DNA from: Paraflavitalea soli
GTDB taxonomy: Bacteria > Bacteroidota > Bacteroidia > Chitinophagales > Chitinophagaceae
DNA: 64,000 nt
Assembly: GCF_003555545.1 (NCBI RefSeq)
Contig: NZ_CP032157.1
Span: 3,538,546 to 3,602,545, forward strand
Direction: 5' to 3'
The notes beneath the pieces are model-generated. The model was not told the origin of the DNA. It saw only the letters and a program-made list of their open reading frames with translations, and did not search any database. This document shows, piece after piece, positions 1 through 64,000 of the stretch. Made by a program: the position numbers and the translations under genes. The number at the start of each line of letters is the position of its first letter. Positions within the stretch are counted from its first letter, which is position 1.

Positions 1-3000
1 AACGGTCGGTAAAATCTTTCTTTGGTTTGCTGGCGTTGTCGGCTGTTTCAGGCTCTTTGATCAGCATGGCCTCAAAATGCTTGCTGGCAGAGATTACTAC
101 TTTTACGTACTTATAGGAGAGCAATATTTCCAGCCTTTTGAGTTTTTGCTCTGTCGCTTCCAGATCATCCATCTTCATATCAAAATGCCGGATCACGACC
201 GCTGTCTTCCGCAGGGCCGGTTCGTTGTCTTTATGATTATCGAGGTAAGCAACGATCGACTTCCATTGTTTTTCAAACAGGCTACCCTCCTTGCTGCCGG
301 CATCTCCTGCAAACAACAAAGCAATATCGAGGGGAAGGATGGTATAGTTCTCTGCCTGCAGGCTTGCGCGGATCAGGTTGTATTTACCCGAGTTGATGAT
401 CCCCAGCACGTACACATGGTTGACGGGATTGAGGGACCTGATAAATGTCTTGCTGATCATTTCCCGGGTTGCGGTGTCGGTCTTATTAAAGAAAAACACT
501 TTGGGGATGAGTTGTACCAGCAATAAGTAAATGCCTGCCAGGATGAGCCCCATGATCAATATAAGCAGGATATGTATTTCAGGGTCCTGGGCAAAACGGG
601 TTGCCAGCAGGTGAGAAACGGGATGCATTTTCTTGACGGCCAAAATACGGTGGTCACCTTCCGCATAGGTTTTGGTTTTCAAGATATCGATCCTGAACCG
701 CAGGGAATTGGCATACAAGGAATCCTCCCAGGTAAAATTGCCCATCATAGAGTCTTCACCATTCAGGTATTCGATCCTTTTGGCATAGACGGAAAATGAG
801 GGCTTGATAACATTGTATAGTTTGCCAAAGCCCGTAATAGCCCTCTTCAGCGTATCGGTCACCGTATCGCGCACAATGGTATCGGCCAGGTAATTGTAAT
901 GAAAAGGGAAACGATATGATACATCCCAGGAGGTGTCATGTTTATAAAAGCGGTAAGGCTTTTTGTACAGAAGTGTATTGACGAAATCCAACTGCTGGTA
1001 TTTAACGGCGAGCTTCTGTTCTTCACGGAAGGAAAGGGAGAAGAACAGCAAAGTGGGCACAATAGCGGTTGCCAGGATGAACCCAAAAAGTGAATAGTAA
1101 TAATATTGGCGATAAGCCCCTTTACCGATCGTTCTCCCTTTGGGAGGCAGGTACCTGGAGATGGTCCACAGGCCGATCACCAATACAACCTGCGACCAGA
1201 AAAACTGGCCTTCGCCTTCTGTAAGATGCTTCAGAAAGAGTCCTCCGGCCAACAGGTACAAGACGATCAATATCAGTACCGTGAGGTTATTTTTTTCCAG
1301 GCGCCGTAACCGCGCGGCCATGGTGCCGGCTATCCTGTCCTTTTCCATATCGGCCCTGGTATAGACATAATAGGAATAGACAATGAGGATATGGGTGAAG
1401 CCCAGGGAAATGCCCAGCAGGTACAATTCATCGGGCTTATTGGAATAAAAGGAAAACAGGAAGAGCAATAAGGAAGCCAACACAAAAGAGGCAGCAGCTT
1501 TAAGATAAGCATTGCCCCGGTGAAGTTTAGGCTCTACCCAGATAAAAAGGATGGACCTGGACAGCCTCCTGAAACTAAGTATGCGGGTAATGAGTACCAG
1601 CAGCAATATGATACCCATATTGATCAATACGAGGATGGAGCTGGCGCTCATGATATCGAGATCCTGGTTCCAGTTGTTCTCAATGTCATAAAAAGTAACC
1701 AGGTAATAAGGCATGCGGTCTACGGGCTGGGCATAAAACCGGTGGTTGCTCCCGGTATAATGGGCATTGAAATAACCGGCAGCGCCGGTGGTGAGCAGGG
1801 AAGACAGTTTTACATTATCGTTGGACTCCTCCACCAGGTTCTCATTCAGGCTCCTGTTCTCATCATAATGGAAAAGCACATTGCCGCGTGCATCCACCAG
1901 GCAAAAGCCAAACCCATAAGGAAGTAACGGGTTGAAGATGGAACGCAGGGGGGTGCTCATGGAGATCATTTGCATGCTACCCAGGGTAGGTAAGAGCTTT
2001 TTGCGAAGGGCGGAATCTTTAATGATACCGCTGTTTTGCAGCAACTCCTTCAAACGGCTGGGACGGGCAATAATGGCCAGCTTTTGCTGGGATACCCAGG
2101 AAGAAACTGCGGTCAAAAAATATTCCTGGTTATCCCTGCGCAATAAGGCGCCCTGGTCTACTGCCTGGAAATAATCGCGGTTGCGCACATCCACTTTACT
2201 GGGCACAAAGGGATTGTTGGTCCACCGTATAGCCTGCATTCCGTTGCTATCCGTCCATACAATTTGCTCAAAATAACGGTACCTGCTTCCCAGGGAATCG
2301 GGCTTATACGGCAGATCGGCCTTATAAGGTTGATCAGTACCGGTATGGTCTATCCGGTAGTCCGATGCTCCTAGCGGGACATAGAGATCGGGGTAATGAT
2401 TGTTTGGCAAACCACCTTGCTGGTTGATGAGCTTGAGTAATTCACGCTCATCAAGGTCCATTTCGGCCAGGGCATCTTTTATTTCCGACAGGAAGGTTTT
2501 TTGTATACCGGCCGTGAGGGTTCTCAATTGTTCATCAGCAGGTTTCCTGATCAGGAAATAATAGGCATATAGGTTGACCAGGATAATAATGACAATGGAC
2601 CCCATAAGATGCACAGAGATCAGCGAAGTAAGCACATTCCTGGCCAGGAGTGGCTCGGCCCGGGTCATCAAAAACACTTTCAGCAAGGGAAACATGAGGA
2701 TCACGAGCACGATGCCCAATACCAGCCATAAGATGGCATTGCCGGGAATATAACGGCTCTCATCGAGGTAATCTTCCACGGGCATATAGCCGCCGATCAC
2801 AAAATGATGATCGCCCTTTACGGTAAAGGGAACCATGAATAACTTATATTTTTTACCGCCGGTTTCCACCTGCTCAATAGCACCGAACTCTTTGGTCGTT
2901 TGTTTGCTAAGGGTATCCTTCACCAACCTTCCCCTGGCAATGGTAGTAAGGGTATCATGGGAGAGGTTGATCTCGTCGAACAATACGGTATCATTATGGG

Positions 3001-3493
3001 CCAGGAAATAATGATTAAACAGGTCGCGGCGCAGGAAAGACCTGATAAAGCCGGTGACGGGTGCACCTGCCCGGATAGCTGCACCGGTATTAAAAATGAT
3101 CTCCCACTCGTTCAAGTGCTCCAGGGAAAAATCAGCTTGTTTACCCGACACACCGGAATCCCTGAACTGCCGTAAGCCATATTCTTCTTCGATACGGGTA
3201 ATAGCAGGATCGATGGCCCGCTTACGCAGGCTATCGGGCATATCTTTGACCTCCTTCAGAAAGTTGATGCTGTTCTTCTCCGCATACAATTGGATCTTCT
3301 CCCGGATATTGCTTCCCATGCGATTCAATCCACGGAATGACCTTTCGCGGATGGTGCGTTCATTTTGTTTGATGATGACATTCGAGTAAAAATAAAAAGC
3401 CCCTGCAATAACGATCAACGTTATAAAGGCTGGCGCATAACGCTTAATAAACTGTCCGAAGAAATCGGAAAGCGGCTTGAAGATTTTGTACAT
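1..3493 (-). CDS. Large multi-pass membrane sensor-like protein with Cache-like domain and degenerate P-loop (3' end beyond window)
   Basis: An uninterrupted minus-strand frame runs from an ATG at 3493 to the window edge, at least 1164 codons, with no stop inside the window. Translation by eye gives one N-terminal membrane segment (about 20-37), an extracytoplasmic region, two more segments (about 248-313), then a second extracytoplasmic region with a Cache-like signature (VRNRDYFQAV near 430-445, then LTAVSS and KLAIIARP). A cluster of about six segments follows (about 614-820), a third loop, and one segment near 975-1002. The cytoplasmic tail has GIINSGKYN at about 1031, which fits Walker A GxxxxGK except that Tyr replaces Ser/Thr, and a Walker B-like KTAVVIRHFD near 1095. 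No histidine kinase, GGDEF or HTH domain is seen before the edge. I do not recognise the family; a sensory or signalling role is inference. Confidence 0.8.
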   Translation of the reverse strand, partial: MYKIFKPLSDFFGQFIKRYAPAFITLIVIAGAFYFYSNVIIKQNERTIRERSFRGLNRMGSNIREKIQLYAEKNSINFLKEVKDMPDSLRKRAIDPAITRIEEEYGLRQFRDSGVSGKQADFSLEHLNEWEIIFNTGAAIRAGAPVTGFIRSFLRRDLFNHYFLAHNDTVLFDEINLSHDTLTTIARGRLVKDTLSKQTTKEFGAIEQVETGGKKYKLFMVPFTVKGDHHFVIGGYMPVEDYLDESRYIPGNAILWLVLGIVLVILMFPLLKVFLMTRAEPLLARNVLTSLISVHLMGSIVIIILVNLYAYYFLIRKPADEQLRTLTAGIQKTFLSEIKDALAEMDLDERELLKLINQQGGLPNNHYPDLYVPLGASDYRIDHTGTDQPYKADLPYKPDSLGSRYRYFEQIVWTDSNGMQAIRWTNNPFVPSKVDVRNRDYFQAVDQGALLRRDNQEYFLTAVSSWVSQQKLAIIARPSRLKELLQNSGIIKDSALRKKLLPTLGSMQMISMSTPLRSIFNPLLPYGFGFCLVDARGNVLFHYDENRSLNENLVEESNDNVKLSSLLTTGAAGYFNAHYTGSNHRFYAQPVDRMPYYLVTFYDIENNWNQDLDIMSASSILVLINMGIILLLVLITRILSFRRLSRSILFIWVEPKLHRGNAYLKAAASFVLASLLLFLFSFYSNKPDELYLLGISLGFTHILIVYSYYVYTRADMEKDRIAGTMAARLRRLEKNNLTVLILIVLYLLAGGLFLKHLTEGEGQFFWSQVVLVIGLWTISRYLPPKGRTIGKGAYRQYYYYSLFGFILATAIVPTLLFFSLSFREEQKLAVKYQQLDFVNTLLYKKPYRFYKHDTSWDVSYRFPFHYNYLADTIVRDTVTDTLKRAITGFGKLYNVIKPSFSVYAKRIEYLNGEDSMMGNFTWEDSLYANSLRFRIDILKTKTYAEGDHRILAVKKMHPVSHLLATRFAQDPEIHILLILIMGLILAGIYLLLVQLIPKVFFFNKTDTATREMISKTFIRSLNPVNHVYVLGIINSGKYNLIRASLQAENYTILPLDIALLFAGDAGSKEGSLFEKQWKSIVAYLDNHKDNEPALRKTAVVIRHFDMKMDDLEATEQKLKRLEILLSYKYVKVVISASKHFEAMLIKEPETADNASKPKKDFTDR

Positions 3494-3630
3494 AGGCTGT
3501 CTGATAAAGTTCCAGGTACAGGATCACATCATTAACCGGTGGGTACAGATAGCCATAAAAAAGGAGAAGTGCGCGGCGGGGATTGCTTACACTGAAAGAT
3601 AGACAAATATTAGAAGATGACAAAATACAA

Positions 3631-3660
3631 GCTGCGAGCTACGAGCTGCGGGCTACGAGC
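3631..3660. repeat. GCTACGA-type word repeat
   Basis: The spacer between the sensor-like gene and hutG contains alternating GCTGCGA, GCTACGA and GGCTACGAGC words. The same words recur near 9181, 13984 and 47340-47430. The function is unknown. No gene is seen in the 266-base spacer. Confidence 0.6.
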
Positions 3661-3671
3661 GAAATACAGCT

Positions 3672-3765
3672 TTGTTAGTCGCCTTTGGACGGCTTCGACA
3701 GAGTTTATCCCGCTCTGCGGGACTCAGCCTGACATACATTAATAGCCTGACATCCGTTATCAGGC
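3672..3765. repeat. Intergenic repeat with CTTCGACAG core and GCCTGACAT direct repeats
   Basis: The stretch contains GGCTTCGACAG, a small CCCGC-TCT-GCGGG hairpin, and GCCTGACAT twice (3727-3735 and 3745-3753). It ends with TCAGGC, which pairs with the second copy across the hutG stop codon. A related stretch lies at 9200-9290. It resembles the dispersed TTCGACAGGCTCAG-type intergenic repeats common in bacterial genomes. A terminator role for hutG is possible but there is no clear U-tract. Confidence 0.45.
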
Positions 3766-4812
3766 GTTGTTACGACCCTTTACAAAGTCACTTACCAGGT
3801 AGCTCACGAGCTTACCTGTACTATCGTCCTTACGGCCATCGGCCAGTTGGGTAGCGCCTTCGCAGATATGCAGGTAGGCTACATCGCAATTGGCACCGGT
3901 AAAGGTGAGGTATTGACGGGCATGAAGGGGCAGGATACCCGAGGGGGTCATTGCACTGGACAAAGTATGTTCTATACAATCCAGGTCGAGCTCGATGCCG
4001 GTATAATTGTCATCCGTAAAACCGGCAGCATGGGCTACTGCCTGTATGAAGTTGCGCTTTTCGTGCACAAAGATATCTTCGTAGGTAATGAAGTCGAGGA
4101 AAGGGTTGTTAACAATGTCGAGCCATACGTTCTGGGGCAGGTAGCTCTCATGCAGGCCCACAATACAATACTTCTGCAGGTAGCCATCTTCTTCGGCATA
4201 CCGAAAGCCATTACCGCTGTGGCGGCCTTCTGCGGGCCGGAAATCGGAATGGGCATCGAGGTTAATGCTGTTGATCTGCGCAAGCGGCAAAAGGCCGGCT
4301 TTGTGCAATCCTTTGGCAGCGCCTTTAATGAGGGGATAAGCATTGTTGTGGCCTCCTCCGATTATAATAGGTACCTTTTTGTGGGAAGTAATTATTTTGG
4401 TCAACTCTTCTACTTCTTCATCAATGGTGATCACGGCATGGCGGTAGGCATCCACTTTTTCTTCATAGCCGTGGGCATTCTGTTCGATGAGGTATTTAAG
4501 GTCGCCAAAATCAAAATGGCCCAGTAACAGGATATCATCGCCCAGGAGAAAATCATTGCTCTGGATATTTAAGAATGCCGACAAGAAGGGAATCCAGATA
4601 GAATCGGTGCCCCCTACCCCATGGTTGGCCCGCACGCCAATATCTTCGGGAATGCCGATCAATACATAGGCAGCAGTTGATTGTGCGAGGGAAGTTTCCA
4701 GTTGCGATTTATCGACGATCACCTGTATACTTTCACCCATCCTGGTCTCGAATTTTCGCAGCTTGGTAAGAGACAGTACATCTTGCTTATCGTAAAACTT
4801 GAAGTGCTTCAT
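3760..4812 (-). CDS. hutG: Formimidoylglutamase (arginase/ureohydrolase family)
   Basis: This 350-residue protein of the arginase fold should hydrolyse N-formimidoyl-L-glutamate to glutamate and formamide, the last step of histidine degradation. The binuclear metal-site motifs are visible: GGGHNNAYP at 152-160, INLDAHSDFRP at 183-193 and IELDLDCIE at 273-281. The usual SxDxD third motif reads ELDLD here. The substrate call rests on the presence of hutI, hutU and hutH within 14 kb on the same strand; agmatinase or arginase activity is less likely. The start at 4812 gives MKHFKFYDK, with no better in-frame ATG nearby. The gene is about 90 bp downstream of the Gcr-family gene on the same strand, so the two may be co-transcribed. 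Confidence 0.85.
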   Translation of the reverse strand: MKHFKFYDKQDVLSLTKLRKFETRMGESIQVIVDKSQLETSLAQSTAAYVLIGIPEDIGVRANHGVGGTDSIWIPFLSAFLNIQSNDFLLGDDILLLGHFDFGDLKYLIEQNAHGYEEKVDAYRHAVITIDEEVEELTKIITSHKKVPIIIGGGHNNAYPLIKGAAKGLHKAGLLPLAQINSINLDAHSDFRPAEGRHSGNGFRYAEEDGYLQKYCIVGLHESYLPQNVWLDIVNNPFLDFITYEDIFVHEKRNFIQAVAHAAGFTDDNYTGIELDLDCIEHTLSSAMTPSGILPLHARQYLTFTGANCDVAYLHICEGATQLADGRKDDSTGKLVSYLVSDFVKGRNNA

Positions 4813-4900
4813 GGAAGAGAATTTAGAATACAGAATCCAGAATATAACAGCCGGTTTGCCCCAGACTTCCTACTGCTGGAATGGCTGGCAGGGAGGTTTA

Positions 4901-6919
4901 TCAGTTGGGCGTTAATCTTCTTCTCGGTCTGAAAAAATCAAGGGGATGGGAACGGAAAAACTTCCACAATATTCCCAGAAATTCGGGGTAATCCCGCAGT
5001 TTGATACCTCTGGAACGTACAGCCACGATGAATGCCAGTGAAAAACTCACCAGGAAGTTCAGGAAGCCAATGCCCAGTACGCCACATACCACGATGGCCA
5101 TATAACTGAAAGATACATTATTCCAGCCTACACCATACAAACCAATGGAAGTATTGGCGGCGGCAATGGTAATATGCCGTATATCGAAGCCAATGCCAAA
5201 CAGGTCGCCGGCGGTAGTGGCCATGCCGAGAAAGAAACCCAGGGAGATATTTCCTGCCAGGCTACCGGCATGTCCCTCGAGGTAATGGGCAATACGCTGT
5301 AAGCGGGTCTTCGAAACATACTGCCGCAGGAAAGGGTGGGCTGTTAACCGGCGGCCAATACGGCCATAGTTGACCTTGTTCTGTACATAACCAGCAATGA
5401 TGCCGCTGAGAAAGAGGAATACACCGGTGTTGCAGGCGTATAACAGGGAAAGGCTATGCCAGGGATGCTGGGCCTCCAGTAGTTTCATGGCAACTTCACC
5501 ACCTACCATGGGCTTACCAAAGCAAATATCATAGAGCCATGCCAGCAGAAAGGTAACCGGAAATACGATAATAAGGTTGCCTATGAAAGAGGCCATCTGG
5601 CTGCGCGATACTTTGGATACGGTCACCGCCAGATTGTACAGATTGGGGGTATTATCGCCTTTGCGCGTATCGAGGGTGCCGGCCACCGCACTGGCAGTAA
5701 AAGCGGGTTGTTTGGTAGCCAGGGTAGATTTGGTTTCTTCAATAGCCACAAAACCCACGCTATAGTTAACGCTGTATACAAAGCCATGCCAGAAAGGCGC
5801 CATATGCACCTTGCCCAGCAATATTTTGAAGATGGCCACAAAACACACTATGAAGCCGCCCCACATGGCGCTCCCGATCATTTTCCAGTATTCTAACGGA
5901 GAGGAGGTAATATACTTATTGCCCTTCTTTGTTTTATGTTCGGCTATCTGGTACGCCAGGTAACCAGTGGTCTGCGAAAGGAACTCCCACACACTGTTCT
6001 TCCGGTTCTCATAGCGGATCACCTTCATAAAGAGACTGGCCAGACGGGAAGTATCCATCTGCTGGTCTACATCTACTATTTCGAGCACCAGTTGCATGCG
6101 GTCCAGTTTCTGCTCCAGCTGGAAGAGGATAAAGGTCTGGGATAGGCTGGCGCCTCTTTCGGCGGTCTGATCACGGATGTACTGTACCACTTGCAGATCT
6201 TCCTCAAACACCTGCCTGATGCGTTGCAACAAGGTACGCACAGCTTCGTGTGAACCATTGTTCTGCAATAACTCTTTCAACTCATACACCAGGTATTGTT
6301 GCACAGCAAAGGGATTGTCATCCTGTGCTTCTTTGAAAGGGGCATTTTTTACAATGGCATTTTCCCAACCCAGTTGCGCCACCCCTGCCGACAGGACCTG
6401 CAAGGCAACCAATGCCTGCCGGGTGATCACAGGCTCGCGCCCATGAAACGATAATCCTATCATTTCGAAGAATTGCACCCAAAGGTTGTGCCCAATTTGT
6501 TCTACCCATTCATAATCGTTCTTGCGGTAAAACATACGGTCCATTGCATATAGGAAATCATTGGGGTCCTGCAAGGCAGGCAGGAGCTTATGTTTGAAGC
6601 GGGCATAGAGTTCGCGGCCGGCGCCCCGCGACACGGTGATGCCGCTTTCGGTAAGGAGGGGCAGCAGGTTGCTATTGATGAGCTGTGCCAGGATGGCAAT
6701 ACGCAGTTCACTCACTACAGCAGGATTTTCCTGGAGGAAGAACACGGTCTTGCCAAAGTTTTGTACAGCCTCTCCGGGCTTATCGGTTTTGGGACGAATA
6801 AGGCGCATGAAGGCGACCAGGTAATCCAAAGCGGTCTCCCGGTCTTTGAGCGAGACCGATGTTTTGTTTTCCAGGAACTGGGTAAATGGATCGACTTTCT
6901 TTTTCTTCCGGATCTTCAT
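4901..6919 (-). CDS. Gcr-family membrane protein, annotated in databases as site-specific recombinase
   Basis: A 672-residue protein resembling the COG4389 family, named after Neisseria gcr. The N-terminal 330 residues look soluble and helical and begin with a basic stretch (KIRKKKK). The C-terminal half holds roughly six to seven hydrophobic segments and the family signature around 556-590 (GNISLGFFLGMATTAGDLFG, then FDIRHITIAAAN). No tyrosine or serine recombinase catalytic motif is visible, and a polytopic membrane protein is an odd recombinase, so the traditional name should be treated with doubt. It lies between hutI and hutG on the same strand, with a word-repeat spacer upstream. Its role is unknown. 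Confidence 0.75.
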   Translation of the reverse strand: MKIRKKKKVDPFTQFLENKTSVSLKDRETALDYLVAFMRLIRPKTDKPGEAVQNFGKTVFFLQENPAVVSELRIAILAQLINSNLLPLLTESGITVSRGAGRELYARFKHKLLPALQDPNDFLYAMDRMFYRKNDYEWVEQIGHNLWVQFFEMIGLSFHGREPVITRQALVALQVLSAGVAQLGWENAIVKNAPFKEAQDDNPFAVQQYLVYELKELLQNNGSHEAVRTLLQRIRQVFEEDLQVVQYIRDQTAERGASLSQTFILFQLEQKLDRMQLVLEIVDVDQQMDTSRLASLFMKVIRYENRKNSVWEFLSQTTGYLAYQIAEHKTKKGNKYITSSPLEYWKMIGSAMWGGFIVCFVAIFKILLGKVHMAPFWHGFVYSVNYSVGFVAIEETKSTLATKQPAFTASAVAGTLDTRKGDNTPNLYNLAVTVSKVSRSQMASFIGNLIIVFPVTFLLAWLYDICFGKPMVGGEVAMKLLEAQHPWHSLSLLYACNTGVFLFLSGIIAGYVQNKVNYGRIGRRLTAHPFLRQYVSKTRLQRIAHYLEGHAGSLAGNISLGFFLGMATTAGDLFGIGFDIRHITIAAANTSIGLYGVGWNNVSFSYMAIVVCGVLGIGFLNFLVSFSLAFIVAVRSRGIKLRDYPEFLGILWKFFRSHPLDFFRPRRRLTPN

Positions 6920-6979
6920 TTGATAGTATAAATAGTCTGATTTTTTTCAACTTTAAGATTGCCATAAGTAGTTCATAGT

Positions 6980-7042
6980 CGGCAGTCGGCAATCGGCAGT
7001 CGGCAATCAGCAATCAGCAATCGGCAATCGGCAGTCGGCAAT
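6980..7042. repeat. Tandem 7-bp repeat, nine units of CGGCAAT/CGGCAGT/CAGCAAT
   Basis: Nine consecutive heptamers (CGGCAGT, CGGCAAT and CAGCAAT in mixed order) fill the spacer between the Gcr-family gene and hutI. The period is not a multiple of three and no ORF uses it. Related units recur at about 13933-13950. The adjoining 7045-7090 stretch carries GGACAGGCTCAG-type dispersed repeat sequence. Confidence 0.85.
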
Positions 7043-7111
7043 TCTATTGCCTGGACAGGCTCAGCCCATAGCAGGGACAAGCTCTGAGATTGGAAATGAA
7101 TATACAACAAA

Positions 7112-8353
7112 TTACAGCCATTCGCCTTTTATCATTACTTTATCAATGAGGTTGGAGCCAAAAGCATAGGGGTAATAAGCCAGGGAAGGAATGGGCTTTG
7201 TAAGGATCAGGCTGGCTTTTTTGCCGATGGTAATACTCCCCAGTTCCTGACCCAATTCCATGGCATAGGCCCCGTTGAGGGTAGCGGCATTGATGGCTTC
7301 CTCAGGCAGCATTTTCATTTGGATACAACTCATGGCCACCACCAGGTTCATATTGCCACTGGGTGATGAACCGGGATTAAAGTCGCTGGCCAGGGCAATG
7401 GCGCAGCCTGCATCGATGAGGGCGCGTGCCGGTTGAAAAGGCATGCGCAGGAAAAAGGCAGCAGTTGGCAGCAAGGTGCCAATGGTATTGGAATGGGCCA
7501 ATGCCTGAATAGCATCCTCATCCATTGTTTCTAAATGGTCCACACTGATGGCGCCGAGTTTTACCCCCACCTGTGTGCCTTGTGAAAGGTGTAGTTGATT
7601 GGCGTGGATCTTAGGTTTCAGTCCATGGGCCATGCCAGCTTTACAGATCAATGCTGTTTCTTCGGGAGAGAAGAATCCTTCTTCACAAAAGACATCAATG
7701 TAATCGGCCAGTTTTTCCCGGGCGATCACGGGCAGCATGTCCTTGATGATACTGTCAATATATCCCTGGTGATTGGATTTGTATTCCTGCGGGTAGGTAT
7801 GCGCGCCGAGAAAAGTAGCTTTGATGGATAAACCTGATCTTTCTTTCAGTTTTTTGATTACCCGCAGCATCTTCAATTCCCCTTCCACCGTCAACCCATA
7901 TCCACTTTTGATCTCAATAGCGCCGGTGCCCAGTTTACTGAGCTCGTCCAGGCGTGCCCATGCCTGGTTAAACAACAGGTCTTCGGGGGCATCGTTCAGT
8001 TTACGGGCAGAGTTTAAAATACCACCGCCTTTGGCAGCAATGTCGGCATAACTCATACCCCTGATCTTGTACACAAACTCTTCTTCCCGGCTGGCGGCAA
8101 ATACGGTGTGGGTGTGGCTATCGCACCAGGCCGGTAAAACACTGCCGCCTGCAGCATCGAATGTATGGGTGGACGAGAACTTTCCTTTGGGCACGTCTTC
8201 CATGCGGCCATGGCCAGCCACGGTATCGTCTTCTATGATGAGGTAAGCGTTGTCAATACAGGGAAGCTGTGCCAGCTGACTACCGCGCAATACGGCCGTT
8301 TGCTCACGGACATTGACCAGCTGACGGATATTTGTAATGAGTAATGAAGCCAT
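7112..8353 (-). CDS. hutI: Imidazolonepropionase
   Basis: This 413-residue amidohydrolase hydrolyses 4-imidazolone-5-propionate to N-formimidoyl-glutamate, the third step of histidine degradation in the cytosol. The metal-binding CDSHTHTVFA (His80, His82), the substrate-region motif KSGYGLTVEGELKML, KIHANQL near 251 and ASDFNPG near 325 are as in the HutI family. Length is normal. The ATG at 8353 starts MASLLITNIRQLV. The gene is separated from the upstream carbonic anhydrase by a strong hairpin, so it probably has its own promoter, though none was clearly recognised. Confidence 0.93.
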   Translation of the reverse strand: MASLLITNIRQLVNVREQTAVLRGSQLAQLPCIDNAYLIIEDDTVAGHGRMEDVPKGKFSSTHTFDAAGGSVLPAWCDSHTHTVFAASREEEFVYKIRGMSYADIAAKGGGILNSARKLNDAPEDLLFNQAWARLDELSKLGTGAIEIKSGYGLTVEGELKMLRVIKKLKERSGLSIKATFLGAHTYPQEYKSNHQGYIDSIIKDMLPVIAREKLADYIDVFCEEGFFSPEETALICKAGMAHGLKPKIHANQLHLSQGTQVGVKLGAISVDHLETMDEDAIQALAHSNTIGTLLPTAAFFLRMPFQPARALIDAGCAIALASDFNPGSSPSGNMNLVVAMSCIQMKMLPEEAINAATLNGAYAMELGQELGSITIGKKASLILTKPIPSLAYYPYAFGSNLIDKVMIKGEWL

Positions 8354-8391
8354 GGCCTAAAGATAATAAAGATGTAAGATGTATGAAAGCA

Positions 8392-8423
8392 ACCGGCCAG
8401 GCTACTGTTGCAGCCTGGCCGGT
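8392..8423 (-). terminator. Hairpin with 12-bp stem, probable terminator after carbonic anhydrase
   Basis: ACCGGCCAGGCT (8392-8403) and AGCCTGGCCGGT (8412-8423) pair perfectly across an 8-nt loop. It lies 31 bp downstream of the carbonic anhydrase stop. On the minus strand it is followed by TTGCTTTC, a weak U-tract, so efficiency is uncertain. Confidence 0.6.
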
Positions 8424-8454
8424 GATCTATTGTTGTGCGATGTTATTGCTACTA

Positions 8455-9111
8455 TTAATAAGTGGCTACCGCCAATGGGCCTAATACCTTTTCTTTGATG
8501 AACTTCACTTCTCCTGTTTCAACACTATAATACCCTGCTGCAATGCCTATTTCCCCATTTTCATACATCTCTTTTAATATGGGGCTACGTTTTAACACGG
8601 CATCCATTGTATGCAAAGTATTGACATGTGCTACGGCTTCGATGAATTGTGGATTTACGTCATCGCTTCCCTGTTGTTCTTTCACCTTTTCGATGGCAGG
8701 CTGCACCTTTTCCAGTAACCCGGTGAGGTTTCCCAGTTCCACATGGTTACAAGCCCCCTTGATAGCACCGCACTTGGAATGTCCCAGCACCACGATCAAT
8801 TTGGAACCGGCTACTTTGCAGGCAAACTCCATGCTGCCCAGGATATCTTCGTTGATCACATTGCCTGCGATACGCACGCTGAAAACATCACCCAGGCCCT
8901 GGTCGAAGATCAGTTCGGCCGAAGTACGGCTGTCGATGCAGCTCAGGATGACAGCGAAAGGCCATTGGCCTTCTTTGGTGTCATTCACCTGTTCCAACAG
9001 ATTGCGGTTCATTTTGAGGTTATTCATAAACCGGGCATTGCCTTCCTTTAAAAACTGTAATGCCATTTGTGGTGTGGTGGTGGTCTGTGTTTCTTTGCTA
9101 TGGGTTCTCAT
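8455..9111 (-). CDS. Beta-class carbonic anhydrase
   Basis: This 218-residue enzyme interconverts CO2 and bicarbonate using a zinc ion. Zinc-ligand and activating motifs are seen: SCIDSR with Cys58 and Asp60/Arg62, and GHSKCGAIKG with His111 and Cys114. The segment DVFSVRIAGNVI is typical of the beta class. The protein has no signal peptide, so it should be cytoplasmic. The start at 9111 (MRTHSKETQ) leaves a short polar N-terminal tail. It appears to be a single-gene unit ending in the hairpin at 8392-8423. It has no obvious link to histidine degradation. Confidence 0.92.
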   Translation of the reverse strand: MRTHSKETQTTTTPQMALQFLKEGNARFMNNLKMNRNLLEQVNDTKEGQWPFAVILSCIDSRTSAELIFDQGLGDVFSVRIAGNVINEDILGSMEFACKVAGSKLIVVLGHSKCGAIKGACNHVELGNLTGLLEKVQPAIEKVKEQQGSDDVNPQFIEAVAHVNTLHTMDAVLKRSPILKEMYENGEIGIAAGYYSVETGEVKFIKEKVLGPLAVATY

Positions 9112-9151
9112 TGTAAATGATTCTTTATTGATTATTTAATGAAGACAAAAA

Positions 9152-9290
9152 GGCATCGAGGCATAAGGCAATGAGGCAACGAGCGTAGCTTCGATATCCT
9201 TTGACAAGCTCCTTTAGACGACTTCGACAGGCTCTGACAGCCGGCAGGCTCACCGTGGAACGGAATAAACGCCGACATCCGATAATTGAA
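9152..9290. repeat. GGCANNGA words followed by CTTCGACAG-type dispersed repeat
   Basis: From 9152 there are four near-periodic words (GGCATCGA, GGCATAA, GGCAATGA, GGCAACGA). CGTAGCTTCG comes next, then a CGACTTCGACAGGCTCTGACA stretch akin to 3672-3765, with GCCGACATCCG near its end (GCCTGACATCCG at the other copy). No gene is seen in the 212-base spacer 9112-9323. Confidence 0.5.
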
Positions 9291-9323
9291 ATGATAAACG
9301 ATATTGAGAGATAGCCGACTAAG

Positions 9324-9641
9324 TCAGGAAAGACGGGAAGGGCATTCCGGAGGCAGCAATAGAGCGTCACCATGTTGCCAGGGCAATTCGGTGGTATGGT
9401 GGATATACCAGGCTGCACTTTCTTCCGGCATCAACAGGCCAACGATATTGGTGTGGAATTCCTGCTCCACCATAAAGGCTTTGGTATCAGCCGTATTTTT
9501 AACTTCTTCTGTATCTGCAAAACCTACAACGGTTTCCATATCGGTGCAATCGACTTTGATGGCCGATACCAGGCGATACAGGTTTATCGTCAGCAGTAAG
9601 CCGAAGCACATCACCTGTAATATGGTCACCAGTTTACGCAT
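9324..9641 (-). CDS. Small membrane-anchored or exported protein of unknown function
   Basis: Starting at the ATG at 9641 gives 105 residues with one N-terminal hydrophobic segment (VTILQVMCFGLLLTINLYRL), which acts as a signal or anchor. A short acidic soluble part follows (DMETVVGFADTEEVKN, then EFHTNIVGLLMPEESAAWYI). An upstream ATG at 9674 would overlap the end of the GH15 gene and place extra residues before the hydrophobic segment, so the inner start is preferred. It lies 29 bp behind the GH15 gene and may be the last gene of the trehalose operon. I do not recognise the family. Confidence 0.55.
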   Translation of the reverse strand: MRKLVTILQVMCFGLLLTINLYRLVSAIKVDCTDMETVVGFADTEEVKNTADTKAFMVEQEFHTNIVGLLMPEESAAWYIHHTTELPWQHGDALLLPPECPSRLS

Positions 9642-9670
9642 TGGGTTGTAAAAATAGGGGAATCCGACTA

Positions 9671-11455
9671 TCACAGAAAATCCACTTTATCCACTTTCCT
9701 GGCAATGCGGAATGCGGCATTGATCAGGCCCACATGACTATAGGTTTGTGGGAAATTGCCCCATTGAGAACCATCGACATGTACATCCTCGCTGAAAATG
9801 CCCAGGTGATTGCTAAACCCCAACAATTTATCGAGGTTCCTGATGGCATCGTCTGTACGACCCACGCAGGCCAGGGCATCCACATACCAAAAGGCGCATA
9901 CCAGGAAGGTCGTTTCGGGGAAACCAAAATCATCATAGTGTTTATACCTGTAAAAAAGACCATGATCGGCCAGCAGTTCTTTTTCCAGGGCGGCAATATG
10001 ATCCCTGGCCCTGGGCGAATTGTGATCTAGGTAATTCATGGTAACCATGGACAGGGTGCTGGCATCCAGGTTGGGGGTACCAATAGCCTGGGGATATACT
10101 TTCCGCTCTTTATCGTACGCCTGTTCCAGGAGTTTGTTGGCAGCCGTGGCAATATCCTGCGCCTTCCGCATGAGTGCCATATCATTGAAGACAGCGCCGA
10201 TCTTATAGGCTGCTTTGGCGCCCGCCCAGTGAAACAATAAGGTATAGGTATGCACCTGCACCTGGTTACGGAATTCCCACAAGCCGGAATCGGGCATGGT
10301 AAGGGTGCGCTCTATCTGGTCCAGCAGCCAGGGTACGATGCTGCGGTAACTGTTTTTGCGCATGAAGGTGAGCCGCTTGTCGGTATAGAGGGGCAACAGG
10401 CTTACCAACACTTGTCCGTACACATCATGCTGCACCTGCACGTAGGCTTTATTGCCAATACGCACAGGTTTATTGCCCAGGTATCCGTTGAGGTCAATGG
10501 TGATCTCTTCCAGGTCCTTCTCTCCTGCTATTGAATACAAAGGCTGCAGGGAAGCGCCGGCATTGGTCAGGATATTGTGCACAAAATCGAAATACTTCTC
10601 CAGTTCTTCGAAGTGACCGATCTGGTTAAAGGCGCGTAATGTATAGTGAGCATCACGGAACCAGCAAAAGCGGTAATCCCAGTTGCGGGTGCTGTCGTGA
10701 AATTCCGGTAAGCTGGTAGTGCCGGATGCGATGATGCCGCCGGTATCTTCATACTGGTGCAGTTTGAGCACCAGGGCCGAACGGATGATCTCATCCTGGT
10801 AAATATCGGGCAGGTAGCAACTCTTGATCCACAACTGCCAATGCTGAATGGTCTTTCGCAGGAATTCCTCGCAGGTCTCCTTCAGGGGGGCTTCCAGGGG
10901 TTCGCCATAGGTGAGCACCACATACCGGTCCTGGTCGAGCAGGAATGACTGCTTGTTCAGGATATAGGTCAGGGAAATATCAGTGGTAATGCGCACCTGC
11001 TGGCCAAGGTTCATATAACGGATATGGTTGCTGCCGGTGGTGGTCTCGGGAACGATCTGCCCATAATTACCCCGCGGATCGCAGGTGACCCGGATGGCGG
11101 GATCACCATGCAACAACTCTATTTTCCGCACGAGCATCAATGGCCTGAACTGGCGTTCATGGATGGTCATCCGGGGTGCGCAATCCTTTACTACAAAACT
11201 ACCATCGGCCGCGGTAAACTCTGTACACAATACATTCGTATTGGGCACATAATATTGGCGGCTGGTATAATCTTCTGCAGCAGGCACAATGGAAAAATGC
11301 CCCCCTTTTTCTTCATCCAGCAATGATCCAAACAGGAAACTGCTGTCGAACCTTGGAAGGCACATCCATTTCACGTCTGCTTTGCTATCGATGTAGGCCA
11401 GGTAAGAACAATTACCTATAATGCCCATGTTGTATTTATGCACCGGCATATTCAT
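9671..11455 (-). CDS. Glycoside hydrolase family 15 protein (glucoamylase/trehalase-like)
   Basis: This 594-residue protein has the GH15 layout: an N-terminal beta-rich domain beginning MGIIGNCSYLAYIDSKADVK with WMCLPRFDSSF, then an (alpha/alpha)6 barrel. Family signatures are TTSLPEFH, NWDYRFCWFRDAHYTLRAF, LNGYLGNKPVRIGNKAYVQ and GNFPQTYSHVGLINAAF. Members hydrolyse alpha-glucosidic bonds, and some bacterial and archaeal members are trehalases. The neighbouring trehalose synthesis fusion makes trehalose or a related alpha-glucoside the likely substrate, but this is inference. No signal peptide is seen. The start at 11455 overlaps the otsAB stop by 20 bp, so the genes are translationally close; an in-frame ATG at 11449 is an alternative. 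Confidence 0.85.
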   Translation of the reverse strand: MNMPVHKYNMGIIGNCSYLAYIDSKADVKWMCLPRFDSSFLFGSLLDEEKGGHFSIVPAAEDYTSRQYYVPNTNVLCTEFTAADGSFVVKDCAPRMTIHERQFRPLMLVRKIELLHGDPAIRVTCDPRGNYGQIVPETTTGSNHIRYMNLGQQVRITTDISLTYILNKQSFLLDQDRYVVLTYGEPLEAPLKETCEEFLRKTIQHWQLWIKSCYLPDIYQDEIIRSALVLKLHQYEDTGGIIASGTTSLPEFHDSTRNWDYRFCWFRDAHYTLRAFNQIGHFEELEKYFDFVHNILTNAGASLQPLYSIAGEKDLEEITIDLNGYLGNKPVRIGNKAYVQVQHDVYGQVLVSLLPLYTDKRLTFMRKNSYRSIVPWLLDQIERTLTMPDSGLWEFRNQVQVHTYTLLFHWAGAKAAYKIGAVFNDMALMRKAQDIATAANKLLEQAYDKERKVYPQAIGTPNLDASTLSMVTMNYLDHNSPRARDHIAALEKELLADHGLFYRYKHYDDFGFPETTFLVCAFWYVDALACVGRTDDAIRNLDKLLGFSNHLGIFSEDVHVDGSQWGNFPQTYSHVGLINAAFRIARKVDKVDFL

Positions 11456-13670
11456 TTTCCGTTAAAGGGGTCATCAATTGATCTAACAGTGGCAATACTT
11501 TCTTTTGAGAAAACACAGTGTATTGTGCGGCTGTAATGCCATTGCTTACTTTAATGCTATAGGCTTTGTTGCCTAAAGCTTTGAACATATCCTCATCGGT
11601 CGTATCATCGCCTATACACAGGGTAAAATCGGGGTTGAGATCATTGACGATCCGCAGGGCCATTACGCCTTTATCAAAACCCGACATACGTACTTCAATC
11701 ACTTTATTGCCATCGATCACCTGCAGCATGGTATTCTGCACCATCAGTGACAGGTTGTTGATCAATTCGCGGGAGCGGCTAAATCCCAGGTCGGGGGGCG
11801 TATTCCTGTAATGCCAGGCAATGGTATTGTTCTTTTCTTCCACAAAAGAGCCCACGCACCTGCTTACAAACATTTGCATAATGGGGCGAATTTCTTCTTT
11901 CCATTTTTCAGAAGAGGGAATAGCCTGCTGCCATACATCGTTTTTCATCTTCACACTGGCGCCATGCTCTGCTACGAGGGTAATGGGCAAGTGGCCCAGC
12001 CATTTTTCCAATACCTCGGCATCGCGTCCGCTGATGATCACCACATGGTTCTTTTCATCACTGGCCAGCCGGTACAACAATTCTTTTAATTCCTTGCTGG
12101 GTACAGCTTCCTGCGGCACCCTTGCGAAGGATACCAGGGTACCATCATAATCCAGCAATAGGCAACGTTTCTGGGCCTTCTGGTAATGCTGGTGTATGCG
12201 TTTATATATTTTATCGTCCAATGATTTGGTCGCCAGTTTCTGTTGTTCTTTCCTGATGTTGACAAGTTGTTCCAGGAAATCATTCACCCATTTCACCACG
12301 TCATAATCAGCCAGTCTTTTTTGCATGAGGGCCATGCGGTTCTTCTGCTCGTGCAGGGGCATATTCAATGCTTTGACAATGGCATTGGAAACATCCACCA
12401 CATCGGTAGGATTAACGAGTAATGCTTCATTCAATTCACTGGCAGCGCCTGCCAGCTCACTCAATACCAGTACACCGCGCTGGGTAGTGCAGCTGGCTAC
12501 GTATTCTTTGGCTACCAGGTTCATCCCATCACGCAATGGGGTGATGAGGGCCACATCGGCAGCCTGGTACAAAGCGCAAAGTTCATTGAACGGAAGGTGA
12601 TTGTACCGGTAGATCACGGGCTGCCAGCTAATGGAAGAGAACTTACCATTGAGGGTGCCGATCTTTTCTTCGATGTTGCGCTTCCTTTCGAGATAAGCCG
12701 GTATCTCGTCTCTGGAAGGCACAATATTCAATACAAAGACGATCTTTTCCATCCATTCCGGGTTTTGCTGGAGGAAGTATTCAAACCCATTGAGCCTGTC
12801 CATCAATCCCTTCGTATAATCGAGCCTGTCTACAGAGAAGATGATCTTCTTGTTCTCAAAATTCCTTTTGATATCATTGCGCAGTTCCAGTACTTCGCTG
12901 TCATAGGCCGCATTGTGGAACTTTTTGTAATCAATGCCAATGGGAAACAGGTCGGCTTTGATAAGCCTGTCCTGGTACTGCATGGTGTAGAAATAATTAT
13001 CTACGCCCAGCAGCATCTTTACACTTTGCATGAAGTGCTGTACATAATCATGCGTATGGAAACCGATCAGGTCGGCGCCCATCAGTCCTTTCAGGATGGC
13101 ATTTTTCCATTCTGCCGGCATCAGTCTTAAGATCTCGTAAGAGGGGAATGGTATATGAAGGAAAAAACCAATATTGATATCGGGTTGTTTTGCCCGCAAC
13201 ATTTCGGGCAGCAACATCAACTGGTAGTCATGTATCCATACGGTATCCCCGGGCTGTACAATTTCATCCAGTTTGTCGGCAAATGCTTTGTTTACCTGCA
13301 CAAATGCTTCATAATAATGCGTCTGGTATTCCACCAAGGAAGGGAAATAATGGAACAGGGGCCATAACACTGAATTGGCGAACCCATTGTAATAATCTTT
13401 GTACACTGCCTTGTCCACAAATAAGGGATAGGAGGTGAAATCATATTTGGCCATGCGGGGCGCTACTTCCGAGTCCCAATCTTCGCTGGAGAAATCGGCT
13501 ACGCCCATCCATGCTTTTTCAGTAATCGCGCTATTAGCGGATTGATCGCTTTCAAAATAACTCTTAATGGCAGATACCAGCCCGCCGGAGCTCTGCCGTA
13601 TCGTCACCTGTTCTCCGTCGCGATCAACGGAAAACGGCAACCTGTTTGAAACAATTATAAGTCTACCCAT
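11436..13670 (-). CDS. Bifunctional trehalose-6-phosphate synthase/phosphatase (OtsA-OtsB fusion)
   Basis: A 744-residue fusion. Residues 1 to about 470 are a GT20 trehalose-6-phosphate synthase, with SNRLPFSV, SSGGLVSA, WIHDYQLMLLPEMLR, FFLHIPFPS, GFHTHDYVQHF and VDRLDYTKGL. Residues from about 500 are a HAD trehalose-6-phosphatase with LLLDYDGTL (nucleophile Asp), VVIISGRD, VAEHGASV and CIGDDTTDEDMF. Together they make trehalose from UDP- or ADP-glucose and glucose-6-phosphate. All key motifs appear intact. It heads an operon with GH15. The 400-base upstream region contains no other gene. Confidence 0.93.
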   Translation of the reverse strand: MGRLIIVSNRLPFSVDRDGEQVTIRQSSGGLVSAIKSYFESDQSANSAITEKAWMGVADFSSEDWDSEVAPRMAKYDFTSYPLFVDKAVYKDYYNGFANSVLWPLFHYFPSLVEYQTHYYEAFVQVNKAFADKLDEIVQPGDTVWIHDYQLMLLPEMLRAKQPDINIGFFLHIPFPSYEILRLMPAEWKNAILKGLMGADLIGFHTHDYVQHFMQSVKMLLGVDNYFYTMQYQDRLIKADLFPIGIDYKKFHNAAYDSEVLELRNDIKRNFENKKIIFSVDRLDYTKGLMDRLNGFEYFLQQNPEWMEKIVFVLNIVPSRDEIPAYLERKRNIEEKIGTLNGKFSSISWQPVIYRYNHLPFNELCALYQAADVALITPLRDGMNLVAKEYVASCTTQRGVLVLSELAGAASELNEALLVNPTDVVDVSNAIVKALNMPLHEQKNRMALMQKRLADYDVVKWVNDFLEQLVNIRKEQQKLATKSLDDKIYKRIHQHYQKAQKRCLLLDYDGTLVSFARVPQEAVPSKELKELLYRLASDEKNHVVIISGRDAEVLEKWLGHLPITLVAEHGASVKMKNDVWQQAIPSSEKWKEEIRPIMQMFVSRCVGSFVEEKNNTIAWHYRNTPPDLGFSRSRELINNLSLMVQNTMLQVIDGNKVIEVRMSGFDKGVMALRIVNDLNPDFTLCIGDDTTDEDMFKALGNKAYSIKVSNGITAAQYTVFSQKKVLPLLDQLMTPLTENEYAGA

Positions 13671-14005
13671 ATGAAAAAAAATTAGGGGTGCGGATTAAAT
13701 GAAATGATTACTCAATAGGTTTTCAAAAAAGAGGCCAGTTTGGGTAATTGATACCGCAAACCAACAAATTGCTATACAACAGCTTAATATAATATGGCCC
13801 AACCTGTTGATAACAGGCATCAGTAGGGATGTGAGGAAATAATCCCGCCGGGGACAAAAGTAAAAGGAGGGTATTAGGCGGGTCTTATAATGACATTACA
13901 ATACTATTAAAATGTGGAAGATTGTGGACAGAACGGCAATCGTAAGGCGGCAATCGGCAATACGTTTGCTATGACAGAAATCCGTAGCTACGAGCTGTAA
14001 CAAAT
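13671..14005. other. Intergenic region upstream of otsAB with word repeats
   Basis: No gene is supported here. It should contain the otsAB promoter, but no clear TAnnTTTG box with a matching -33 box was found on the minus strand. CGGCAAT units occur at about 13933-13950, and a GTAGCTACGAGCTG word occurs at about 13984-13998. Both belong to the repeat families seen elsewhere in the window. Confidence 0.5.
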
Positions 14006-14029
14006 ACAAAAGCCCCCTTAAAAGGGGCT
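14006..14029 (-). terminator. Intrinsic terminator after hutU
   Basis: The palindromic core AGCCCC-CTTAAAA-GGGGCT (14011-14029) lies 42 bp beyond the hutU stop. On the minus strand it is followed by TTTTGTATTTG. It fits as the end of the marR-hutH-hutU operon. Confidence 0.7.
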
Positions 14030-14071
14030 CTGCATCTTTTAACTTTTCTCTAACTACCTATTTTGGAGATT

Positions 14072-15760
14072 TTATTCCGTGTCGTTTAATCGTGTTCGTA
14101 TATCCAATCCATGTTCAGCCGCTGTCTCTTTGGCGGTATCATAACCGGCATCGGCATGACGGATAACACCCATACCCGGATCGTTACGTAATACACGGCT
14201 CAGACGGGCGGCGGCAGCCTCTGTACCATCGGCCACAATGACCATACCGGCATGGATACTATAGCCCATCCCTACCCCACCACCGTGGTGTAAACTCACC
14301 CAGGAGGCGCCGCCGGCTGTATTGACCAGGGCATTGAGCAATGGCCAGTCGGCCACGGCATCACTGCCATCCATCATCGCTTCTGTTTCACGGTTGGGTG
14401 ATGCTACGGAACCGGTATCGAGGTGATCACGACCTATGACAATGGGTGCTTTCACTTTACCGGTCCTTACCAGTTCATTGAAAGCCAGTCCTGCCTTTTC
14501 ACGCTCGCCTTGTCCCAGCCAGCAAATGCGGGCAGGCAATCCCTGGAAAGCGATCTTTTCTTTGGCCAGTTTGAGCCAGCGTTGTAAGGACTTGTTCCCG
14601 GGGAACATTTCACTGATCACCTGGTCGGTCACGGCAATATCAGCCGGATCACCACTAAGCGCAGCCCAGCGGAAGGGTCCCTTGCCTTCACAAAACAGGG
14701 GACGTATATAAGCGGGTACAAAGCCCGGGAAATCGAAAGCATTTTGCAAACCTCTTTCCTGCGCCCTTGCGCGGATATTATTGCCATAATCGAAGGTGAT
14801 GGCGCCCAGTTGTTGCAATTGCAGCATCAGTTCTACATGGCGGCACATGGAGTCGTAGGCCAGGTCCGTGTATTGCTTGGGGTTTTGTTCGCGCAGCACT
14901 TTCGCCTGTTCATAACTGATCGTATGCGGCCAGTAGCCGATAAGGGGATCGTGTGCCGAAGTTTGATCGGTGAGTGTATCAGGTATGACCTTTCTTTCTA
15001 TTAATCTCTCCAGTAAGGTTACGGCGTTACAACATACGCCGATGGAGAGCACTTCGCCTTTTTGTTTGGCAGCCAGGGCGCGATCGATAGCCTCGTCAAT
15101 ATCTTCCATCAGCAGATCGAGGTATTTTGTTTCCAGTCTTTTCTCAATACGCCATTTCTCCACTTCGGCAATAAGGGCCACGCCTTCGTTCATGGTAATG
15201 GCCAGGGGCTGAGCGCCACCCATGCCACCCAATCCTGCCGTAACATTGAGGGTCCCTTTGAGGGTACCACCAAAATGTTTGTGGGCAGCTGCCGCATAAG
15301 TTTCATACGTGCCCTGCACAATGCCCTGCGATCCGATGTAGATCCAGGAGCCTGCGGTCATTTGCCCATACATCATCAGGCCTTTCTTTTCCAGTTCATC
15401 AAAGTGTTCCCAGGTAGCCCAGCGGGGCACCAGTTGCGAGTTGGAGATCAATATGCGGGGAGTGTCTGGATGTGTTTTGAGTATGCCGACGGGCTTGCCG
15501 CTTTGGATGAGGAGGGTCTCATCATTTTCCAGGTCTTTCAGTCCTTTGATGATGAGGTCGAGGGCCTCAAAATTACGGGCTGCTTTACCGCGGCCACCGT
15601 ATACGATCAGGTCATCAGGTCTTTCGGCTACCTGCGGATCGAGGTTATTGAGCAGCATACGCAGGGCCGCTTCCTGTATCCAACCTTTACAATGCAGTTG
15701 ATCACCCGTGGGCGTTTTATACTTCACGGGATCGTATTTGCGTGTTGCTGTATGTTGCAT
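14072..15760 (-). CDS. hutU: Urocanate hydratase
   Basis: This 562-residue cytosolic enzyme converts urocanate to imidazolonepropionate with tightly bound NAD+. Family features are [20 protein letters not shown] at the N-terminus, the glycine-rich NAD region [14 protein letters not shown], the active-site region [13 protein letters not shown] with its Cys, [14 protein letters not shown] and [18 protein letters not shown]. Length and motifs are normal. The gene follows hutH by 20 bp and ends before a terminator, so it is the last gene of the marR-hutH-hutU unit. Confidence 0.95.
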
Positions 15761-15780
15761 ATGACTCGTTTTATCGGTAA

Positions 15781-17349
15781 TTAAATTCCAAAGGCTTCGT
15801 ATCCTTTATTCAATTCCACACCGGCCAGGTGGGTATAGGTATTCACGGCTTCTACAAATGAATAATCGGTGATGATGGCCTTGATCTTGTTGATATCATC
15901 GGCAAAGATCCTGTCCTCTTCGGCAAAGCTCACCTGCCTGCGCACCTGATCATGGGCAAACTCGAGGATGGCGCTGCTCTTGAGGGGATGGCGGAACTCT
16001 ATGGCCTGGCAGGCGCTCAACAATTCAATAGCCAGTATGTATTCCAGGTTGTCCAGTACTTTATTCAGCTTCCTGCCGCTGATGCTGCCCATGCTTACAT
16101 GGTCTTCCTGCCCGAGGGAAGTAGGAATGCTATCGGCACTGGCCGGGAAACACAGGGTTTTGTTTTCTGTGACGAGGGCAGCGGTGGTGTATTGCGGGAT
16201 CATGAAACCGCTGTTGAGGCCCACATTTTTCATAAGCAACATGGGCAGGCCCCATTTGCCTTCCAGCAGGAGATAACAGCGGCGGTCGGCAATATTACCG
16301 ATCTCCGCAGCGGCAAAGCAGGCATAGTCCAATGGTAATGCCAGGGGCTGGCCATGGAAGTTGCCCCCGCTGATGGTATCATCAGCCGCCAGGATAATGG
16401 GATTATCGGTTACTGAATTCAATTCTATTTCCGTGAGTTCCTTCAAATGCAACCAGGCATTGCGGGAAGCGCCATGTACCTGGGGCATACAACGCAGACT
16501 ATAGGGGTCCTGCACGCGGCCACAATCCACATGGCTTTGCATGATGGCGGAATCATGGAGCAGCAAACGCAGGCGCTGAGCGACCAGTTGTGTACCCGCA
16601 TAGGGCCGCAGCTGGTGCAGGCGCTCATCGAAAGGGGCCTGTGTGCCGGTGAGGGCTTCCAGGCTCATAGCGCCAATGATATCGGCTACTTCGAGGCAAT
16701 GGTGCATACGCTCCACCGCTTTTATGGCAAAGGATAAAATAAACTGGGTGCCATTGATCAATGCCAGTCCTTCTTTGGGGCCCAGCTGGATGGGCGCCAC
16801 GCCAAACTGCTGCAGCACATCGGCTGCTTTGTACCGCACGCCTTTGTACAGGACTTCTCCCAGACCGATCAGGGGGAGGAATAAATGAGCGAGGGGGGCG
16901 AGGTCGCCGGAAGCACCTACACTACCCTTTTCAGGCACGATGGGAATTACATCCTGTTCTATATGCCAGTTGATACGCTCCAGGGTTTGTAATTGTACAC
17001 CGGAATAGCCTTTGGCCAATGCCTGCATTTTGGTGATAAGCATCAGCTTGGCGATTTCCGCCGGAATGGGATCGCCGACGCCTACGCTATGGCTTTGCAA
17101 TATCTTGTGCTGGAGGGTACGGGTATCTTCTTCTGATATCTTCGCATTGGCCAGGATGCCAAAGCCGGTATTGACACCGTACACAGTTTTATTTTCGTCT
17201 ACAATTTGCTGTACCTGCTGCTGGCTGGCGGTGATGCGCTTGCGCGCTGCTGTGCTCAGGATGCCTTTCATGGTACCCTGGGCAAGAGCCAGGGCCTTGC
17301 CTGTTGTTAATGTATCAATACCATATTCAAATGCTGTAGCCATGATCAA
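15781..17349 (-). CDS. hutH: Histidine ammonia-lyase
   Basis: This 522-residue enzyme deaminates L-histidine to urocanate, the entry step of the pathway. The MIO cofactor precursor Ala146-Ser147-Gly148 sits in [24 protein letters not shown] near 58-65, GTQFILS and GREDHVS-like [14 protein letters not shown] are as in the family. The ORF opens MIMATAF; the second Met at 17343 is an equally possible start. The gene is 13 bp behind the MarR regulator and 20 bp ahead of hutU. Confidence 0.95.
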
Positions 17350-17362
17350 TAGTTAAGGATCG

Positions 17363-17848
17363 TTAAGGATTCATAATGCGTTCTACCCGGTCAAAAAGGC
17401 TTTGCTGTGCGATGCCTGCCTCCACTTCACCAATGGCCTTTAGCAATACTTTACTGTGACGGCCTTCATTTACCAGTTCTTCCATGGCTTGCGACAAAGC
17501 GGTCCATACGGGGGCTATCTGTTGTTGTAGTTTTTTTCCTTTGGCAGTAAACTCCACCACTTTGCGGCGGGCATCGTCGGCAGCGGTGGTGGTCTTAACC
17601 AGTCCTTTTTGCTGCAAGGCGCTTACCAGCTGGCTGACGGAAGAATGGGAAATGACCAGTTCATCGGCGATATCCCTGATAGAAACGGATTCTTTACGGG
17701 AAAGGATGTAGAATACGGGAAACCAGGCGGCGTCAAATTTCAGGTCGTGGGCGCTGTAAATGCGGTTCACATCGCCCAGGAATGTTTCACTGAGGCGCCG
17801 CAGGCGGCTGCCGAAGACGAGAAAACCGAGGGATTCGTAGAAGTTCAT
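17363..17848 (-). CDS. MarR-family transcriptional regulator, probable hut operon regulator
   Basis: A 161-residue MarR/winged-helix protein. Residues about 50-115 show the winged helix: SVSIRDIADELVISHSSVSQ is the recognition helix region, then LVSALQQKGLVKTTTAADDARR, whose DxRR wing is characteristic. Helices on either side fit the dimerisation domain. It is the first gene of an operon with hutH and hutU, so it likely senses histidine or urocanate and controls its own operon; the ligand is inference. Typical Gram-negative hut loci use GntR-type HutC, so a MarR protein here is a different solution. A perfect palindrome lies 3 bp upstream of its ATG. Confidence 0.88.
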   Translation of the reverse strand: MNFYESLGFLVFGSRLRRLSETFLGDVNRIYSAHDLKFDAAWFPVFYILSRKESVSIRDIADELVISHSSVSQLVSALQQKGLVKTTTAADDARRKVVEFTAKGKKLQQQIAPVWTALSQAMEELVNEGRHSKVLLKAIGEVEAGIAQQSLFDRVERIMNP

Positions 17849-17851
17849 AAA

Positions 17852-17871
17852 TTGTATAAGTACTTATACAA
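17852..17871. promoter_or_regulatory. Perfect 20-bp palindrome, candidate MarR operator
   Basis: TTGTATAAGTACTTATACAA is a perfect inverted repeat with 10-bp arms. It lies 3 bp before the marR start and overlaps the -7 box at 17869-17876. Size and symmetry suit a MarR dimer. No second copy was seen by eye upstream of hutI or hutG. Confidence 0.7.
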
Positions 17872-17876
17872 ATATA
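17869..17876 (-). promoter_or_regulatory. -7 promoter box TATATTTG for marR-hutHU
   Basis: On the minus strand TATATTTG matches the Bacteroidota -7 consensus TAnnTTTG exactly. No good TTTG -33 box is visible at the usual distance. The predicted start of transcription falls inside the palindrome. Confidence 0.5.
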
Positions 17877-17960
17877 GGAATTTACGGGAAAGTTGAGCAG
17901 TTGACAGGGTAATTTGTTGACAGGAAGGCAGGCAGCGCAAACCATTGGATCGGTTATCGA

Positions 17961-18009
17961 AGCGGCAAGATCTCTCACTGGGCTGCGCTTCGTTCGAGAT
18001 GACAAAAAA
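17961..18009. repeat. Dispersed intergenic repeat (ATCTCTCACTGGGCTGCGCTT class)
   Basis: The stretch reads ATCTCTCACTGGGCTGCGCT then TCGTTCGAGATGACA. It is of the class of short mobile-like intergenic repeats found in many genomes, with terminal ATCTC/GAGAT symmetry. It lies between divergent marR and the MFS gene. No ORF uses it. Confidence 0.5.
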
Positions 18010-18095
18010 GGGAAGCTTATATAAGATTTGTTCGTAATTTCCAGCCTTCTTTACCAAATAGCTAAATCGTTATACTTCAATTTAAACGTAGAAAT

Positions 18096-19331
18096 ATGAA
18101 AACCGGCTTAAGGGTCCAACTGTCCGTGATGATGTTCTTCCAGTTCTTTATATGGGGAGCATGGTATTCTATGATCGCCGTGTTTATGAGTAAAAACGGA
18201 ATGGAAAAATTAACCCATTGGCCGTTTACCGTAAATCCTATAGCAGCTATTGTAGCCCCTTTCTTTGTAGGCTTGATAGCTGATCGTTATTTTAATACAG
18301 AAAAAGTATTGGGTACGCTGCATATCCTCGGTGGACTATTCATGTTCTTTACACCTTCGATGGCCGGTAATCCGGTTGCATTTATCCTGCTCCTGCTGGC
18401 TTATAATATATGCTACATGCCCACCATGAGCCTGGCCAATACCATTTGTTTCCATAAAATGAACGACCAGGAAAAACAATTTCCCGGCATCCGGGTTTTT
18501 GGGACCATTGGCTGGATCGTTGCCGGGCTTATTATCAGTTTTGTACTGGTAAAGTTTGTAACCCCGGGACTAAAAGCTGAGGAAACTGCTTTACCGCTCT
18601 ATATGACAGCGGTTGCCAGTATCCTGCTGGGTCTCTATAGTTTCACATTGCCAACCACTCCGCCACCTGCAGCTGGTAAAAAAGTATCTGCCCGTAGCAT
18701 TATTGGCATTGATGCCTTTAAACAACTGGGAAGCCCTTCTTTTTATATTTTCCTTCTTAGCTCTTTCCTGATCTGTATTCCTTTGTCAGCTTATTATACG
18801 TATACACAACAGTTCCTCGAACAGGGGAATTTTCCCAATATTTCAGCGACGCAAACACTTGGACAGGCATCGGAAACCCTGTTTATGCTGGTGATGCCGT
18901 TCATGTTTGCCCGGCTGGGTATTAAATGGATGCTCGTAGCAGGAATGGGAGCCTGGGTATTGCGCTATGCCCTGTTTGCTCTTGGAGCGCCGGAATTGAC
19001 AAGCTGGATGATCTTCGCAGGCATTGCCTTACATGGTATTTGTTACGACTTTTTCTTTGTTACCGGACAAATATATGTAGACAAAAAAGCAAATGTAGAG
19101 ATCAGGGGACAAGCGCAGGGACTTATTATATTTGTTACTTACGGTGTAGGAATGTTGGTAGGTGCTCAAATAGCAGGTATGGTCTATAACAGTTACCTCG
19201 GCAATGCCAAAACACTTACCCTGGGTCAATGGCAGAGTTTCTGGTGGCTGCCTGCTATCTTTGCCGCCGGCGTTTTGTTGTTCTTTATAGCCATTTTTAA
19301 AGAGAAGAAATTGCCTGTCATTGGGAAATGA
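18096..19331 (+). CDS. MFS transporter of the nucleoside:H+ symporter type
   Basis: A 411-residue inner-membrane protein with about 12 hydrophobic segments. The opening MKTGLRVQLSVMMFFQFFIW, the segment GAWYSMIAVFM, and IRVFGTIGWIVAGL resemble the NupG/XapB nucleoside proton symporter family. The true substrate could be a nucleoside or a sugar. It lies 50 bp upstream of a Gfo/Idh/MocA oxidoreductase on the same strand, and the pair is closed by a terminator. This suggests uptake followed by oxidation of a sugar-like compound, which is inference. Confidence 0.85.
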   Translation: MKTGLRVQLSVMMFFQFFIWGAWYSMIAVFMSKNGMEKLTHWPFTVNPIAAIVAPFFVGLIADRYFNTEKVLGTLHILGGLFMFFTPSMAGNPVAFILLLLAYNICYMPTMSLANTICFHKMNDQEKQFPGIRVFGTIGWIVAGLIISFVLVKFVTPGLKAEETALPLYMTAVASILLGLYSFTLPTTPPPAAGKKVSARSIIGIDAFKQLGSPSFYIFLLSSFLICIPLSAYYTYTQQFLEQGNFPNISATQTLGQASETLFMLVMPFMFARLGIKWMLVAGMGAWVLRYALFALGAPELTSWMIFAGIALHGICYDFFFVTGQIYVDKKANVEIRGQAQGLIIFVTYGVGMLVGAQIAGMVYNSYLGNAKTLTLGQWQSFWWLPAIFAAGVLLFFIAIFKEKKLPVIGK

Positions 19332-19381
19332 TGATTGACGGGTAACATACATCAACACTTTCAAACAATAAACATACTTAT

Positions 19382-20575
19382 ATGCAACGCATTGCCATGT
19401 TAGGCTCAGGGTTTATCGGCCGCTTTTATGCGGATTCGATCCAAGGTTACAGAAGTAAGGACAAGATTGTTAGTATTTATTCGCGCCGGGAAGAGAGCGC
19501 TAAAAAGTTTGCCGAAGATTACAAGGTTTCGCATTGGACTACGGATATGGAAACCGCCATTGCCCACCCCGAAGTGGATATGGTATGTATCTCGCTGCCC
19601 AATAACCTGCACGAAGCGGCGGTAATGCTTTGCTGCAAACACAAGAAAGCAGTGATCACGACCAAGCCCCTCGGACGTAATGGTGAAGAAGCCAAACGCA
19701 TGCTCGAAGCGGTAGAAAAGGCCGGCATTTTTAATGGTTACCTGGAAGACCTGGTATATACCCCCAAGTTTATCAAGGCGCTGGAAAGTGTAAAGAATGG
19801 CGCATTGGGCCGTATTCTGTGGGCCAAGAGCCGCGAAACGCACCCTGGCCCGCACAGCGATTGGTTTTGGGATATTGAACAAGCCGGTGGAGGTTGCATC
19901 CTCGATCTGGGCTGTCATTGTGTAGAGATCACCCGCAGTTATATCGGCAAAGATATCAAGCCGGTAGAAGTAATGTGCTGGGCAGATACACAGGTAAAGC
20001 CCATAGATGCGGAAGACCACGCCATTGGCCTGGTAAAATATGAGAACGGGGCTATTGGGCAGTTTGAAGTAAGCTGGACCTTCCGTGGCGGTCTTGACCT
20101 GCGCGATGAAGTGATGGGCTCGGAAGGCACGATCTGGATCAACAGTTTCCTGCGCACGGGCTTTGATATGTTCACTACCGGTAAAGGGGCCGACTATGTA
20201 GCGGAGAAAGCAGAAAGCAATACAGGCTGGCTGTTCCCGGTAGGTGATGAACTGAATGAACTGGGTTACAACCATATGTTCATGGATATGTTTGATGCCA
20301 TGGAAGCAGGCACGGCGCCCAAGGAATCTTTTTATGACGGGTATGTGGTCAACTGTATCCTCGATGCGGCTTACCGCAGTGCCAAGAGCAAGTTGTGGGA
20401 GCCGGTGAAGCTGGACATCTGGCGTGGCCGCGAAGGGGTGTCCAAAGACAGTCACCTCACGGAGTACGATGCGGATCATTACCTGGTAAAAGAGGAGGTG
20501 ACGCACTACGGCGCTAAAAAAGTGATCATCAAAAACAAGGTGACAGGCAAGATCTCGGAGAAGACATTAGAATAA
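19382..20575 (+). CDS. Gfo/Idh/MocA family NAD(P)-dependent oxidoreductase
   Basis: A 397-residue protein. The N-terminal Rossmann fold shows RIAMLGSGFIGRFYADSI (GxGxxG) and VSIYSRREESAKKFA. VCISLPNNLHEA and AVITTKPLGRNGEEA follow; KPLGRN holds the family EKP-like motif with Lys but reads TKP. The C-terminal domain has GGCILDLGCHCVEITRSYIG, where the usual G-D-x-G-x-H pattern is LDLGCHCVE. It would oxidise or reduce a sugar or cyclitol; the substrate is not predictable. It probably shares a transcript with the upstream permease. Confidence 0.88.
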   Translation: MQRIAMLGSGFIGRFYADSIQGYRSKDKIVSIYSRREESAKKFAEDYKVSHWTTDMETAIAHPEVDMVCISLPNNLHEAAVMLCCKHKKAVITTKPLGRNGEEAKRMLEAVEKAGIFNGYLEDLVYTPKFIKALESVKNGALGRILWAKSRETHPGPHSDWFWDIEQAGGGCILDLGCHCVEITRSYIGKDIKPVEVMCWADTQVKPIDAEDHAIGLVKYENGAIGQFEVSWTFRGGLDLRDEVMGSEGTIWINSFLRTGFDMFTTGKGADYVAEKAESNTGWLFPVGDELNELGYNHMFMDMFDAMEAGTAPKESFYDGYVVNCILDAAYRSAKSKLWEPVKLDIWRGREGVSKDSHLTEYDADHYLVKEEVTHYGAKKVIIKNKVTGKISEKTLE

Positions 20576-20596
20576 TTTTCCATTCAGGGATAAAGG

Positions 20597-20638
20597 AACA
20601 GGGACGAGGCAGGTAAACTTGCTTCATCCCTGTTTTAT
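20597..20638 (+). terminator. Intrinsic terminator after Gfo/Idh/MocA gene
   Basis: AACAGGGA (20597-20604) pairs with TCCCTGTT (20627-20634), with partial inner pairing GAGGCA/TTGCTTC. It is followed by TTTTATTATT. It ends the permease-oxidoreductase unit. Confidence 0.75.
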
Positions 20639-20653
20639 TATTACCTTATAGGT

Positions 20654-22864
20654 ATGAAACGATGCTGGCTGTTTTCTCCTCCCTCGCTCATACAATCAAC
20701 GAATAGATTACTTGTCGGTGTATTCCTGCTTATGCTCCTGTTAGCCGGGTGCAGCCATCCTCCTGATGCACATACCGGTTGGCCGGCTTATGGTGGCGGG
20801 AAAGACAATATCCATTACTCTTCCTTAACCTACATCGATACCAGCAACGTTTCCCAATTACAACCAGCCTGGTCGTATCATACCGGCGATGCAGATACGG
20901 TTCACCATTCACAGATACAATGCAATCCTATTGTGGTGAATGGCATTTTGTATGGCACCACCCCTACCTTGAAGTTATTTGCCATTGATGCGGCTACGGG
21001 CCAGCACCGCTGGACCTTTGATCCGGCTGACTCCACACAGCAAAACAGTGTGCTCCGTTTTATTCTCAACAATAACCGTGGGGTTACCTACTGGGTGCAC
21101 GACAATGATCAACGCATTTTCTATACGGTTGGGTCCTACTTACTGGCAGTCAATGCCGTGACGGGGAAACTCATTGATTCATTTGGTCAACACGGCCGTG
21201 TAGACCTGCACGATGGCCTGGGGCGGGAAGTAAAAGACCTATATGTTACGGCTACTACGCCAGGTATTATCTACAAAGACCTGTACATACTAGGCTCCCG
21301 GGTGGATGAAGGCGCGGCCGCTGCACCGGGTCATATACGTGCCTATGATGTGCGCACAGGAAAACTGCAATGGATATTCCACACCATTCCCCAACCCGGA
21401 GAATATGGCTTTGATACCTGGGATGATCCGATCGCTTATAAACATATTGGCGGCGCCAATAGCTGGGGCGGCTTTTCACTGGATGAACAAAGGGGTATTC
21501 TCTTTGCGCCTACGGGCTCTGCCTCTTTCGATTTTTATGGGGGCAAGCGCAAAGGGGCGAATCTCTTTGCCAATTGCCTGCTGGCGCTGGATGCCGCCAC
21601 GGGAAAACGCAAATGGCATTTTCAGTTCATCCACCATGATGTGTGGGACCGCGACCTGCCAGCACCACCGGCGCTGGTGACGATCAACAAAGATGGTGTT
21701 GCCACGGATGCGGTGGCACAGACTACCAAACATGGCATGGTATATATCTTTAACCGGGAAACGGGCCAACCGCTGTACCCTATCGAAGAGCGGCCCATTG
21801 ATACTAATACTACACTGGTCAACGAAAAGATATGGCCTACGCAACCTATTCCTGTTATACCAAAACCATTTGTACGGCAACGCTTCACCGCCGATGACCT
21901 CAATCCCTATTTGCCAGATAGCTCATTAGCTAAATTGAGAACAGCCCTGGGCAGCTATCGTTATGGTAATATGTTTATGGCGCCGGGCAAGCAAACGATG
22001 GTATTGTTGCCCGGCCTGGATGGCGGGGCAGAATGGGGCGGGCCTTCTTATGATCCGGAAACAGGTAACCTCTATGTAAATGCCAATGAGATGGCCTGGC
22101 TGCTCACCATGCGGGATAATAAGCCTGCTACGGTACAGATAGAAACGCATGAGCAGGCAGGTAAACGCTTATACGAATTGCATTGTGTAGCCTGCCATGG
22201 CGCCGACCGCAAAGGCAGCGGCAATAACCCTTCGTTGCTCAATATCCAGGCGCGGTACAAAGAGCCCGATATTCTTTCACTTATCAATACGGGCCGTCGC
22301 ATGATGCCAGCCTTTGGACAATTAGACAACGAAGAAAAAGAAGCCATCGTTTCCTTTATCACAGAAGCCAGGCAGCGGCAAAAGAAAGTGTTTAAGCTGG
22401 CTCCTAAACCAGTGGATAGCTTCCTTCAATTGCCTTATGGCATGACGGGCTATTACAAATTCCTGAGCCCGGAAGGTTATCCGGCTATCAGTCCGCCCTG
22501 GGGTACTATAACGGCCATCAACCTGCATTCCGGCGAGCATGTATGGAAGACCACGCTGGGAGAATATCCCGAACTGACAGCCAAAGGCGTACCGCCTACG
22601 GGCACGGAAAACTATGGCAGCTCTGTTGTCACGGCAGGAGGTTTGTTGTTTATTGCAGCTGCCCGTGATGGTAAGCTGAGAGCTTTCAATAAATACAATG
22701 GGAAACTATTATGGGAATACGATTTGCCGGCACCGGGCTTTGCTACCCCTTCTGTGTATGAAGCGGGCGGACGGCAATTTGTGGTGATCGCCTGTGGAGG
22801 TGGAAAACTGGGCACTCCTTCCGGAGATACTTATATGGCATTTGCATTGCCTGAAAAGAAGTAG
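20654..22864 (+). CDS. PQQ-dependent dehydrogenase lipoprotein with inserted cytochrome c domain
   Basis: A 736-residue quinoprotein. A lipoprotein signal ends LLLAGC with Cys33, so it should be anchored in the periplasm or outer membrane. The eight-bladed propeller shows tryptophan-docking-like repeats such as LYGTTPTLKLFAIDAATG and LLALDAATGKRKWHFQ. PQQ-site type FIHHDVWDRDLPAPPAL and NLYVNANEMAW follow. At about 500-575 a c-type haem domain is inserted (LHCVACHGADRKGSG with CxxCH, and RMMPAFGQL giving the Met ligand). The propeller then resumes (GTITAINLHSGEHVWKT to the end). It likely oxidises a sugar or alcohol and passes electrons to the respiratory chain. No pqq biosynthesis gene is present in the window. 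Confidence 0.88.
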   Translation: MKRCWLFSPPSLIQSTNRLLVGVFLLMLLLAGCSHPPDAHTGWPAYGGGKDNIHYSSLTYIDTSNVSQLQPAWSYHTGDADTVHHSQIQCNPIVVNGILYGTTPTLKLFAIDAATGQHRWTFDPADSTQQNSVLRFILNNNRGVTYWVHDNDQRIFYTVGSYLLAVNAVTGKLIDSFGQHGRVDLHDGLGREVKDLYVTATTPGIIYKDLYILGSRVDEGAAAAPGHIRAYDVRTGKLQWIFHTIPQPGEYGFDTWDDPIAYKHIGGANSWGGFSLDEQRGILFAPTGSASFDFYGGKRKGANLFANCLLALDAATGKRKWHFQFIHHDVWDRDLPAPPALVTINKDGVATDAVAQTTKHGMVYIFNRETGQPLYPIEERPIDTNTTLVNEKIWPTQPIPVIPKPFVRQRFTADDLNPYLPDSSLAKLRTALGSYRYGNMFMAPGKQTMVLLPGLDGGAEWGGPSYDPETGNLYVNANEMAWLLTMRDNKPATVQIETHEQAGKRLYELHCVACHGADRKGSGNNPSLLNIQARYKEPDILSLINTGRRMMPAFGQLDNEEKEAIVSFITEARQRQKKVFKLAPKPVDSFLQLPYGMTGYYKFLSPEGYPAISPPWGTITAINLHSGEHVWKTTLGEYPELTAKGVPPTGTENYGSSVVTAGGLLFIAAARDGKLRAFNKYNGKLLWEYDLPAPGFATPSVYEAGGRQFVVIACGGGKLGTPSGDTYMAFALPEKK

Positions 22865-22880
22865 TCGTTTAACTTAATTA

Positions 22881-23423
22881 TTATTTAGGCGCCGACGGAT
22901 CAACTGGACCGGAGCGCGTAAGCTTGAGTTTTCTTGCTACCAATGGCAGCACATCCTCGCCCGAAGGGAAAGTAATAAGCAACTCCCTGGAAAGTATATA
23001 AGTATACCCATTTTCTTTGGCCACGGCCTGAATGGCCTGTACTGCTTTGCGACGAACGGGCTCCATTATTTCCTGTTCCTTCTCCTTCCGCATTTGCTGT
23101 GCCTGCTCCGGACCAAATTGAGCAGCCTTCAGGTAAGCTTCCCGCAAACGACGCATATTTTCGTTGTGCTGACTACCTGTACCATGCCCCTGCTTATTAA
23201 AAGCGCTGTCGACCTCTTTAAAATAAGCATCTCTGATGTCCTGGGCATTTTGCAACAACGCCTTTTCATATTCATCCAGCATTTCATTGGCTTTATGATA
23301 CTCCGGCATCAGGGTGATCAGTTGCTGCAGGTCAATATACCCCATCTTATATTGGGCGCCAGCCCTGCCTGTTCCCATCAGCAGGATTATGATAAGAACG
23401 ATGAATGAATAGCGCTTTTGCAT
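22881..23423 (-). CDS. OmpH/Skp-family periplasmic chaperone (copy 1)
   Basis: From the ATG at 23423 the protein is 180 residues, starting with a signal peptide (MQKRYSFIVLIIILLMGTG, then AGAQ). Next come KMGYIDLQQLITLMPEYHKA, a long charged coiled-coil arm (about 50-125), and a return strand KENGYTYILSRELL typical of OmpH/Skp. The longer ORF from 23477 would add 18 residues before the signal peptide and is not favoured. Skp-like proteins hold unfolded outer-membrane proteins in the periplasm. It is a paralogue of the adjacent gene but is separated from it by a strong terminator, so it may have its own promoter. Confidence 0.88.
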   Translation of the reverse strand: MQKRYSFIVLIIILLMGTGRAGAQYKMGYIDLQQLITLMPEYHKANEMLDEYEKALLQNAQDIRDAYFKEVDSAFNKQGHGTGSQHNENMRRLREAYLKAAQFGPEQAQQMRKEKEQEIMEPVRRKAVQAIQAVAKENGYTYILSRELLITFPSGEDVLPLVARKLKLTRSGPVDPSAPK

Positions 23424-23505
23424 ATCAGCTATTTTACCTAAGTCAATAAAACCGGGCCATCCGCTGCCGGGAAACACTGGTTTTTAGAACGATTTTCAAC
23501 GGAGC

Positions 23506-23536
23506 AAAAAAATCCCGGCACAACAGGTGCCGGGAT
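23506..23536 (-). terminator. Strong intrinsic terminator between the two OmpH genes
   Basis: ATCCCGGCAC (23512-23521) pairs perfectly with GTGCCGGGAT (23527-23536) across a 5-nt loop. On the minus strand it is followed by seven T. It lies just downstream of the copy 2 stop. Confidence 0.92.
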
Positions 23537-23562
23537 CAATACATTATTTATTGCCTCAATAT

Positions 23563-24129
23563 TTATGGCTTTTTAGCTGGTGGCGTGGCAGCAGGCGCCG
23601 GCGCATCAGTTGGCTTGGTCAGCGTGATATTGAGCTTCTTCGCTGCCAGCGGTAAAATATCGTCGCCGGGAGGAAAAGAAATAAGCTGCTCTTTACTCAA
23701 TATGTAGGTAAAGCCATTCTCTTTGCCTACCGCCTGAGCGGTTTGCATCGCTTTCTGCTGAATAGGTCCGAGTAATTCCTGCTCTTTTTGTTGCAGCATT
23801 TTGGGCGCTTCCTGCTGGCTGAAATTCGCAGCTTTGAGGTAAGCCTCATTCAACTGGCGGCGTTTTACCTGCTTTTGAGCGGGCGTCCATTTAGCTGAAT
23901 CCGCCACAAACATGCTGTCCAGGCGTTGATAAGACTCCTGGTATTCATTGGCTTGTTGTTGCAGTGCATTTTGATAATCAGCCATATCTGCATTGGCTTT
24001 CTTGAATTCAGGCATCGCCACGATCAGTTCCTGCAAACTGATGTATCCAATTTTGTTCTGTGCACTTACGCTGCCGGCAGAGAGCACCAGTGCAAGTACC
24101 ACGATCACTAGAGAAAAACGCTTTTGCAT
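23563..24129 (-). CDS. OmpH/Skp-family periplasmic chaperone (copy 2)
   Basis: The start at 24129 gives 188 residues with a clean signal peptide (MQKRFSLVIVVLALVLSAG, then SVSAQ). NKIGYISLQELIVAMPEFKK, a helical arm and KENGFTYILSKEQLISF match copy 1 closely. The C-terminus differs: it ends in an Ala/Pro-rich tail (DAPAPAATPPAKKP). The longer ORF start at 24195 would put 22 residues before the signal and is rejected. It follows phosphoglucomutase by 80 bp on the same strand, with a terminator directly after it. Confidence 0.9.
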   Translation of the reverse strand: MQKRFSLVIVVLALVLSAGSVSAQNKIGYISLQELIVAMPEFKKANADMADYQNALQQQANEYQESYQRLDSMFVADSAKWTPAQKQVKRRQLNEAYLKAANFSQQEAPKMLQQKEQELLGPIQQKAMQTAQAVGKENGFTYILSKEQLISFPPGDDILPLAAKKLNITLTKPTDAPAPAATPPAKKP

Positions 24130-24209
24130 GTTAGTTGTTTGTAGTTGTTTTTTATGTAAGTCATTAAAAATAGCCTTTTCGCTGCTTTTTACCACAGATG
24201 AGGTACCGG

Positions 24210-25937
24210 TTATTTTAGTTGCATGTCCTTTATAATACCATCAATACGGGCATTTAGTTCGCCATGCACTTTATCAAAATTGCCGGCGTGATCCAGTTTG
24301 GTATTCACACTGAAATAGAATTTGATCTTGGGCTCTGTGCCACTGGGACGTGCAGATATCTTACTGCCATCGGCCAGGATGAATTGCAATACATTCGATT
24401 TGGGCAATTTGATTTCCCACTCCTCTCCTGTTTGCAGGTTCTTCCCTTTCTTCAATTCATAATCCAGCAGTTGCACCACGGGTGAGCCATTGATGGCTTG
24501 TGGCGGATTCTTCCGGTAGGTCTCCATCATATCAGCAATTTCTTTCTGGCCATTCATTCCCTTCTTGGTGATGGAGATCAGGTGTTCCTTGAAGAAACCA
24601 TATTTCACATAGAGACCGATCAGCTTATCATATAAGGTATGACCTTTATCTTTTTCATAGGCAGCCATTTCACACAGGAAGGCCACGGCAGATACAGCAT
24701 CCTTATCGCGCAGCTGTGAACCGATCATGAGACCATAACTTTCTTCACCCCCTATTACATAATTCTCAGTAGCTTCTTTTTCCTTGATCAGCTCGGCTAT
24801 CCATTTGAAGCCGGTAAGTACATTGTAACATTTGATATTGCTTTGGGCAGCAATATTATCGATCATGTCGGTGGTTACAATTGTTTTTACTACCATATCA
24901 TTGGCCTGTGCAATGCCTTTGGCTTTGCGGGCTTCGATGAGGTAGTTAAATGCCAGTACAGCGGTTTGGTTGCCATTCATGAGCACCCAGTTGCCCTTGT
25001 TGTCTTTAATGGCAATGCCTACACGGTCGGCATCAGGGTCTGTACCCAGTAATATATCGGCATCGAGTTCTTTGGCTTTCTTCAGGCCAATGCTCATGGC
25101 CTCGCTCTCTTCGGGATTAGGGTATACCACGGTAGGAAAGTTACCATCCGGTACGGCCTGCTCCTGAACGATGGTTACATTGGTAAATCCAAAACGTTTC
25201 AGTACTTCGGGCACGAGGGTAATACCAGTACCGTGGATCGGGGTGTATACGATCTTCAGGTCATGCTGTTTGGCAATCACTTCCGGATAGACGCTCAGGC
25301 TTTTCACCATCTTGATGTAAGCCTCATCCATATCTTTTCCGATCGCAGAGATATTGGCTTCGCCGCCTTCCCATTGCACATCATCTACAGAAGCGATCTT
25401 CTCTACTTCTTCAATTACATTTTTATCATGCGGCGGCACCAGCTGCCCGCCATCATTCCAATAGGCTTTGTAACCATTGTATTCTTTGGGATTGTGGGAA
25501 GCAGTACATACCACTCCACCCTGGCAACCCAGGTGACGGATAGCGAAAGACAATTCAGGCGTAGGACGCAAAGCTTCAAACAGGAATACTTTAATACCGT
25601 TGGCGCCCATCACATTGGCGACGATCTCGGCAAAAAAACGGCTGTTGTTGCGGCTGTCATGCGCGATAGCAATTCGTACCACACCGCCGGGATATGTTTT
25701 TTTGAGGTAGTTGGCAAAACCCTGGGTAGCCATTCCCACCGTATATTTATTCATACGGTTGGTGCCTACGCCCATAATACCACGCAAACCTCCGGTACCA
25801 AATTCGAGGCTCCGGTAAAAGCTTTCGGTTAATTCATTGGGATTCTCTGCCTCCATTTTCCTGATCTCCTCTTTGGTGGCCTGGTCGAAATTACCGGTCA
25901 GCCATGCACTCACTTTGTCCTTTATTACTGCATCCAT
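24210..25937 (-). CDS. Phosphoglucomutase/phosphomannomutase (alpha-D-phosphohexomutase)
   Basis: The ATG at 25937 gives 575 residues beginning MDAVIKDKVSAWLTGNFDQA. A longer frame from 26039 would begin in the divergent promoter region and lacks conservation. All four family loops are present: phosphoserine TASHNPKEYNGYK (Ser147), metal-binding GTDPDADRVG, sugar-binding GGEESYGL, and phosphate-binding RPSGTEPKIKFYF. It interconverts hexose 1- and 6-phosphates, linking glycolysis to glycogen, trehalose and cell-wall precursors. The length and EESYG loop favour the PGM2-like group; glucose versus mannose specificity cannot be read. Confidence 0.93.
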   Translation of the reverse strand: MDAVIKDKVSAWLTGNFDQATKEEIRKMEAENPNELTESFYRSLEFGTGGLRGIMGVGTNRMNKYTVGMATQGFANYLKKTYPGGVVRIAIAHDSRNNSRFFAEIVANVMGANGIKVFLFEALRPTPELSFAIRHLGCQGGVVCTASHNPKEYNGYKAYWNDGGQLVPPHDKNVIEEVEKIASVDDVQWEGGEANISAIGKDMDEAYIKMVKSLSVYPEVIAKQHDLKIVYTPIHGTGITLVPEVLKRFGFTNVTIVQEQAVPDGNFPTVVYPNPEESEAMSIGLKKAKELDADILLGTDPDADRVGIAIKDNKGNWVLMNGNQTAVLAFNYLIEARKAKGIAQANDMVVKTIVTTDMIDNIAAQSNIKCYNVLTGFKWIAELIKEKEATENYVIGGEESYGLMIGSQLRDKDAVSAVAFLCEMAAYEKDKGHTLYDKLIGLYVKYGFFKEHLISITKKGMNGQKEIADMMETYRKNPPQAINGSPVVQLLDYELKKGKNLQTGEEWEIKLPKSNVLQFILADGSKISARPSGTEPKIKFYFSVNTKLDHAGNFDKVHGELNARIDGIIKDMQLK

Positions 25938-26039
25938 AATGGTTCTTTTTATAGTTGGGGGACTAATATCGTTACAATTGGCAATATTACAAAGCAGGGC
26001 CACATTTTTATTGTAAATTAGCCGCCAATAAGTTATCAT

Positions 26040-26047
26040 TAAATTTG
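26040..26047 (+). promoter_or_regulatory. -7 box TAAATTTG upstream of DUF2279 gene
   Basis: An exact TAnnTTTG match 25 bp before the ATG at 26072. A transcript from here would start after 26050, which excludes the upstream TTG codon at 26045 as a start. No convincing -33 box was found. Confidence 0.45.
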
Positions 26048-26071
26048 GCTGTGCTTTCCCTCAAAATATCC

Positions 26072-27073
26072 ATGTTTAAAATACCGGCTGTCCTGATCGG
26101 AATATTGGTCACAGGCATGTTGACCGCGCAGGAACCATCCACGCTTAAAAGTGCAACAGCTGCAGCTCCGGCAACACCTGCTTCCTTAGACACGGTTCCC
26201 CATACCATCGACTCTTCTTCGTTTCATAAGTATTCCGGCCGGAAATGGCTGGTAGCCGGCGCCCACGTGGCCCTCTGGGGCGGCTCCTATATTGCCCTCA
26301 ACAAGGCCTGGTATGCGGATTATCCTAAAGAATCGTTCCACTTTTTCAACGACAACAGTGAATGGCAGCAAATGGACAAAGCAGGCCATGTGTGGACGGC
26401 TTACCAGATGAGCCGGGCATCGGGTGCGCTGTGGAAATGGGCCGGTTTTAGTGCCTCCAGAAGCGCCTGGCTGGGCGGAATCAGCGGCGTAGCTTACCAA
26501 AGTATTATCGAGATACAGGATGGTTTTTCCAGTGAATGGGGCTTTAGCTGGGGCGATATGGCCGCGAATATTACCGGCTCGGCCCTTTATACTACCCAGG
26601 AATTGCTATGGCATGAACAAAGATTACAGGTAAAACTGAGCTATTGGCCTTATGATTATAATAGCCCGGACCTAAAAGCCCGGCGCGATCAGCTCTTTGG
26701 GAAAAGCATACAGGAAAGAATACTGAAGGACTATAATTCACAAACCTATTGGCTCAGTGCCAATATCCATGCTTTTTTTCCCGATACCAGGCTTCCCAAA
26801 TGGCTCAACCTGGCCGTGGGTTATTCTGCCGAAGGGATGTTGGGCGGAAATGAAAACAAGTGGGTGGACAAAGGGGGCATAGCGCATAACAGGCCCGACA
26901 TCGCCCGCACCCGGCATTTCTACCTGAGCCCGGATATTGACCTCACCAGGATAAGAACGAAAAGCAAGTTCCTGCGATCAGCATTCTTTATATTGAATAT
27001 GATCAAAATCCCCGCCCCTACGCTGGGGTTGAGCACGAAGGGGAAACTACAGGGGCATCTTCTTTATTTTTAA
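26072..27073 (+). CDS. Exported DUF2279 protein
   Basis: The ATG at 26072 gives 333 residues with a signal peptide (MFKIPAVLIGILVTGMLTAQ). An Ala/Pro/Thr-rich linker follows, then the DUF2279 core with WLVAGAHVALWGGSYIALNK, FHFFNDNSEWQQMDKAGHVW and GFSWGDMAANITGSALY. The frame also reads back to a TTG at 26045, but that lies on the promoter box and before the signal sequence. The family is a periplasmic or outer-membrane-associated protein of unknown function, usually of similar length in Bacteroidota. It is divergent from phosphoglucomutase and convergent with the Fe-S gene. Confidence 0.82.
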   Translation: MFKIPAVLIGILVTGMLTAQEPSTLKSATAAAPATPASLDTVPHTIDSSSFHKYSGRKWLVAGAHVALWGGSYIALNKAWYADYPKESFHFFNDNSEWQQMDKAGHVWTAYQMSRASGALWKWAGFSASRSAWLGGISGVAYQSIIEIQDGFSSEWGFSWGDMAANITGSALYTTQELLWHEQRLQVKLSYWPYDYNSPDLKARRDQLFGKSIQERILKDYNSQTYWLSANIHAFFPDTRLPKWLNLAVGYSAEGMLGGNENKWVDKGGIAHNRPDIARTRHFYLSPDIDLTRIRTKSKFLRSAFFILNMIKIPAPTLGLSTKGKLQGHLLYF

Positions 27074-27119
27074 AGGTCAGGTACCCGCTGTGAGGCGTCG
27101 CTACAAAGAAAGGGATTTA

Positions 27120-28442
27120 CTAAGACTTCAATTCCTCCGCCCATTTATCCCGGTCATCGGGGCTGAATTTCCAGGGGGCAAAGTTGTTTTCGATATTGCT
27201 GAACATACCGTTCCATTCCTGGGGCGCATTACTTTCCTCCATCACGAGGGAACGGCGCAGTTCGAGGATGATCTCCAGGGGACTGATGCTCACGGGGCAT
27301 TCTTCCACGCAGGCATTGCAGGTGGTGCAGGCCCTTAATTCTTCGGTAGTGATATAATTGTGCAGTAAAGATTTCCCGTCGTCTTTAAACTCTCCGTTGG
27401 CATCGATGTTCCGGCCTACTTCTTCCAGCCTGTCGCGGGTATCCATCATGATCTTACGGGGCGACAGCAGTTTGCCTGTTTGAGTGGCAGGACAAGCGCT
27501 GCTGCAACGGCCACATTCTGTACAGCTGTAAGCATCCATCAGGTTGCGCCAGCTAAGGTCCATCACATCTTTGGCGCCAAATTTACCGGGAGGCGCTGCC
27601 TCTGTAGGGGCCAGCTCGGGCTGCATGGCATACAATACCTCATTTTGTATTTCAGGCATATTACGCATCTCGCCTTTGGGCAACAAACGGGTATAATAAG
27701 CATTGGGGAAAGCCAGTAATATGTGCAGGTGCTTGGAGTAAGGCAGATAATTCAGGAAAGCAAAGATACCCAGGATGTGCAGCCACCAGCAGAAACGTTC
27801 AATGCCTACCAACGCTCCATCGCTGAAGCCATTCAGCAGGGGCTGAATCCACTGGGAAATAACAAAATTACCGGTCACATGCTCCGCATAATGCCCATGA
27901 CCGCGGGCCTGCAATAAGGTATCGGAAGCATTGAGGGTCAGGAAAAGGGTCATCAGGATGATCTCGGTAATGAGGATGTAGTTGGCATCACTCCGGGGCC
28001 ATCCATCGAGGTCATGGCTGATAAAACGTTTTAATTTCATGATATTCCTGCGCACAAGGAAGGCCACACAAACAGCCAGCACGCCAATGGCCAATATTTC
28101 AAAGGCATTGATGAGGAAGATGTAAAAGCTACCCAGGGGGGCGGCAAAAAGGCGGTGGGTGCCCGCTACTCCATCGATGAAGATCTCGAGTACTTCAATA
28201 TTGATGATGATAAAACCTGCATAAATAATAAAGTGCATGAGGGCCACCAGGGGGCGGCGGAACATCTTTTTCTGACCCAGGGCCAGCAGGAATACATTTC
28301 TCCAACGGTCGGCAGGATGATCATAGTAATTCTCCTCCTTACCCAATAGAATATTTCTACGGATGGCCATAGCCTTGCGCGTAAACAGCCAAACGGTGGC
28401 GACAGCCGCAATAACAAACAAGATCTGCTGCAGGTAAGACAT
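27120..28442 (-). CDS. Membrane-bound (Fe-S) oxidoreductase subunit, HdrD/GlpC N-half type
   Basis: A 440-residue protein. The first 250 residues carry about five to six membrane segments resembling a nitrate-reductase-gamma-like cytochrome b region, with candidate haem ligands in LMHFIIYAGF and WWLHILGIF. The C-terminal part has two 4Fe-4S motifs, CTECGRCSSACP and CTTCNACVEECP. It lacks the cysteine-rich CCG domains that complete such proteins. Those are found in the separate gene at 35085. Together they could form a quinone-linked electron-transfer complex of the HdrDE/DsrMK type. The electron donor is unknown. Confidence 0.85.
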   Translation of the reverse strand: MSYLQQILFVIAAVATVWLFTRKAMAIRRNILLGKEENYYDHPADRWRNVFLLALGQKKMFRRPLVALMHFIIYAGFIIINIEVLEIFIDGVAGTHRLFAAPLGSFYIFLINAFEILAIGVLAVCVAFLVRRNIMKLKRFISHDLDGWPRSDANYILITEIILMTLFLTLNASDTLLQARGHGHYAEHVTGNFVISQWIQPLLNGFSDGALVGIERFCWWLHILGIFAFLNYLPYSKHLHILLAFPNAYYTRLLPKGEMRNMPEIQNEVLYAMQPELAPTEAAPPGKFGAKDVMDLSWRNLMDAYSCTECGRCSSACPATQTGKLLSPRKIMMDTRDRLEEVGRNIDANGEFKDDGKSLLHNYITTEELRACTTCNACVEECPVSISPLEIILELRRSLVMEESNAPQEWNGMFSNIENNFAPWKFSPDDRDKWAEELKS

Positions 28443-28522
28443 GCATTTGATAGATTGGTCACCGCTAAGATATGCCTTATGTGCGAATTAGGTAATGTGT
28501 GGGGCGAGAAGCATAAAATTAT

Positions 28523-28530
28523 TAGTTTTG
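28523..28530 (+). promoter_or_regulatory. -7 box TAGTTTTG upstream of phosphoribosyltransferase
   Basis: An exact TAnnTTTG match 13 bp before the ATG at 28544. A TGTG word about 21 bp further upstream could serve as a -33 box. The leader would be very short. Confidence 0.4.
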
Positions 28531-28543
28531 GCAAAACTTCAGC

Positions 28544-29038
28544 ATGGCAAAGAACTACATCCTGGATGCAGATACAGCTAACAGGAAGATGCAACGGATG
28601 GCCTACGAGATTGTAGAGAATAATCTCGATGAGCGCCAGTTGATCCTGGCCGGTATCCGGGAAAGCGGCAGTGTGATAGCCCGCAACATACAGCAACTGC
28701 TGAAGCAGATCAGTAACCTACCCACAGAACTGATCACGATATCGCTGGATAAAAAGAAACCCGAAGAAGTGCTGATCACCCCTAGCATAGACTTTACCGA
28801 TAAAGTGGTGATCATTATTGACGATGTAGCCAACAGCGGTAAGACGCTGCTGTATGCCATGAAACCTTTACTGGCCTTTCATCCCCGTAAAATACAGACG
28901 CTTGCACTGGTAGAACGTACGCACAAAACCTTTCCGGTGAGCACTGATTATGTAGGTTTGTCGGTAGCCACTACTTTGCAGGAACATATTTTTGTAGAAA
29001 CAACCGGCGACGCGGTGACTGGCGCTTATATGGAGTAA
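28544..29038 (+). CDS. Phosphoribosyltransferase family protein
   Basis: A 164-residue type I phosphoribosyltransferase. The PRPP-binding loop is VVIIIDDVANSGKTLLYA near 88-105 with the two acidic residues, and ILAGIRESGSVIA forms the phosphate-loop region. The overall length and order resemble PyrR or hypoxanthine PRTases. Whether it is an enzyme of purine/pyrimidine salvage or a PyrR-type regulator cannot be read. No pyr gene is adjacent. Its stop is 3 bp from that of the convergent LysE-family gene. Confidence 0.85.
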   Translation: MAKNYILDADTANRKMQRMAYEIVENNLDERQLILAGIRESGSVIARNIQQLLKQISNLPTELITISLDKKKPEEVLITPSIDFTDKVVIIIDDVANSGKTLLYAMKPLLAFHPRKIQTLALVERTHKTFPVSTDYVGLSVATTLQEHIFVETTGDAVTGAYME

Positions 29039-29041
29039 TGT

Positions 29042-29689
29042 TTACAGCTGTTCCGCCGGATCTTTATGCCGCCACATCTTCCATCCCTGGATAAGGGCGG
29101 TTAAGGTAAAGATGCCGCCGATCACCCAATTCAATACATGCTGGTTGGCATTGAGGCGGTCAACCATCAAATGGCCGCCGAAGATGAAAACGCAATGCCC
29201 AATAAAGGTACCGATACCAATGCCCAGGATATAGGCATTGTAATGGTCATTGCGGGGCAGCAATACTTTTTTGGTAAATAATACGGTACTCCAGCCAAAC
29301 CAGAAAGGTATCTGCATGGGGTTAACAGCGCTCATGGTCATGCCCAGTAAAAAGCGGTGCATGGTACTGCTGAGAATAACGTTCTTACCTTCACCGGAAG
29401 GATGGGCGGCTGCAATGAAGGTGGTAACCGCCAATGCCACAATAATGAGCAGGGTGAGCCATTCGAGCCAGCGGAATAATTTCTTCTGTTTCCGCACCCA
29501 ATCCATCGCTACCAGCGACAGTCGCACATAGACCATCTCCACCAATAAGACGCCGAGGGCAAAATAGAGTGCCGGCCGTACGCCATCGGTTACTGATATC
29601 TGCATGGCAGCCACAATGAGGGTACCTAAGGGCAAAGTGCCCAGGAAACTTATAAATAAGCCTGTGCCAAGGATGCGTAGCAATTTCAT
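29042..29689 (-). CDS. LysE-family translocator
   Basis: A 215-residue inner-membrane protein with about six hydrophobic segments. The opening GTGLFISFLGTLPLGTLIVA and the central MSAVNPMQIPFWFGWS fit the LysE/RhtB amino-acid exporter superfamily (PxGP-like start and NP motif). It is the last gene of a minus-strand unit led by the DinB-like gene and lies 36 bp behind the ATP-grasp gene. This invites the guess that it exports the product of that enzyme. Confidence 0.8.
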   Translation of the reverse strand: MKLLRILGTGLFISFLGTLPLGTLIVAAMQISVTDGVRPALYFALGVLLVEMVYVRLSLVAMDWVRKQKKLFRWLEWLTLLIIVALAVTTFIAAAHPSGEGKNVILSSTMHRFLLGMTMSAVNPMQIPFWFGWSTVLFTKKVLLPRNDHYNAYILGIGIGTFIGHCVFIFGGHLMVDRLNANQHVLNWVIGGIFTLTALIQGWKMWRHKDPAEQL

Positions 29690-29725
29690 TTCGAATGTTG
29701 AATATAGGGAATAGGGTGCGCTTAC

Positions 29726-30790
29726 TTACTTGGGCATAGCCGCCAGCCTCACGGACCACTCTTTGTTTTCCCGGAACATTTGTACCCCTTCTTTCCAGCT
29801 AAGATAAGGATGCCCTTTCCGGTGATTCATCCGGCTTATACGTGCCAGGATAATCCAATGCCGGATTATTTCTTTCCAGGCAAAAAACAAAGAATGACGG
29901 GGATCATAAATATGAGTAGGCTCGGCGCCTGCGCCATTTACTTCAATGATGGCAAAGTTGCGTCCTTGTTTCAAATCTTCCAAACTATCATACCGGATAT
30001 CCAGGCGGCCAAAATAAAACTCGGGTATCTGCTGGCAAATAGCATCGATGGTTGCCTGCAATGCCTCATCCACCAGATGGGAATGATCGAGGAAGAGGGA
30101 ACCCCGGGCATGGTTGCCATAAGGCGACACGATCTTCTTCTCCCCTGCCAGCAACACTTCCTGCAATCCTTCGCCATGCATATTTTCCAGGCTGTCCATA
30201 TACATCAAAGCCCGTTTATCCTGGCGCAACAACTGGCTGATGGTATGCCGCCCATCGCCGGTAACGGATAAGAACTCTTTTTTAACGATGCCAGTTACAA
30301 AACCCGTTGGCGCATCAGGATAACGGCAATAGAATATACCCACTTCATTTTTCCAGGGCACATATTCCTGGATGTGGAAGTCGAGACAGGCCTTCGCTAC
30401 ATAATTGAGTACAGCTTCTGCGTCTGCCAGCACCTTTACGCCACGGCCACGCCCGCCTACATTGGGCTTGCCAATCAGGGGAAATGCCAGTCCATGGCGC
30501 ATCAATTCATTGAGTACAATATGCCCGTTGGCAGGGATGGCAAAAAAAACGGTCTTTGGATGGTATTGATCAGGTATGAGGTTGGCCACTTCCTCTTTGG
30601 ATTCATTGAGAAATCCGCCATTCTTAATGCGTGGATTGGAGGCGGCAAAGAAAAACAGGGACCGGGCGCGTAAACAAAGGAAGAACCAGACAGGATAGAT
30701 CCATATATAAACTGCCGGAAAACTCCAGTACTCCCAGTTAAACAGTCTTATGAAAAAAGGTCGGTGCAGGATTCTTTGGAAAACATTCAT
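29726..30790 (-). CDS. ATP-grasp ligase-like protein with hydrophobic N-terminus
   Basis: A 354-residue protein. Residues about 20-50 are hydrophobic (YWSFPAVYIWIYPVWFFLCL), suggesting membrane association. The rest looks like a D-Ala-D-Ala-ligase-type ATP-grasp fold: FPLIGKPNVGGRGRGVKVL for the nucleotide loop, FHIQEYVPWKNEVGIFYCRY, GDGRHTISQLL, FYFGRLDIRYDS, and the metal site FAIIEVNGAGAEPTHIYDP. Such enzymes join a carboxylate to an amine or thiol with ATP; the substrate is unknown. It overlaps the NRDE gene by one base (TAATG), so the two are translationally coupled. Confidence 0.78.
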   Translation of the reverse strand: MNVFQRILHRPFFIRLFNWEYWSFPAVYIWIYPVWFFLCLRARSLFFFAASNPRIKNGGFLNESKEEVANLIPDQYHPKTVFFAIPANGHIVLNELMRHGLAFPLIGKPNVGGRGRGVKVLADAEAVLNYVAKACLDFHIQEYVPWKNEVGIFYCRYPDAPTGFVTGIVKKEFLSVTGDGRHTISQLLRQDKRALMYMDSLENMHGEGLQEVLLAGEKKIVSPYGNHARGSLFLDHSHLVDEALQATIDAICQQIPEFYFGRLDIRYDSLEDLKQGRNFAIIEVNGAGAEPTHIYDPRHSLFFAWKEIIRHWIILARISRMNHRKGHPYLSWKEGVQMFRENKEWSVRLAAMPK

Positions 30791-31518
30791 TATCGGCCTA
30801 CCATTGGTTTTTCAATTGCTAATTCCTGCGCAAAAGTCTGGTTATTTTTTACATCCAGGTAATTCATTGTGAAGGAGTGGTCGGTAATGGCCATGGAAGT
30901 GACGCTTACGGTAAATACTTTGCCATCGCGGTTCATCATCAGGTCATTCTTTTCATCGCCATCGCCGGTAAACTGGTGAAAGTGTAAGATATCCTCCTGG
31001 AAGGGTGTCCCCTGCTTCCGGAGCCAGGTTTCAAACCAGTTCCGTCGCTTTAAGATCACATCATTATTGTATAAGGTAACCGATGACCAAATATGTGGAA
31101 CCCGGGCATCCAGGGCCTGTTCATATTTCAATACGCCATCCCAGCGGCATTCATACAAACGGCTGTCTTCCCAGATAATAGCAGTAAACGGTTCTATATT
31201 TTCCAGGGAGGCGGTCAGAAAGTAATGATAAGGCATGGTGCTGTTGATCAATTCCAGCAGAATGAGTCCCCTGCTTTTGCGATAAGGCGGTTGCGGGGCA
31301 TGTGCTACCCAGCCGCCATTGAGGAATACAATGGCATTGCCATTTTCATGGGCAGCTATCCAGGTACCACCTGCATCAGCATCTTTGGGAAATAAAATTC
31401 TGCCGGAGGGAAAATCATACACAGCTGGCGGCAGCGCAGGGGAACGCCCCTGTTTCTCATCACGATTGGAGGTAAGATATACTTTACCGGGCGCCGGAAT
31501 AAAAGTTACTGTGCACAT
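30790..31518 (-). CDS. NRDE (TANGO2-like) family protein
   Basis: A 242-residue protein starting MCTVTF, with Cys2 in the Ntn-hydrolase nucleophile position after Met removal. The family signature YLTSNRDEKQGRSP follows, then GGTWIAAHENGNAIVFLNGG. The family's biochemical role is not settled; an amidase-like activity is plausible from the fold. It overlaps both neighbours: by 13 bp with the DinB-like gene upstream and by one base with the ATP-grasp gene downstream. Confidence 0.85.
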   Translation of the reverse strand: MCTVTFIPAPGKVYLTSNRDEKQGRSPALPPAVYDFPSGRILFPKDADAGGTWIAAHENGNAIVFLNGGWVAHAPQPPYRKSRGLILLELINSTMPYHYFLTASLENIEPFTAIIWEDSRLYECRWDGVLKYEQALDARVPHIWSSVTLYNNDVILKRRNWFETWLRKQGTPFQEDILHFHQFTGDGDEKNDLMMNRDGKVFTVSVTSMAITDHSFTMNYLDVKNNQTFAQELAIEKPMVGR

Positions 31519-32006
31519 TGCTTTTTATACTTGACCGTAGATGAAGCAACTCCAAAATTGTCGGGCAGGGTAATAGAGGTAGCCTCTGTTAATCCTACGC
31601 GGATGAGTGCCATATGGTGAATGGTATGTTCCAGGTTGTAAGCTATTTCCCGGAAATAATTGGTAGCGATGGTAATGGGTTCGGCAGAGTGATCATCATA
31701 CGTAGCCTCCAGGATGAGTTCCTTATTGGGCTTTCCCAGGCCATTGTGTATTTCCAGCAGCAGACTACTGGCCAGGGCCTTATCCGTTTCAATAAACTGG
31801 TCGCGTTTTCTTTTTTCGTAGTTCACCACACCATGATCATAGCCCTTTTCCAGGCATTGGTACAATTCGATCACATGACGCACGTGCTGCCCAATGGTAT
31901 TATTGAACAATGTTTTGCATGGCTGAACATACTCTTGCTGAGAGATCTGCTCTAATGACTCAGCAAGCTGTACGAATACCGTATTGACAGCTTGTTGTAA
32001 TTGCAT
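31506..32006 (-). CDS. DinB-like four-helix metalloprotein
   Basis: A 166-residue all-helical protein. Candidate metal-ligand histidines appear as GQHVRHVIELYQ and NLEHTIHHMALIRVGL, the DinB/YfiT pattern. The family includes thiol-dependent enzymes such as bacillithiol and mycothiol transferases, but no specific function is supported here. It heads the unit DinB-like, NRDE, ATP-grasp, LysE. Confidence 0.75.
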   Translation of the reverse strand: MQLQQAVNTVFVQLAESLEQISQQEYVQPCKTLFNNTIGQHVRHVIELYQCLEKGYDHGVVNYEKRKRDQFIETDKALASSLLLEIHNGLGKPNKELILEATYDDHSAEPITIATNYFREIAYNLEHTIHHMALIRVGLTEATSITLPDNFGVASSTVKYKKQCAQ

Positions 32007-32091
32007 CGGTCGGTTTTATTAGTTACAAATTAACACTATTTAAGCAACGGCCCATCGCTCTAACTGATTTTTAATCAACACCTCATGCACA

Positions 32092-32634
32092 TTACACCCT
32101 TTTGGTAAGCACCCGGAGGAATACCGTCAGTTTATCTGAGATAGTACTCGTGCGGCCTACAAGAAAAGGTTTTCTGCGCATACCTAACTTTCCTTCCAGC
32201 CAGTAACCGCCAGTGGTGGGTGTAACGGTAAAGGGGAAAGAAATCGGCAGGGATATGCTCTTGATAGTCAAGGTACCTTCCATAAAAAATGTGCCAGCCT
32301 TTCTGCCAGGCACAACTTTCGTAGATACGAATTTTATGTGGGGATAGTTCTTAACATCAAAAAAGACTTCCTGGCGTAAATGGTCGTCCCGCTTCTCATT
32401 GCCGGTATTCACTGAAGCAGCACTTACCTGCACCTCAAATACGCTTTTCTCAGGCTGAGCGGGATCAAATACAATCGCACCCTGCAACCCGCTAAAAGAA
32501 CCTTTGACTTTTATGCCCAGGTTCTTAATGGAAAAATTGATGCTGGAGCTATCATCAACCGGAACATATGTTTGCGCATGCAGCACTGTAAACCAAACAA
32601 TGCCCGCCAATAACACAACTATCTTTCTGACCAT
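32092..32634 (-). CDS. YceI-family periplasmic protein (copy 1)
   Basis: The ATG at 32634 gives 180 residues with a signal peptide (MVRKIVVLLAGIVWFTVLHA). The lipocalin-like YceI core follows: SSSINFSIKNLGIKVKGSF, LQGAIVFDP, ASVNTGNEKRDDHLRQEVFF and YPHIKFVSTKV. YceI proteins bind isoprenoid-type lipids or quinones in the periplasm. The longer ORF from 32670 adds 12 residues before the signal and is not favoured. It is the last gene of the YHS-DoxX-YceI-YceI unit. Confidence 0.88.
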   Translation of the reverse strand: MVRKIVVLLAGIVWFTVLHAQTYVPVDDSSSINFSIKNLGIKVKGSFSGLQGAIVFDPAQPEKSVFEVQVSAASVNTGNEKRDDHLRQEVFFDVKNYPHIKFVSTKVVPGRKAGTFFMEGTLTIKSISLPISFPFTVTPTTGGYWLEGKLGMRRKPFLVGRTSTISDKLTVFLRVLTKRV

Positions 32635-32714
32635 ACAACTCTTTCCTGTTTCAATAAAAATATCCATCAAAGATCACTGTGATGATACCTTTCATCATAA
32701 TCATGGCCCCTCTC

Positions 32715-33254
32715 TTATTTTTTCCGGGCCACCACATGCAAGATAATGCTCACACTATCGGCAATGGTATTGCTGCCTCCCACTTTAAAATCGTGTCGGT
32801 TGACCCTGAAATTTCCGTCAAATACATATCCATTTTCGGTGGCTGTTGCTGTAAAAGGGAAGCCGATATCTTTGGTCACGTTCCTGATCGTTAGCTTACC
32901 CACGAGGTAGAAGCTACCGGTCTGATCTGCAGCAGTGACCCGGCTACTGGCAAAACTGATGCGTGGATACTGTTTTACATCGAAATAATCTTCTCCGCGC
33001 AGGTGGTTATTGCGTAGGTTGATGCCTGTTTCAATAGAAGCAGCATCCACACTCACATTAAAATTGCTGGAAGGCGGGTTGGTTGCATTAAACACAATGA
33101 CACCCTGCAAGCCGGTGAAAGTACCGGTAACGGCCAATCCAAAGTTTTTGACCTTAAACTTAACACTCGACCCATTATCGGCCGGTATATACTCCTGGGC
33201 ATAAAGAAAAAGTCCTGCCAACATCCCAATTATCAGTAATAATCTTTTTTTCAT
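32715..33254 (-). CDS. YceI-family periplasmic protein (copy 2)
   Basis: A 179-residue paralogue of the next gene. Signal peptide MKKRLLLIIGMLAGLFLYAQ; core SSVKFKVKNFGLAVTGTFTG, LQGVIVFNA, ASIETGINLRNNHLRGEDYF and YPRISFASSRV. The two copies share the same motif order and probably arose by tandem duplication. They may bind different lipids. Confidence 0.9.
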   Translation of the reverse strand: MKKRLLLIIGMLAGLFLYAQEYIPADNGSSVKFKVKNFGLAVTGTFTGLQGVIVFNATNPPSSNFNVSVDAASIETGINLRNNHLRGEDYFDVKQYPRISFASSRVTAADQTGSFYLVGKLTIRNVTKDIGFPFTATATENGYVFDGNFRVNRHDFKVGGSNTIADSVSIILHVVARKK

Positions 33255-33323
33255 ATCCGTCTTTTATCTATATACGGAAGATGGAGGGGATCAGGCTGCC
33301 TCACGGCCGCATCAACCTGTTTC

Positions 33324-33716
33324 TTAGCGTTGTTTTAACTTAAGCAACTGAAAAACCTGTGCCCGGTAAATAAATAGCAGGAGAAGGCAACAGGTAAAAG
33401 CAATCAGCGCATAGGTAAACAACACGGCATCACCATCGAATACAATACCCAGTTTGGTGAGGTGAAAGAAAAGGGCGCCGGCCATTAATCCCAGCCCCAA
33501 CCCTGCCCCATATACCGTGGTACGTGGGACCAACAGGAGCATGGAGGCGATGAGCTCCAGCACACCTGTACCAATACGCCCCCAGGGCTCCATACCTAAT
33601 TCGGTGAATAACTTTACGGACTGAGGATGTGCGGTAAACTTAAAATAAAGGGTTTGTAACATGATCAGGGCAGCCAGCAGGCGTAATACCCAGGTGACTA
33701 TAGTGAGCGGTTTCAT
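33324..33716 (-). CDS. DoxX-family membrane protein
   Basis: A 130-residue protein with four hydrophobic segments. It fits the DoxX/DoxD-like fold: LRLLAALIMLQTLYFKFTAH, then GVLELIASMLLLVPRTTVYG and GLMAGALFFHLTKLG. DoxX-type proteins occur with oxidoreductases and stress systems in the inner membrane. It lies between YHS and YceI genes in one unit, consistent with a redox or quinone theme. Confidence 0.8.
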   Translation of the reverse strand: MKPLTIVTWVLRLLAALIMLQTLYFKFTAHPQSVKLFTELGMEPWGRIGTGVLELIASMLLLVPRTTVYGAGLGLGLMAGALFFHLTKLGIVFDGDAVLFTYALIAFTCCLLLLFIYRAQVFQLLKLKQR

Positions 33717-33772
33717 GATGATCGTTTTAAGGAATACAAAGACATTGTTTTGCTATTCTTACTGTCGTATAC

Positions 33773-34234
33773 TTATTTGTATTTCGTCCAGTTATTGTCT
33801 GCCTGCTTTTTGAGGTTCACCTCGTCTTTATTCCAGCTGGTGAGGGTATTGTTGAAAAACCTGTTGTAAAAGAGGTACAGTTTTCCATCCAGCACCTTGA
33901 AGGTTTTGGGGTCAACTTCCACTTTTTCGCCCTTGGCGCCCATAGCATAAGCGCACCAGCCGCCATATTGGGGTTCGTATTTTGCGGGGTCTTTCTTAAA
34001 AGCTTCTTTATTGCCTGTAGTAGAAAAATAATAGGTGATGCCCTGGTGATACAAGGAATTGTCTTTACTCCCTTTCACTGCCTTTCCCAGGGTAAAATAT
34101 GCTACGGGATCATACCCCTGGATAGCCAGACCATCTTCTATGTTAAATTGTTTCTTCCGTTCGGGAGTGGCATCCTGTGAAAAACCGGTTAGAGCCAGCA
34201 GAGAGATGCCCATTAATAGTAGAAGCTTTTGCAT
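33773..34234 (-). CDS. Exported YHS domain protein
   Basis: A 153-residue protein with signal peptide MQKLLLLMGISLLALTGFSQ. The YHS core is LAIQGYDPVAYFTLGKAVKG, YYFSTTGNKEAFKKDPAKYE, PQYGGWCAYAMGAKGEKVEV. YHS domains bind metals or copper in some proteins; the single Cys in GGWCAYAM is the visible candidate. It is the first gene of the four-gene unit and lies directly behind crp/fnr. Confidence 0.88.
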   Translation of the reverse strand: MQKLLLLMGISLLALTGFSQDATPERKKQFNIEDGLAIQGYDPVAYFTLGKAVKGSKDNSLYHQGITYYFSTTGNKEAFKKDPAKYEPQYGGWCAYAMGAKGEKVEVDPKTFKVLDGKLYLFYNRFFNNTLTSWNKDEVNLKKQADNNWTKYK

Positions 34235-34262
34235 GACGAGTTGTATTTTGTTATTTGTATAC

Positions 34263-34291
34263 CAAAATTACCTGCGCCTGCTGCGGCCAAT
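34263..34291 (-). promoter_or_regulatory. Candidate promoter of the YHS-DoxX-YceI operon
   Basis: On the minus strand ATTG (34291-34288) is followed after 17 bp by TAATTTTG (34270-34263), an exact -7 TAnnTTTG match. It lies between the crp/fnr stop and the YHS start, 29 bp upstream of the latter. Confidence 0.5.
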
Positions 34292-34298
34292 TTGTCAA

Positions 34299-35000
34299 CT
34301 ACCCGACATTTGCCAGCTTTTGCAATTTTTTCACATCCGGGAATGATATCTCCTGCCTGTTATAGACCAGCAGGCCATCAGCAGCCAGTTCATTGATCAG
34401 GGTGGTAATGGTTTGGCGGCTGGCCCCGATCAGTTGTGCAATGTCTTCGTGGGTAAGGTAGTTGGGAATATGGAGGGCCCCCGCGGACTGCTCATCCTGG
34501 TGTTGCAGGGCCAGTTGCCACAGGAAACTCACCAGCCTTGTTTTCACATCTTTGTTCAGCAAGTTGACCAGCCTGGTTTCAATGGTGCGGAGCTTGGAGC
34601 CTACCTGTTTGGTGTATTTGAGGGCCAGCTCAGGCTTTTTGGCCAGTAATTGCCCGAAAGATTCGATGGTAAAGGCGCAAAGGCTCACATCGTGCTTATA
34701 GGCCTGGGCAAATTCGCCCTGCAGGTTGTTGCGTTCCAGCGTAAGCTGTCCGAATATTTCTCCTTTTTCGATGATCTCTTTGATCACTTCATTGCCCTGT
34801 TCGTCGATATAACCAATGCGAACATGGCCTTCTTTAATAAAATAGAGTTTATTGTGATGAAAGGCCTCAAAGTAGATAAACTCTCCTTTCTTCGCTTCAA
34901 TGAAATTATGCACTACATTCAGCGCCTCATATTCTTCATCAGAAACATGGCGCCATAGGTCATAGCGGCGTATCAGCAATAATTGATCTTCAGACAGCAT
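34299..35000 (-). CDS. Crp/Fnr-family transcriptional regulator
   Basis: The ATG at 35000 gives 233 residues: a cyclic-nucleotide-binding-like beta roll (FIKEGHVRIGYIDEQGNEVI, KGEIFGQLTL), a dimerisation helix, and a C-terminal winged helix (YLTHEDIAQLIGASRQTITT). No N-terminal cysteine cluster is seen, so it is not a classical oxygen-sensing Fnr. The open frame extends to 35852, but that part lies antisense to the Fe-S gene at 35085 and is a chance frame. It is upstream of the YHS-DoxX-YceI operon on the same strand and divergent from the CCG-domain gene, so it may control either. Confidence 0.88.
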   Translation of the reverse strand: MLSEDQLLLIRRYDLWRHVSDEEYEALNVVHNFIEAKKGEFIYFEAFHHNKLYFIKEGHVRIGYIDEQGNEVIKEIIEKGEIFGQLTLERNNLQGEFAQAYKHDVSLCAFTIESFGQLLAKKPELALKYTKQVGSKLRTIETRLVNLLNKDVKTRLVSFLWQLALQHQDEQSAGALHIPNYLTHEDIAQLIGASRQTITTLINELAADGLLVYNRQEISFPDVKKLQKLANVG

Positions 35001-35020
35001 GAAAAGCGGGGATTGTAATT

Positions 35021-35028
35021 CAAATGTA
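35021..35028 (-). promoter_or_regulatory. -7 box TACATTTG upstream of crp/fnr
   Basis: An exact TAnnTTTG match on the minus strand 20 bp before the regulator start. The -33 region has no clear TTTG. Confidence 0.4.
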
Positions 35029-35084
35029 GTGAATGTTCCGGGTTCGGAGTTTTGCAGTAGATTTACACCCAAATTATCATTGGC

Positions 35085-35861
35085 ATGCAGGTACCAACAA
35101 TGGCTGAGATGATGGCCAGCGGAAAAACACCGGATATATTGTTTTGGGTAGGATGTGCGGGCAGTTTTGATCAACGCGCCCAGAAGATCACGAAGGCTTT
35201 CGCCACCATTCTCTCTAAAGTGGGCATTAATTATGCCATTATGGGCAAGGAAGAAATGTGTACCGGCGATCCTGCACGCCGTGCCGGTAACGAATTCATG
35301 TTCCAGATGATGGCCTACCAGAACATCCAGTTGCTGAATGGCTATGGCATTAAAAAGATCGTTACTACCTGTCCCCACTGCTTCAATATCTTCAAGAATG
35401 AATATCCCGGATTGGGAGGCACTTATGAAGTGATCCACCACACTACCCTGCTGCAGCAATTGCTGGATGAGGGCAAGATCGTATTGCAGGGTGGCGGGCC
35501 TTTCAAAGGCAAGCGCATTACGTACCACGACAGCTGCTATCTTGGCAGGGCCAATGATATTTATGAAGCGCCCCGCAAGGTGCTGGAAGCCCTGGATGCT
35601 GAACTGGTGGAAATGAAACGCTGCCGCAGCAAAGGCCTGTGTTGCGGAGCCGGCGGCGCCCAGATGTTCAAAGAAGAAGAAAAAGGCACCATCCGCATCA
35701 ATATCGAGCGCAGCAATGAAGCCCTCGACACAGGCGCCAGTATCATCGCTTCTGCCTGTCCTTTTTGCAATACCATGCTGACCGATGGCGTAAAGAACAA
35801 AGAGCAGGAACAAAATGTACAGGTAGTGGATGTGGCCGAACTGATAGCCCAATCCATGTAG
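35085..35861 (+). CDS. (Fe-S)-binding protein with two CCG domains, HdrB/GlpC C-half type
   Basis: A 258-residue cytoplasmic protein. It has two cysteine-rich CCG modules: the first with WVGCAGSFDQ, EEMCTGDP and TTCPHCFNIF, the second with HDSCYLGRAND, SKGLCCGAGGAQMF and SACPFCNTML. Such modules bind unusual [4Fe-4S] or non-cubane clusters in HdrB, GlpC, LldE and SdhE. It is the natural partner of the membrane 4Fe-4S protein at 27120-28442, which lacks them. It is divergent from crp/fnr across an 84-bp gap. Confidence 0.88.
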   Translation: MQVPTMAEMMASGKTPDILFWVGCAGSFDQRAQKITKAFATILSKVGINYAIMGKEEMCTGDPARRAGNEFMFQMMAYQNIQLLNGYGIKKIVTTCPHCFNIFKNEYPGLGGTYEVIHHTTLLQQLLDEGKIVLQGGGPFKGKRITYHDSCYLGRANDIYEAPRKVLEALDAELVEMKRCRSKGLCCGAGGAQMFKEEEKGTIRINIERSNEALDTGASIIASACPFCNTMLTDGVKNKEQEQNVQVVDVAELIAQSM

Positions 35862-35886
35862 TGGCAGCTTTTCGTATCTTTACGGC

Positions 35887-36396
35887 ATGAACTGGAATTA
35901 TCAATCAATGTTACCCGAGGATTTTGCACCCGATTCCCGTGTTTGGATTTATCAAAGCAGCCGCCTGTTTGCGATGAGCGAAGCTTTGCAGATAGAAGAC
36001 CTGCTCAATGATTTTGTAAGCCATTGGAAATCACATGGCACTCCTGTGAAAGGATTTGGTACGCTCCTTTTCGGTCAGTTTATTGTACTGATGGCCGATG
36101 AGAACGCTACGGGCGTGAGTGGTTGCAGCACAGATAGCTCTGTTCGCCTCATCAAGCAAATTGAAGAACTCTATAAAGTACAGTTGTTTGACCGCCAGCT
36201 GCTGGCCTTCCAGGTAAAAGAAAAGGTACAGCTCCTTCCCCTCCCCCAACTGCAGCATGCTGTTGACAACAACTTTATCACCCCCGATACGCTTTACTTC
36301 AACAACCTGGTGCAAACCAAAGAAGAGTTGGAAAACAAGTGGATGGTACCGGTAAAGGACAGCTGGCTTACCCGCCGGATCGCTATCAAGGCGTAG
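35887..36396 (+). CDS. Conserved Bacteroidota protein of unknown function (often mis-annotated as ABC transporter ATPase)
   Basis: A 169-residue soluble protein. It carries ADSRVWIYQSSR-like PDSRVWIYQSSRLFAMSEA at 16-34, HGTPVKGFGTLLFGQFIVLM, SGCSTDSSVRLIKQIEE and a C-terminal KDSWLTRRI. From memory, close relatives in this phylum carry the name ABC transporter ATPase, yet no Walker A, signature or Walker B motif is present, so that name is not supported. It follows the CCG-domain gene by 25 bp and is probably co-transcribed. Confidence 0.75.
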   Translation: MNWNYQSMLPEDFAPDSRVWIYQSSRLFAMSEALQIEDLLNDFVSHWKSHGTPVKGFGTLLFGQFIVLMADENATGVSGCSTDSSVRLIKQIEELYKVQLFDRQLLAFQVKEKVQLLPLPQLQHAVDNNFITPDTLYFNNLVQTKEELENKWMVPVKDSWLTRRIAIKA

Positions 36397-36432
36397 CATA
36401 CAAACATCTTACTAATTGTTAAAGTCTACGGG

Positions 36433-36451
36433 CTGTTAATTACCTTAACAG
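36433..36451. promoter_or_regulatory. Dyad CTGTTAA-N5-TTAACAG upstream of a lipoprotein gene
   Basis: Perfect 7-bp arms separated by TTACC, 44 bp before the lipoprotein start. It could be an operator or, less likely, a terminator for the upstream gene, since no T-run follows. Confidence 0.4.
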
Positions 36452-36494
36452 AACCTTAGAAGGAGGCATTGTAGCTTTATGGAAACCCATCCAT

Positions 36495-37277
36495 ATGCTA
36501 AAATTCTACCTGTTACCGGTCACCGCCGGCCTATTGTTATTGATTACCTCCTCCTGCCAGAAACGACATGATCCCAACAATGGCACCATCCTTCGACAAA
36601 CAGTAATTGACCGGCCAAGCACCGGAATAGTAGCCACCAACTATGTGTACAATGAAGGACATGACCTGGTGCGGTTACATATGGTGACCAACCCGGGCGA
36701 GCGGAATGAACGCAAGGAAGCGTTGGTGATAGAAATGAACCAGGAAGGCTACCTCCTCAGGTCTTATTATGCAGAGCCAGGCAACAGCGCCTACAATATA
36801 GAAGAATATACCTATCGAAGGAAGCTCCCTGACACCGTTGTGTCGACCATTACTATCTATCGCTTCCTGCCGCCAGCTTATACCCGGCAGGTGATACTGG
36901 ATAAATTGCAACGCGTCATCAGCGACAGTATCCGCACCATTGCCAATGGGGACATAAACTTTTCTACTTATACATGGGATGCAAATGGCAATCTGGCTAT
37001 CCAAAGGACCGGCCTGTTGGTAAACGGGATCCTCAGGGACAGCAGCAAGGTCATTTATACCTACGATACCCGCCGCAATCCCTTGCGGGGCTTCGGCGTA
37101 CCGTATTACCTGGCCACCCGCGATGCTACGGTATTTAATACCGATAATGTACTCACCTGGGATGATGGCCAATTCCGTTATACCTGGCAATACAAGTACA
37201 ATATCAATGACCTGCCCCTGGAGCGGATGCTACCCATTGCCAGTGGCCAAAGGAAACATAGCTTTTATTACCGGTAA
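36495..37277 (+). CDS. Putative lipoprotein of unknown function
   Basis: A 260-residue exported protein with a lipoprotein signal (FYLLPVTAGLLLLITSSC, Cys near 21, followed by QKRHDPNN). The remainder is beta-rich with YD-repeat-like pieces: TNYVYNEGHDLVRLHMVTNP, YTWDANGNLAIQRTG and WQYKYNINDLPLERML. This style of protein is common as Bacteroidota surface lipoproteins. No enzyme motif is seen. Confidence 0.75.
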   Translation: MLKFYLLPVTAGLLLLITSSCQKRHDPNNGTILRQTVIDRPSTGIVATNYVYNEGHDLVRLHMVTNPGERNERKEALVIEMNQEGYLLRSYYAEPGNSAYNIEEYTYRRKLPDTVVSTITIYRFLPPAYTRQVILDKLQRVISDSIRTIANGDINFSTYTWDANGNLAIQRTGLLVNGILRDSSKVIYTYDTRRNPLRGFGVPYYLATRDATVFNTDNVLTWDDGQFRYTWQYKYNINDLPLERMLPIASGQRKHSFYYR

Positions 37278-37491
37278 CTTGTTGGTACACAATGGTCAGC
37301 TGTTTGAAATTGGCTGGGGCGCTGTGACGGACAATATCTACGTTACGGGCAAACTATGGAACAATATTTACCAGGTCAGTTTCCCGCATTAACAATTGAT
37401 CAGGGATAAACGGGCAGGGATAAATTTTTCCCTATCCTCCTGCTGTGCCGGCAGCTGCCGATTTTCTATCTTTATATCAAATAGGCGACCT

Positions 37492-37869
37492 ATGTACGAA
37501 CGCAAAATACCGGAAGACCTGGACTGTGGCATCATCCTTACCATGAAGGTTTTGGGCGGCAAATGGCAACCCTGTATTATCGATGCCATCGACCGCGGCA
37601 TCAGGCGCCCCAGCGAAATGCACCGCTACCTCACTACTGCCAGTGCCAGAGTCATTAACATGCAGTTGAAGGAACTGGAACAATATGGCATTATTTACAA
37701 GAAGATATACAACGGCATACCCCTCAAAGTAGAATATTACCTTACTGCCCTGGGCGAGAGCATACTACCCGTGATCACCGCCATTGATAAGTGGGGGTTA
37801 GCCAACCGGGAACAAATAAAAAGCCGCATCTTGTCCATAGAGGAAGAACAACCAGCAATTGTTGAATAG
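37492..37869 (+). CDS. HxlR-family winged-helix regulator
   Basis: The ATG at 37492 gives 125 residues: MYERKIPEDLDCGI, then the HxlR core VLGGKWQPCIIDAIDRGIRR, PSEMHRYLTTASARVINMQL and KELEQYGIIYKKIYNGIPLK. A conserved Cys near 12 (LDCGI) is the position that senses thiol or electrophile stress in some relatives. The open frame from 37396 adds 32 residues with no similarity and is rejected. The next gene encodes a secreted protein with an imperfectly understood palindrome in front of it. Confidence 0.88.
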   Translation: MYERKIPEDLDCGIILTMKVLGGKWQPCIIDAIDRGIRRPSEMHRYLTTASARVINMQLKELEQYGIIYKKIYNGIPLKVEYYLTALGESILPVITAIDKWGLANREQIKSRILSIEEEQPAIVE

Positions 37870-37952
37870 GGACTTCCAGGCGGCATCCAAAATTCCAGTC
37901 TATACGCTTCATCAAAAAGTAAAACAGATCAATCCCTTTTACAGCAGGCAAC

Positions 37953-37967
37953 GTATATAGTATATAC
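37953..37967. promoter_or_regulatory. 15-bp palindrome GTATATA-G-TATATAC upstream of secreted protein gene
   Basis: Perfect 7-bp arms around one central base, 21 bp before the ATG at 37989 and 84 bp after the HxlR gene. It is a plausible binding site for the neighbouring HxlR dimer, which is inference. The AT-rich sequence could also be part of a promoter. Confidence 0.4.
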
Positions 37968-37988
37968 ATCAACTATAAACAGCTTGCT

Positions 37989-39287
37989 ATGAGGCCGCTC
38001 CTTTCCGCCATTTTGTTGTACCTGGCAACGACCTTTCAGACTATGGGCCAATGTGTACCGCCTGTTCCGCCACCCGTTATTGCCTGCGGCACAGGGACTC
38101 CCCTGGCTGATGGTGTAAGTATCAATGCCGGGCAAACCTACTTTTTTAATGGTGTGGGCGGCTCCTTCTCCAATATCACTGTCAATGGTGGAACCTTATT
38201 GTTGTGCGGTTCTGTGACCATTACGAATGTCAACGTCAACAGTGGTACTGTGGTGATCAATGCCGGAGCTTCCGTAACCTTCAACGGCAATTTCAATGCG
38301 GGCACCAATAATTTCTTTAATGCAGGAACTGTCGTATTCAATCTTAACGTGGCTGTTCAGGGAACCAATACATTTGTATACAATGCGTCTACTGGTTCTA
38401 TAACCATCAATGGAACCCTGGCCGTTTTCAATAGCGGATTGTTCATCAACAACGGTACCGCCATCGCCAACGATATCCTCATCAACAGTGGCGCATCCAT
38501 ATGCCTGGGGCCCAATTCAACCTCACATACTGCCAGTATTACCAATAACCAAACTAATGTGGTGACGGTGCCAACAGGCACGGCTTGTGTAAGCTACAGC
38601 AACAGCTTCACTGGCAATAATCCCATTACAGCTACTTCCAGCTTAAAAATTTGCCAGATGCCCGGCGCCAGTGCGCCGGTGCCTGCAGTGCCAGGCGCCG
38701 CCATCATTACGGCCAACTGTACCTCCTGCTCAAGCTTGTTAAGCGTACTTCCCTTGAAATTACTATCCTTCAAAGGAAGGTACACAACAGAACAGGCTTA
38801 CCTGGAATGGACAACGACCTGGGAAGAGCACCTTCGATCTTTCATTATTGAACACAGTGAGAACGGCCAGGCTTTTAATTCCATTGGCGAAGTAAAGGCA
38901 CACAATCAACCTTCCACCTATACTTTCACCTCACCCATCCACGGTGATGGCTATTACCGGTTGAAAATGGTGGACATCGATGGCAGGTTCACTTTATCTT
39001 CTGTTGTCAGGTTGAAGGCCACTACGACAGGGCTTCAACTCACTATCTTATCCAATCCTGTTACCCAATCCTATGCGGAGGTATCTATCGCAGTAGCAAA
39101 AAGTCAGCTGGGCTACCTGGTGATCATAGACAATATGGGAAGGCCCGTTAAGAAAACACCGGTATCCCTGACAACGGGCACTAATAATTTCCGGCCCGAC
39201 CTCAACGGCATGGGCGCTGGTAATTACTTCCTGTACTTCGAGGGCAAGCTGGATAAAACCAGTCCTGTCCGGCTGGTCAAATTATGA
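37989..39287 (+). CDS. Secreted protein with repetitive beta-helix-like region and type IX secretion-like C-terminus
   Basis: A 432-residue protein. Signal peptide MRPLLSAILLYLATTFQTMG. Residues about 45-190 are Asn/Gly/Thr-rich short repeats (FSNITVNGGTLLLCGSVTIT, NVNVNSGTVVINAGASVTFN) expected to form a parallel beta helix. At about 255-340 lies the Bacteroidota linker LLSFKGRYTTEQAYLEWTTT with YYRLKMVDIDGRF. The last 80 residues (SNPVTQSYAEVSIAV to GNYFLYFEGK) resemble a T9SS type A sorting domain. It is probably an exposed surface or adhesin-like protein. It follows the HxlR regulator. Confidence 0.82.
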   Translation: MRPLLSAILLYLATTFQTMGQCVPPVPPPVIACGTGTPLADGVSINAGQTYFFNGVGGSFSNITVNGGTLLLCGSVTITNVNVNSGTVVINAGASVTFNGNFNAGTNNFFNAGTVVFNLNVAVQGTNTFVYNASTGSITINGTLAVFNSGLFINNGTAIANDILINSGASICLGPNSTSHTASITNNQTNVVTVPTGTACVSYSNSFTGNNPITATSSLKICQMPGASAPVPAVPGAAIITANCTSCSSLLSVLPLKLLSFKGRYTTEQAYLEWTTTWEEHLRSFIIEHSENGQAFNSIGEVKAHNQPSTYTFTSPIHGDGYYRLKMVDIDGRFTLSSVVRLKATTTGLQLTILSNPVTQSYAEVSIAVAKSQLGYLVIIDNMGRPVKKTPVSLTTGTNNFRPDLNGMGAGNYFLYFEGKLDKTSPVRLVKL

Positions 39288-39308
39288 TCCATGGCTATCG
39301 TGGTATGA

Positions 39309-39407
39309 TCAAACAAACTCGCGCAGCTGCCTGGTATGTGCGTCACTGGTCCACCAGTCTTCTACGGAAAAACTGAGGGTATGGTCTCCCCCTATCAAAT
39401 GATCCAT
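39309..39407 (-). CDS. Possible 32-residue small ORF or gene remnant
   Basis: An ATG at 39407 opens a 32-codon frame with a protein-like composition (GGDHTLSFSVEDWWTSDAHT) ending at a TGA at 39309. It lies 11 bp behind the SnoaL-like gene on the same strand. It may be a very small gene or the decayed end of a longer one; no family is recognised. Otherwise nothing is seen in 39288-39418. Confidence 0.25.
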   Translation of the reverse strand: MDHLIGGDHTLSFSVEDWWTSDAHTRQLREFV

Positions 39408-39418
39408 ATGCCTTACGC

Positions 39419-39820
39419 TTATAATTGTTGTATTACCTGCATCACGTCATTGCGGCCCCAGTGCTCTATGTATTGACCGTCCTTCACACGTACGAAATCC
39501 ATCACGTTGAAAGTGACCTTTTTCCCGGTAGGCGCATGTCCCATGATCTCGCCAGTATGCGTGGCATGAAAGGTTTTGCGGGTAGCTACCAGGTCCCCCT
39601 CCGCTATCATATCATGGATCTCGATGCGCAAGCCGGGAAATCCCTTGTGCAGCATGCCAATAAAATGGATCAGTCCGCTTACATCTTTGGCTACGCCGGG
39701 TGCGGCAGTATGGTTCACAAAAGAATCAGCCACCAGCTCTTTCAGCACTTCCACGTTATTCTTCTCCAAAAACTCCCTGTTGAAGCGAAGTACTACCTGC
39801 TTAATATCGTCTGTGGGCAT
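39419..39820 (-). CDS. SnoaL-like ester cyclase-type protein
   Basis: A 133-residue NTF2-fold protein. Family features are VADSFVNHTAAPG, GLIHFIGMLHKGFPGLRIEI, HDMIAEGDLVATRKTFHATH, GKKVTFNVMDFVRVKDGQYI and EHWGRNDVMQVIQQL. Members include polyketide cyclases and many uncharacterised stress-type proteins. The substrate is unknown. It is divergent from the DUF2809 gene. Confidence 0.82.
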   Translation of the reverse strand: MPTDDIKQVVLRFNREFLEKNNVEVLKELVADSFVNHTAAPGVAKDVSGLIHFIGMLHKGFPGLRIEIHDMIAEGDLVATRKTFHATHTGEIMGHAPTGKKVTFNVMDFVRVKDGQYIEHWGRNDVMQVIQQL

Positions 39821-39944
39821 AAGTATAGATTTTGTATTTTCCCTGCAAAGGTGAATAATTTTGAGTTAACCGTTTGTAAACGGCCATGTAATCATAGATT
39901 TACTTTTATTATTTTGCAAGCGACCTACACTTATATTATTTCCC

Positions 39945-40349
39945 ATGTTCCAATTCAATAAAAGATATTTCCTCCTGGCGCTGCTGCTTTTTGTAATAGA
40001 AGTGCTTATCGCACTGTATGCACATGACCCGATTGTGCGTCCCTATGTGGGGGATGTGCTGGTGGTAATCCTGCTGTATTGCCTGGTAAAGTCTTTTTTG
40101 AAAACGCCGGTAGTCCCAACGGCCATCGCGGTATTACTCTTTGCTTACCTCATAGAAACCTTACAATACTTTCAGATTGGGCATCGCCTTGGACTTGAGC
40201 ATTCTCAAGTGGCCATGACCATTATTGGCAATTACTTTCAATGGATCGACCTGATCGCTTATACAGCAGGGGGCGCTATCGTACTATTCATTGAAACAAG
40301 AAGAGCAGGGAATCGGGTACGCGGGCAGGCTGGCGGCTCCGATCACTGA
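39945..40349 (+). CDS. DUF2809 membrane protein
   Basis: A 134-residue protein with about four hydrophobic segments. The core FNKRYFLLALLLFVIEVLIA, IRPYVGDVLVVILLYCLVKS-like VRPYVGDVLVVILLYCLV, and NYFQWIDLIAYTAGGAIVLF fits DUF2809. The function of the family is unknown. Confidence 0.82.
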   Translation: MFQFNKRYFLLALLLFVIEVLIALYAHDPIVRPYVGDVLVVILLYCLVKSFLKTPVVPTAIAVLLFAYLIETLQYFQIGHRLGLEHSQVAMTIIGNYFQWIDLIAYTAGGAIVLFIETRRAGNRVRGQAGGSDH

Positions 40350-40471
40350 TGTATTTCTTTTATGCTTATCTTTATGGCCTTCCAACCACTCAACCTGCCG
40401 GAGCGCTCTGCTGCGCAGGCCCCACTTACAATTATTCATTTATTCCACTGTTTTAAACAAGCCATCAAAAC

Positions 40472-41263
40472 ATGAAAAGTATTGTTTGTATCCGTATCGT
40501 CTTAGCCGGACTGCTATCATTATCCGGCATTTATTCTGTGCAAGCCCAATCTACACCAGAAGAATTGAGCAAAGTGATCCTCCAAAAAGACAGTCTCTTC
40601 TGGAAAGGTTATAATGATTGTGACACCTCCCTCACAGGCCAGTTCCTGGCAGCAGAAATAGAATTCTTCCACGACAAGGGAGGCATTACCAAGGGAAGGC
40701 AGGCCATGCAGGAAAGCCTTAAAAAGAACTTGTGCAGCGACAACAATTACCGGTTAAGAAGGGAAGCCATACCAGGCACTGTAAAAGTATATCCCCTTGC
40801 CAAAAACAACGAGATCTATGGCGCCATTATGGTGGGTGAGCACTACTTCTACGTCACTAAAAACGGCAAACCTGAATTCCGGGATGGCCATGCCAGCTTC
40901 AATCACCTGTGGTTAAAGAAGGATGGAGAATGGAAAATGGAGCGCATCCTGAGCTATGATCACCATGAAGCGGCTCCTGATGCCAAAACACCCATTAAAC
41001 TACCTGCTGCTGTGCTTCGCCAATATGCGGGCCTGTACAAAGGTCCACAAACAGATAGCCTGCTGATCCGCGACGAAAAGGGAGTCCTCGTGATGATCTC
41101 CAGGAATAAAAAGACCACTATCTATCCCGAATCGGCCAATACGTTCTTTATGAAAGAGCGCCCCATTGTTTTTGAATTCATCCGCGACACTAAGAAAAAA
41201 GTAACCAGCCTACGGGTAATGGAACATGGGGCATTGGCGGAGGAATTGACGCTGGTGAAGTAA
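40472..41263 (+). CDS. Exported NTF2-like (DUF4440) protein with a C-terminal beta domain
   Basis: A 263-residue protein. Signal peptide MKSIVCIRIVLAGLLSLSGI ending near SVQAQ. Residues about 30-170 form an NTF2-like DUF4440 domain (LQKDSLFWKGYNDCDTSLTG, FNHLWLKKDGEWKMERILSY). The remaining 80 residues (AVLRQYAGLYKGPQTDSLLI) resemble the small beta domain often fused to beta-lactamase-like proteins. It ends 12 bp from the convergent SRPBCC gene. Confidence 0.75.
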   Translation: MKSIVCIRIVLAGLLSLSGIYSVQAQSTPEELSKVILQKDSLFWKGYNDCDTSLTGQFLAAEIEFFHDKGGITKGRQAMQESLKKNLCSDNNYRLRREAIPGTVKVYPLAKNNEIYGAIMVGEHYFYVTKNGKPEFRDGHASFNHLWLKKDGEWKMERILSYDHHEAAPDAKTPIKLPAAVLRQYAGLYKGPQTDSLLIRDEKGVLVMISRNKKTTIYPESANTFFMKERPIVFEFIRDTKKKVTSLRVMEHGALAEELTLVK

Positions 41264-41275
41264 AATGACGCCCAC

Positions 41276-41689
41276 TCAATCCGCTTCCGCGATATTCCGG
41301 AGTGCCACCAGGATACCCTTCAGTGATTGTGGCGCAAAGACCTGTGGACGGTTGTCTTCGTGTATAATTTGAATATGTGTGATGCCGTCTTGCTGTGTGA
41401 GCACATAACTGGTGATGGTATAGTTTTCTATTTTGTCTTCCTGGTTGGGCCTCGGTGTAAATAAATTGTATTTGACCAGTTCATTGGGGCGCAGGTCCAA
41501 GATGGTGCCCCATTGCTCCAACATTTTCCCCTCGTATTCTGCACTGAAACGGATGGCGCCTCCTACCTGCCAGTCGGTGGTCAACAACTTTCCATATTGC
41601 CATTGCTTTACCAGTTCGGGTTGTGTAAGCGCATCAAAAACTTTGGAAGCAGGTGCTTTTATATTAATGTTGGATGTATAGGTGGCCAT
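41276..41689 (-). CDS. SRPBCC/AHSA1 domain protein
   Basis: The ATG at 41689 gives 137 residues starting MATYTSNINIKAPASKVFDA. LTQPELVKQWQYG, VGGAIRFSAEYEGKMLEQWG and ILDLRPNELVKYNLF are typical of the AHSA1-like START fold, which binds hydrophobic ligands. The longer frame from 41734 adds 15 residues of no similarity. No partner gene indicates a substrate. Confidence 0.82.
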   Translation of the reverse strand: MATYTSNINIKAPASKVFDALTQPELVKQWQYGKLLTTDWQVGGAIRFSAEYEGKMLEQWGTILDLRPNELVKYNLFTPRPNQEDKIENYTITSYVLTQQDGITHIQIIHEDNRPQVFAPQSLKGILVALRNIAEAD

Positions 41690-41830
41690 GGGTAAATATG
41701 ATTGATCGATTTTGCTAAGATTCTTTCCAGACAAAGCAGATCTACAATTCTTTGCTTCAATTGTTCACCCATTTGGAAGAAAAGAGGGTCGCTCACCAAA
41801 ATTTCCTGAGCCTTATTTAAAAGCGTCTCG

Positions 41831-41845
41831 CTATTCACTATTCAC
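41831..41845. repeat. TATTCAC tandem word at the histidine kinase stop
   Basis: CTATTCACTATTCAC lies directly beyond the histidine kinase stop. Its complement GTGAATAGTGAATAG belongs to the same word family as the tandem 14-mer at 46270-46297. Confidence 0.45.
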
Positions 41846-41846
41846 A

Positions 41847-43193
41847 TTAAAATTGCAACACAAACGCAGTACCCTCGCCTTCTACCGAGTTTACGTGGAT
41901 ATGACCGCGATGCAGCATCATGATCTGCTTACACAAACTAAGACCAATACCGCTGCCGCTCTTTTTGGTACTGAAAAAAGGAATGAAGATCTTATCGATG
42001 AGTTCTTCCGGCATACCGATGCCGTTATCGGCCACCTTGATCACCGTTTTACGGTTGGAGGCCAGGTAAGAAGATAAAATAATTCTTGGTTCGGCCTGGT
42101 CCTTCACTGCTTCCATGGCATTCACCACCAGGTTGATGAGCACCTGTTCTACCAGGCTGGTATCAGCTTCCAGCATGAGGTCGGGATCTTTGAGGATGAT
42201 CTCCATCTCGATGTTCTTCTGGCTCAGCGTAGGTTCCATCAGTTGGTGCAGGTTCTCAAACAGGTCGCGCACATACACTTTCTTTACATTAGGCGCCGTG
42301 ATCTTATTGAGGTTACGGTAGGTCTCTGCAAACTTCAGCAGGCCTTCACTCCTTCTCTTGATGGTATCAATGCCCAATTCAAGATCTTCCAGCTGACCAC
42401 CCCGGTTATCCATCGACCCCACGGATTCCTGCAAACGCAGTTTCAAAGTAGCCGCCAGGGAAGAAATAGGCGCAATAGAATTCATGATCTCATGGGTCAT
42501 TACACTCAACAGCTTTTGCCAGGCCTTGGATTCTGTTTCATCCAATGCCTCATTCACATTCTGAAAAGCAATGAGTTTATACTTGATCCCTTCGGTTTGA
42601 AAGGCGGTAGCTGAGAGCAATATCTTCACTGCATTTTTATCCGGGTGGGCCGTAGCGATCTTGCTATCACCGGGTTTTAAGATGAGCACCTGCCGGTATA
42701 GATCACCATCGCGCTTGGATAAGGAGTGAATGGTCTTGAGGTAAGGCAAGGCCAACATCCTTTTTAATGCCTCATTCATCCACACCACTTCTCCCCCATC
42801 CTCCTTGAACATCAGGATACCGGTATCGATCAGTTCCAGTATTTTTTGCAGGTACTGGTATTGTGTCTCCTTTTCTTTACTGATCACTTTGAAGGTGGAG
42901 TTGATCTCATTAAACCCTTTCCGGAGAGGCTGTAACTCCACCGGAGCATGCTTTACATCAAAATAGCGGGAAAAATCACGGTAGTGCACAGACTCTACAA
43001 ACTGGTCCAGCTCATCGTGCGCCTTGCGCTGAAAACGATAAAACTCTATCACCTGGTAAATGATCACCGGCAACATGATCACCAGGTAAATAAACAGCTG
43101 GTTCACGATCAGGAACGCCGTAGCAGTTAAGCTCACCAGCAATAAAAATACCCGGCTCAGTATGCGCCATTCTATATTTCTGAAATCCATCAT
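41847..43193 (-). CDS. Membrane sensor histidine kinase, NtrB-like
   Basis: A 448-residue inner-membrane kinase. Two hydrophobic segments at about 12-50 with almost no periplasmic loop suggest an internal or membrane signal. A HAMP-like and PAS-like region follows ([20 protein letters not shown]). The catalytic core has the H box [16 protein letters not shown] with His234, N box [14 protein letters not shown]1 [11 protein letters not shown] and G2 [13 protein letters not shown]. The gene lies 123 bp behind the NtrC-like regulator on the same strand and should phosphorylate it. It faces the export locus at 45009 across the regulator. Confidence 0.92.
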
Positions 43194-43284
43194 AAATCCG
43201 TTTCGGGTTTAGCGTTCAGCGTTTTGGGTTGCTCCGCAATCTGATCGTCAAAACCGCTATTCATCAGCGACTTCTGACATTCAG

Positions 43285-43316
43285 AACACGAAACACGAGA
43301 CCTCAAACACGAAACA
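43285..43316. repeat. AACACGA word repeat between kinase and regulator genes
   Basis: AACACGAAACACGAGACC and CAAACACGAAACATC form a short degenerate repeat just beyond the regulator stop. The rest of the 123-bp spacer holds TTTAGCGTTCAGCG words. No gene is seen. Confidence 0.45.
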
Positions 43317-44678
43317 TCAAATATCATATTTACTAAGCCTTCTGTACAAAGCTGTTCTCGTTAACCCTAGTTCCTTTGCCGCTTTGGTGATATTGCCATT
43401 GTGCTTCTCGATCACGCGCAGAATGGTATTTTTCTCCACCGAGCTCAGTTTGAGTTCATCGGGCTCCGAATCTACCACAACAGAGGATTCAATGGGCGAA
43501 AAGATGAGGTCACTAGACTGCAATACATTGCCATCGGCCATGATCACCGCCCTTTCGATGGTATATTGAAGTTCGCGAATATTACCGGGATAATGGTATT
43601 GGAGCAACTTATCCATCGCCTTGGTATCAAATTCCAGCACGGGCTTCAGGTATTTATTACTGTAGAGCCGGCTGAAATGTTTGGCCAGCAAAATGATATC
43701 AGTTTCCCGTTTGCGCAAAGGTGGTACCATGATCTCAACGGTATTGATCCGGTAAATAAGGTCTTTCCGGAAACGGTTCTCATTGGCCAGCTCTGCCAGG
43801 GGCACGTTGGTGGCACAGATCAACCTGATATTGATAGGAACGGCATCGTTGGTTCCCAGGCGGGTAACCTGCCGGTTTTGGAGTACGCTCAATAATTTGG
43901 CCTGCTGGTGCAGGGAAATATTGCCGATCTCATCCAGGAACAGGGTGCCGTTGTTGGCTCCTTCAAAGCGTCCCACCCGGTCTTCCCGGGCATCGGTGAA
44001 AGCCCCTTTTTTATGACCAAACAGTTCACTTTCAAACAGGCTTTCCGTCAAAGCGCCTACATCCACCTTTACAAAAGCCTTGTCGGCACGCAGTGATTGC
44101 TGGTGGATAGCCTTGGCTATCAGGTCTTTACCCGTTCCATTCTCCCCCAGGATGAGAATATTGGCATCGGTAGGTGCAATTTTCTCGATCTTATAGAAAA
44201 TATCCTGCATGATCTCCGATTCGCCCAGCAATTCCTTGCCGATGATGGAATCATTATTGATAGACGGGCCGGCAGCGGCCTTACCCGTACCCTTTCTTTT
44301 CAGGGCCTCCTTGATGGTAATGATGAGCTTTTCATTGTGCCAGGGTTTCACCACAAAATCGGCAGCGCCTTCCTTCAGGGAACGCACGGCCAGGTCTATA
44401 TCTCCATAGGCTGTGATCATGATCACAGCCGCTTCAGACTTGAATTCCTTCACTTTATTGAGCCAGAAAAGCCCTTCATTGCCCGTATTAATGGAGCTGG
44501 TGAAGTTCATGTCCAGCAGGATCACGTCAAAAGTTTGTTTGGATAACAGCCATCGCAGGTTTTCGGGGTTCTTTTCTGTCACCACTTCTTTGGCCTCCGT
44601 CTTCAACAACAACCGTACGGCTGTCAAAACATCGGTATCATCATCAATAATTAAAACACTGGCATTTTTAAGTAACAT
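43317..44678 (-). CDS. Sigma-54-dependent response regulator, NtrC family
   Basis: The ATG at 44678 gives 453 residues. The receiver (1-120) has ASVLIIDDDTDVLTAVR and VILLDMNF with phospho-acceptor Asp56. The AAA+ domain (about 155-390) has Walker A LILGENGTGKDLIAKA, SELFGHKKGAFTDA, Walker B GTLFLDEIGN and RKDLIYRINTVEIMVPPLR. The Fis-type HTH closes the protein (NGNITKAAKELGLTRTALYR). The sigma-54 contact loop reads GAFTDA instead of GAFTGA. The frame extends upstream to 44912 but those residues are not family-like. It is divergent from the export locus and probably controls it. Confidence 0.92.
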   Translation of the reverse strand: MLLKNASVLIIDDDTDVLTAVRLLLKTEAKEVVTEKNPENLRWLLSKQTFDVILLDMNFTSSINTGNEGLFWLNKVKEFKSEAAVIMITAYGDIDLAVRSLKEGAADFVVKPWHNEKLIITIKEALKRKGTGKAAAGPSINNDSIIGKELLGESEIMQDIFYKIEKIAPTDANILILGENGTGKDLIAKAIHQQSLRADKAFVKVDVGALTESLFESELFGHKKGAFTDAREDRVGRFEGANNGTLFLDEIGNISLHQQAKLLSVLQNRQVTRLGTNDAVPINIRLICATNVPLAELANENRFRKDLIYRINTVEIMVPPLRKRETDIILLAKHFSRLYSNKYLKPVLEFDTKAMDKLLQYHYPGNIRELQYTIERAVIMADGNVLQSSDLIFSPIESSVVVDSEPDELKLSSVEKNTILRVIEKHNGNITKAAKELGLTRTALYRRLSKYDI

Positions 44679-44724
44679 AATTGGAAAAAATAAATATTGA
44701 GTTGGATGCAACAAAACCCAACTA

Positions 44725-44756
44725 CAATTATACCATAAATACAAAGGCATGGCAAA
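44725..44756 (-). promoter_or_regulatory. Candidate housekeeping promoter of the NtrC-like gene
   Basis: On the minus strand TTTG (44756-44753), a 20-bp spacer and TATAATTG (44732-44725) match the Bacteroidota -33/-7 pattern with one mismatch in the -7 box. It lies 47 bp upstream of the start codon. Confidence 0.5.
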
Positions 44757-44882
44757 CAATTTTTTACGCAAAAAGACGGTCCAAAGCCAACTGTATCGAA
44801 AGCGGACAGTAGTTGTAGCGGTAACGAACAGATTCGTACATATCAGTGGGCTAAGGTTCTGGAAATCATAGGCATTGCATTC

Positions 44883-44896
44883 TGGCACGTTGTTGC
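44883..44896 (+). promoter_or_regulatory. Near-consensus sigma-54 promoter TGGCAC-N4-TTGC
   Basis: TGGCACGTTGTTGC has both sigma-54 elements intact but with a spacer one base shorter than the usual TGGCAC-N5-TTGC. It points toward the adaptor gene at 45009, with a predicted start near 44908. The adjacent NtrC-like activator supports it. The rest of 44757-44882 shows no gene. Confidence 0.5.
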
Positions 44897-44942
44897 TTTC
44901 ATAGTTCGGCAATTAGGTATTTCTCATGTGATTGTTATTGTG

Positions 44943-44978
44943 GTCATCCGGCCATCAGCCAGCCGGATGACTTTTTTT
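44943..44978 (+). terminator. Intrinsic terminator ahead of the export operon (leader attenuator or small RNA end)
   Basis: GTCATCCGGC (44943-44952) pairs perfectly with GCCGGATGAC (44962-44971) across a 9-nt loop, followed by seven T on the plus strand. No plus-strand gene lies upstream, and the only upstream signal is the sigma-54-like box about 50 bp away. The next gene starts 30 bp later. Confidence 0.85.
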
Positions 44979-45008
44979 AAAAAAGCTAAATTCTAAAAAG
45001 TTTATACC

Positions 45009-46265
45009 GTGGATAGAGTCATTGCCAAAAAGAAATGGACAACCAAGAAGTTACTGACCATCGGGGGCATCGTAGCCCTGGCGGGTTTGATTGCCGCCAG
45101 TATTTATTTTACCTCCGGCAAAAAACGCCTGAATGTAGATACAGAACGCATTACGATCAGTGAAGTAAAGAAAAGCGCCTTCCAGGAAACCATTCCTGTT
45201 AATGGCGTGGTACTGCCCATCACCACCATTTACCTCGACGCCACAGAAGGTGGCCGGGTGGAAGAAAAGTACGTAGAAGATGGCACGGTGATGAAAAAAG
45301 GCCAGCCCATCCTGCGCTTGTCCAACCCCGACCTGGCCCTCAACCTGGTAAACCAGGAAACATCGGTGTACAACCTGCTCACACAGATGCAGATCGCCAA
45401 CAACAATGCCCAGCAAAATACCGTCACCAAGCTCAACCAGATGACAGATGTAGAAAACAGCCTGAAAGAAGCAGAGCGGGTGTACAACCTGAATAAAAAG
45501 CTCTTTGCCCAGAAAGTGATCGGCGAACAGGAATTCCGCCAGTCTGAAAATGCCTACAATTACCAGATACAGAAGAAAAAACTGACGGCCGAGATCCTGC
45601 GCCAGGACTCAGTGTCCACCAATCAGCAAATAACCCAGGCCCGCCAGCTCTATGTAGGATCACAAAACGCCCTGGACCTTACCCGCAAAAAGGTAGGTGA
45701 CCTGATCGTGCGCTCACCGGTAGACGGACAGTTGACCTCACTGGATGCCGAGCTGGGCCAAAATAAGAATAAAGGCGAGCGCCTGGGTCAGATCGACGTA
45801 TTAAGCGGATTCAAAGTAAGGGCCGATATTGACGAACATTACCTTTCCCGCATCTACAATGACCTGACCGGCACTTTCGAATTTGCCAACAAGACGTATA
45901 AGCTGCGCATTGTGAAGGTTTATTCTCAGATCACCGCCAGCCGGTTCCAGGTAGATATGCTGTTTGTAGGAGAAGTGCCCAAAGGTATCCGCCGTGGTCA
46001 AACCCTGCAGATACGCCTGGCGCTCAGTGATGAAACCGAAGCAATCCTCCTGGCCAAAGGTGGATTCTTCCAGCAAACGGGTGGCAACTGGATCTTTAAA
46101 GTAAGTGAGAACGGCAATACGGCCTATAAAGTGAATATTACCCTGGGCCGCTCCAGTCCCGATTACTTTGAAGTAATGGAAGGTTTGAAACCCGGTGATA
46201 AAGTAGTAACCTCCAGCTATGAGAACTATGGGGATATGCAGGAACTGGTGCTGAAGAAAAACTAA
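45009..46265 (+). CDS. MacA-like periplasmic adaptor (HlyD/membrane fusion protein)
   Basis: A 418-residue protein with an N-terminal anchor (LLTIGGIVALAGLIAASIYF). A lipoyl-like half motif (GVVLPITTIYLDATEGGRVE, GTVMKKGQPILRLS), a long coiled coil at about 105-220, the returning lipoyl half (DLIVRSPVDGQLTSLDAELG) and a beta-barrel region (VEVMEGLKPGDKV-like EVMEGLKPGDKVVTSSYENY) follow. It should bridge the inner-membrane permeases to an outer-membrane channel, none of which is in the window. The start is GTG at 45009; an in-frame stop lies 5 codons upstream. Confidence 0.88.
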   Translation: MDRVIAKKKWTTKKLLTIGGIVALAGLIAASIYFTSGKKRLNVDTERITISEVKKSAFQETIPVNGVVLPITTIYLDATEGGRVEEKYVEDGTVMKKGQPILRLSNPDLALNLVNQETSVYNLLTQMQIANNNAQQNTVTKLNQMTDVENSLKEAERVYNLNKKLFAQKVIGEQEFRQSENAYNYQIQKKKLTAEILRQDSVSTNQQITQARQLYVGSQNALDLTRKKVGDLIVRSPVDGQLTSLDAELGQNKNKGERLGQIDVLSGFKVRADIDEHYLSRIYNDLTGTFEFANKTYKLRIVKVYSQITASRFQVDMLFVGEVPKGIRRGQTLQIRLALSDETEAILLAKGGFFQQTGGNWIFKVSENGNTAYKVNITLGRSSPDYFEVMEGLKPGDKVVTSSYENYGDMQELVLKKN

Positions 46266-46269
46266 CACA

Positions 46270-46297
46270 GTGAGTGGTGAATAGTGAGTAGTGAATG
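46270..46297. repeat. Tandem 14-mer GTGAGTGGTGAATA / GTGAGTAGTGAATG
   Basis: Two adjacent 14-bp copies with two differences lie just after the adaptor stop. The same words occur beyond the histidine kinase stop and, in shorter form, after several permease stops. Confidence 0.65.
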
Positions 46298-46386
46298 TTG
46301 AAAAATAGATAAAGAACCAAGTAACATATATAAATCGTTAAACGTCAAAAGGGACATATCACTGACAACTCACAATACCAAACGTC

Positions 46387-46602
46387 ATGAAAATCAAGAT
46401 CACCTATGCCCTGTTACTGCTGCTTTGCTGCACGCTGGGCGCTTCTTCCAACAAGAACACCGCCAACTGTACCTGCGATGGGTTGAAAAACTGTACAGGT
46501 AGCGCAGTGCTGCCATTGGAAAAGAGCAATACGGAAGCAGGTGCACAGGAAGCATCGATCACCGGTTACCTGCCCGGATACAGTATTATTTTTATGAACT
46601 AG
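46387..46602 (+). CDS. Small exported Cys-containing peptide of unknown function
   Basis: A 71-residue protein with a clear signal-like start (MKIKITYALLLLLCCTLGAS). The mature part carries a Cys cluster NCTCDGLKNCTGS and a short tail ending GYLPGYSIIFMN. It lies between the adaptor and the ATPase genes in the same direction (52 bp before the ATPase), so it is part of the export operon. It could be a secreted substrate, a regulator of the exporter, or an unrelated small protein. No family is recognised. Confidence 0.6.
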   Translation: MKIKITYALLLLLCCTLGASSNKNTANCTCDGLKNCTGSAVLPLEKSNTEAGAQEASITGYLPGYSIIFMN

Positions 46603-46654
46603 TCATAATTCTTTGCCGGAGCCCATGGCCGGATAAACAAACAAAACAAATAAC

Positions 46655-47332
46655 ATGATCAAGATCACAGACCTCGAGAAAGTCTACCGTACAGAAGAAG
46701 TAGAAACTGTGGCGTTGAATAAATTATCCATTGAAGTAAAGGAAGGAGAATTTGTAGCCGTAATGGGCCCCTCCGGCTGCGGTAAGTCTACCCTGCTTAA
46801 CATCCTCGGTTTGCTGGATGATCCCGATGCCGGCAGCTTTGTATTCAATGGCCAGGAGATTGCCCATTTCAATGAACGCAAACGTGCCGACCTGCGTAAG
46901 CACAACATCGGTTTTGTATTCCAAAGCTTTAACCTGATCGATGAGCTTACTGTATTTGAAAATGTAGAATTGCCCTTGATCTATACCGGCGTTAAATCGG
47001 CCGACCGCAAAAAGCGCGTGGAAGAAGCGCTCGACAAAATGCAGATCATGCACCGCCGCAACCACTACCCACAACAGTTGTCTGGTGGTCAGCAACAACG
47101 TGTTGCCGTAGCCCGTGCAGTAGTAAACAATCCCAAACTGATCCTTGCGGATGAGCCCACGGGTAACCTGGATTCCTCCAACGGTAATGAGGTAATGGCA
47201 TTGCTTACCGACCTCAATGAGCAAGGTACTACCATCGTGATGGTTACCCACTCTGAGCATGATGCCCGTTACAGCCACCGCATTATCCGTATGTTGGATG
47301 GACAGGCCGTGCTGGAAAACATAATGGTTTAA
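46655..47332 (+). CDS. ABC transporter ATPase, LolD/MacB type
   Basis: A 225-residue cytoplasmic ATPase. Walker A GPSGCGKSTLLNILG, Q loop NIGFVFQSFNLIDEL, signature LSGGQQQRVAVARAVV, Walker B LILADEPTGNLDS and switch His in MVTHSEHDARY. The order and length match the LolD/MacB/FtsE group that pairs with FtsX-like permeases. It is the only ATPase gene for the seven permeases that follow. The first permease starts 109 bp downstream. Confidence 0.95.
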   Translation: MIKITDLEKVYRTEEVETVALNKLSIEVKEGEFVAVMGPSGCGKSTLLNILGLLDDPDAGSFVFNGQEIAHFNERKRADLRKHNIGFVFQSFNLIDELTVFENVELPLIYTGVKSADRKKRVEEALDKMQIMHRRNHYPQQLSGGQQQRVAVARAVVNNPKLILADEPTGNLDSSNGNEVMALLTDLNEQGTTIVMVTHSEHDARYSHRIIRMLDGQAVLENIMV

Positions 47333-47398
47333 CAGCCAGCTTCGAGCGACGAGCTTTGAGCTTCGAGCCCTTCGCTTCGAAAGGGTCTCTCTGGCTGT
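47332..47398 (+). other. Structured spacer: outer 8-bp stem with inner hairpin and word repeats
   Basis: ACAGCCAG (47332-47339) pairs with CTGGCTGT (47391-47398). Inside, CCCTT and AAGGG form a small hairpin around CGCTTCGA. The interior is made of CTTCGAG/ACGAGCT words of the GCTACGA family. It overlaps the ATPase stop. No U-tract follows, so it may process or protect mRNA instead of ending it. Confidence 0.45.
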
Positions 47399-47441
47399 AT
47401 TTGCTCGCAGTTCATAGCTCGCAGCTAAAATATACATAGCC

Positions 47442-49868
47442 ATGATCTACAATTATCTGAAGATTGCGTTTCGCAGCCTGCTGAAGTACAGGTTTATCTT
47501 CTTCACGAACCTTTTTGGCCTAACCGTAGGATTTACCTGCTGTTTACTCATCTTTGTCTATATACTACATGAGGTAAGCTATGACAAGTATAATGACAAG
47601 GCTGACCGCATTTACAGGGTAACCCGCCTCTTCCGAAGCTCCGAAACAGGTGTCACCAACCTGCACCTGGGCGCTGTAGCGCCTCCCTTTGCCCCTTTAC
47701 TGGAAAATGATTACAAGGAGATAGAGAAGATCACCCGCATTCTGCCGGCAGGCACTATGACGCTTCGCTACCAGGACAAAGTATTCAATGAACCCGAGGT
47801 TGTTTTTGCCGATGAACAATTCTTTGACCTCTTCACCGTACAGGTAAGCAGCGGCAATAAAACCAGCGCACTGAAAGAGCCCAATTCGGTAATGCTGACG
47901 GAAGAGCTGGCACAAAAGTATTTTGGGAAGGAAGACCCCATGAACAAAATGATCCGGCTCGACAACCGGTTTAGTTTTAAGGTCACCGGCATCTTTAAGC
48001 CCTTACCTTCCAATGCTCATTTCCACCCCAACCTGCTGGTATCCTTCAACACTTTGAGGGATTCTACCATTTATGGAGAAAAGAACCTGCGCACCAACTG
48101 GGGCAACAATGCTTTTTATACTTACATGCTGCTGCCGGCCAACTATGATGCGTCTAAACTGGAAGCACAGTTCCCCGCATTCCTCGACCGGCACATGTCA
48201 AAACCCGGCGATGCGATAAAAGCTTCCCGCTGGACGCAGCTCTATCTGCAAAAGCTCACCGATATCCATCTACGCTCCCACCTCGATTCGGAATTAGACG
48301 AGAATGGCGATATCAAACGGGTATATGTATTCTCGGCCATCGCTTTGTTCATATTGTTGATCGCCTGTATCAACTACATGAACCTGTCTACCGCCCGTTC
48401 TGTATTGCGTGCCCGCGAAATAGGCATCCGCAAGGTAGTAGGCGCCGAACGAAAAGAACTTATCTTCCAGTTCCTCAGCGAGTCTGTCCTTATTACCTGG
48501 ATGGCCATGCTGCTGGCCTTTGTGCTCACCTGGCAGTTGGTACCCTTCCTCAATAAACTATCGGGCCAAACGCTTTCTATCACTGCTTTGTACCGGTGGC
48601 AAATATTGTTACCGGTATTGATAGCGCCCTTCCTGGTAGGCACCATTGCCGGCATCTACCCTGCCCTGTTCATGTCTTCCTTCAGACCAGTGAAAGTATT
48701 GAAAGGATTTTTGAAAACAGGCGGGGCCAATATCTCTTTCCGCCAGGTGCTGGTAACCGCACAGTTCTCCATTTCCATTATGCTCATCATTTGTACGGCA
48801 GTGGTGTTCCGTCAGCTCAGGTATATGCAGGAGAAATCACTGGGCTTCGACCGGGAGCATATTGTAACGATGTCTTACAACGATGGTCTCAACGACCGGT
48901 TCGATGCCTTCCGCACGGCCTTACTGACCAACAGCAATATTAAAAATACTGCCCGCTCTTCCCGCATTCCCACAGGACGCCTGCTGGATTCCCAGGGTGC
49001 TTCGCTGGAACAGGGCGACTCATTGGCGCCGGTTACCAGTGATATCAAGGGCCTGGCTACTGATCAGGATTTTATTAGCACCTATGGTGTAAAGGTGATA
49101 GCCGGACGGGCATTCTCCCGTGATTACGGACTGGATACTTCTGCCTATATGGTCAACCAGGCAGCTGTACAGGCCATGGGCCTGCCTTCTGCCGAAGCGG
49201 CCATTGGCAAAAACTTCAGCTACGGTGGTGACAGGGGAAAGATCATTGGTGTATTCAATGACTTCCATTTTGAATCACTACACCAGCGCATCATTCCCCT
49301 GGTAATGGGTATCCCGAAAGAAAAGGGCAATTATGCCAGGATATCCATAAAAGTGGCCGGCAACAATATGACGGCGGCTATTGCGCATATCGAAAGCACC
49401 TGGAAACAGTTCTTACCGGAAACGCCTTTCGAATTCACCTTCCTGGACGACCGTTTTGAGAATCTGTATAAATCAGAACAAAGACAGGGTACCATCTTTA
49501 CCATCTTTGCCGGTATAGCCATCGCCATTGCCTGCCTGGGCTTGTTTGGCCTGTCGGCCTTTGCCATCACCCAGCGCATCAAAGAGATCGGTATCCGCAA
49601 AGTGATTGGCGCTTCTGTTACCAGCATTGTAACCCTGCTATCCAAGGATTTCCTGAAGCTGGTGGCCATTGCTACCGTCATAGCCTTCCCCATTGCATGG
49701 TATGCTATGCACAATTGGTTACAGGATTTTGCGTATCGGAGCAATATGCCCTGGTGGATATTCCTGGCAGCAGGTATTATTGCAGTCATCATTGCTTTGG
49801 TGACGATTAGTATCCAGGCGATCAAAGCGGCTACGGCCAACCCGGTGAAGAGCTTAAGGAGTGAATAA
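47442..49868 (+). CDS. FtsX/MacB-type ABC permease 1
   Basis: 808 residues. Architecture: N-terminal TM segment (about 20-42), periplasmic MacB-type domain, three TM segments (about 285-425), a further TM, a second periplasmic domain, and three TM segments at the C-terminus. The FtsX coupling motif occurs twice, REIGIRKVVGAERKEL near 325 and KEIGIRKVIGASVTSI near 713, so the protein is an internal duplication. It ends NPVKSLRSE. Such permeases use ATP hydrolysis to drive periplasmic conformational change for export or lipoprotein/peptide extrusion. It is the first of seven paralogues and directly follows the ATPase. Confidence 0.93.
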   Translation: MIYNYLKIAFRSLLKYRFIFFTNLFGLTVGFTCCLLIFVYILHEVSYDKYNDKADRIYRVTRLFRSSETGVTNLHLGAVAPPFAPLLENDYKEIEKITRILPAGTMTLRYQDKVFNEPEVVFADEQFFDLFTVQVSSGNKTSALKEPNSVMLTEELAQKYFGKEDPMNKMIRLDNRFSFKVTGIFKPLPSNAHFHPNLLVSFNTLRDSTIYGEKNLRTNWGNNAFYTYMLLPANYDASKLEAQFPAFLDRHMSKPGDAIKASRWTQLYLQKLTDIHLRSHLDSELDENGDIKRVYVFSAIALFILLIACINYMNLSTARSVLRAREIGIRKVVGAERKELIFQFLSESVLITWMAMLLAFVLTWQLVPFLNKLSGQTLSITALYRWQILLPVLIAPFLVGTIAGIYPALFMSSFRPVKVLKGFLKTGGANISFRQVLVTAQFSISIMLIICTAVVFRQLRYMQEKSLGFDREHIVTMSYNDGLNDRFDAFRTALLTNSNIKNTARSSRIPTGRLLDSQGASLEQGDSLAPVTSDIKGLATDQDFISTYGVKVIAGRAFSRDYGLDTSAYMVNQAAVQAMGLPSAEAAIGKNFSYGGDRGKIIGVFNDFHFESLHQRIIPLVMGIPKEKGNYARISIKVAGNNMTAAIAHIESTWKQFLPETPFEFTFLDDRFENLYKSEQRQGTIFTIFAGIAIAIACLGLFGLSAFAITQRIKEIGIRKVIGASVTSIVTLLSKDFLKLVAIATVIAFPIAWYAMHNWLQDFAYRSNMPWWIFLAAGIIAVIIALVTISIQAIKAATANPVKSLRSE

Positions 49869-49874
49869 AACTAA

Positions 49875-49889
49875 AGAGGTGACACCTCT
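49875..49889. repeat. Short palindrome AGAGGTG-A-CACCTCT
   Basis: Perfect 7-bp arms around one base, 7 bp after the permease 1 stop. It lies next to the much longer palindrome at 49908. Confidence 0.6.
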
Positions 49890-49907
49890 CAAAACCTAAT
49901 CAACGAC

Positions 49908-49949
49908 CCAATAATCAATAATTATTAATTAATAATTATTGATTATTGG
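49908..49949. repeat. Perfect 42-bp palindrome, no spacer
   Basis: Every one of 21 base pairs matches from the centre at 49928/49929 out to CC/GG at the ends, and pairing breaks at 49907/49950. Apart from two C and one G-type pairs it is all A/T (arm CCAATAATCAATAATTATTA then A). It fills the spacer between permease 1 and the small lipoprotein. It could form a cruciform, an RNA hairpin, or bind a protein. No T-run suits a classical terminator. Confidence 0.9.
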
Positions 49950-49963
49950 CTTAAATAACAAAT

Positions 49964-50218
49964 ATGAAAAAGACAACGTTCCTCATTTCTCTCATACTGA
50001 TCACCCTGGCAGCCTGCAACCGGGGCACCACTATTAAGAAAGGCGTCAGCTACCAGGGCGATGTAATGCGCATAGAAGTATACGCAAGGATCGATGGCAG
50101 GAAAGTACAGGACTTTAAAAAAGAATACAATGTAGCCGGCATGGATAAAGAAGAGCGGGAAGCCATGGCAAAACAAATTATGGACTCGCTCAATATTCCC
50201 GACAACGCCGGCAAATAA
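49964..50218 (+). CDS. Small lipoprotein within the permease array
   Basis: 84 residues. A lipoprotein signal (MKKTTFLISLILITLAAC, Cys18) precedes a short charged domain (GDVMRIEVYARIDGRKVQDF, then MDKEEREAMAKQIMDSL). It lies between permeases 1 and 2, directly behind the 42-bp palindrome, on the same strand. It may be a cargo or accessory of the exporter. No family is recognised. Confidence 0.7.
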   Translation: MKKTTFLISLILITLAACNRGTTIKKGVSYQGDVMRIEVYARIDGRKVQDFKKEYNVAGMDKEEREAMAKQIMDSLNIPDNAGK

Positions 50219-50288
50219 GATCCATCTACCCTACATTGGCCATACCACCCTCAGTCAATAAGTTCTTTACCTAACCAATCAAAAGAGT

Positions 50289-52703
50289 ATGTTTAGCAAC
50301 TACATCAAGATCGCATGGCGCAATCTCTGGAAACACAAAGTGTTTGCCGTGATTGTTATCTTCGGTATGGCCATTGCATTTGCAGCGTCGCTGCTCCTCT
50401 CCCTTACAGCCTATCATGAACTGTCGTACGATCAGTTTCATGAGCACAAAAAAAATCTGTATCAGCTCTATTTCCATGAGCAACATGCCAAAGGCGATGA
50501 GACCAGCTCTACCATGCCGGTTCCCCTTGCTCCGGCGCTAAAGGCAGAGTACCCGGCCATCAAATACATTTCCCGCTATGGCAGCAGCGCCACGGATATG
50601 GTGCGCTACAACAACAAGGAGATGGACCTTAGTGTGCGTACGGTAGACCCCGACTTCCTGCGCATGTTCACCTTCCCCATCACAGCCGGCAATGCCAATA
50701 CCCCCCTGGGCAAGCTCAACGATATGGTGATCACCGCCCATTGTGCGCAGGTGTTATTTGATAAGGAAGACCCCATCGGTAAGACCATCGAACTGAAATC
50801 AGGCAATACCTGGTCGGCATTTACCGTAACAGCCGTAACCAGCGATTTTCCCAACAACTCCAGCCTCACTTTCGATATCCTCACCCGGTTTGAGCATTTC
50901 CACGATTACCAGGAATTAAAAGACGTATGGGATTCCGACAACCACGAGGTATTTATACAATTGAAAGACGATGTGAAACAGGCGACCTTCGAAAAGCAGA
51001 CGCCTTCCTTTATCCATAAATACTATACCGATAAACTTACCAACTTAAAACGGGATGGCGCTCAGCCCGATAAAACGGGCGAATTAGTAAGGCTGCAAAC
51101 CATTCCCTTCACGGATATACACTTCAGAACAGAGAGCAACACTGGCGCAGGCGCCAGCAGGTTCTATGCCTACATGCTGCTCATCATCAGCGGCTTTATC
51201 CTATTCATTGCCTGTGTCAATTTTGTTAACCTCTCGCTGGCCCGTTCCTTTACACGCTCTAAAGAAATAGGTATCCGAAAAGTAATGGGCGCCCGGCGCT
51301 GGCAGCTCATTACCCAGTTTTGGGGCGAAGCATTGATCGTTAGTTTGTTTGCCCTCATAACAGGTCTTGCCATCGCTTACCTGTTATTGCCTTATTATAA
51401 ACAGGTATTTTACCAGGCCTTGTCGGTCGACATGTTGCGTTCGCCCCTGATCATTGCTTATATATTGGGAGGCTTTTTACTGGTTACTCTTTTTGCCGGA
51501 GGTTATCCCGCCTGGATGGTGTCGGCATTTAATACGATCATGACCGTAAAAGGCAAATTGCCGGTGGGCAAATCAAACCGCGTGCGCAATACCCTGATGG
51601 TAGTGCAGTTTGTATTGTCTTCTTTACTCATCATCTGTACCATGATCGTTTGGCAGCAGATCAATTACCTGCGTACCAAACCACTGGGCTACAATAAGCA
51701 ACAGGTGATCAGCCTGCCCATTGGCGGCACCATGGACAGTGAGCGGGCCCTGAGCCTGATGCGTGACCGCCTTGCCCGTGAATCCCGTGTTGTAAGTGTT
51801 ACAGGTACCGATATGAATATAGGCCGCGGCCGGGATGGCTCTTCCACGACATCTATGATGGGATTCGATTATAAGAACAAAGGGGTAAGAACACATTGGC
51901 TGCGCATTGATTATGATTACCTGAAAACGATGGACATCAAGCTGCTTTCGGGCCGTGACTTTTCCCGCAGCTATGGCATGGACACTGCTGGTGTGCTCAT
52001 CAATGAGACCATGGCTAAGCAGCTCGACGAAAAAGATCCGCTCACAGCAACGCTTAACCTCGATGGCTCCCAATTAAAGGTGTTGGGCGTGGTAAAAGAT
52101 TTCCATTTCAAATCACTGCACCGTGAGCTGGCCCCACTGACCATGATGGTAAGGCCCAACTGGCCGGTTTCTTACATTTTCGTGCGGGTCCAACCGGATA
52201 ACCTGCCGGCCTCCATCGAAGTCATCAAAAATGCCTGGAAGGAAGTAAATCCCAAAGCGCCTTTCCTGGGTTCCTTCCTCGACGAGAATACCGATCGTAC
52301 CTACAACAAAGAAACCCGCTTGTCTAAAATATTTATGAGTGGCGCCGTATTGGCCATCCTCATCTCCTGCATGGGTCTGTTTGCCATTGCCCTGCTGGTT
52401 ATCCTGCAACGCACCAAGGAGATCGGTATCCGGAAGGTGCTGGGCGCCAGCGTGCCGCACCTTGTGGGACTGGTATCCAAAGACTTCCTCGTGCTGGTAT
52501 TGGCAGCTATTGTGATTGCTACTCCCATTGCCTGGTATGCCATGAACAGCTGGCTCCAGTCATTTTACTACCGGATCAATATTTCCTGGTGGGTATTTGC
52601 CCTGGCAGGCGTAATCGCCCTATTGATCGCATTCATTACACTCAGCCTGCAATCCGTGAAAGCCGCGATGAAGAATCCCGTGAATGCCTTACGGAGTGAA
52701 TAA
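50289..52703 (+). CDS. FtsX/MacB-type ABC permease 2
   Basis: 804 residues, beginning MFSNYIKIAWRNLWKHKVFA. The two coupling motifs read KEIGIRKVMGARRWQLITQF and KEIGIRKVLGASVPHLVGLV. It is the most divergent of the complete copies at its C-terminus, ending NPVNALRSE instead of NPVKSLRSE, and its first motif lacks the usual Ser/Glu before the helix (FWGEAL). It follows the small lipoprotein by 70 bp. Confidence 0.92.
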   Translation: MFSNYIKIAWRNLWKHKVFAVIVIFGMAIAFAASLLLSLTAYHELSYDQFHEHKKNLYQLYFHEQHAKGDETSSTMPVPLAPALKAEYPAIKYISRYGSSATDMVRYNNKEMDLSVRTVDPDFLRMFTFPITAGNANTPLGKLNDMVITAHCAQVLFDKEDPIGKTIELKSGNTWSAFTVTAVTSDFPNNSSLTFDILTRFEHFHDYQELKDVWDSDNHEVFIQLKDDVKQATFEKQTPSFIHKYYTDKLTNLKRDGAQPDKTGELVRLQTIPFTDIHFRTESNTGAGASRFYAYMLLIISGFILFIACVNFVNLSLARSFTRSKEIGIRKVMGARRWQLITQFWGEALIVSLFALITGLAIAYLLLPYYKQVFYQALSVDMLRSPLIIAYILGGFLLVTLFAGGYPAWMVSAFNTIMTVKGKLPVGKSNRVRNTLMVVQFVLSSLLIICTMIVWQQINYLRTKPLGYNKQQVISLPIGGTMDSERALSLMRDRLARESRVVSVTGTDMNIGRGRDGSSTTSMMGFDYKNKGVRTHWLRIDYDYLKTMDIKLLSGRDFSRSYGMDTAGVLINETMAKQLDEKDPLTATLNLDGSQLKVLGVVKDFHFKSLHRELAPLTMMVRPNWPVSYIFVRVQPDNLPASIEVIKNAWKEVNPKAPFLGSFLDENTDRTYNKETRLSKIFMSGAVLAILISCMGLFAIALLVILQRTKEIGIRKVLGASVPHLVGLVSKDFLVLVLAAIVIATPIAWYAMNSWLQSFYYRINISWWVFALAGVIALLIAFITLSLQSVKAAMKNPVNALRSE

Positions 52704-52765
52704 ATTGGGTGAGTGGTGGCAACTCACGGCCATTGGAATAAAAACAAAAAATTAAATGACAAGCT

Positions 52766-55138
52766 GTGTTTAAAAATTATTTCACCATCGCATTCCGTAA
52801 CCTGCTGAAAGGCAAGATGTATTCGTTGATCAATGTTCTTGGTCTCGCTACCGGAATGGCTATTGCTTTATTGATCGGCTTATGGATATGGGATGAAATG
52901 TCGTTCAACCGATACCACAGCAGCCATGACCGGCTGGCGCAGGTGATGACCACGCAAACCTTCAATGGCGAAACGGGTACCGGTTCGGCTGTATCCATTC
53001 CTTTGGGTATGGAATTACGCACTAAGTATACCAAAGACTTTAAGAACGTATCACTGGCTTCCTGGAATTTTGATCATATCCTCGCCGTAGGCGATAAAAA
53101 GATCAACAAGGCAGGCATGTGGGTACAACCGGAATTCCCTTCCATGTTCGCCCTGAAAATGCTGAAAGGTAACCAGGATGCTTTAAAAGATCCCTCCTCT
53201 GCCTTGCTCGCCCAGTCGGTTGCCCAAGCGCTTTTTGGCGATACCGACCCCATGGGCCAGGTGGTGAAATTTGATAACCAGTATGACATGAAGGTAGCGG
53301 GTGTATTTGAAGACCTTCCCCGCAATACCACTTTATTCGATACCAAACTCCTGATCTCCTGGGACAAATATATCACTACCGAACCCTGGCTGAAGAATTC
53401 CCTTACCCAATGGGACAATCATTCCTGGCAATTATTCGTACAACTCAACGACCACGTTGATGTTAATAAAACGACAGCCAAGATCAAAGACATAGCCAAA
53501 CAGCATGTAAAGGAAGGGGATGAACATGCTGTATTGCACCCCATGGACAATTGGCGGCTCTATAGCAAATTCACCAATGGTAAAGTAGATGGCGGCCGTA
53601 TAACATTTGTATGGCTGTTTGGCATTATTGGCGTATTTGTATTATTGCTGGCCTGCATCAACTTCATGAACCTTTCAACCGCCAGAAGCGAAAAACGGGC
53701 TCGGGAAGTAGGTATCCGTAAAACAATGGGTTCTCTGCGCGGCCAGCTTATAGCACAGTTCCTCGGAGAATCTGTGATCGTAGCCTTCATCGCTTTCATC
53801 CTGGCCATTGGCCTTACGCTGTTATCGCTGTCGTTCTTCAATAGCCTCGCCGATAAAGAGATGAGCATGCCCTGGAGTAATCCACTCTTCTGGCTGCTGG
53901 CATTGCTTTTCACTGTATTTACCGGCCTGGTATCGGGCAGCTATCCCGCCTTCTACCTCTCGCGTTTTGAACCGGTGAAAGTACTGAAGGGCACCTTCCG
54001 TACCGGGCGCTTCGCAGCGTTGCCACGCAAAATACTGGTGGTAATACAGTTTACCGTATCCATTGCCCTCATCATAGGCACCATCATTGTATTCAGGCAA
54101 ATTCAATATGCCAAAAGCCGCCCTGTAGGTTATACCCGTGAAGGGCTCATCGCTGTGAATATCAATACGCCTGAACTGTCTGGTCACTATGACGCGCTCA
54201 GGTCCGACCTGTTACAAACCGGCGTCGTAGAGAACATGGCCGAATCATCCAGTCCTGCGACCAACGTATGGAGCAACCAGATCGGTTTCGAGTGGAAGGG
54301 AAAAGATCCCAACGCCGTACCGCTCTTTGGCACCATAGCGGTAACGCATGATTTTGGTAAGACCATTGGCTGGCAGATAAAAGAGGGACGCGATTTTTCC
54401 AGGAATTATGGCACCGATACCGGCATGCTCATACTGAACGAAGCCGGTGTAAAACTTACCGGATTCAAAAACCCCGTAGGCCAGGTCATTAAGTGGAACG
54501 ACAAAGACCGGGTGGTAATAGGCGTGATAAAAGACATGATCATGGAATCGCCCTATACCCCCGTGAGACCTACTGTTTTTTGCCTTGACTATGGATGGAC
54601 CAATATCATTACCATACGCATCAAGCCCAACTCGCCTGTACGGGAAGCACTCGCTAAAATGGAACCCGTATTCAAAAAATACAATCCAGGCAGCCCGTTT
54701 GAATACAAGTTCACTGATGAGGAATACGCCAAAAAGTTCTCAGACGAAGAACGTATAGGCAACCTCGCCACTTTCTTCGCCATTCTCGCCGTCTTCATCT
54801 CCTGTCTGGGATTGTTTGGGCTGGCCTCTTTCGTGGCAGAACAACGTACCAAGGAAATCGGTGTACGCAAAGTGCTGGGAGCATCCGTGATGAACATCTG
54901 GCAATTGCTGTCTAAGGATTTTTTATCGCTGGTCATCATATCCTGCATCATTGCTATTCCGATAGCCTGGTATGTGCTGCATCAGTGGCTGCAACAGTAT
55001 GAATACCGCACTTCCATATCATGGTGGATTTTCACCATAGCGGGTCTTGGCGCCATGGCTATAGCATTGCTCACAGTGAGCTTCCAGGCTATCAAAGCAG
55101 CGGTGATGAACCCGGTGAAGAGCTTAAGGAGTGAATAG
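52766..55138 (+). CDS. FtsX/MacB-type ABC permease 3
   Basis: 790 residues from a GTG start (MFKNYFTIAFRNLLKGKMYS). No in-frame ATG precedes the conserved N-terminal NYF motif, so GTG is accepted. Coupling motifs are REVGIRKTMGSLRGQLIAQF and KEIGVRKVLGASVMNIWQLL. The first periplasmic domain differs strongly from permeases 1 and 2, suggesting different partners or cargo. Confidence 0.92.
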   Translation: MFKNYFTIAFRNLLKGKMYSLINVLGLATGMAIALLIGLWIWDEMSFNRYHSSHDRLAQVMTTQTFNGETGTGSAVSIPLGMELRTKYTKDFKNVSLASWNFDHILAVGDKKINKAGMWVQPEFPSMFALKMLKGNQDALKDPSSALLAQSVAQALFGDTDPMGQVVKFDNQYDMKVAGVFEDLPRNTTLFDTKLLISWDKYITTEPWLKNSLTQWDNHSWQLFVQLNDHVDVNKTTAKIKDIAKQHVKEGDEHAVLHPMDNWRLYSKFTNGKVDGGRITFVWLFGIIGVFVLLLACINFMNLSTARSEKRAREVGIRKTMGSLRGQLIAQFLGESVIVAFIAFILAIGLTLLSLSFFNSLADKEMSMPWSNPLFWLLALLFTVFTGLVSGSYPAFYLSRFEPVKVLKGTFRTGRFAALPRKILVVIQFTVSIALIIGTIIVFRQIQYAKSRPVGYTREGLIAVNINTPELSGHYDALRSDLLQTGVVENMAESSSPATNVWSNQIGFEWKGKDPNAVPLFGTIAVTHDFGKTIGWQIKEGRDFSRNYGTDTGMLILNEAGVKLTGFKNPVGQVIKWNDKDRVVIGVIKDMIMESPYTPVRPTVFCLDYGWTNIITIRIKPNSPVREALAKMEPVFKKYNPGSPFEYKFTDEEYAKKFSDEERIGNLATFFAILAVFISCLGLFGLASFVAEQRTKEIGVRKVLGASVMNIWQLLSKDFLSLVIISCIIAIPIAWYVLHQWLQQYEYRTSISWWIFTIAGLGAMAIALLTVSFQAIKAAVMNPVKSLRSE

Positions 55139-55196
55139 AGTACAAACAATGAGCCGTTTTAAAGAACGGTAAACAATCACAACTAATCGTAATAAA

Positions 55197-57572
55197 GTGT
55201 ATAGAAACTATTTCAAAACAGCATTCAGGAACCTGTGGAAACACAAGGCTTTCTCCTTCATCAACATCATGGGGCTCACAGTGGGCATGACAGCCTGCTT
55301 CCTCATCTTCCTCTACGTTAGGTTTGAATTGACCTACGACGCATTTAATACCAAGGCCGACCGCATATACCGGGTGGTAACGGATATCAAAACACCATCG
55401 GAGGTCCTCAAGGCCAGCGGCCCCGCCTGGGCCGTACCTCCTAACATGAAAGATGAGTTTCCCGAAGTGGAAGCTTTTGTGCGTATCAGCAACCAGGATA
55501 TGCTCGTAAGAAAAGGAGACATCAAGTTCCAGGAAGAAAATGCAGCCTTTGCCGATTCAGCCTTTTTCCAGGTATTTGACATCAGGCTCCTGCAGGGCGA
55601 TCCTAAAAAAGTACTCAATGACCAGATGAGTGTGGTGCTTTCGGAAACGGCTGCCAAAAAATACTTCGGCAAGAACAATCCCGTAGGACAAACTTTGTTG
55701 TTTACCAATGATGGCATTCCCGCTACGGTAAAAGGCGTGATGGAAGATATGCCCGAGAACTCACAGGTAAGGGCCGATATACTGGTATCCATGAGTACCC
55801 TTACAGGAAGGTTTAATCCCGGGCTGGATGGACAATGGGGCAATTATGGTTCTTCTGCCTATATCCTGTTGAAACCACACACCAATGCCAAAGCGCTGGA
55901 AGCCAAATTGCCGGCCTTTATAAAAAAACGCAATGGCAAGGAAGAGCAGCAAAGCCAGATGTATGCTACCCTTCTACTGGAGCCGCTGCGCGAAGTATAC
56001 CTGTATTCTACCCGCGGAGGGTCGGGCAATATCAATAACGTGTATATTTTTTCGATCATCGCCATCTTTATCCTGCTCATTGCCTGCATCAACTTTATCA
56101 ACCTCACGACGGCCCGTTCCACTGAGCGCGCCAAAGAAGTAGGTATCCGGAAAGTAGCAGGCGCCGGCAAACCGCAATTGATCCGGCAGTTCATTGGCGA
56201 ATCGGTGATCATTTGCCTGATCTCCTTCTTACTCACCCTGGGGCTCGCGGCCTTATTACTACCGCTCTTCAACCAACTTGCGGGCAAGCAGGTAAGTGAG
56301 GGAATATTCAGCAACCGTCAATATATAGGCCTGTTGTTCCTGGCAGCGGTGGCCATCGGCTTGCTGGCTGGCATCTACCCTGCCCTCGTATTGTCTTCCT
56401 TCAAACCGATCATTGTACTGAAAGGCCGTTTTGCTACCGGTGTGCGTGGCCTGTTGCTGAGAAAAGGACTGGTAGTGGCTCAATTCAGTATTTCTATAGC
56501 CCTCATTATTGGCACCATCATCGTATACCGCCAAATGAACTTTATGCGCAGCCGCGACCTTGGTTTCAACAAAGACCAAACGGTGATCCTTTCTACCGAC
56601 GGCGACCAGGGCAAAGATGCCTTCAAAGAGGCGCTTAAAAGCATCCCCTCCGTTAAGGCGGTATCGCTTTCTTCCAGTGCACCCGGTACCGGCAACCCGG
56701 CCGCTTATTCAGAAATTGAGAACAAAAAAGGTGACCTCCAGGTAGCCAACCTCGACCTCTATTTTGTAGACTTCGATTATATTCCACTGTATAATATCAA
56801 ATTGGCGGCAGGCCGCGCTTTCTCGCGTGATTTCCTCACCGATACCACCCAGGCCATGATAATGAATGAAACAGCAGTAAAACTGTTTGGCTATTCCTCC
56901 CCGGAGGAGGCCGTTGGCAGGCGCTTCAAACAATGGGGCCGGGAAGGAAAGATCATCGGCGTTATCAAAGACTTCCATTTCCGTTCCCTGCAGCAGGATA
57001 TCAAACCCCTCACCATGCGTATAGAGCCTGGTGGCTGCAATCTTGCCTCGGTTAAAATAGCCGCCGGCAATGTACCAGCTACCCTCGCCGCCATTGAGAG
57101 CAAATGGAAAAGCACCATGCCCAACCGGCCTTACAGCTACCAGTTCCTGGACGACCTGTTTGATCGCCAATACCGCGCCGAAGAAAGGTTTGGAAAACTT
57201 TTCCTCAACTTTGCCGTACTGGCCATCTTCATCTCCTGCCTTGGCCTGCTGGGTCTGGCAGCCTACAGCACCATGCAGCGCACCAAAGAGATTGGGGTAC
57301 GCAAAGTAATGGGCGCTTCCGTACCAAGCATCGTTAACCTGTTGTCAAAAGAATTCCTGAAACTGGTGGTTATATCATTCTTTATAGCAGCACCGGCAGC
57401 CTGGTATTTTATGACGCAATGGCTGCACGACTTTGCCTACAGAACACCGATAACCTGGTGGATATTTGCCGTAGCGGGCATCGCAGCACTCGTTATCGCC
57501 CTGACCACCATCAGTTTCCAGGCCATTAAAGCAGCACTAACCAATCCGGTGAAGAGTTTGAGAAGTGAGTAG
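55197..57572 (+). CDS. FtsX/MacB-type ABC permease 4
   Basis: 791 residues, again from GTG (MYRNYFKTAFRNLWKHKAFS). Coupling motifs KEVGIRKVAGAGKPQLIRQF and KEIGVRKVMGASVPSIVNLL. The spacer before it holds a small CCGTT-N6-AACGG hairpin. The last 10 residues match permease 1 apart from the first. Confidence 0.92.
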   Translation: MYRNYFKTAFRNLWKHKAFSFINIMGLTVGMTACFLIFLYVRFELTYDAFNTKADRIYRVVTDIKTPSEVLKASGPAWAVPPNMKDEFPEVEAFVRISNQDMLVRKGDIKFQEENAAFADSAFFQVFDIRLLQGDPKKVLNDQMSVVLSETAAKKYFGKNNPVGQTLLFTNDGIPATVKGVMEDMPENSQVRADILVSMSTLTGRFNPGLDGQWGNYGSSAYILLKPHTNAKALEAKLPAFIKKRNGKEEQQSQMYATLLLEPLREVYLYSTRGGSGNINNVYIFSIIAIFILLIACINFINLTTARSTERAKEVGIRKVAGAGKPQLIRQFIGESVIICLISFLLTLGLAALLLPLFNQLAGKQVSEGIFSNRQYIGLLFLAAVAIGLLAGIYPALVLSSFKPIIVLKGRFATGVRGLLLRKGLVVAQFSISIALIIGTIIVYRQMNFMRSRDLGFNKDQTVILSTDGDQGKDAFKEALKSIPSVKAVSLSSSAPGTGNPAAYSEIENKKGDLQVANLDLYFVDFDYIPLYNIKLAAGRAFSRDFLTDTTQAMIMNETAVKLFGYSSPEEAVGRRFKQWGREGKIIGVIKDFHFRSLQQDIKPLTMRIEPGGCNLASVKIAAGNVPATLAAIESKWKSTMPNRPYSYQFLDDLFDRQYRAEERFGKLFLNFAVLAIFISCLGLLGLAAYSTMQRTKEIGVRKVMGASVPSIVNLLSKEFLKLVVISFFIAAPAAWYFMTQWLHDFAYRTPITWWIFAVAGIAALVIALTTISFQAIKAALTNPVKSLRSE

Positions 57573-57610
57573 TAAATAGCTGGTAATAACAACCATAAAC
57601 ATTAAACACC

Positions 57611-60022
57611 ATGTTCAGGAATTATTTCAAGATCGCCTGGCGCAATGTGGTAAAGAATAAAGCCTTTTCCTTTATCAATGTCTTTGGCCTGTCTGTAGGC
57701 CTGGCCTGCTTTATGCTTATCGCCGCCTTTGTATATGACGAGCTCAGCTACGACCGTTATGCAACCAATGCCAGCCAGATATACCGGGTGGGTTTACACC
57801 TCGACGAAAATGGCGGCTCCACCGATTTTCCCATTGTGGATGCGGCCGTAGGACAAGGCATCAAAAATGCCTATGCTGAAGTTTCCAGTGTTACCCGGTA
57901 TGCAGGTGCAGGTTATATGTACATCAACTACAATGACAAAAAGTTCAAGGAAGAAAAAATAGCTTTCCTTGATTCCAACTTCCTGCAAACCTTTTCTATT
58001 CCACTGGCTGAAGGAAATGTAAACTCCGCACTTACCGATCCTTTTTCCATTGTGATCTCCAGGGCTACCGCTATTAAATATTTCGACAAAGGATCGGCAC
58101 TCGGCAAACTGCTGGTGTCAGATGGCCGGGCATATAAGGTGACCGGGGTGTTTGAAAAGATACCCGGCAATTCCCATTTCCATTTTGATATAGCTATCAG
58201 CATGTCGAGCCAGCGCCAACGCACGGAGACCTGGAGCAATATTTCGCACTTCACCTACCTCACGCTGATACCTGGCGCCAACCCCAAACAATTGGAGGCC
58301 AAACTGCCACAGCTGGTAGCGAAATTTGTTGTACCGGAAATACAACACGATATGGGTGTTTCCCTGGCTGAAGCACAAAAATCGGTGAACACTTTCCGCT
58401 TTTACCTGCAACCCCTGACGGATATTCACCTGCGCTCCAATACAAAATATGAACTGGAGCCCAACGGAGACATCAATTACCTCTACATCTTTGGGGCCCT
58501 GGCCGTTTTCATTCTATTACTGGCCTGTGTCAACTTCACCAACCTCTCCACTGCCAGCGCCGGCAAACGCTCCAAAGAAGTAGGCATCCGCAAAGTAATG
58601 GGTTCTTTAAAGGGACAGCTGATAGCCCAGTTCCTGGCCGAATCCATCCTGTTGAGCCTGCTGGCTGCGGTGATCGCATTGGCCATTGTCTACGCCGTAT
58701 TACCAGGCTTCAATCATCTTTCCGGTAAAGACATCGATATCCGCTTTTTCCTGCAGTACACTTCTTTATTGACCATTTTGGGCGTAAGCCTGCTCACCGG
58801 TATCCTTGCAGGCATCTATCCCTCCTTTTTCCTGTCGGCCTTTAAGCCTATCAAAGTTTTAAAAGGGGCCTTGTCAATACAACCCCGCCGGAGCTTACTG
58901 CGCGGCAGCCTGGTTGTTTTCCAGTTTGTAGTATCGACCGCACTCATCATTTCCACTATCGTCGTGTACCGGCAATTGCATTTTATGCAAAACCAAAAAC
59001 TGGGATACGATAAGGAGCAGGTACTCATCATCCAGGACACCTATGATGGCCTGGGTAACAATGAACCGGCATTCAAACAAAGCTTGTTACAGGATAACCG
59101 CATAGTAAATGCTTCCATTTCCGCCTCCGTTCCCGTAAGAGGCCGTATCAATGGTACGCAGATCTACGCCAAACCGCTTCAGCAGAACGATCCCCATAAA
59201 GAGATCCAGACCTCCATTTATAATATTGATTATAACTACATACCCACTTTGGGTATGAAGATCATAGCAGGCAGGAACTTTTCATTGGATTATCCATCCG
59301 ATTCGTCTGGCGTACTCATCAACGAAACAGCTGTACGGGAATTGGGCATCAGTGGCAACCCTATTGGCCGTACCATTGTACGCTCAGGCCGGCAGGAATT
59401 TAATATTGTAGGTGTTGTGCGGGACTTCCACTTCAGCTCCGCCAAACAGAAGATCGCTCCGCTCATTATGTTGCCCGGCGGCAATGGCGGATCTGTTATT
59501 GCTAAAATAAAGACTACTGATATCAAAAGCTTCCTGGCCGATACCAAACAGAAGTGGGAATCATTCAGCCCCGCCACACCATTCAGCTATACATTCCTGG
59601 ATGATCGTTTTGCGTCCCTGTATGCAGCCGAAGAAAAGAGCGGTCAGATCTTTACCATATTTGCCCTCATTTCCATTGTGATCGCCTGCCTGGGCCTGTT
59701 TGGCCTGGTAGCCTATACCATAGAACAACGCACCAAAGAAATTGGCGTTCGGAAAGTATTGGGCGCGTCCGTACAACAGGTACTGTTGCTGGTATCCAAA
59801 GAATTCCTGTACCTGGTGCTGATCGCATTTGTAATTGCCATCCCCACTACCTGGTGGTTCATGAACAAGTGGCTGCAGGACTTTGCTTATCGTACCAATA
59901 TCAATGCATGGGTATTTGTAATGGCCGGCATCATCGCCCTGTGCATAGCCGTTTTCACCATCAGTTTCCAGGCTATTAAAGCAGCATTGATGAATCCGGT
60001 CAGGAGTTTAAGGAGTGAGTAG
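57611..60022 (+). CDS. FtsX/MacB-type ABC permease 5
   Basis: 803 residues from ATG (MFRNYFKIAWRNVVKNKAFS). Coupling motifs KEVGIRKVMGSLKGQLIAQF and KEIGVRKVLGASVQQVLLLV. The first motif is nearly the same as in permease 3, which hints that these two are closer relatives. The gap from permease 4 is only 38 bp, the shortest in the array. Confidence 0.93.
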   Translation: MFRNYFKIAWRNVVKNKAFSFINVFGLSVGLACFMLIAAFVYDELSYDRYATNASQIYRVGLHLDENGGSTDFPIVDAAVGQGIKNAYAEVSSVTRYAGAGYMYINYNDKKFKEEKIAFLDSNFLQTFSIPLAEGNVNSALTDPFSIVISRATAIKYFDKGSALGKLLVSDGRAYKVTGVFEKIPGNSHFHFDIAISMSSQRQRTETWSNISHFTYLTLIPGANPKQLEAKLPQLVAKFVVPEIQHDMGVSLAEAQKSVNTFRFYLQPLTDIHLRSNTKYELEPNGDINYLYIFGALAVFILLLACVNFTNLSTASAGKRSKEVGIRKVMGSLKGQLIAQFLAESILLSLLAAVIALAIVYAVLPGFNHLSGKDIDIRFFLQYTSLLTILGVSLLTGILAGIYPSFFLSAFKPIKVLKGALSIQPRRSLLRGSLVVFQFVVSTALIISTIVVYRQLHFMQNQKLGYDKEQVLIIQDTYDGLGNNEPAFKQSLLQDNRIVNASISASVPVRGRINGTQIYAKPLQQNDPHKEIQTSIYNIDYNYIPTLGMKIIAGRNFSLDYPSDSSGVLINETAVRELGISGNPIGRTIVRSGRQEFNIVGVVRDFHFSSAKQKIAPLIMLPGGNGGSVIAKIKTTDIKSFLADTKQKWESFSPATPFSYTFLDDRFASLYAAEEKSGQIFTIFALISIVIACLGLFGLVAYTIEQRTKEIGVRKVLGASVQQVLLLVSKEFLYLVLIAFVIAIPTTWWFMNKWLQDFAYRTNINAWVFVMAGIIALCIAVFTISFQAIKAALMNPVRSLRSE

Positions 60023-60066
60023 AATACAAGTGTAACCAAATTCTATAGACTAATCTCATACAGATC

Positions 60067-62454
60067 ATGATCAAGAATTATCTCAAAACCGCCTGGCGGA
60101 ATCTGTGGAAGAATAAAACCATGGCGTTTATCAACATATTGGGATTGATGACGGGGATCTCCTGTTGTTTGCTGATCGGTTTGTATATCCAGCATGAATA
60201 CAGCTATGACCGGTTTCAGCAAAAGGGCGACCGTATTGCACGGGTATTGATGGAATACCGGTTTTCCAGTGGCGACTCCAAAAAGGTAAGCGTTACCAGT
60301 ACCAAGGTATTGCCTGTCTTTGTACGAACATTTCCACAGGTGGAAACAGGCGTGCGTATGTCAGATAGCAAACGCGTAGTGTCCCTGGGCGATAAGCAGT
60401 TTACAGAGAACCACTTTATGTTTGCCGACTCGACCTTCTTTGATGTATTCTCTTTTCAATTATTGCAGGGCCATCCCAAGGAGGCATTGTCTGGTATCAA
60501 TAAAGTAATACTAACAACCGCTACTGCACAAAAGTATTTCGGTGCAGAAAACCCGCTGGGCAAAATATTACTGGTAGGTGGCGATGCTGTGCCTTTTGAG
60601 GTAACAGGTGTGATGCAGAACTGTCCCTCCAACTCACAGATGAAATTTGATTTCCTGGCCTCCTTCTCATCACTGAAAGCCAACCAGGAAAAAACATGGT
60701 GGAATGCCAACTACACCACCTTCCTCTTGCTGAAGAACGAAGCAGCCAGTAAGACCCTGCAGACCAGCCTGTCCGCATATATGAAGAAAGAAATGGCAGG
60801 CACCAATGCTTCCATAGAATTCATCCTCGATCCCTTCAACAGGATACACCTCCATTCTGATTTTGACAGCTTTGAGCCCAATACCAATATCACTTACCTG
60901 TATATCCTTACCGGGGTAGCATTGCTCATACTGGCCATTGCCTGTTTTACCTATATCAACCTCAGCACCGCCCGTTCCATAGACCGCGGAAAAGAAGTAG
61001 GCATCCGAAAAGCCGTAGGCGCCCTGAGGCAACAGATATTCCGCCAGTTCATTGGTGAATCACTGTTGCTGTCCTTCTTAGCCGTATTGCTCAGCGCACT
61101 CGTGGTGATGCTGGTATTGCCTGCTTTCAACCAATTGGCCGGCACCGGCCTTTCTATGCGATCCTTACTGTCTCCTGCCATACTGGCTTTTATAGCCATT
61201 ATGGTGGCTTGCATCAGTTTCCTCGCAGGTAGCTATCCCGCCCTGGTATTATCCGCCTTCATACCTGCCAAAGTACTGAAAGGTGCCCTGAACAAAAATG
61301 GCTCCGGCAACTGGTTGCGCAAAACACTGATCGTTTTCCAGTTTGGCATTTCCGTTTTCCTGGTGATCGCCACTTTCGTGATACACCAGCAAATGCGTTA
61401 TATACAGGACAAAAAGCTGGGCTACGACCGCCAGCAGGTATTGGTATTGCCACTGGATAGCAAAATGCTAACATCTTTCAATACCATTAAAGAAGAATTT
61501 AAAACGATACCGGGCATTGTCAATGTATCCCGTTCGGGTAATCCGCCTACTTCCATTGTGAGCGGTTACAATATGCGTTCTTCTACGATGCCCGAGACCG
61601 ATAATATGTCGGTAACCGCCGACCTGATAGATGAAGACTATATCAAAACGATGGGCATGGAGCTCATTGCCGGCAGTAACCTCACTCGCCAGGATGTAGC
61701 CGATATATCGCGGGAAGATGATACCGTGAGGAATTTCCATTTTATCCTCAATGAATCAGCCGCCAAAGCACTTGGCTGGACACCTACAGAAGCCATCGGC
61801 AAAAAAATGTTCCTCGACGCAACACGCCCGGGCACGGTAAGGGGCGTAATAAAGGATTTTCATTTTCAATCCCTCCACTTAGCCATCCAGCCCCTGGTCT
61901 TGTTTCCTGAAATATGGGGCAGGAATGTACTGGTAAAAGTAACCGGCAATAATATGGCACAAACCATACAGGCGCTCCAGGCCAAATGGAAAACCCTGGT
62001 TCCCCATCGTCCTTTTGATTATCATTTCCTCGATGAGGATTACAATAAAATGTACAATGCCGAGATCCGCCTGGGGAAGATCATGAACCTGTTTGCAGCC
62101 ATTGCCATCGTGCTGGCTTGTATGGGACTATTTGGATTGTCGCACCATGCTATTCAGCAGCGCCAGAAAGAAATAGGTATCCGTAAAGTACTGGGCGCTT
62201 CAGTAGCACAATTACTGCTGCTCGTATCAAAAGGCTTTATGAAGCTCGTGCTCATTGCTTTTGCCATTACTGTACCCGCCACCTGGTGGGCTATGAATAA
62301 ATGGCTGGAAGATTTTGCTTATCGCGTGAACGTAAGCTGGCTGGTATTTGGCGTAGCCGGATTGCTGGTATTGCTGATAGCTGCTTTCACCGTGAGTTTC
62401 CAGGCCATCAAAGCAGCATTGTCCAATCCGGTGAAGAGCCTGAGAAGTGAGTAG
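60067..62454 (+). CDS. FtsX/MacB-type ABC permease 6
   Basis: 795 residues from ATG (MIKNYLKTAWRNLWKNKTMA). Coupling motifs KEVGIRKAVGALRQQIFRQF and KEIGIRKVLGASVAQLLLLV. Near 515-565 it carries an insertion-like acidic stretch (NLTRQDVADISREDDTVRNF) not seen at that place in the other copies. It ends NPVKSLRSE. Confidence 0.93.
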   Translation: MIKNYLKTAWRNLWKNKTMAFINILGLMTGISCCLLIGLYIQHEYSYDRFQQKGDRIARVLMEYRFSSGDSKKVSVTSTKVLPVFVRTFPQVETGVRMSDSKRVVSLGDKQFTENHFMFADSTFFDVFSFQLLQGHPKEALSGINKVILTTATAQKYFGAENPLGKILLVGGDAVPFEVTGVMQNCPSNSQMKFDFLASFSSLKANQEKTWWNANYTTFLLLKNEAASKTLQTSLSAYMKKEMAGTNASIEFILDPFNRIHLHSDFDSFEPNTNITYLYILTGVALLILAIACFTYINLSTARSIDRGKEVGIRKAVGALRQQIFRQFIGESLLLSFLAVLLSALVVMLVLPAFNQLAGTGLSMRSLLSPAILAFIAIMVACISFLAGSYPALVLSAFIPAKVLKGALNKNGSGNWLRKTLIVFQFGISVFLVIATFVIHQQMRYIQDKKLGYDRQQVLVLPLDSKMLTSFNTIKEEFKTIPGIVNVSRSGNPPTSIVSGYNMRSSTMPETDNMSVTADLIDEDYIKTMGMELIAGSNLTRQDVADISREDDTVRNFHFILNESAAKALGWTPTEAIGKKMFLDATRPGTVRGVIKDFHFQSLHLAIQPLVLFPEIWGRNVLVKVTGNNMAQTIQALQAKWKTLVPHRPFDYHFLDEDYNKMYNAEIRLGKIMNLFAAIAIVLACMGLFGLSHHAIQQRQKEIGIRKVLGASVAQLLLLVSKGFMKLVLIAFAITVPATWWAMNKWLEDFAYRVNVSWLVFGVAGLLVLLIAAFTVSFQAIKAALSNPVKSLRSE

Positions 62455-62505
62455 AAAACAAACAGCGAACCTTATAAGAACTATAACCCTCCATAAAGCG
62501 CACAC

Positions 62506-64000
62506 ATGATCAAAACATATTTCAAAACAGCCTGGCGCAATCTCCTGAAGCATAAAGCAGGCAGCATTATCAATCTGTTTGGCTTGACCATCGGCATGTC
62601 TGCCGCTGTATTCATATTCCTGTGGGTACGCAATGAATTGAGTTTCGACAATTACCATCCCCAGGCACAAAATATCTACCGGATCAAGAACCTTTTATCC
62701 GTCGATAAAACAAGCGTCTGGACCTGGGAAACCTCCCCGTATATGCTGGGTGAAAAGGCAAAAGCCGAGGTACCTGGAATACAATTGGTCACCCGCCTGT
62801 GGTCGCTGACCAATAACGGACCTGCCCTCACCGTCAACAACAAGCTGGTGAAAGAGAAAGCGGCAGCCTACATCGATGCAAACTGGTTCAAAGTTTTTCA
62901 CTATGATTTTCTCAGCGGCAGTGCAGATAACTTCAACCGCCACCCTTTTAGCCTGGTATTGACAGCTACAGCCGCCAGGAAATATTTCGACACCGAAAAC
63001 GCTGTAGGCAAGATCATTCATATAGATACCCTCGACTACCAGGTGCAGGGCGTGATAAAGGATTACCCTACCAATTCCAGTTTTGCCTATGATATGTTCA
63101 TCCCCCTGGCAGCCAAACATGCCAATGCCAAAAGTCTGAAGGATGATGAAACATGGAGCAACTTTAACTACCTCACTTTCGTGAGGTTGAACCCCTCGGC
63201 CAATCCACAAACTACTGCCACCAGGCTCAGGGCCATTTACAAAAAGAACAGGCAACAAGACAATACTGCTGTACAGCTAACAGCCCTGCGCGATATGCAT
63301 TTCGAAACAGGTCTGCAATCCTCACAACTGGGACATGGCAACCGGAAGGTGGTGAACATCTTTATGATATTGGGCATTGTGTTGCTGGTGATCGCCTGCA
63401 TGAATTACGTAAACCTTACCACTGCCAGGGCCACCATGCGCCTCAAGGAAGTAAGTGTGCGCAAGATCGTAGGCGCCGACAGAAAACACCTCTTCGGCCA
63501 GTTTGTACTGGAATCAGCATTGATAAGCCTGTTGTCCCTTGGCTTAACTTTATTGGTGATTAAGCTCTGCCTGCCTTTATTTAACCAGGTTACAGAAAGA
63601 AGATTTACCTTACCACTGTTATCATCTCCGTTATGGACCATCCTGGGCAGTACTTTCATAGCCAGCGTGCTACTCACCAGCATATACCCGGCCTTACTGC
63701 TGTCGTCCTTCCAACCCATTGCCGTATTCAGGGGCTCGGGCATCTTCCGGGTAAAAAATACTTCGCTTAGGAAAACACTGGTCGTATGCCAGTTTACCAT
63801 ATCCATTGTATTGATCGTGGCCACTATTGTGATCTACCGGCAAATGCAATTCATCCAACAGCAAAACGACCAATACGACAAATCACAGGTATTGACTTTT
63901 TCCATTCCCTGGTCCGACGCCATGAAAATGAAGAAACCTCAAAGAGAGGGGCTGGCCAAAAATATAGAACAGGCCCTCCGTTCACAGAGCGGAATAGAGA
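62506..64000 (+). CDS. FtsX/MacB-type ABC permease 7 (cut by window end)
   Basis: The ATG at 62506 opens MIKTYFKTAWRNLLKHKAGS, and the frame stays open to the window edge (498 codons). The visible part covers the N-terminal TM, the first periplasmic domain and the first TM bundle. Its coupling motif reads KEVSVRKIVGADRKHLFGQF, with Ser-Val replacing Gly-Ile, so it is the most divergent first motif in the array. The array may continue beyond the window. Confidence 0.9.
   Translation, partial: MIKTYFKTAWRNLLKHKAGSIINLFGLTIGMSAAVFIFLWVRNELSFDNYHPQAQNIYRIKNLLSVDKTSVWTWETSPYMLGEKAKAEVPGIQLVTRLWSLTNNGPALTVNNKLVKEKAAAYIDANWFKVFHYDFLSGSADNFNRHPFSLVLTATAARKYFDTENAVGKIIHIDTLDYQVQGVIKDYPTNSSFAYDMFIPLAAKHANAKSLKDDETWSNFNYLTFVRLNPSANPQTTATRLRAIYKKNRQQDNTAVQLTALRDMHFETGLQSSQLGHGNRKVVNIFMILGIVLLVIACMNYVNLTTARATMRLKEVSVRKIVGADRKHLFGQFVLESALISLLSLGLTLLVIKLCLPLFNQVTERRFTLPLLSSPLWTILGSTFIASVLLTSIYPALLLSSFQPIAVFRGSGIFRVKNTSLRKTLVVCQFTISIVLIVATIVIYRQMQFIQQQNDQYDKSQVLTFSIPWSDAMKMKKPQREGLAKNIEQALRSQSGIE

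Follow-up and report, generated by a model that had tools for sequence, protein, structure and literature searches.

Why should one locus of Paraflavitalea soli line up permease after permease behind a single ATPase and a single adaptor? Here, we analysed a stretch of 64,000 nucleotides of its chromosome (hereafter the window), whose last part (47442-64000) carries, on the + strand, six complete FtsX/MacB-type permease genes followed by the beginning of a seventh. An earlier note on this DNA had described these genes, together with one adaptor and one LolD-class ATPase preceding them and an NtrB/NtrC-like pair facing them, all of which we found in place. We consider it rather probable that the locus is the core of a regulon in which interchangeable MacB-like permeases operate on one common energy module, forming a tripartite hub similar to MacAB-TolC. 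The features on which the argument builds are as follows (positions above 64000 continue the window numbering).

41847..43193, - strand: NtrB-like sensor kinase (Pfam HATPase_c, 2e-22)
43317..44678, - strand: NtrC-like response regulator with receiver, sigma-54 AAA+ (7e-65) and Fis-type HTH domains (Pfam)
44792..44830, + strand: operator before the adaptor, a pair of 17-bp half-sites with a spacing of 22 bp
44883..44896, + strand: sigma-54-like element TGGCAC-N4-TTGC, 69 bp past the second half-site
45009..46265, + strand: periplasmic adaptor of the HlyD/MacA/DarC class
46655..47332, + strand: ATP1, LolD-class ATPase with intact ATP-site motifs
47442..49868, + strand: permease 1, 808 aa, duplicated FtsX/MacB_PCD
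49964..50218, + strand: 84-aa ORF with a lipoprotein-like start
50289..52703, + strand: permease 2, 804 aa
52766..55138, + strand: permease 3, 790 aa
55197..57572, + strand: permease 4, 791 aa
57611..60022, + strand: permease 5, 803 aa
60067..62454, + strand: permease 6, 795 aa
62506..64000, + strand, continuing past the window to 64911: permease 7, 801 aa
64926 and 94451: internal array operators
65078 to 99639: permeases 8-19
99809-100471 (C1:3638354-3639016): ATP2
100508-101848 (C1:3639053-3640393): OEP/TolC protein

The permease array and its constant frame

The array extends about 36 kb beyond the window. As the earlier note had supposed, it runs past the edge, but counting onwards gives 19 permeases instead of seven, the last one ending at C1:3638184. 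The single ATPase of that description likewise held only for the near end, as permease 19 is followed by a second LolD-class ATPase (ATP2) and then by a TolC-type OEP. A one-to-one pairing with further ATPases, or a separate promoter for each permease, would speak against a common module; we found one more ATPase and a total of three operators for the 19 permeases. With two ATPases for 19 permeases, the model of one ATPase per permease was rejected.

Pfam places two MacB_PCD and two FtsX stretches on permease 1, and in genome-wide family searches both domains gave paired matches on other permeases as well, while the 84-aa ORF had zero Pfam matches. The predicted model of permease 5 resembles YbbP (top fold match) and MacB. 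Pairwise identity among the 19 array permeases is 25-53% (median 33%); the copies are therefore old and recent tandem amplification is ruled out; in a congener, moreover, reciprocal and colinear orthologues exist for 18 of the 19. The motifs NYxKxAxR, EIGxRK and NPVKSLRSE, listed before for the array copies, are present but turned out to be family-wide features that also occur in the 29 permeases aligned from elsewhere on the chromosome, and within the array they vary (e.g. NALRSE, NPVRSLRSE). The idea of periplasmic domains as independent parts did not survive either: trees of the periplasmic and membrane parts have 37 strong splits in common, and of 48 strong membrane-part clades only 3 are in conflict, so the periplasmic domains do not move between permeases as free cassettes. 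Residues of the coupling elements match in 359 array or locus permeases and in the 29 scattered ones, and the two elements of each pseudo-dimeric permease differ from each other in a fixed way.

The proteins around the permeases form a recurrent set. The adaptor scores above the cut-off of Pfam HlyD_3 and slightly below that of HlyD_D23, and above the NCBIfam cut-off of RND_mfp and below that of DarC. ATP1 follows it on the 3' side in 80 of 80 related loci (identity 82-100%), and kinase and regulator both face the adaptor in 59 of the 64 related loci having at least 6 kb upstream. The OEP (PF02321, 8e-49) adjoins ATP2 on its 3' side in 29/29 genomes fetched. For the sensor kinase, a PAS_8 match is weak (6e-4, under its Pfam cut-off), and two closely spaced hydrophobic stretches at the N-terminus suggest almost no periplasmic loop (hydropathy). 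The start of the regulator at 44678 was set from its receiver domain, the ORF being open to 44912. It carries GAFTDA instead of GAFTGA, as do most of its orthologues (n = 72: GAFTDA 55, GAFTGA 1, another GAF string 3, no match 13), and RpoN is present in 30/30 genomes.

ATP1 and ATP2 are both encoded in 30/30 genomes examined, our own included. In 19 of the 30 they lie on the same strand within 80 kb and flank 1 to 24 recognised permease ORFs, a content that differs from genus to genus; five genomes have ATP2-OEP without a permease in the fetched stretch.

An operator common to the frame and to scattered permeases

Besides the 19 array members, the chromosome encodes 30 scattered relatives, giving 49 permeases. 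No LolD-class ATPase lies near any of these 30, the nearest ATP1-like one being about 48 kb away. What, then, would power them? Genome-wide, we counted 11 ATP1-like ATPases (E<=1e-30), hence nine besides ATP1 and ATP2, of whose places all but two were inspected. Permeases of other types adjoin the ATPase at L169, L176, L177 and L179, no array-like permease was seen at L178, and the YbbA-like ATPase of this genome adjoins a permease unrelated to the array by BLAST. One scattered locus, L170, has the order OEP-adaptor-permease and is missing only the ATPase. Close to two other scattered permeases, no more than a few kb away, lies an ORF resembling a non-LolD ABC ATPase, and another scattered permease sits inside an NRPS/PKS cluster; the latter setting was rejected as proof of an ATPase acting in trans, because the cluster owns an ABC exporter.

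A link between these distant genes is provided by the paired operator. Of 77 upstream regions of related adaptors, 75 contain at least one half-site pattern, against a mean of 0.05 in shuffles. In the window, the half-site at 44792 scores 26.0 and that at 44814 scores 17.2, the latter below the scan threshold of 19.6. With a matrix trained on adaptor upstreams of other species, we scanned about 1.4 Mb of the 8.44 Mb chromosome and obtained 18 matches in 514,401 bp at other loci of the same genome, compared to 1 in 800,000 bp of control DNA. Seventeen of the 18 lie 108-161 bp upstream of a permease start as predicted by rule (16 permeases; at L165, the distance from operator to permease Met is 142 bp), and the 18th lies 472 bp upstream of another permease's aligned N-terminus. 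The operator was thereby found upstream of 17 of the 30 scattered permeases. For 10 of the 30 not even a weak operator was found, and those without one may have other partners or regulators.

Other genomes gave a similar picture, as 46/46 operator matches fall within 404 bp upstream of a permease, an adaptor or ATP2, including ATP2-OEP pairs that have no permease in the fetched stretch. The operator precedes ATP2 in 19/29 genomes; in 5/29 (G008, G010, G012, G016, G027) neither ATP2 nor the final permeases leading up to it had a recognised one, and 16 of 20 stretches from distant families had no match even at a laxer threshold.

The element downstream of the operator is sigma-54-like. The canonical sigma-54 consensus is TGGCAY-N5-TTG, and the spacing at 44883..44896 is one base shorter. 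Across the 77 adaptor upstreams, N4 occurs in 16 (shuffle 0.1) and N6 in 9 (shuffle 0.15); canonical N5 was found in 0/77 and was rejected. The -12-like part and the spacing of this promoter are thus non-canonical. At the scattered permeases, TGGYAY follows 67-72 bp past the operator in 13 of the 17 such operators (about 0.02 expected each). Between genes, full matches to the Bacteroidota-type pattern, TTG-N16-24-TAnnTTTG, are confined to the 3.6-kb gap ahead of permease 18, with none before the adaptor, so that such promoters were rejected too. A generic scan gave no excess of promoter-like sites (26 versus 28.9 in shuffles), and terminator-like sites were slightly commoner (28 versus 20.5, sd 5.5). 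In a matrix study from 2025, COG0577 permeases of Bacteroidia are reported as enriched for sigma-54 (PMC12316311).

The earlier proposal of a common energy module for alternative permeases thus gained support and now reaches the 30 scattered permeases, 17 of them with the operator, although the module has two ATPases.

Two unequal ATPases as a probable common motor

We suggest the following course of events. Kinase, NtrC-like activator, adaptor, ATP1, ATP2 and TolC-type channel would form a constant frame serving an exchangeable set of 19 permeases in the array and up to 30 scattered ones. Upon an envelope signal, the NtrC-like protein, presumably the factor that binds the paired operator, would switch on the frame and at least 17 scattered permeases together from sigma-54-like promoters. 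Each permease, a pseudo-dimer in a single polypeptide with two unlike cytoplasmic coupling elements, would take two ATPase subunits, in the favoured arrangement one ATP1 and one ATP2. It would capture the common ATPases and expel its own cargo from the periplasm, for which envelope-active peptides or small molecules seem the likeliest candidates. Scattered permeases would lack a neighbouring ATPase because one pair is common to all, and sharing of ATP1 and ATP2 by all these permeases is, indirectly, well supported.

ATP1 has intact Walker A, Walker B, LSGGQ, D-loop Asp and H-loop. ATP2 retains Walker A, Walker B and LSGGQ, but its D-loop Asp (D173) is replaced by N, H or Q in 38/38 sequences, while it is kept in 92/92 of the ATP1 type, and R149 has become L (I in one). 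Fixed differences of this kind in ATP-site loops would be expected of heterodimeric ABC proteins with unequal sites. Among 14 Sphingobacteriaceae genomes ATP1 is 85-91% identical compared to 74-75% for RpoB, and a LolD-like control ATPase is 59-63% identical in 11 of these 14. ATP1 and ATP2 would be expected to form a heterodimer, and the energy module is probably an ATP1:ATP2 pair acting on asymmetric, internally duplicated permeases.

A stricter version, which we put forward tentatively and at somewhat less than even chances, holds that the heterodimer is obligate, each member docking on one permease half, with about 49 interchangeable clients. The 'orphans' of Bacteroidota, perhaps also the acidobacterial ADOP, would then be clients of one motor just like ECF S components, and the altered D-loop of ATP2 would have created the asymmetric pair whose origin let the permease set grow. 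Could the two ATPases instead form separate homodimers, ATP1 driving most permeases and ATP2 a subset (e.g. the last ones) or a step linked to the OEP? ATP2 could work alone since its catalytic motifs are retained, it always adjoins the OEP, also in the five genomes mentioned above, and ATP1 is probably able to act without ATP2 because in six ATP2-less genomes inspected ATP1-type ATPases adjoin one to three permeases. Yet in 295 genomes searched ATP2 was never found without ATP1 (21/21), the fixed unlikeness of the coupling elements argues against two identical subunits, and in an ATP2 homodimer the loss of the D-loop Asp would hit both sites together. TAP loses its activity when both of its D-loops are mutated, whereas some ABC proteins, e.g. 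ABCG5/8, tolerate changes of the D-loop Asp, according to the D-loop data of PMC4242082 and work cited there. Taken together, we regard two homodimers as rather unlikely.

More doubtful still is that no dedicated hub exists and that a lineage-specific expansion left each permease using any available LolD-class ATPase. Nine other such ATPases are at hand and FtsX-family coupling motifs are broadly similar; however, those of the frame and regulon are ATP1 and ATP2, the ATPases at L169, L176, L177 and L179 have permeases of other types beside them, and the genomes counted without ATP1 have few ADOP-type permeases. In hand-picked genomes, without correction for phylogeny, we counted 2 to at least 23 ADOP-type permeases with both ATPases (13 genomes), 1-4 with ATP1 only (7) and 0-1 with neither (10). 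Slightly less probable again is that some or all scattered permeases are sensors or envelope scaffolds signalling via the two-component system and not ATP-driven exporters. Sensor roles are known for BceB-like permeases, which work with kinases devoid of a periplasmic domain, and the present kinase almost lacks a periplasmic loop, but the frame includes an adaptor and an OEP, and array and scattered permeases alike conserve both coupling elements, which an ATPase requires.

Relation to known transporters and implications

Which known system comes closest? The acidobacterial duplicated orphan permeases (ADOP, TIGR03434) are likewise duplicated FtsX permeases of about 800 aa, and all seven permeases scanned had this model as their best NCBIfam match, over nearly their whole length, yet at 279-331 bits all of them miss its cut-off of 622.3 bits, and 0/30 other genomes had a match above it. 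ADOP form large paralogous sets without adjacent ATPases. The internal FtsX duplication is shared; a neighbouring LolD-class ATPase is missing beside the 30 scattered copies but stands at each end of the array, and a common operator exists here. The darobactin exporter DarB-DarC-DarD also has a separate adaptor, LolD-like ATPase and permease (777-aa model), and has one permease per ATPase. Its models are the second-best match for the permeases and the best for ATPase and adaptor, but all equivalog cut-offs (NF038007, NF038008, NF038010) were missed: ATP1 298.9 and ATP2 244.7 versus 375, permeases 117-192 versus 700, adaptor 153.7 versus 450. With MacAB-TolC the locus shares the MacB-like periplasmic and FtsX membrane domains, an HlyD-type adaptor and an outer-membrane channel; unlike there, the ATPase is unfused, the permease internally duplicated and many permeases stand per frame.

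One energising module for many membrane proteins is known from common sugar ATPases, e.g. MsiK, and from Group II ECF transporters, in which EcfA-EcfA'-EcfT, with two different ATPases, serves many S components. This analogy is functional only, as these are importers of unrelated fold, with homology limited to the ABC ATPase. In the type VII ABC transporter YbbAP(-TesA), a pseudosymmetric duplicated permease binds two ATPase copies through two coupling helices; it resembles our permeases in the duplication and differs in having one ATPase gene and one permease, with no adaptor or OEP described in the text available from PMC12646458.

We found no account of such an exporter hub in the open-access literature, where, in the relevant part of PMC11573002, duplicated orphan permeases are listed as 'of unknown function'. 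If true, the hub would supply these permeases at one stroke with a motor, with a regulator and with an operator open to testing. Removal of one ATPase would then disable every permease, offering a practical screen for their roles, and the principle of one motor for many modules, as in ECF importers, would extend to ABC exporters.

The array and its frame

The genome of Paraflavitalea soli is a single contig of 8.44 Mb (C1), in which the window lies at C1:3538546-3602545. The duplicated FtsX/MacB-type permeases described in the earlier note, six complete and one cut in the window, were found again, preceded by an adaptor and one LolD-class ATPase (ATP1) and faced by an NtrBC-like pair, and reading beyond the window edge bore out that the array continues, to 19 permeases in total. 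The proposal of a single ATPase held in part: ATP1 is the only one ahead of the permeases, but a second LolD-class ATPase (ATP2) stands at the far end of the array together with a TolC-type outer-membrane protein (OEP), so that the permease run is enclosed by the components, or frame, of a tripartite exporter.

Features of the array and its upstream region
window 44883-44896: -24/-12-like promoter element
window 49964-50218: 84-aa ORF immediately 3' of permease 1; lipoprotein-like start, no Pfam match
C1:3618576-3619622: LiaG-like protein; 42.7 bits to NF049997, below the cut-off of 285
far end of array: ATP2, LolD-class ATPase, 220 aa
far end of array, with ATP2: outer-membrane efflux protein (OEP); PF02321, E 8e-49

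The 19 permeases occupy 52 kb on one strand throughout, with gaps of mostly 22-169 bp. Longer gaps separate the adaptor from ATP1 (389 bp) and follow permease 1 (420 bp, containing the 84-aa ORF), permease 13 (1.1 kb, with the LiaG-like protein, relatives of which lie within 13 of 23 arrays) and permease 17 (3.6 kb, holding unrelated ORFs); the ORF of permease 19 overlaps permease 18 if read from its first possible start. The stretch just 3' of the OEP (C1:3640805-3647293) encodes an Ig/PKD protein of 1803 aa, which carries a CHU_C domain for type IX secretion, and a PorP/SprF protein.

The adaptor was used to scan the GTDB collection, and the best 80 of 173 loci (adaptor identity 67-92%; mostly Chitinophagaceae and Sphingobacteriaceae by their titles) were compared. 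An ATP1 orthologue (82-100% identical) lies 3' of the adaptor in all 80, in one case (L066) with one permease in between, while the permease ORFs share 31-84% identity with array members. Where at least 6 kb upstream is available (64 loci), the adaptor is faced by both the kinase and the regulator in 59. A set of 30 genomes, made up of 25 of these loci on longer contigs, the own genome (G000) and four congeners, holds one orthologue each of ATP1 and ATP2 (last 156 residues as query) in 30/30 cases at E<=1e-40, with a third, 46% identical match in G012 and G026. In 19 of these 30 genomes, the own one counted, the two ATPases share a strand and are no more than 80 kb apart; there the recognised ORFs between them are permeases, whose number ranges from 1 (G019), 2 (G013) and 3 (G010, G025) up to 19 (G000), 23 (G012) and 24 (G001), counts that include split ORFs in some genomes and span gaps with other genes. 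G012 also carries an ATP1-like 619-aa ORF (29% identical) ahead of ATP2. ATP2 and OEP are found at another place in ten further genomes, five of them without a permease in the fetched stretch; the OEP follows ATP2 in 29/29 genomes compared, G003 being left out. Array permeases are colinear within the genus, with reciprocal orthologues for 18/19 in G001, 13 in G002 and 12 in G004; at >55% identity, correspondences in other genera are few: 2 (G005), 1 (G009) and 3 (G012). The frame is constant and the permease content is exchanged. The arrays of G015, G017, G023, G026 and G029 have housekeeping-like ORFs inside the run of permeases or next to it, most of them sharing its strand (RecR-like, Trp-enzyme-like, glycosyltransferase-like and SDR-like, named from the look of the sequence).

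Two unlike ATPases and the permease halves

Both ATPases are intact (Walker A, LSGGQ, Walker B Glu, H-loop), and 29 positions are each >93% one residue and differ between ATP1 (n=78) and ATP2 (n=31). They include the surroundings of the Q-loop (91-93, 104, 106), R149 flanking the signature (L in 30/31 ATP2, I in one) and the D-loop Asp D173 (N in 31/31 ATP2). Seven more distant ATP2 have H (6) or Q (1) in the D-loop while ATP1-type proteins of the same stretches keep D (14/14), so the Asp is replaced in 38/38 ATP2 and kept in 92/92 ATP1-type proteins. According to PMC4242082, D-loop Asp mutation in TAP uncouples transport in one subunit, is tolerated in the other and abolishes transport in both together; the change is described there as without effect in ABCG5/8.

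Across 295 genomes of the class, with the ten best candidates taken per genome, an ATP1-like match at E<=1e-75 was found in 49, of which four reach no more than 53-56% identity, and ATP2 occurs in 21, all within these 49 and with an ATP1 of >=66% identity. In six genomes with ATP1 and without ATP2, ATP1 was seen at seven loci, each time accompanied by one to three permeases and in five cases also by an adaptor. Permeases of the ADOP type (duplicated orphan permease family, TIGR03434), counted at E<=1e-40 in a hand-picked set of 30 genomes, number 2, 3, 5, 7, 9, 11, 13, 14 and, in five genomes, at least 23 where both ATPases are present, 1-4 in ATP1-only genomes (7 of 28 such genomes) and 0-1 with neither (n=10; Mann-Whitney P 0.002 and 0.0002, kinship ignored).

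The structural model of a permease (pLDDT 83.7, pTM 0.77) repeats the order of helices and periplasmic domain, and on this model the permease is a predicted pseudo-dimer. The fold comparison ranked YbbP of YbbAP first and MacB second, at low whole-chain TM-scores (0.43-0.46 for YbbP). As described in PMC12646458, YbbP has two coupling helices and binds two ATPases. The two coupling stretches of our permeases are unlike (half 1, RxKEVGxRKVxG...QFxxES; half 2, QRxKEIGIRKVLGAS...LLSKDF), each conserved over the 359 array or locus permeases and 29 scattered ones aligned. From unlike halves, unlike ATPases and their constant company we infer that each permease works with one copy of ATP1 and one of ATP2. 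A heterodimeric hub of this kind is a tentative reading, for which we would put the chances a little short of even.

ATP1 shares 85-91% identity with the window copy in 14 genomes whose names point to Sphingobacteriaceae, compared with 74-75% for RpoB, 76-79% for ATP2 and 59-63% for a LolD-like control ATPase (the 11 of 14 genomes searched). A subunit that has many partners would be under such strong constraint, although there may be other causes. Orthologues of G000 and G001 are 85% identical in membrane parts and 74% in periplasmic parts.

A common operator and the scattered permeases

An alignment of eight adaptor upstream regions, that of the window included, revealed the block TGTATCRAAAGCGGACA. 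Among 77 adaptor upstream regions from other species, 75 contain the pattern of its 17-bp half-site (shuffle mean 0.05) and 39 contain it two or more times, the two members of 39 out of 40 neighbouring pairs being 22 bp apart. A weight matrix built on these 77 regions, the window's genome not among them (threshold at the tenth percentile of its sites), gave three matches in the array stretch, at 44792, 64926 and 94451 (window numbering), each upstream of its gene: adaptor, permease 8 and permease 18. These would make three transcription units (adaptor-7, 8-17, 18-OEP). The matrix matched 49 times, 46 of them outside G000, in 1.19 Mb of array and ATP2 stretches from 29 genomes (G000 among them). 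Of these matches, 46/49 lie <=300 bp and 49/49 <=404 bp upstream of a same-strand permease, adaptor or ATP2; the adaptor matches of G002, G004 and G018 cannot count as independent of the training set. An operator directly precedes ATP2 in 19/29 genomes and the last permeases before it in 5/29, and is absent from both places in 5/29. Among 20 stretches of more distant genomes, the laxer threshold of 15 gave six matches in four, all near frame genes, and none in the other 16.

The motif TGGYAY follows the last half-site by 67-72 bp at 13/17 distinct operators of other G000 loci, 63/88 in adaptor loci and 24/44 in other genomes' arrays (expected ~0.02 for each operator); a second group, 90-93 bp away, looks as though an additional weak half-site lay in the gap, and the permease 8 operator has no match. 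The resulting element is -24/-12-like, mostly one base short: among 77 adaptor upstream regions we found spacing N4 in 16 (shuffle 0.1), N6 in 9 (shuffle 0.15) and N5 in none. RpoN is present in 30/30 genomes, and PMC12316311 links COG0577 permeases of Bacteroidia to sigma-54. The facing NtrC-like regulator (window 43317-44678), which from its position and type may bind the operator, reads GAFTDA instead of GAFTGA, as do 55 of 72 orthologue rows; this and the often shortened spacing may mean that activator and promoter changed together.

The genome has 102 matches to PF12704, 110 to PF02687 and 11 ATP1-like ATPases (E<=1e-30). Among 31 duplicated permeases outside the array, examined with few-kb flanks, 30 are array-related (BLAST E<=1e-5); the 31st, which adjoins a YbbA-like ATPase, is unrelated by this measure. 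No LolD-class ATPase lies near any of the 30, the closest of the 11 ATPase places being ~48 kb off, and one locus (L170:1482-7064, C1:6771482-6777064) consists of OEP, adaptor and permease without ATPase, with an operator between adaptor and permease. Counter to this pattern, the L148 and L167 stretches hold other ABC ATPase-like ORFs (24-30% identity), and the L152 permease (C1:1771200-1773584, L152:5200-7584), at which the matrix scan found no operator, sits between NRPS genes of an NRPS/PKS cluster that spans at least ~50 kb and includes a gene for an ABC exporter of its own. Scattered and array permeases are interleaved in a tree of 102 sequences, which suggests that genes moved between array and chromosome. 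Separately, L176 (C1:6147001-6159000) holds another NtrBC-like pair, a weakly adaptor-like ORF, two single-FtsX permeases and an ATPase 52% identical to ATP1, a few kb from C1:6162398, one of two strong rpoN matches.

The other G000 loci (514,401 bp) gave 18 matrix matches, 17 of them 108-161 bp ahead of a predicted permease start (16 permeases; binomial P = 2e-37 in 200-bp windows, a size picked after the fact); the 18th (L164) lies 472 bp ahead of the aligned N-terminus and 133 bp ahead of the ORF's first Met. Evenly spread control DNA (800,000 bp) gave one match, which sits at an unrelated gene's end and lacks the promoter element. Operators thus precede 17/30 scattered permeases, three more have a weak site, and the matrix scan found not even a weak site at ten. 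Judged by these predicted sites, array, frame and many scattered permeases form one putative regulon.

Predicted function

With its MacB-like domains, adaptor and OEP, the system is predicted to export its cargo out of the periplasm. By analogy, the kinase, which has hardly any periplasmic loop, and the LiaG-like protein may point to an envelope-stress or antimicrobial response. The permease in the NRPS/PKS cluster and a resemblance to the darobactin exporter DarBCD hint at peptide cargo for some permeases. ADOP and DarBCD are of the same kind, although their curated cut-offs are not reached by this system; its action would resemble that of a MacAB-TolC pump, with a shared motor as in ECF transporters. 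The earlier proposal of a common energy module serving a set of permeases is favoured, and we consider it fairly probable that the permeases share one.
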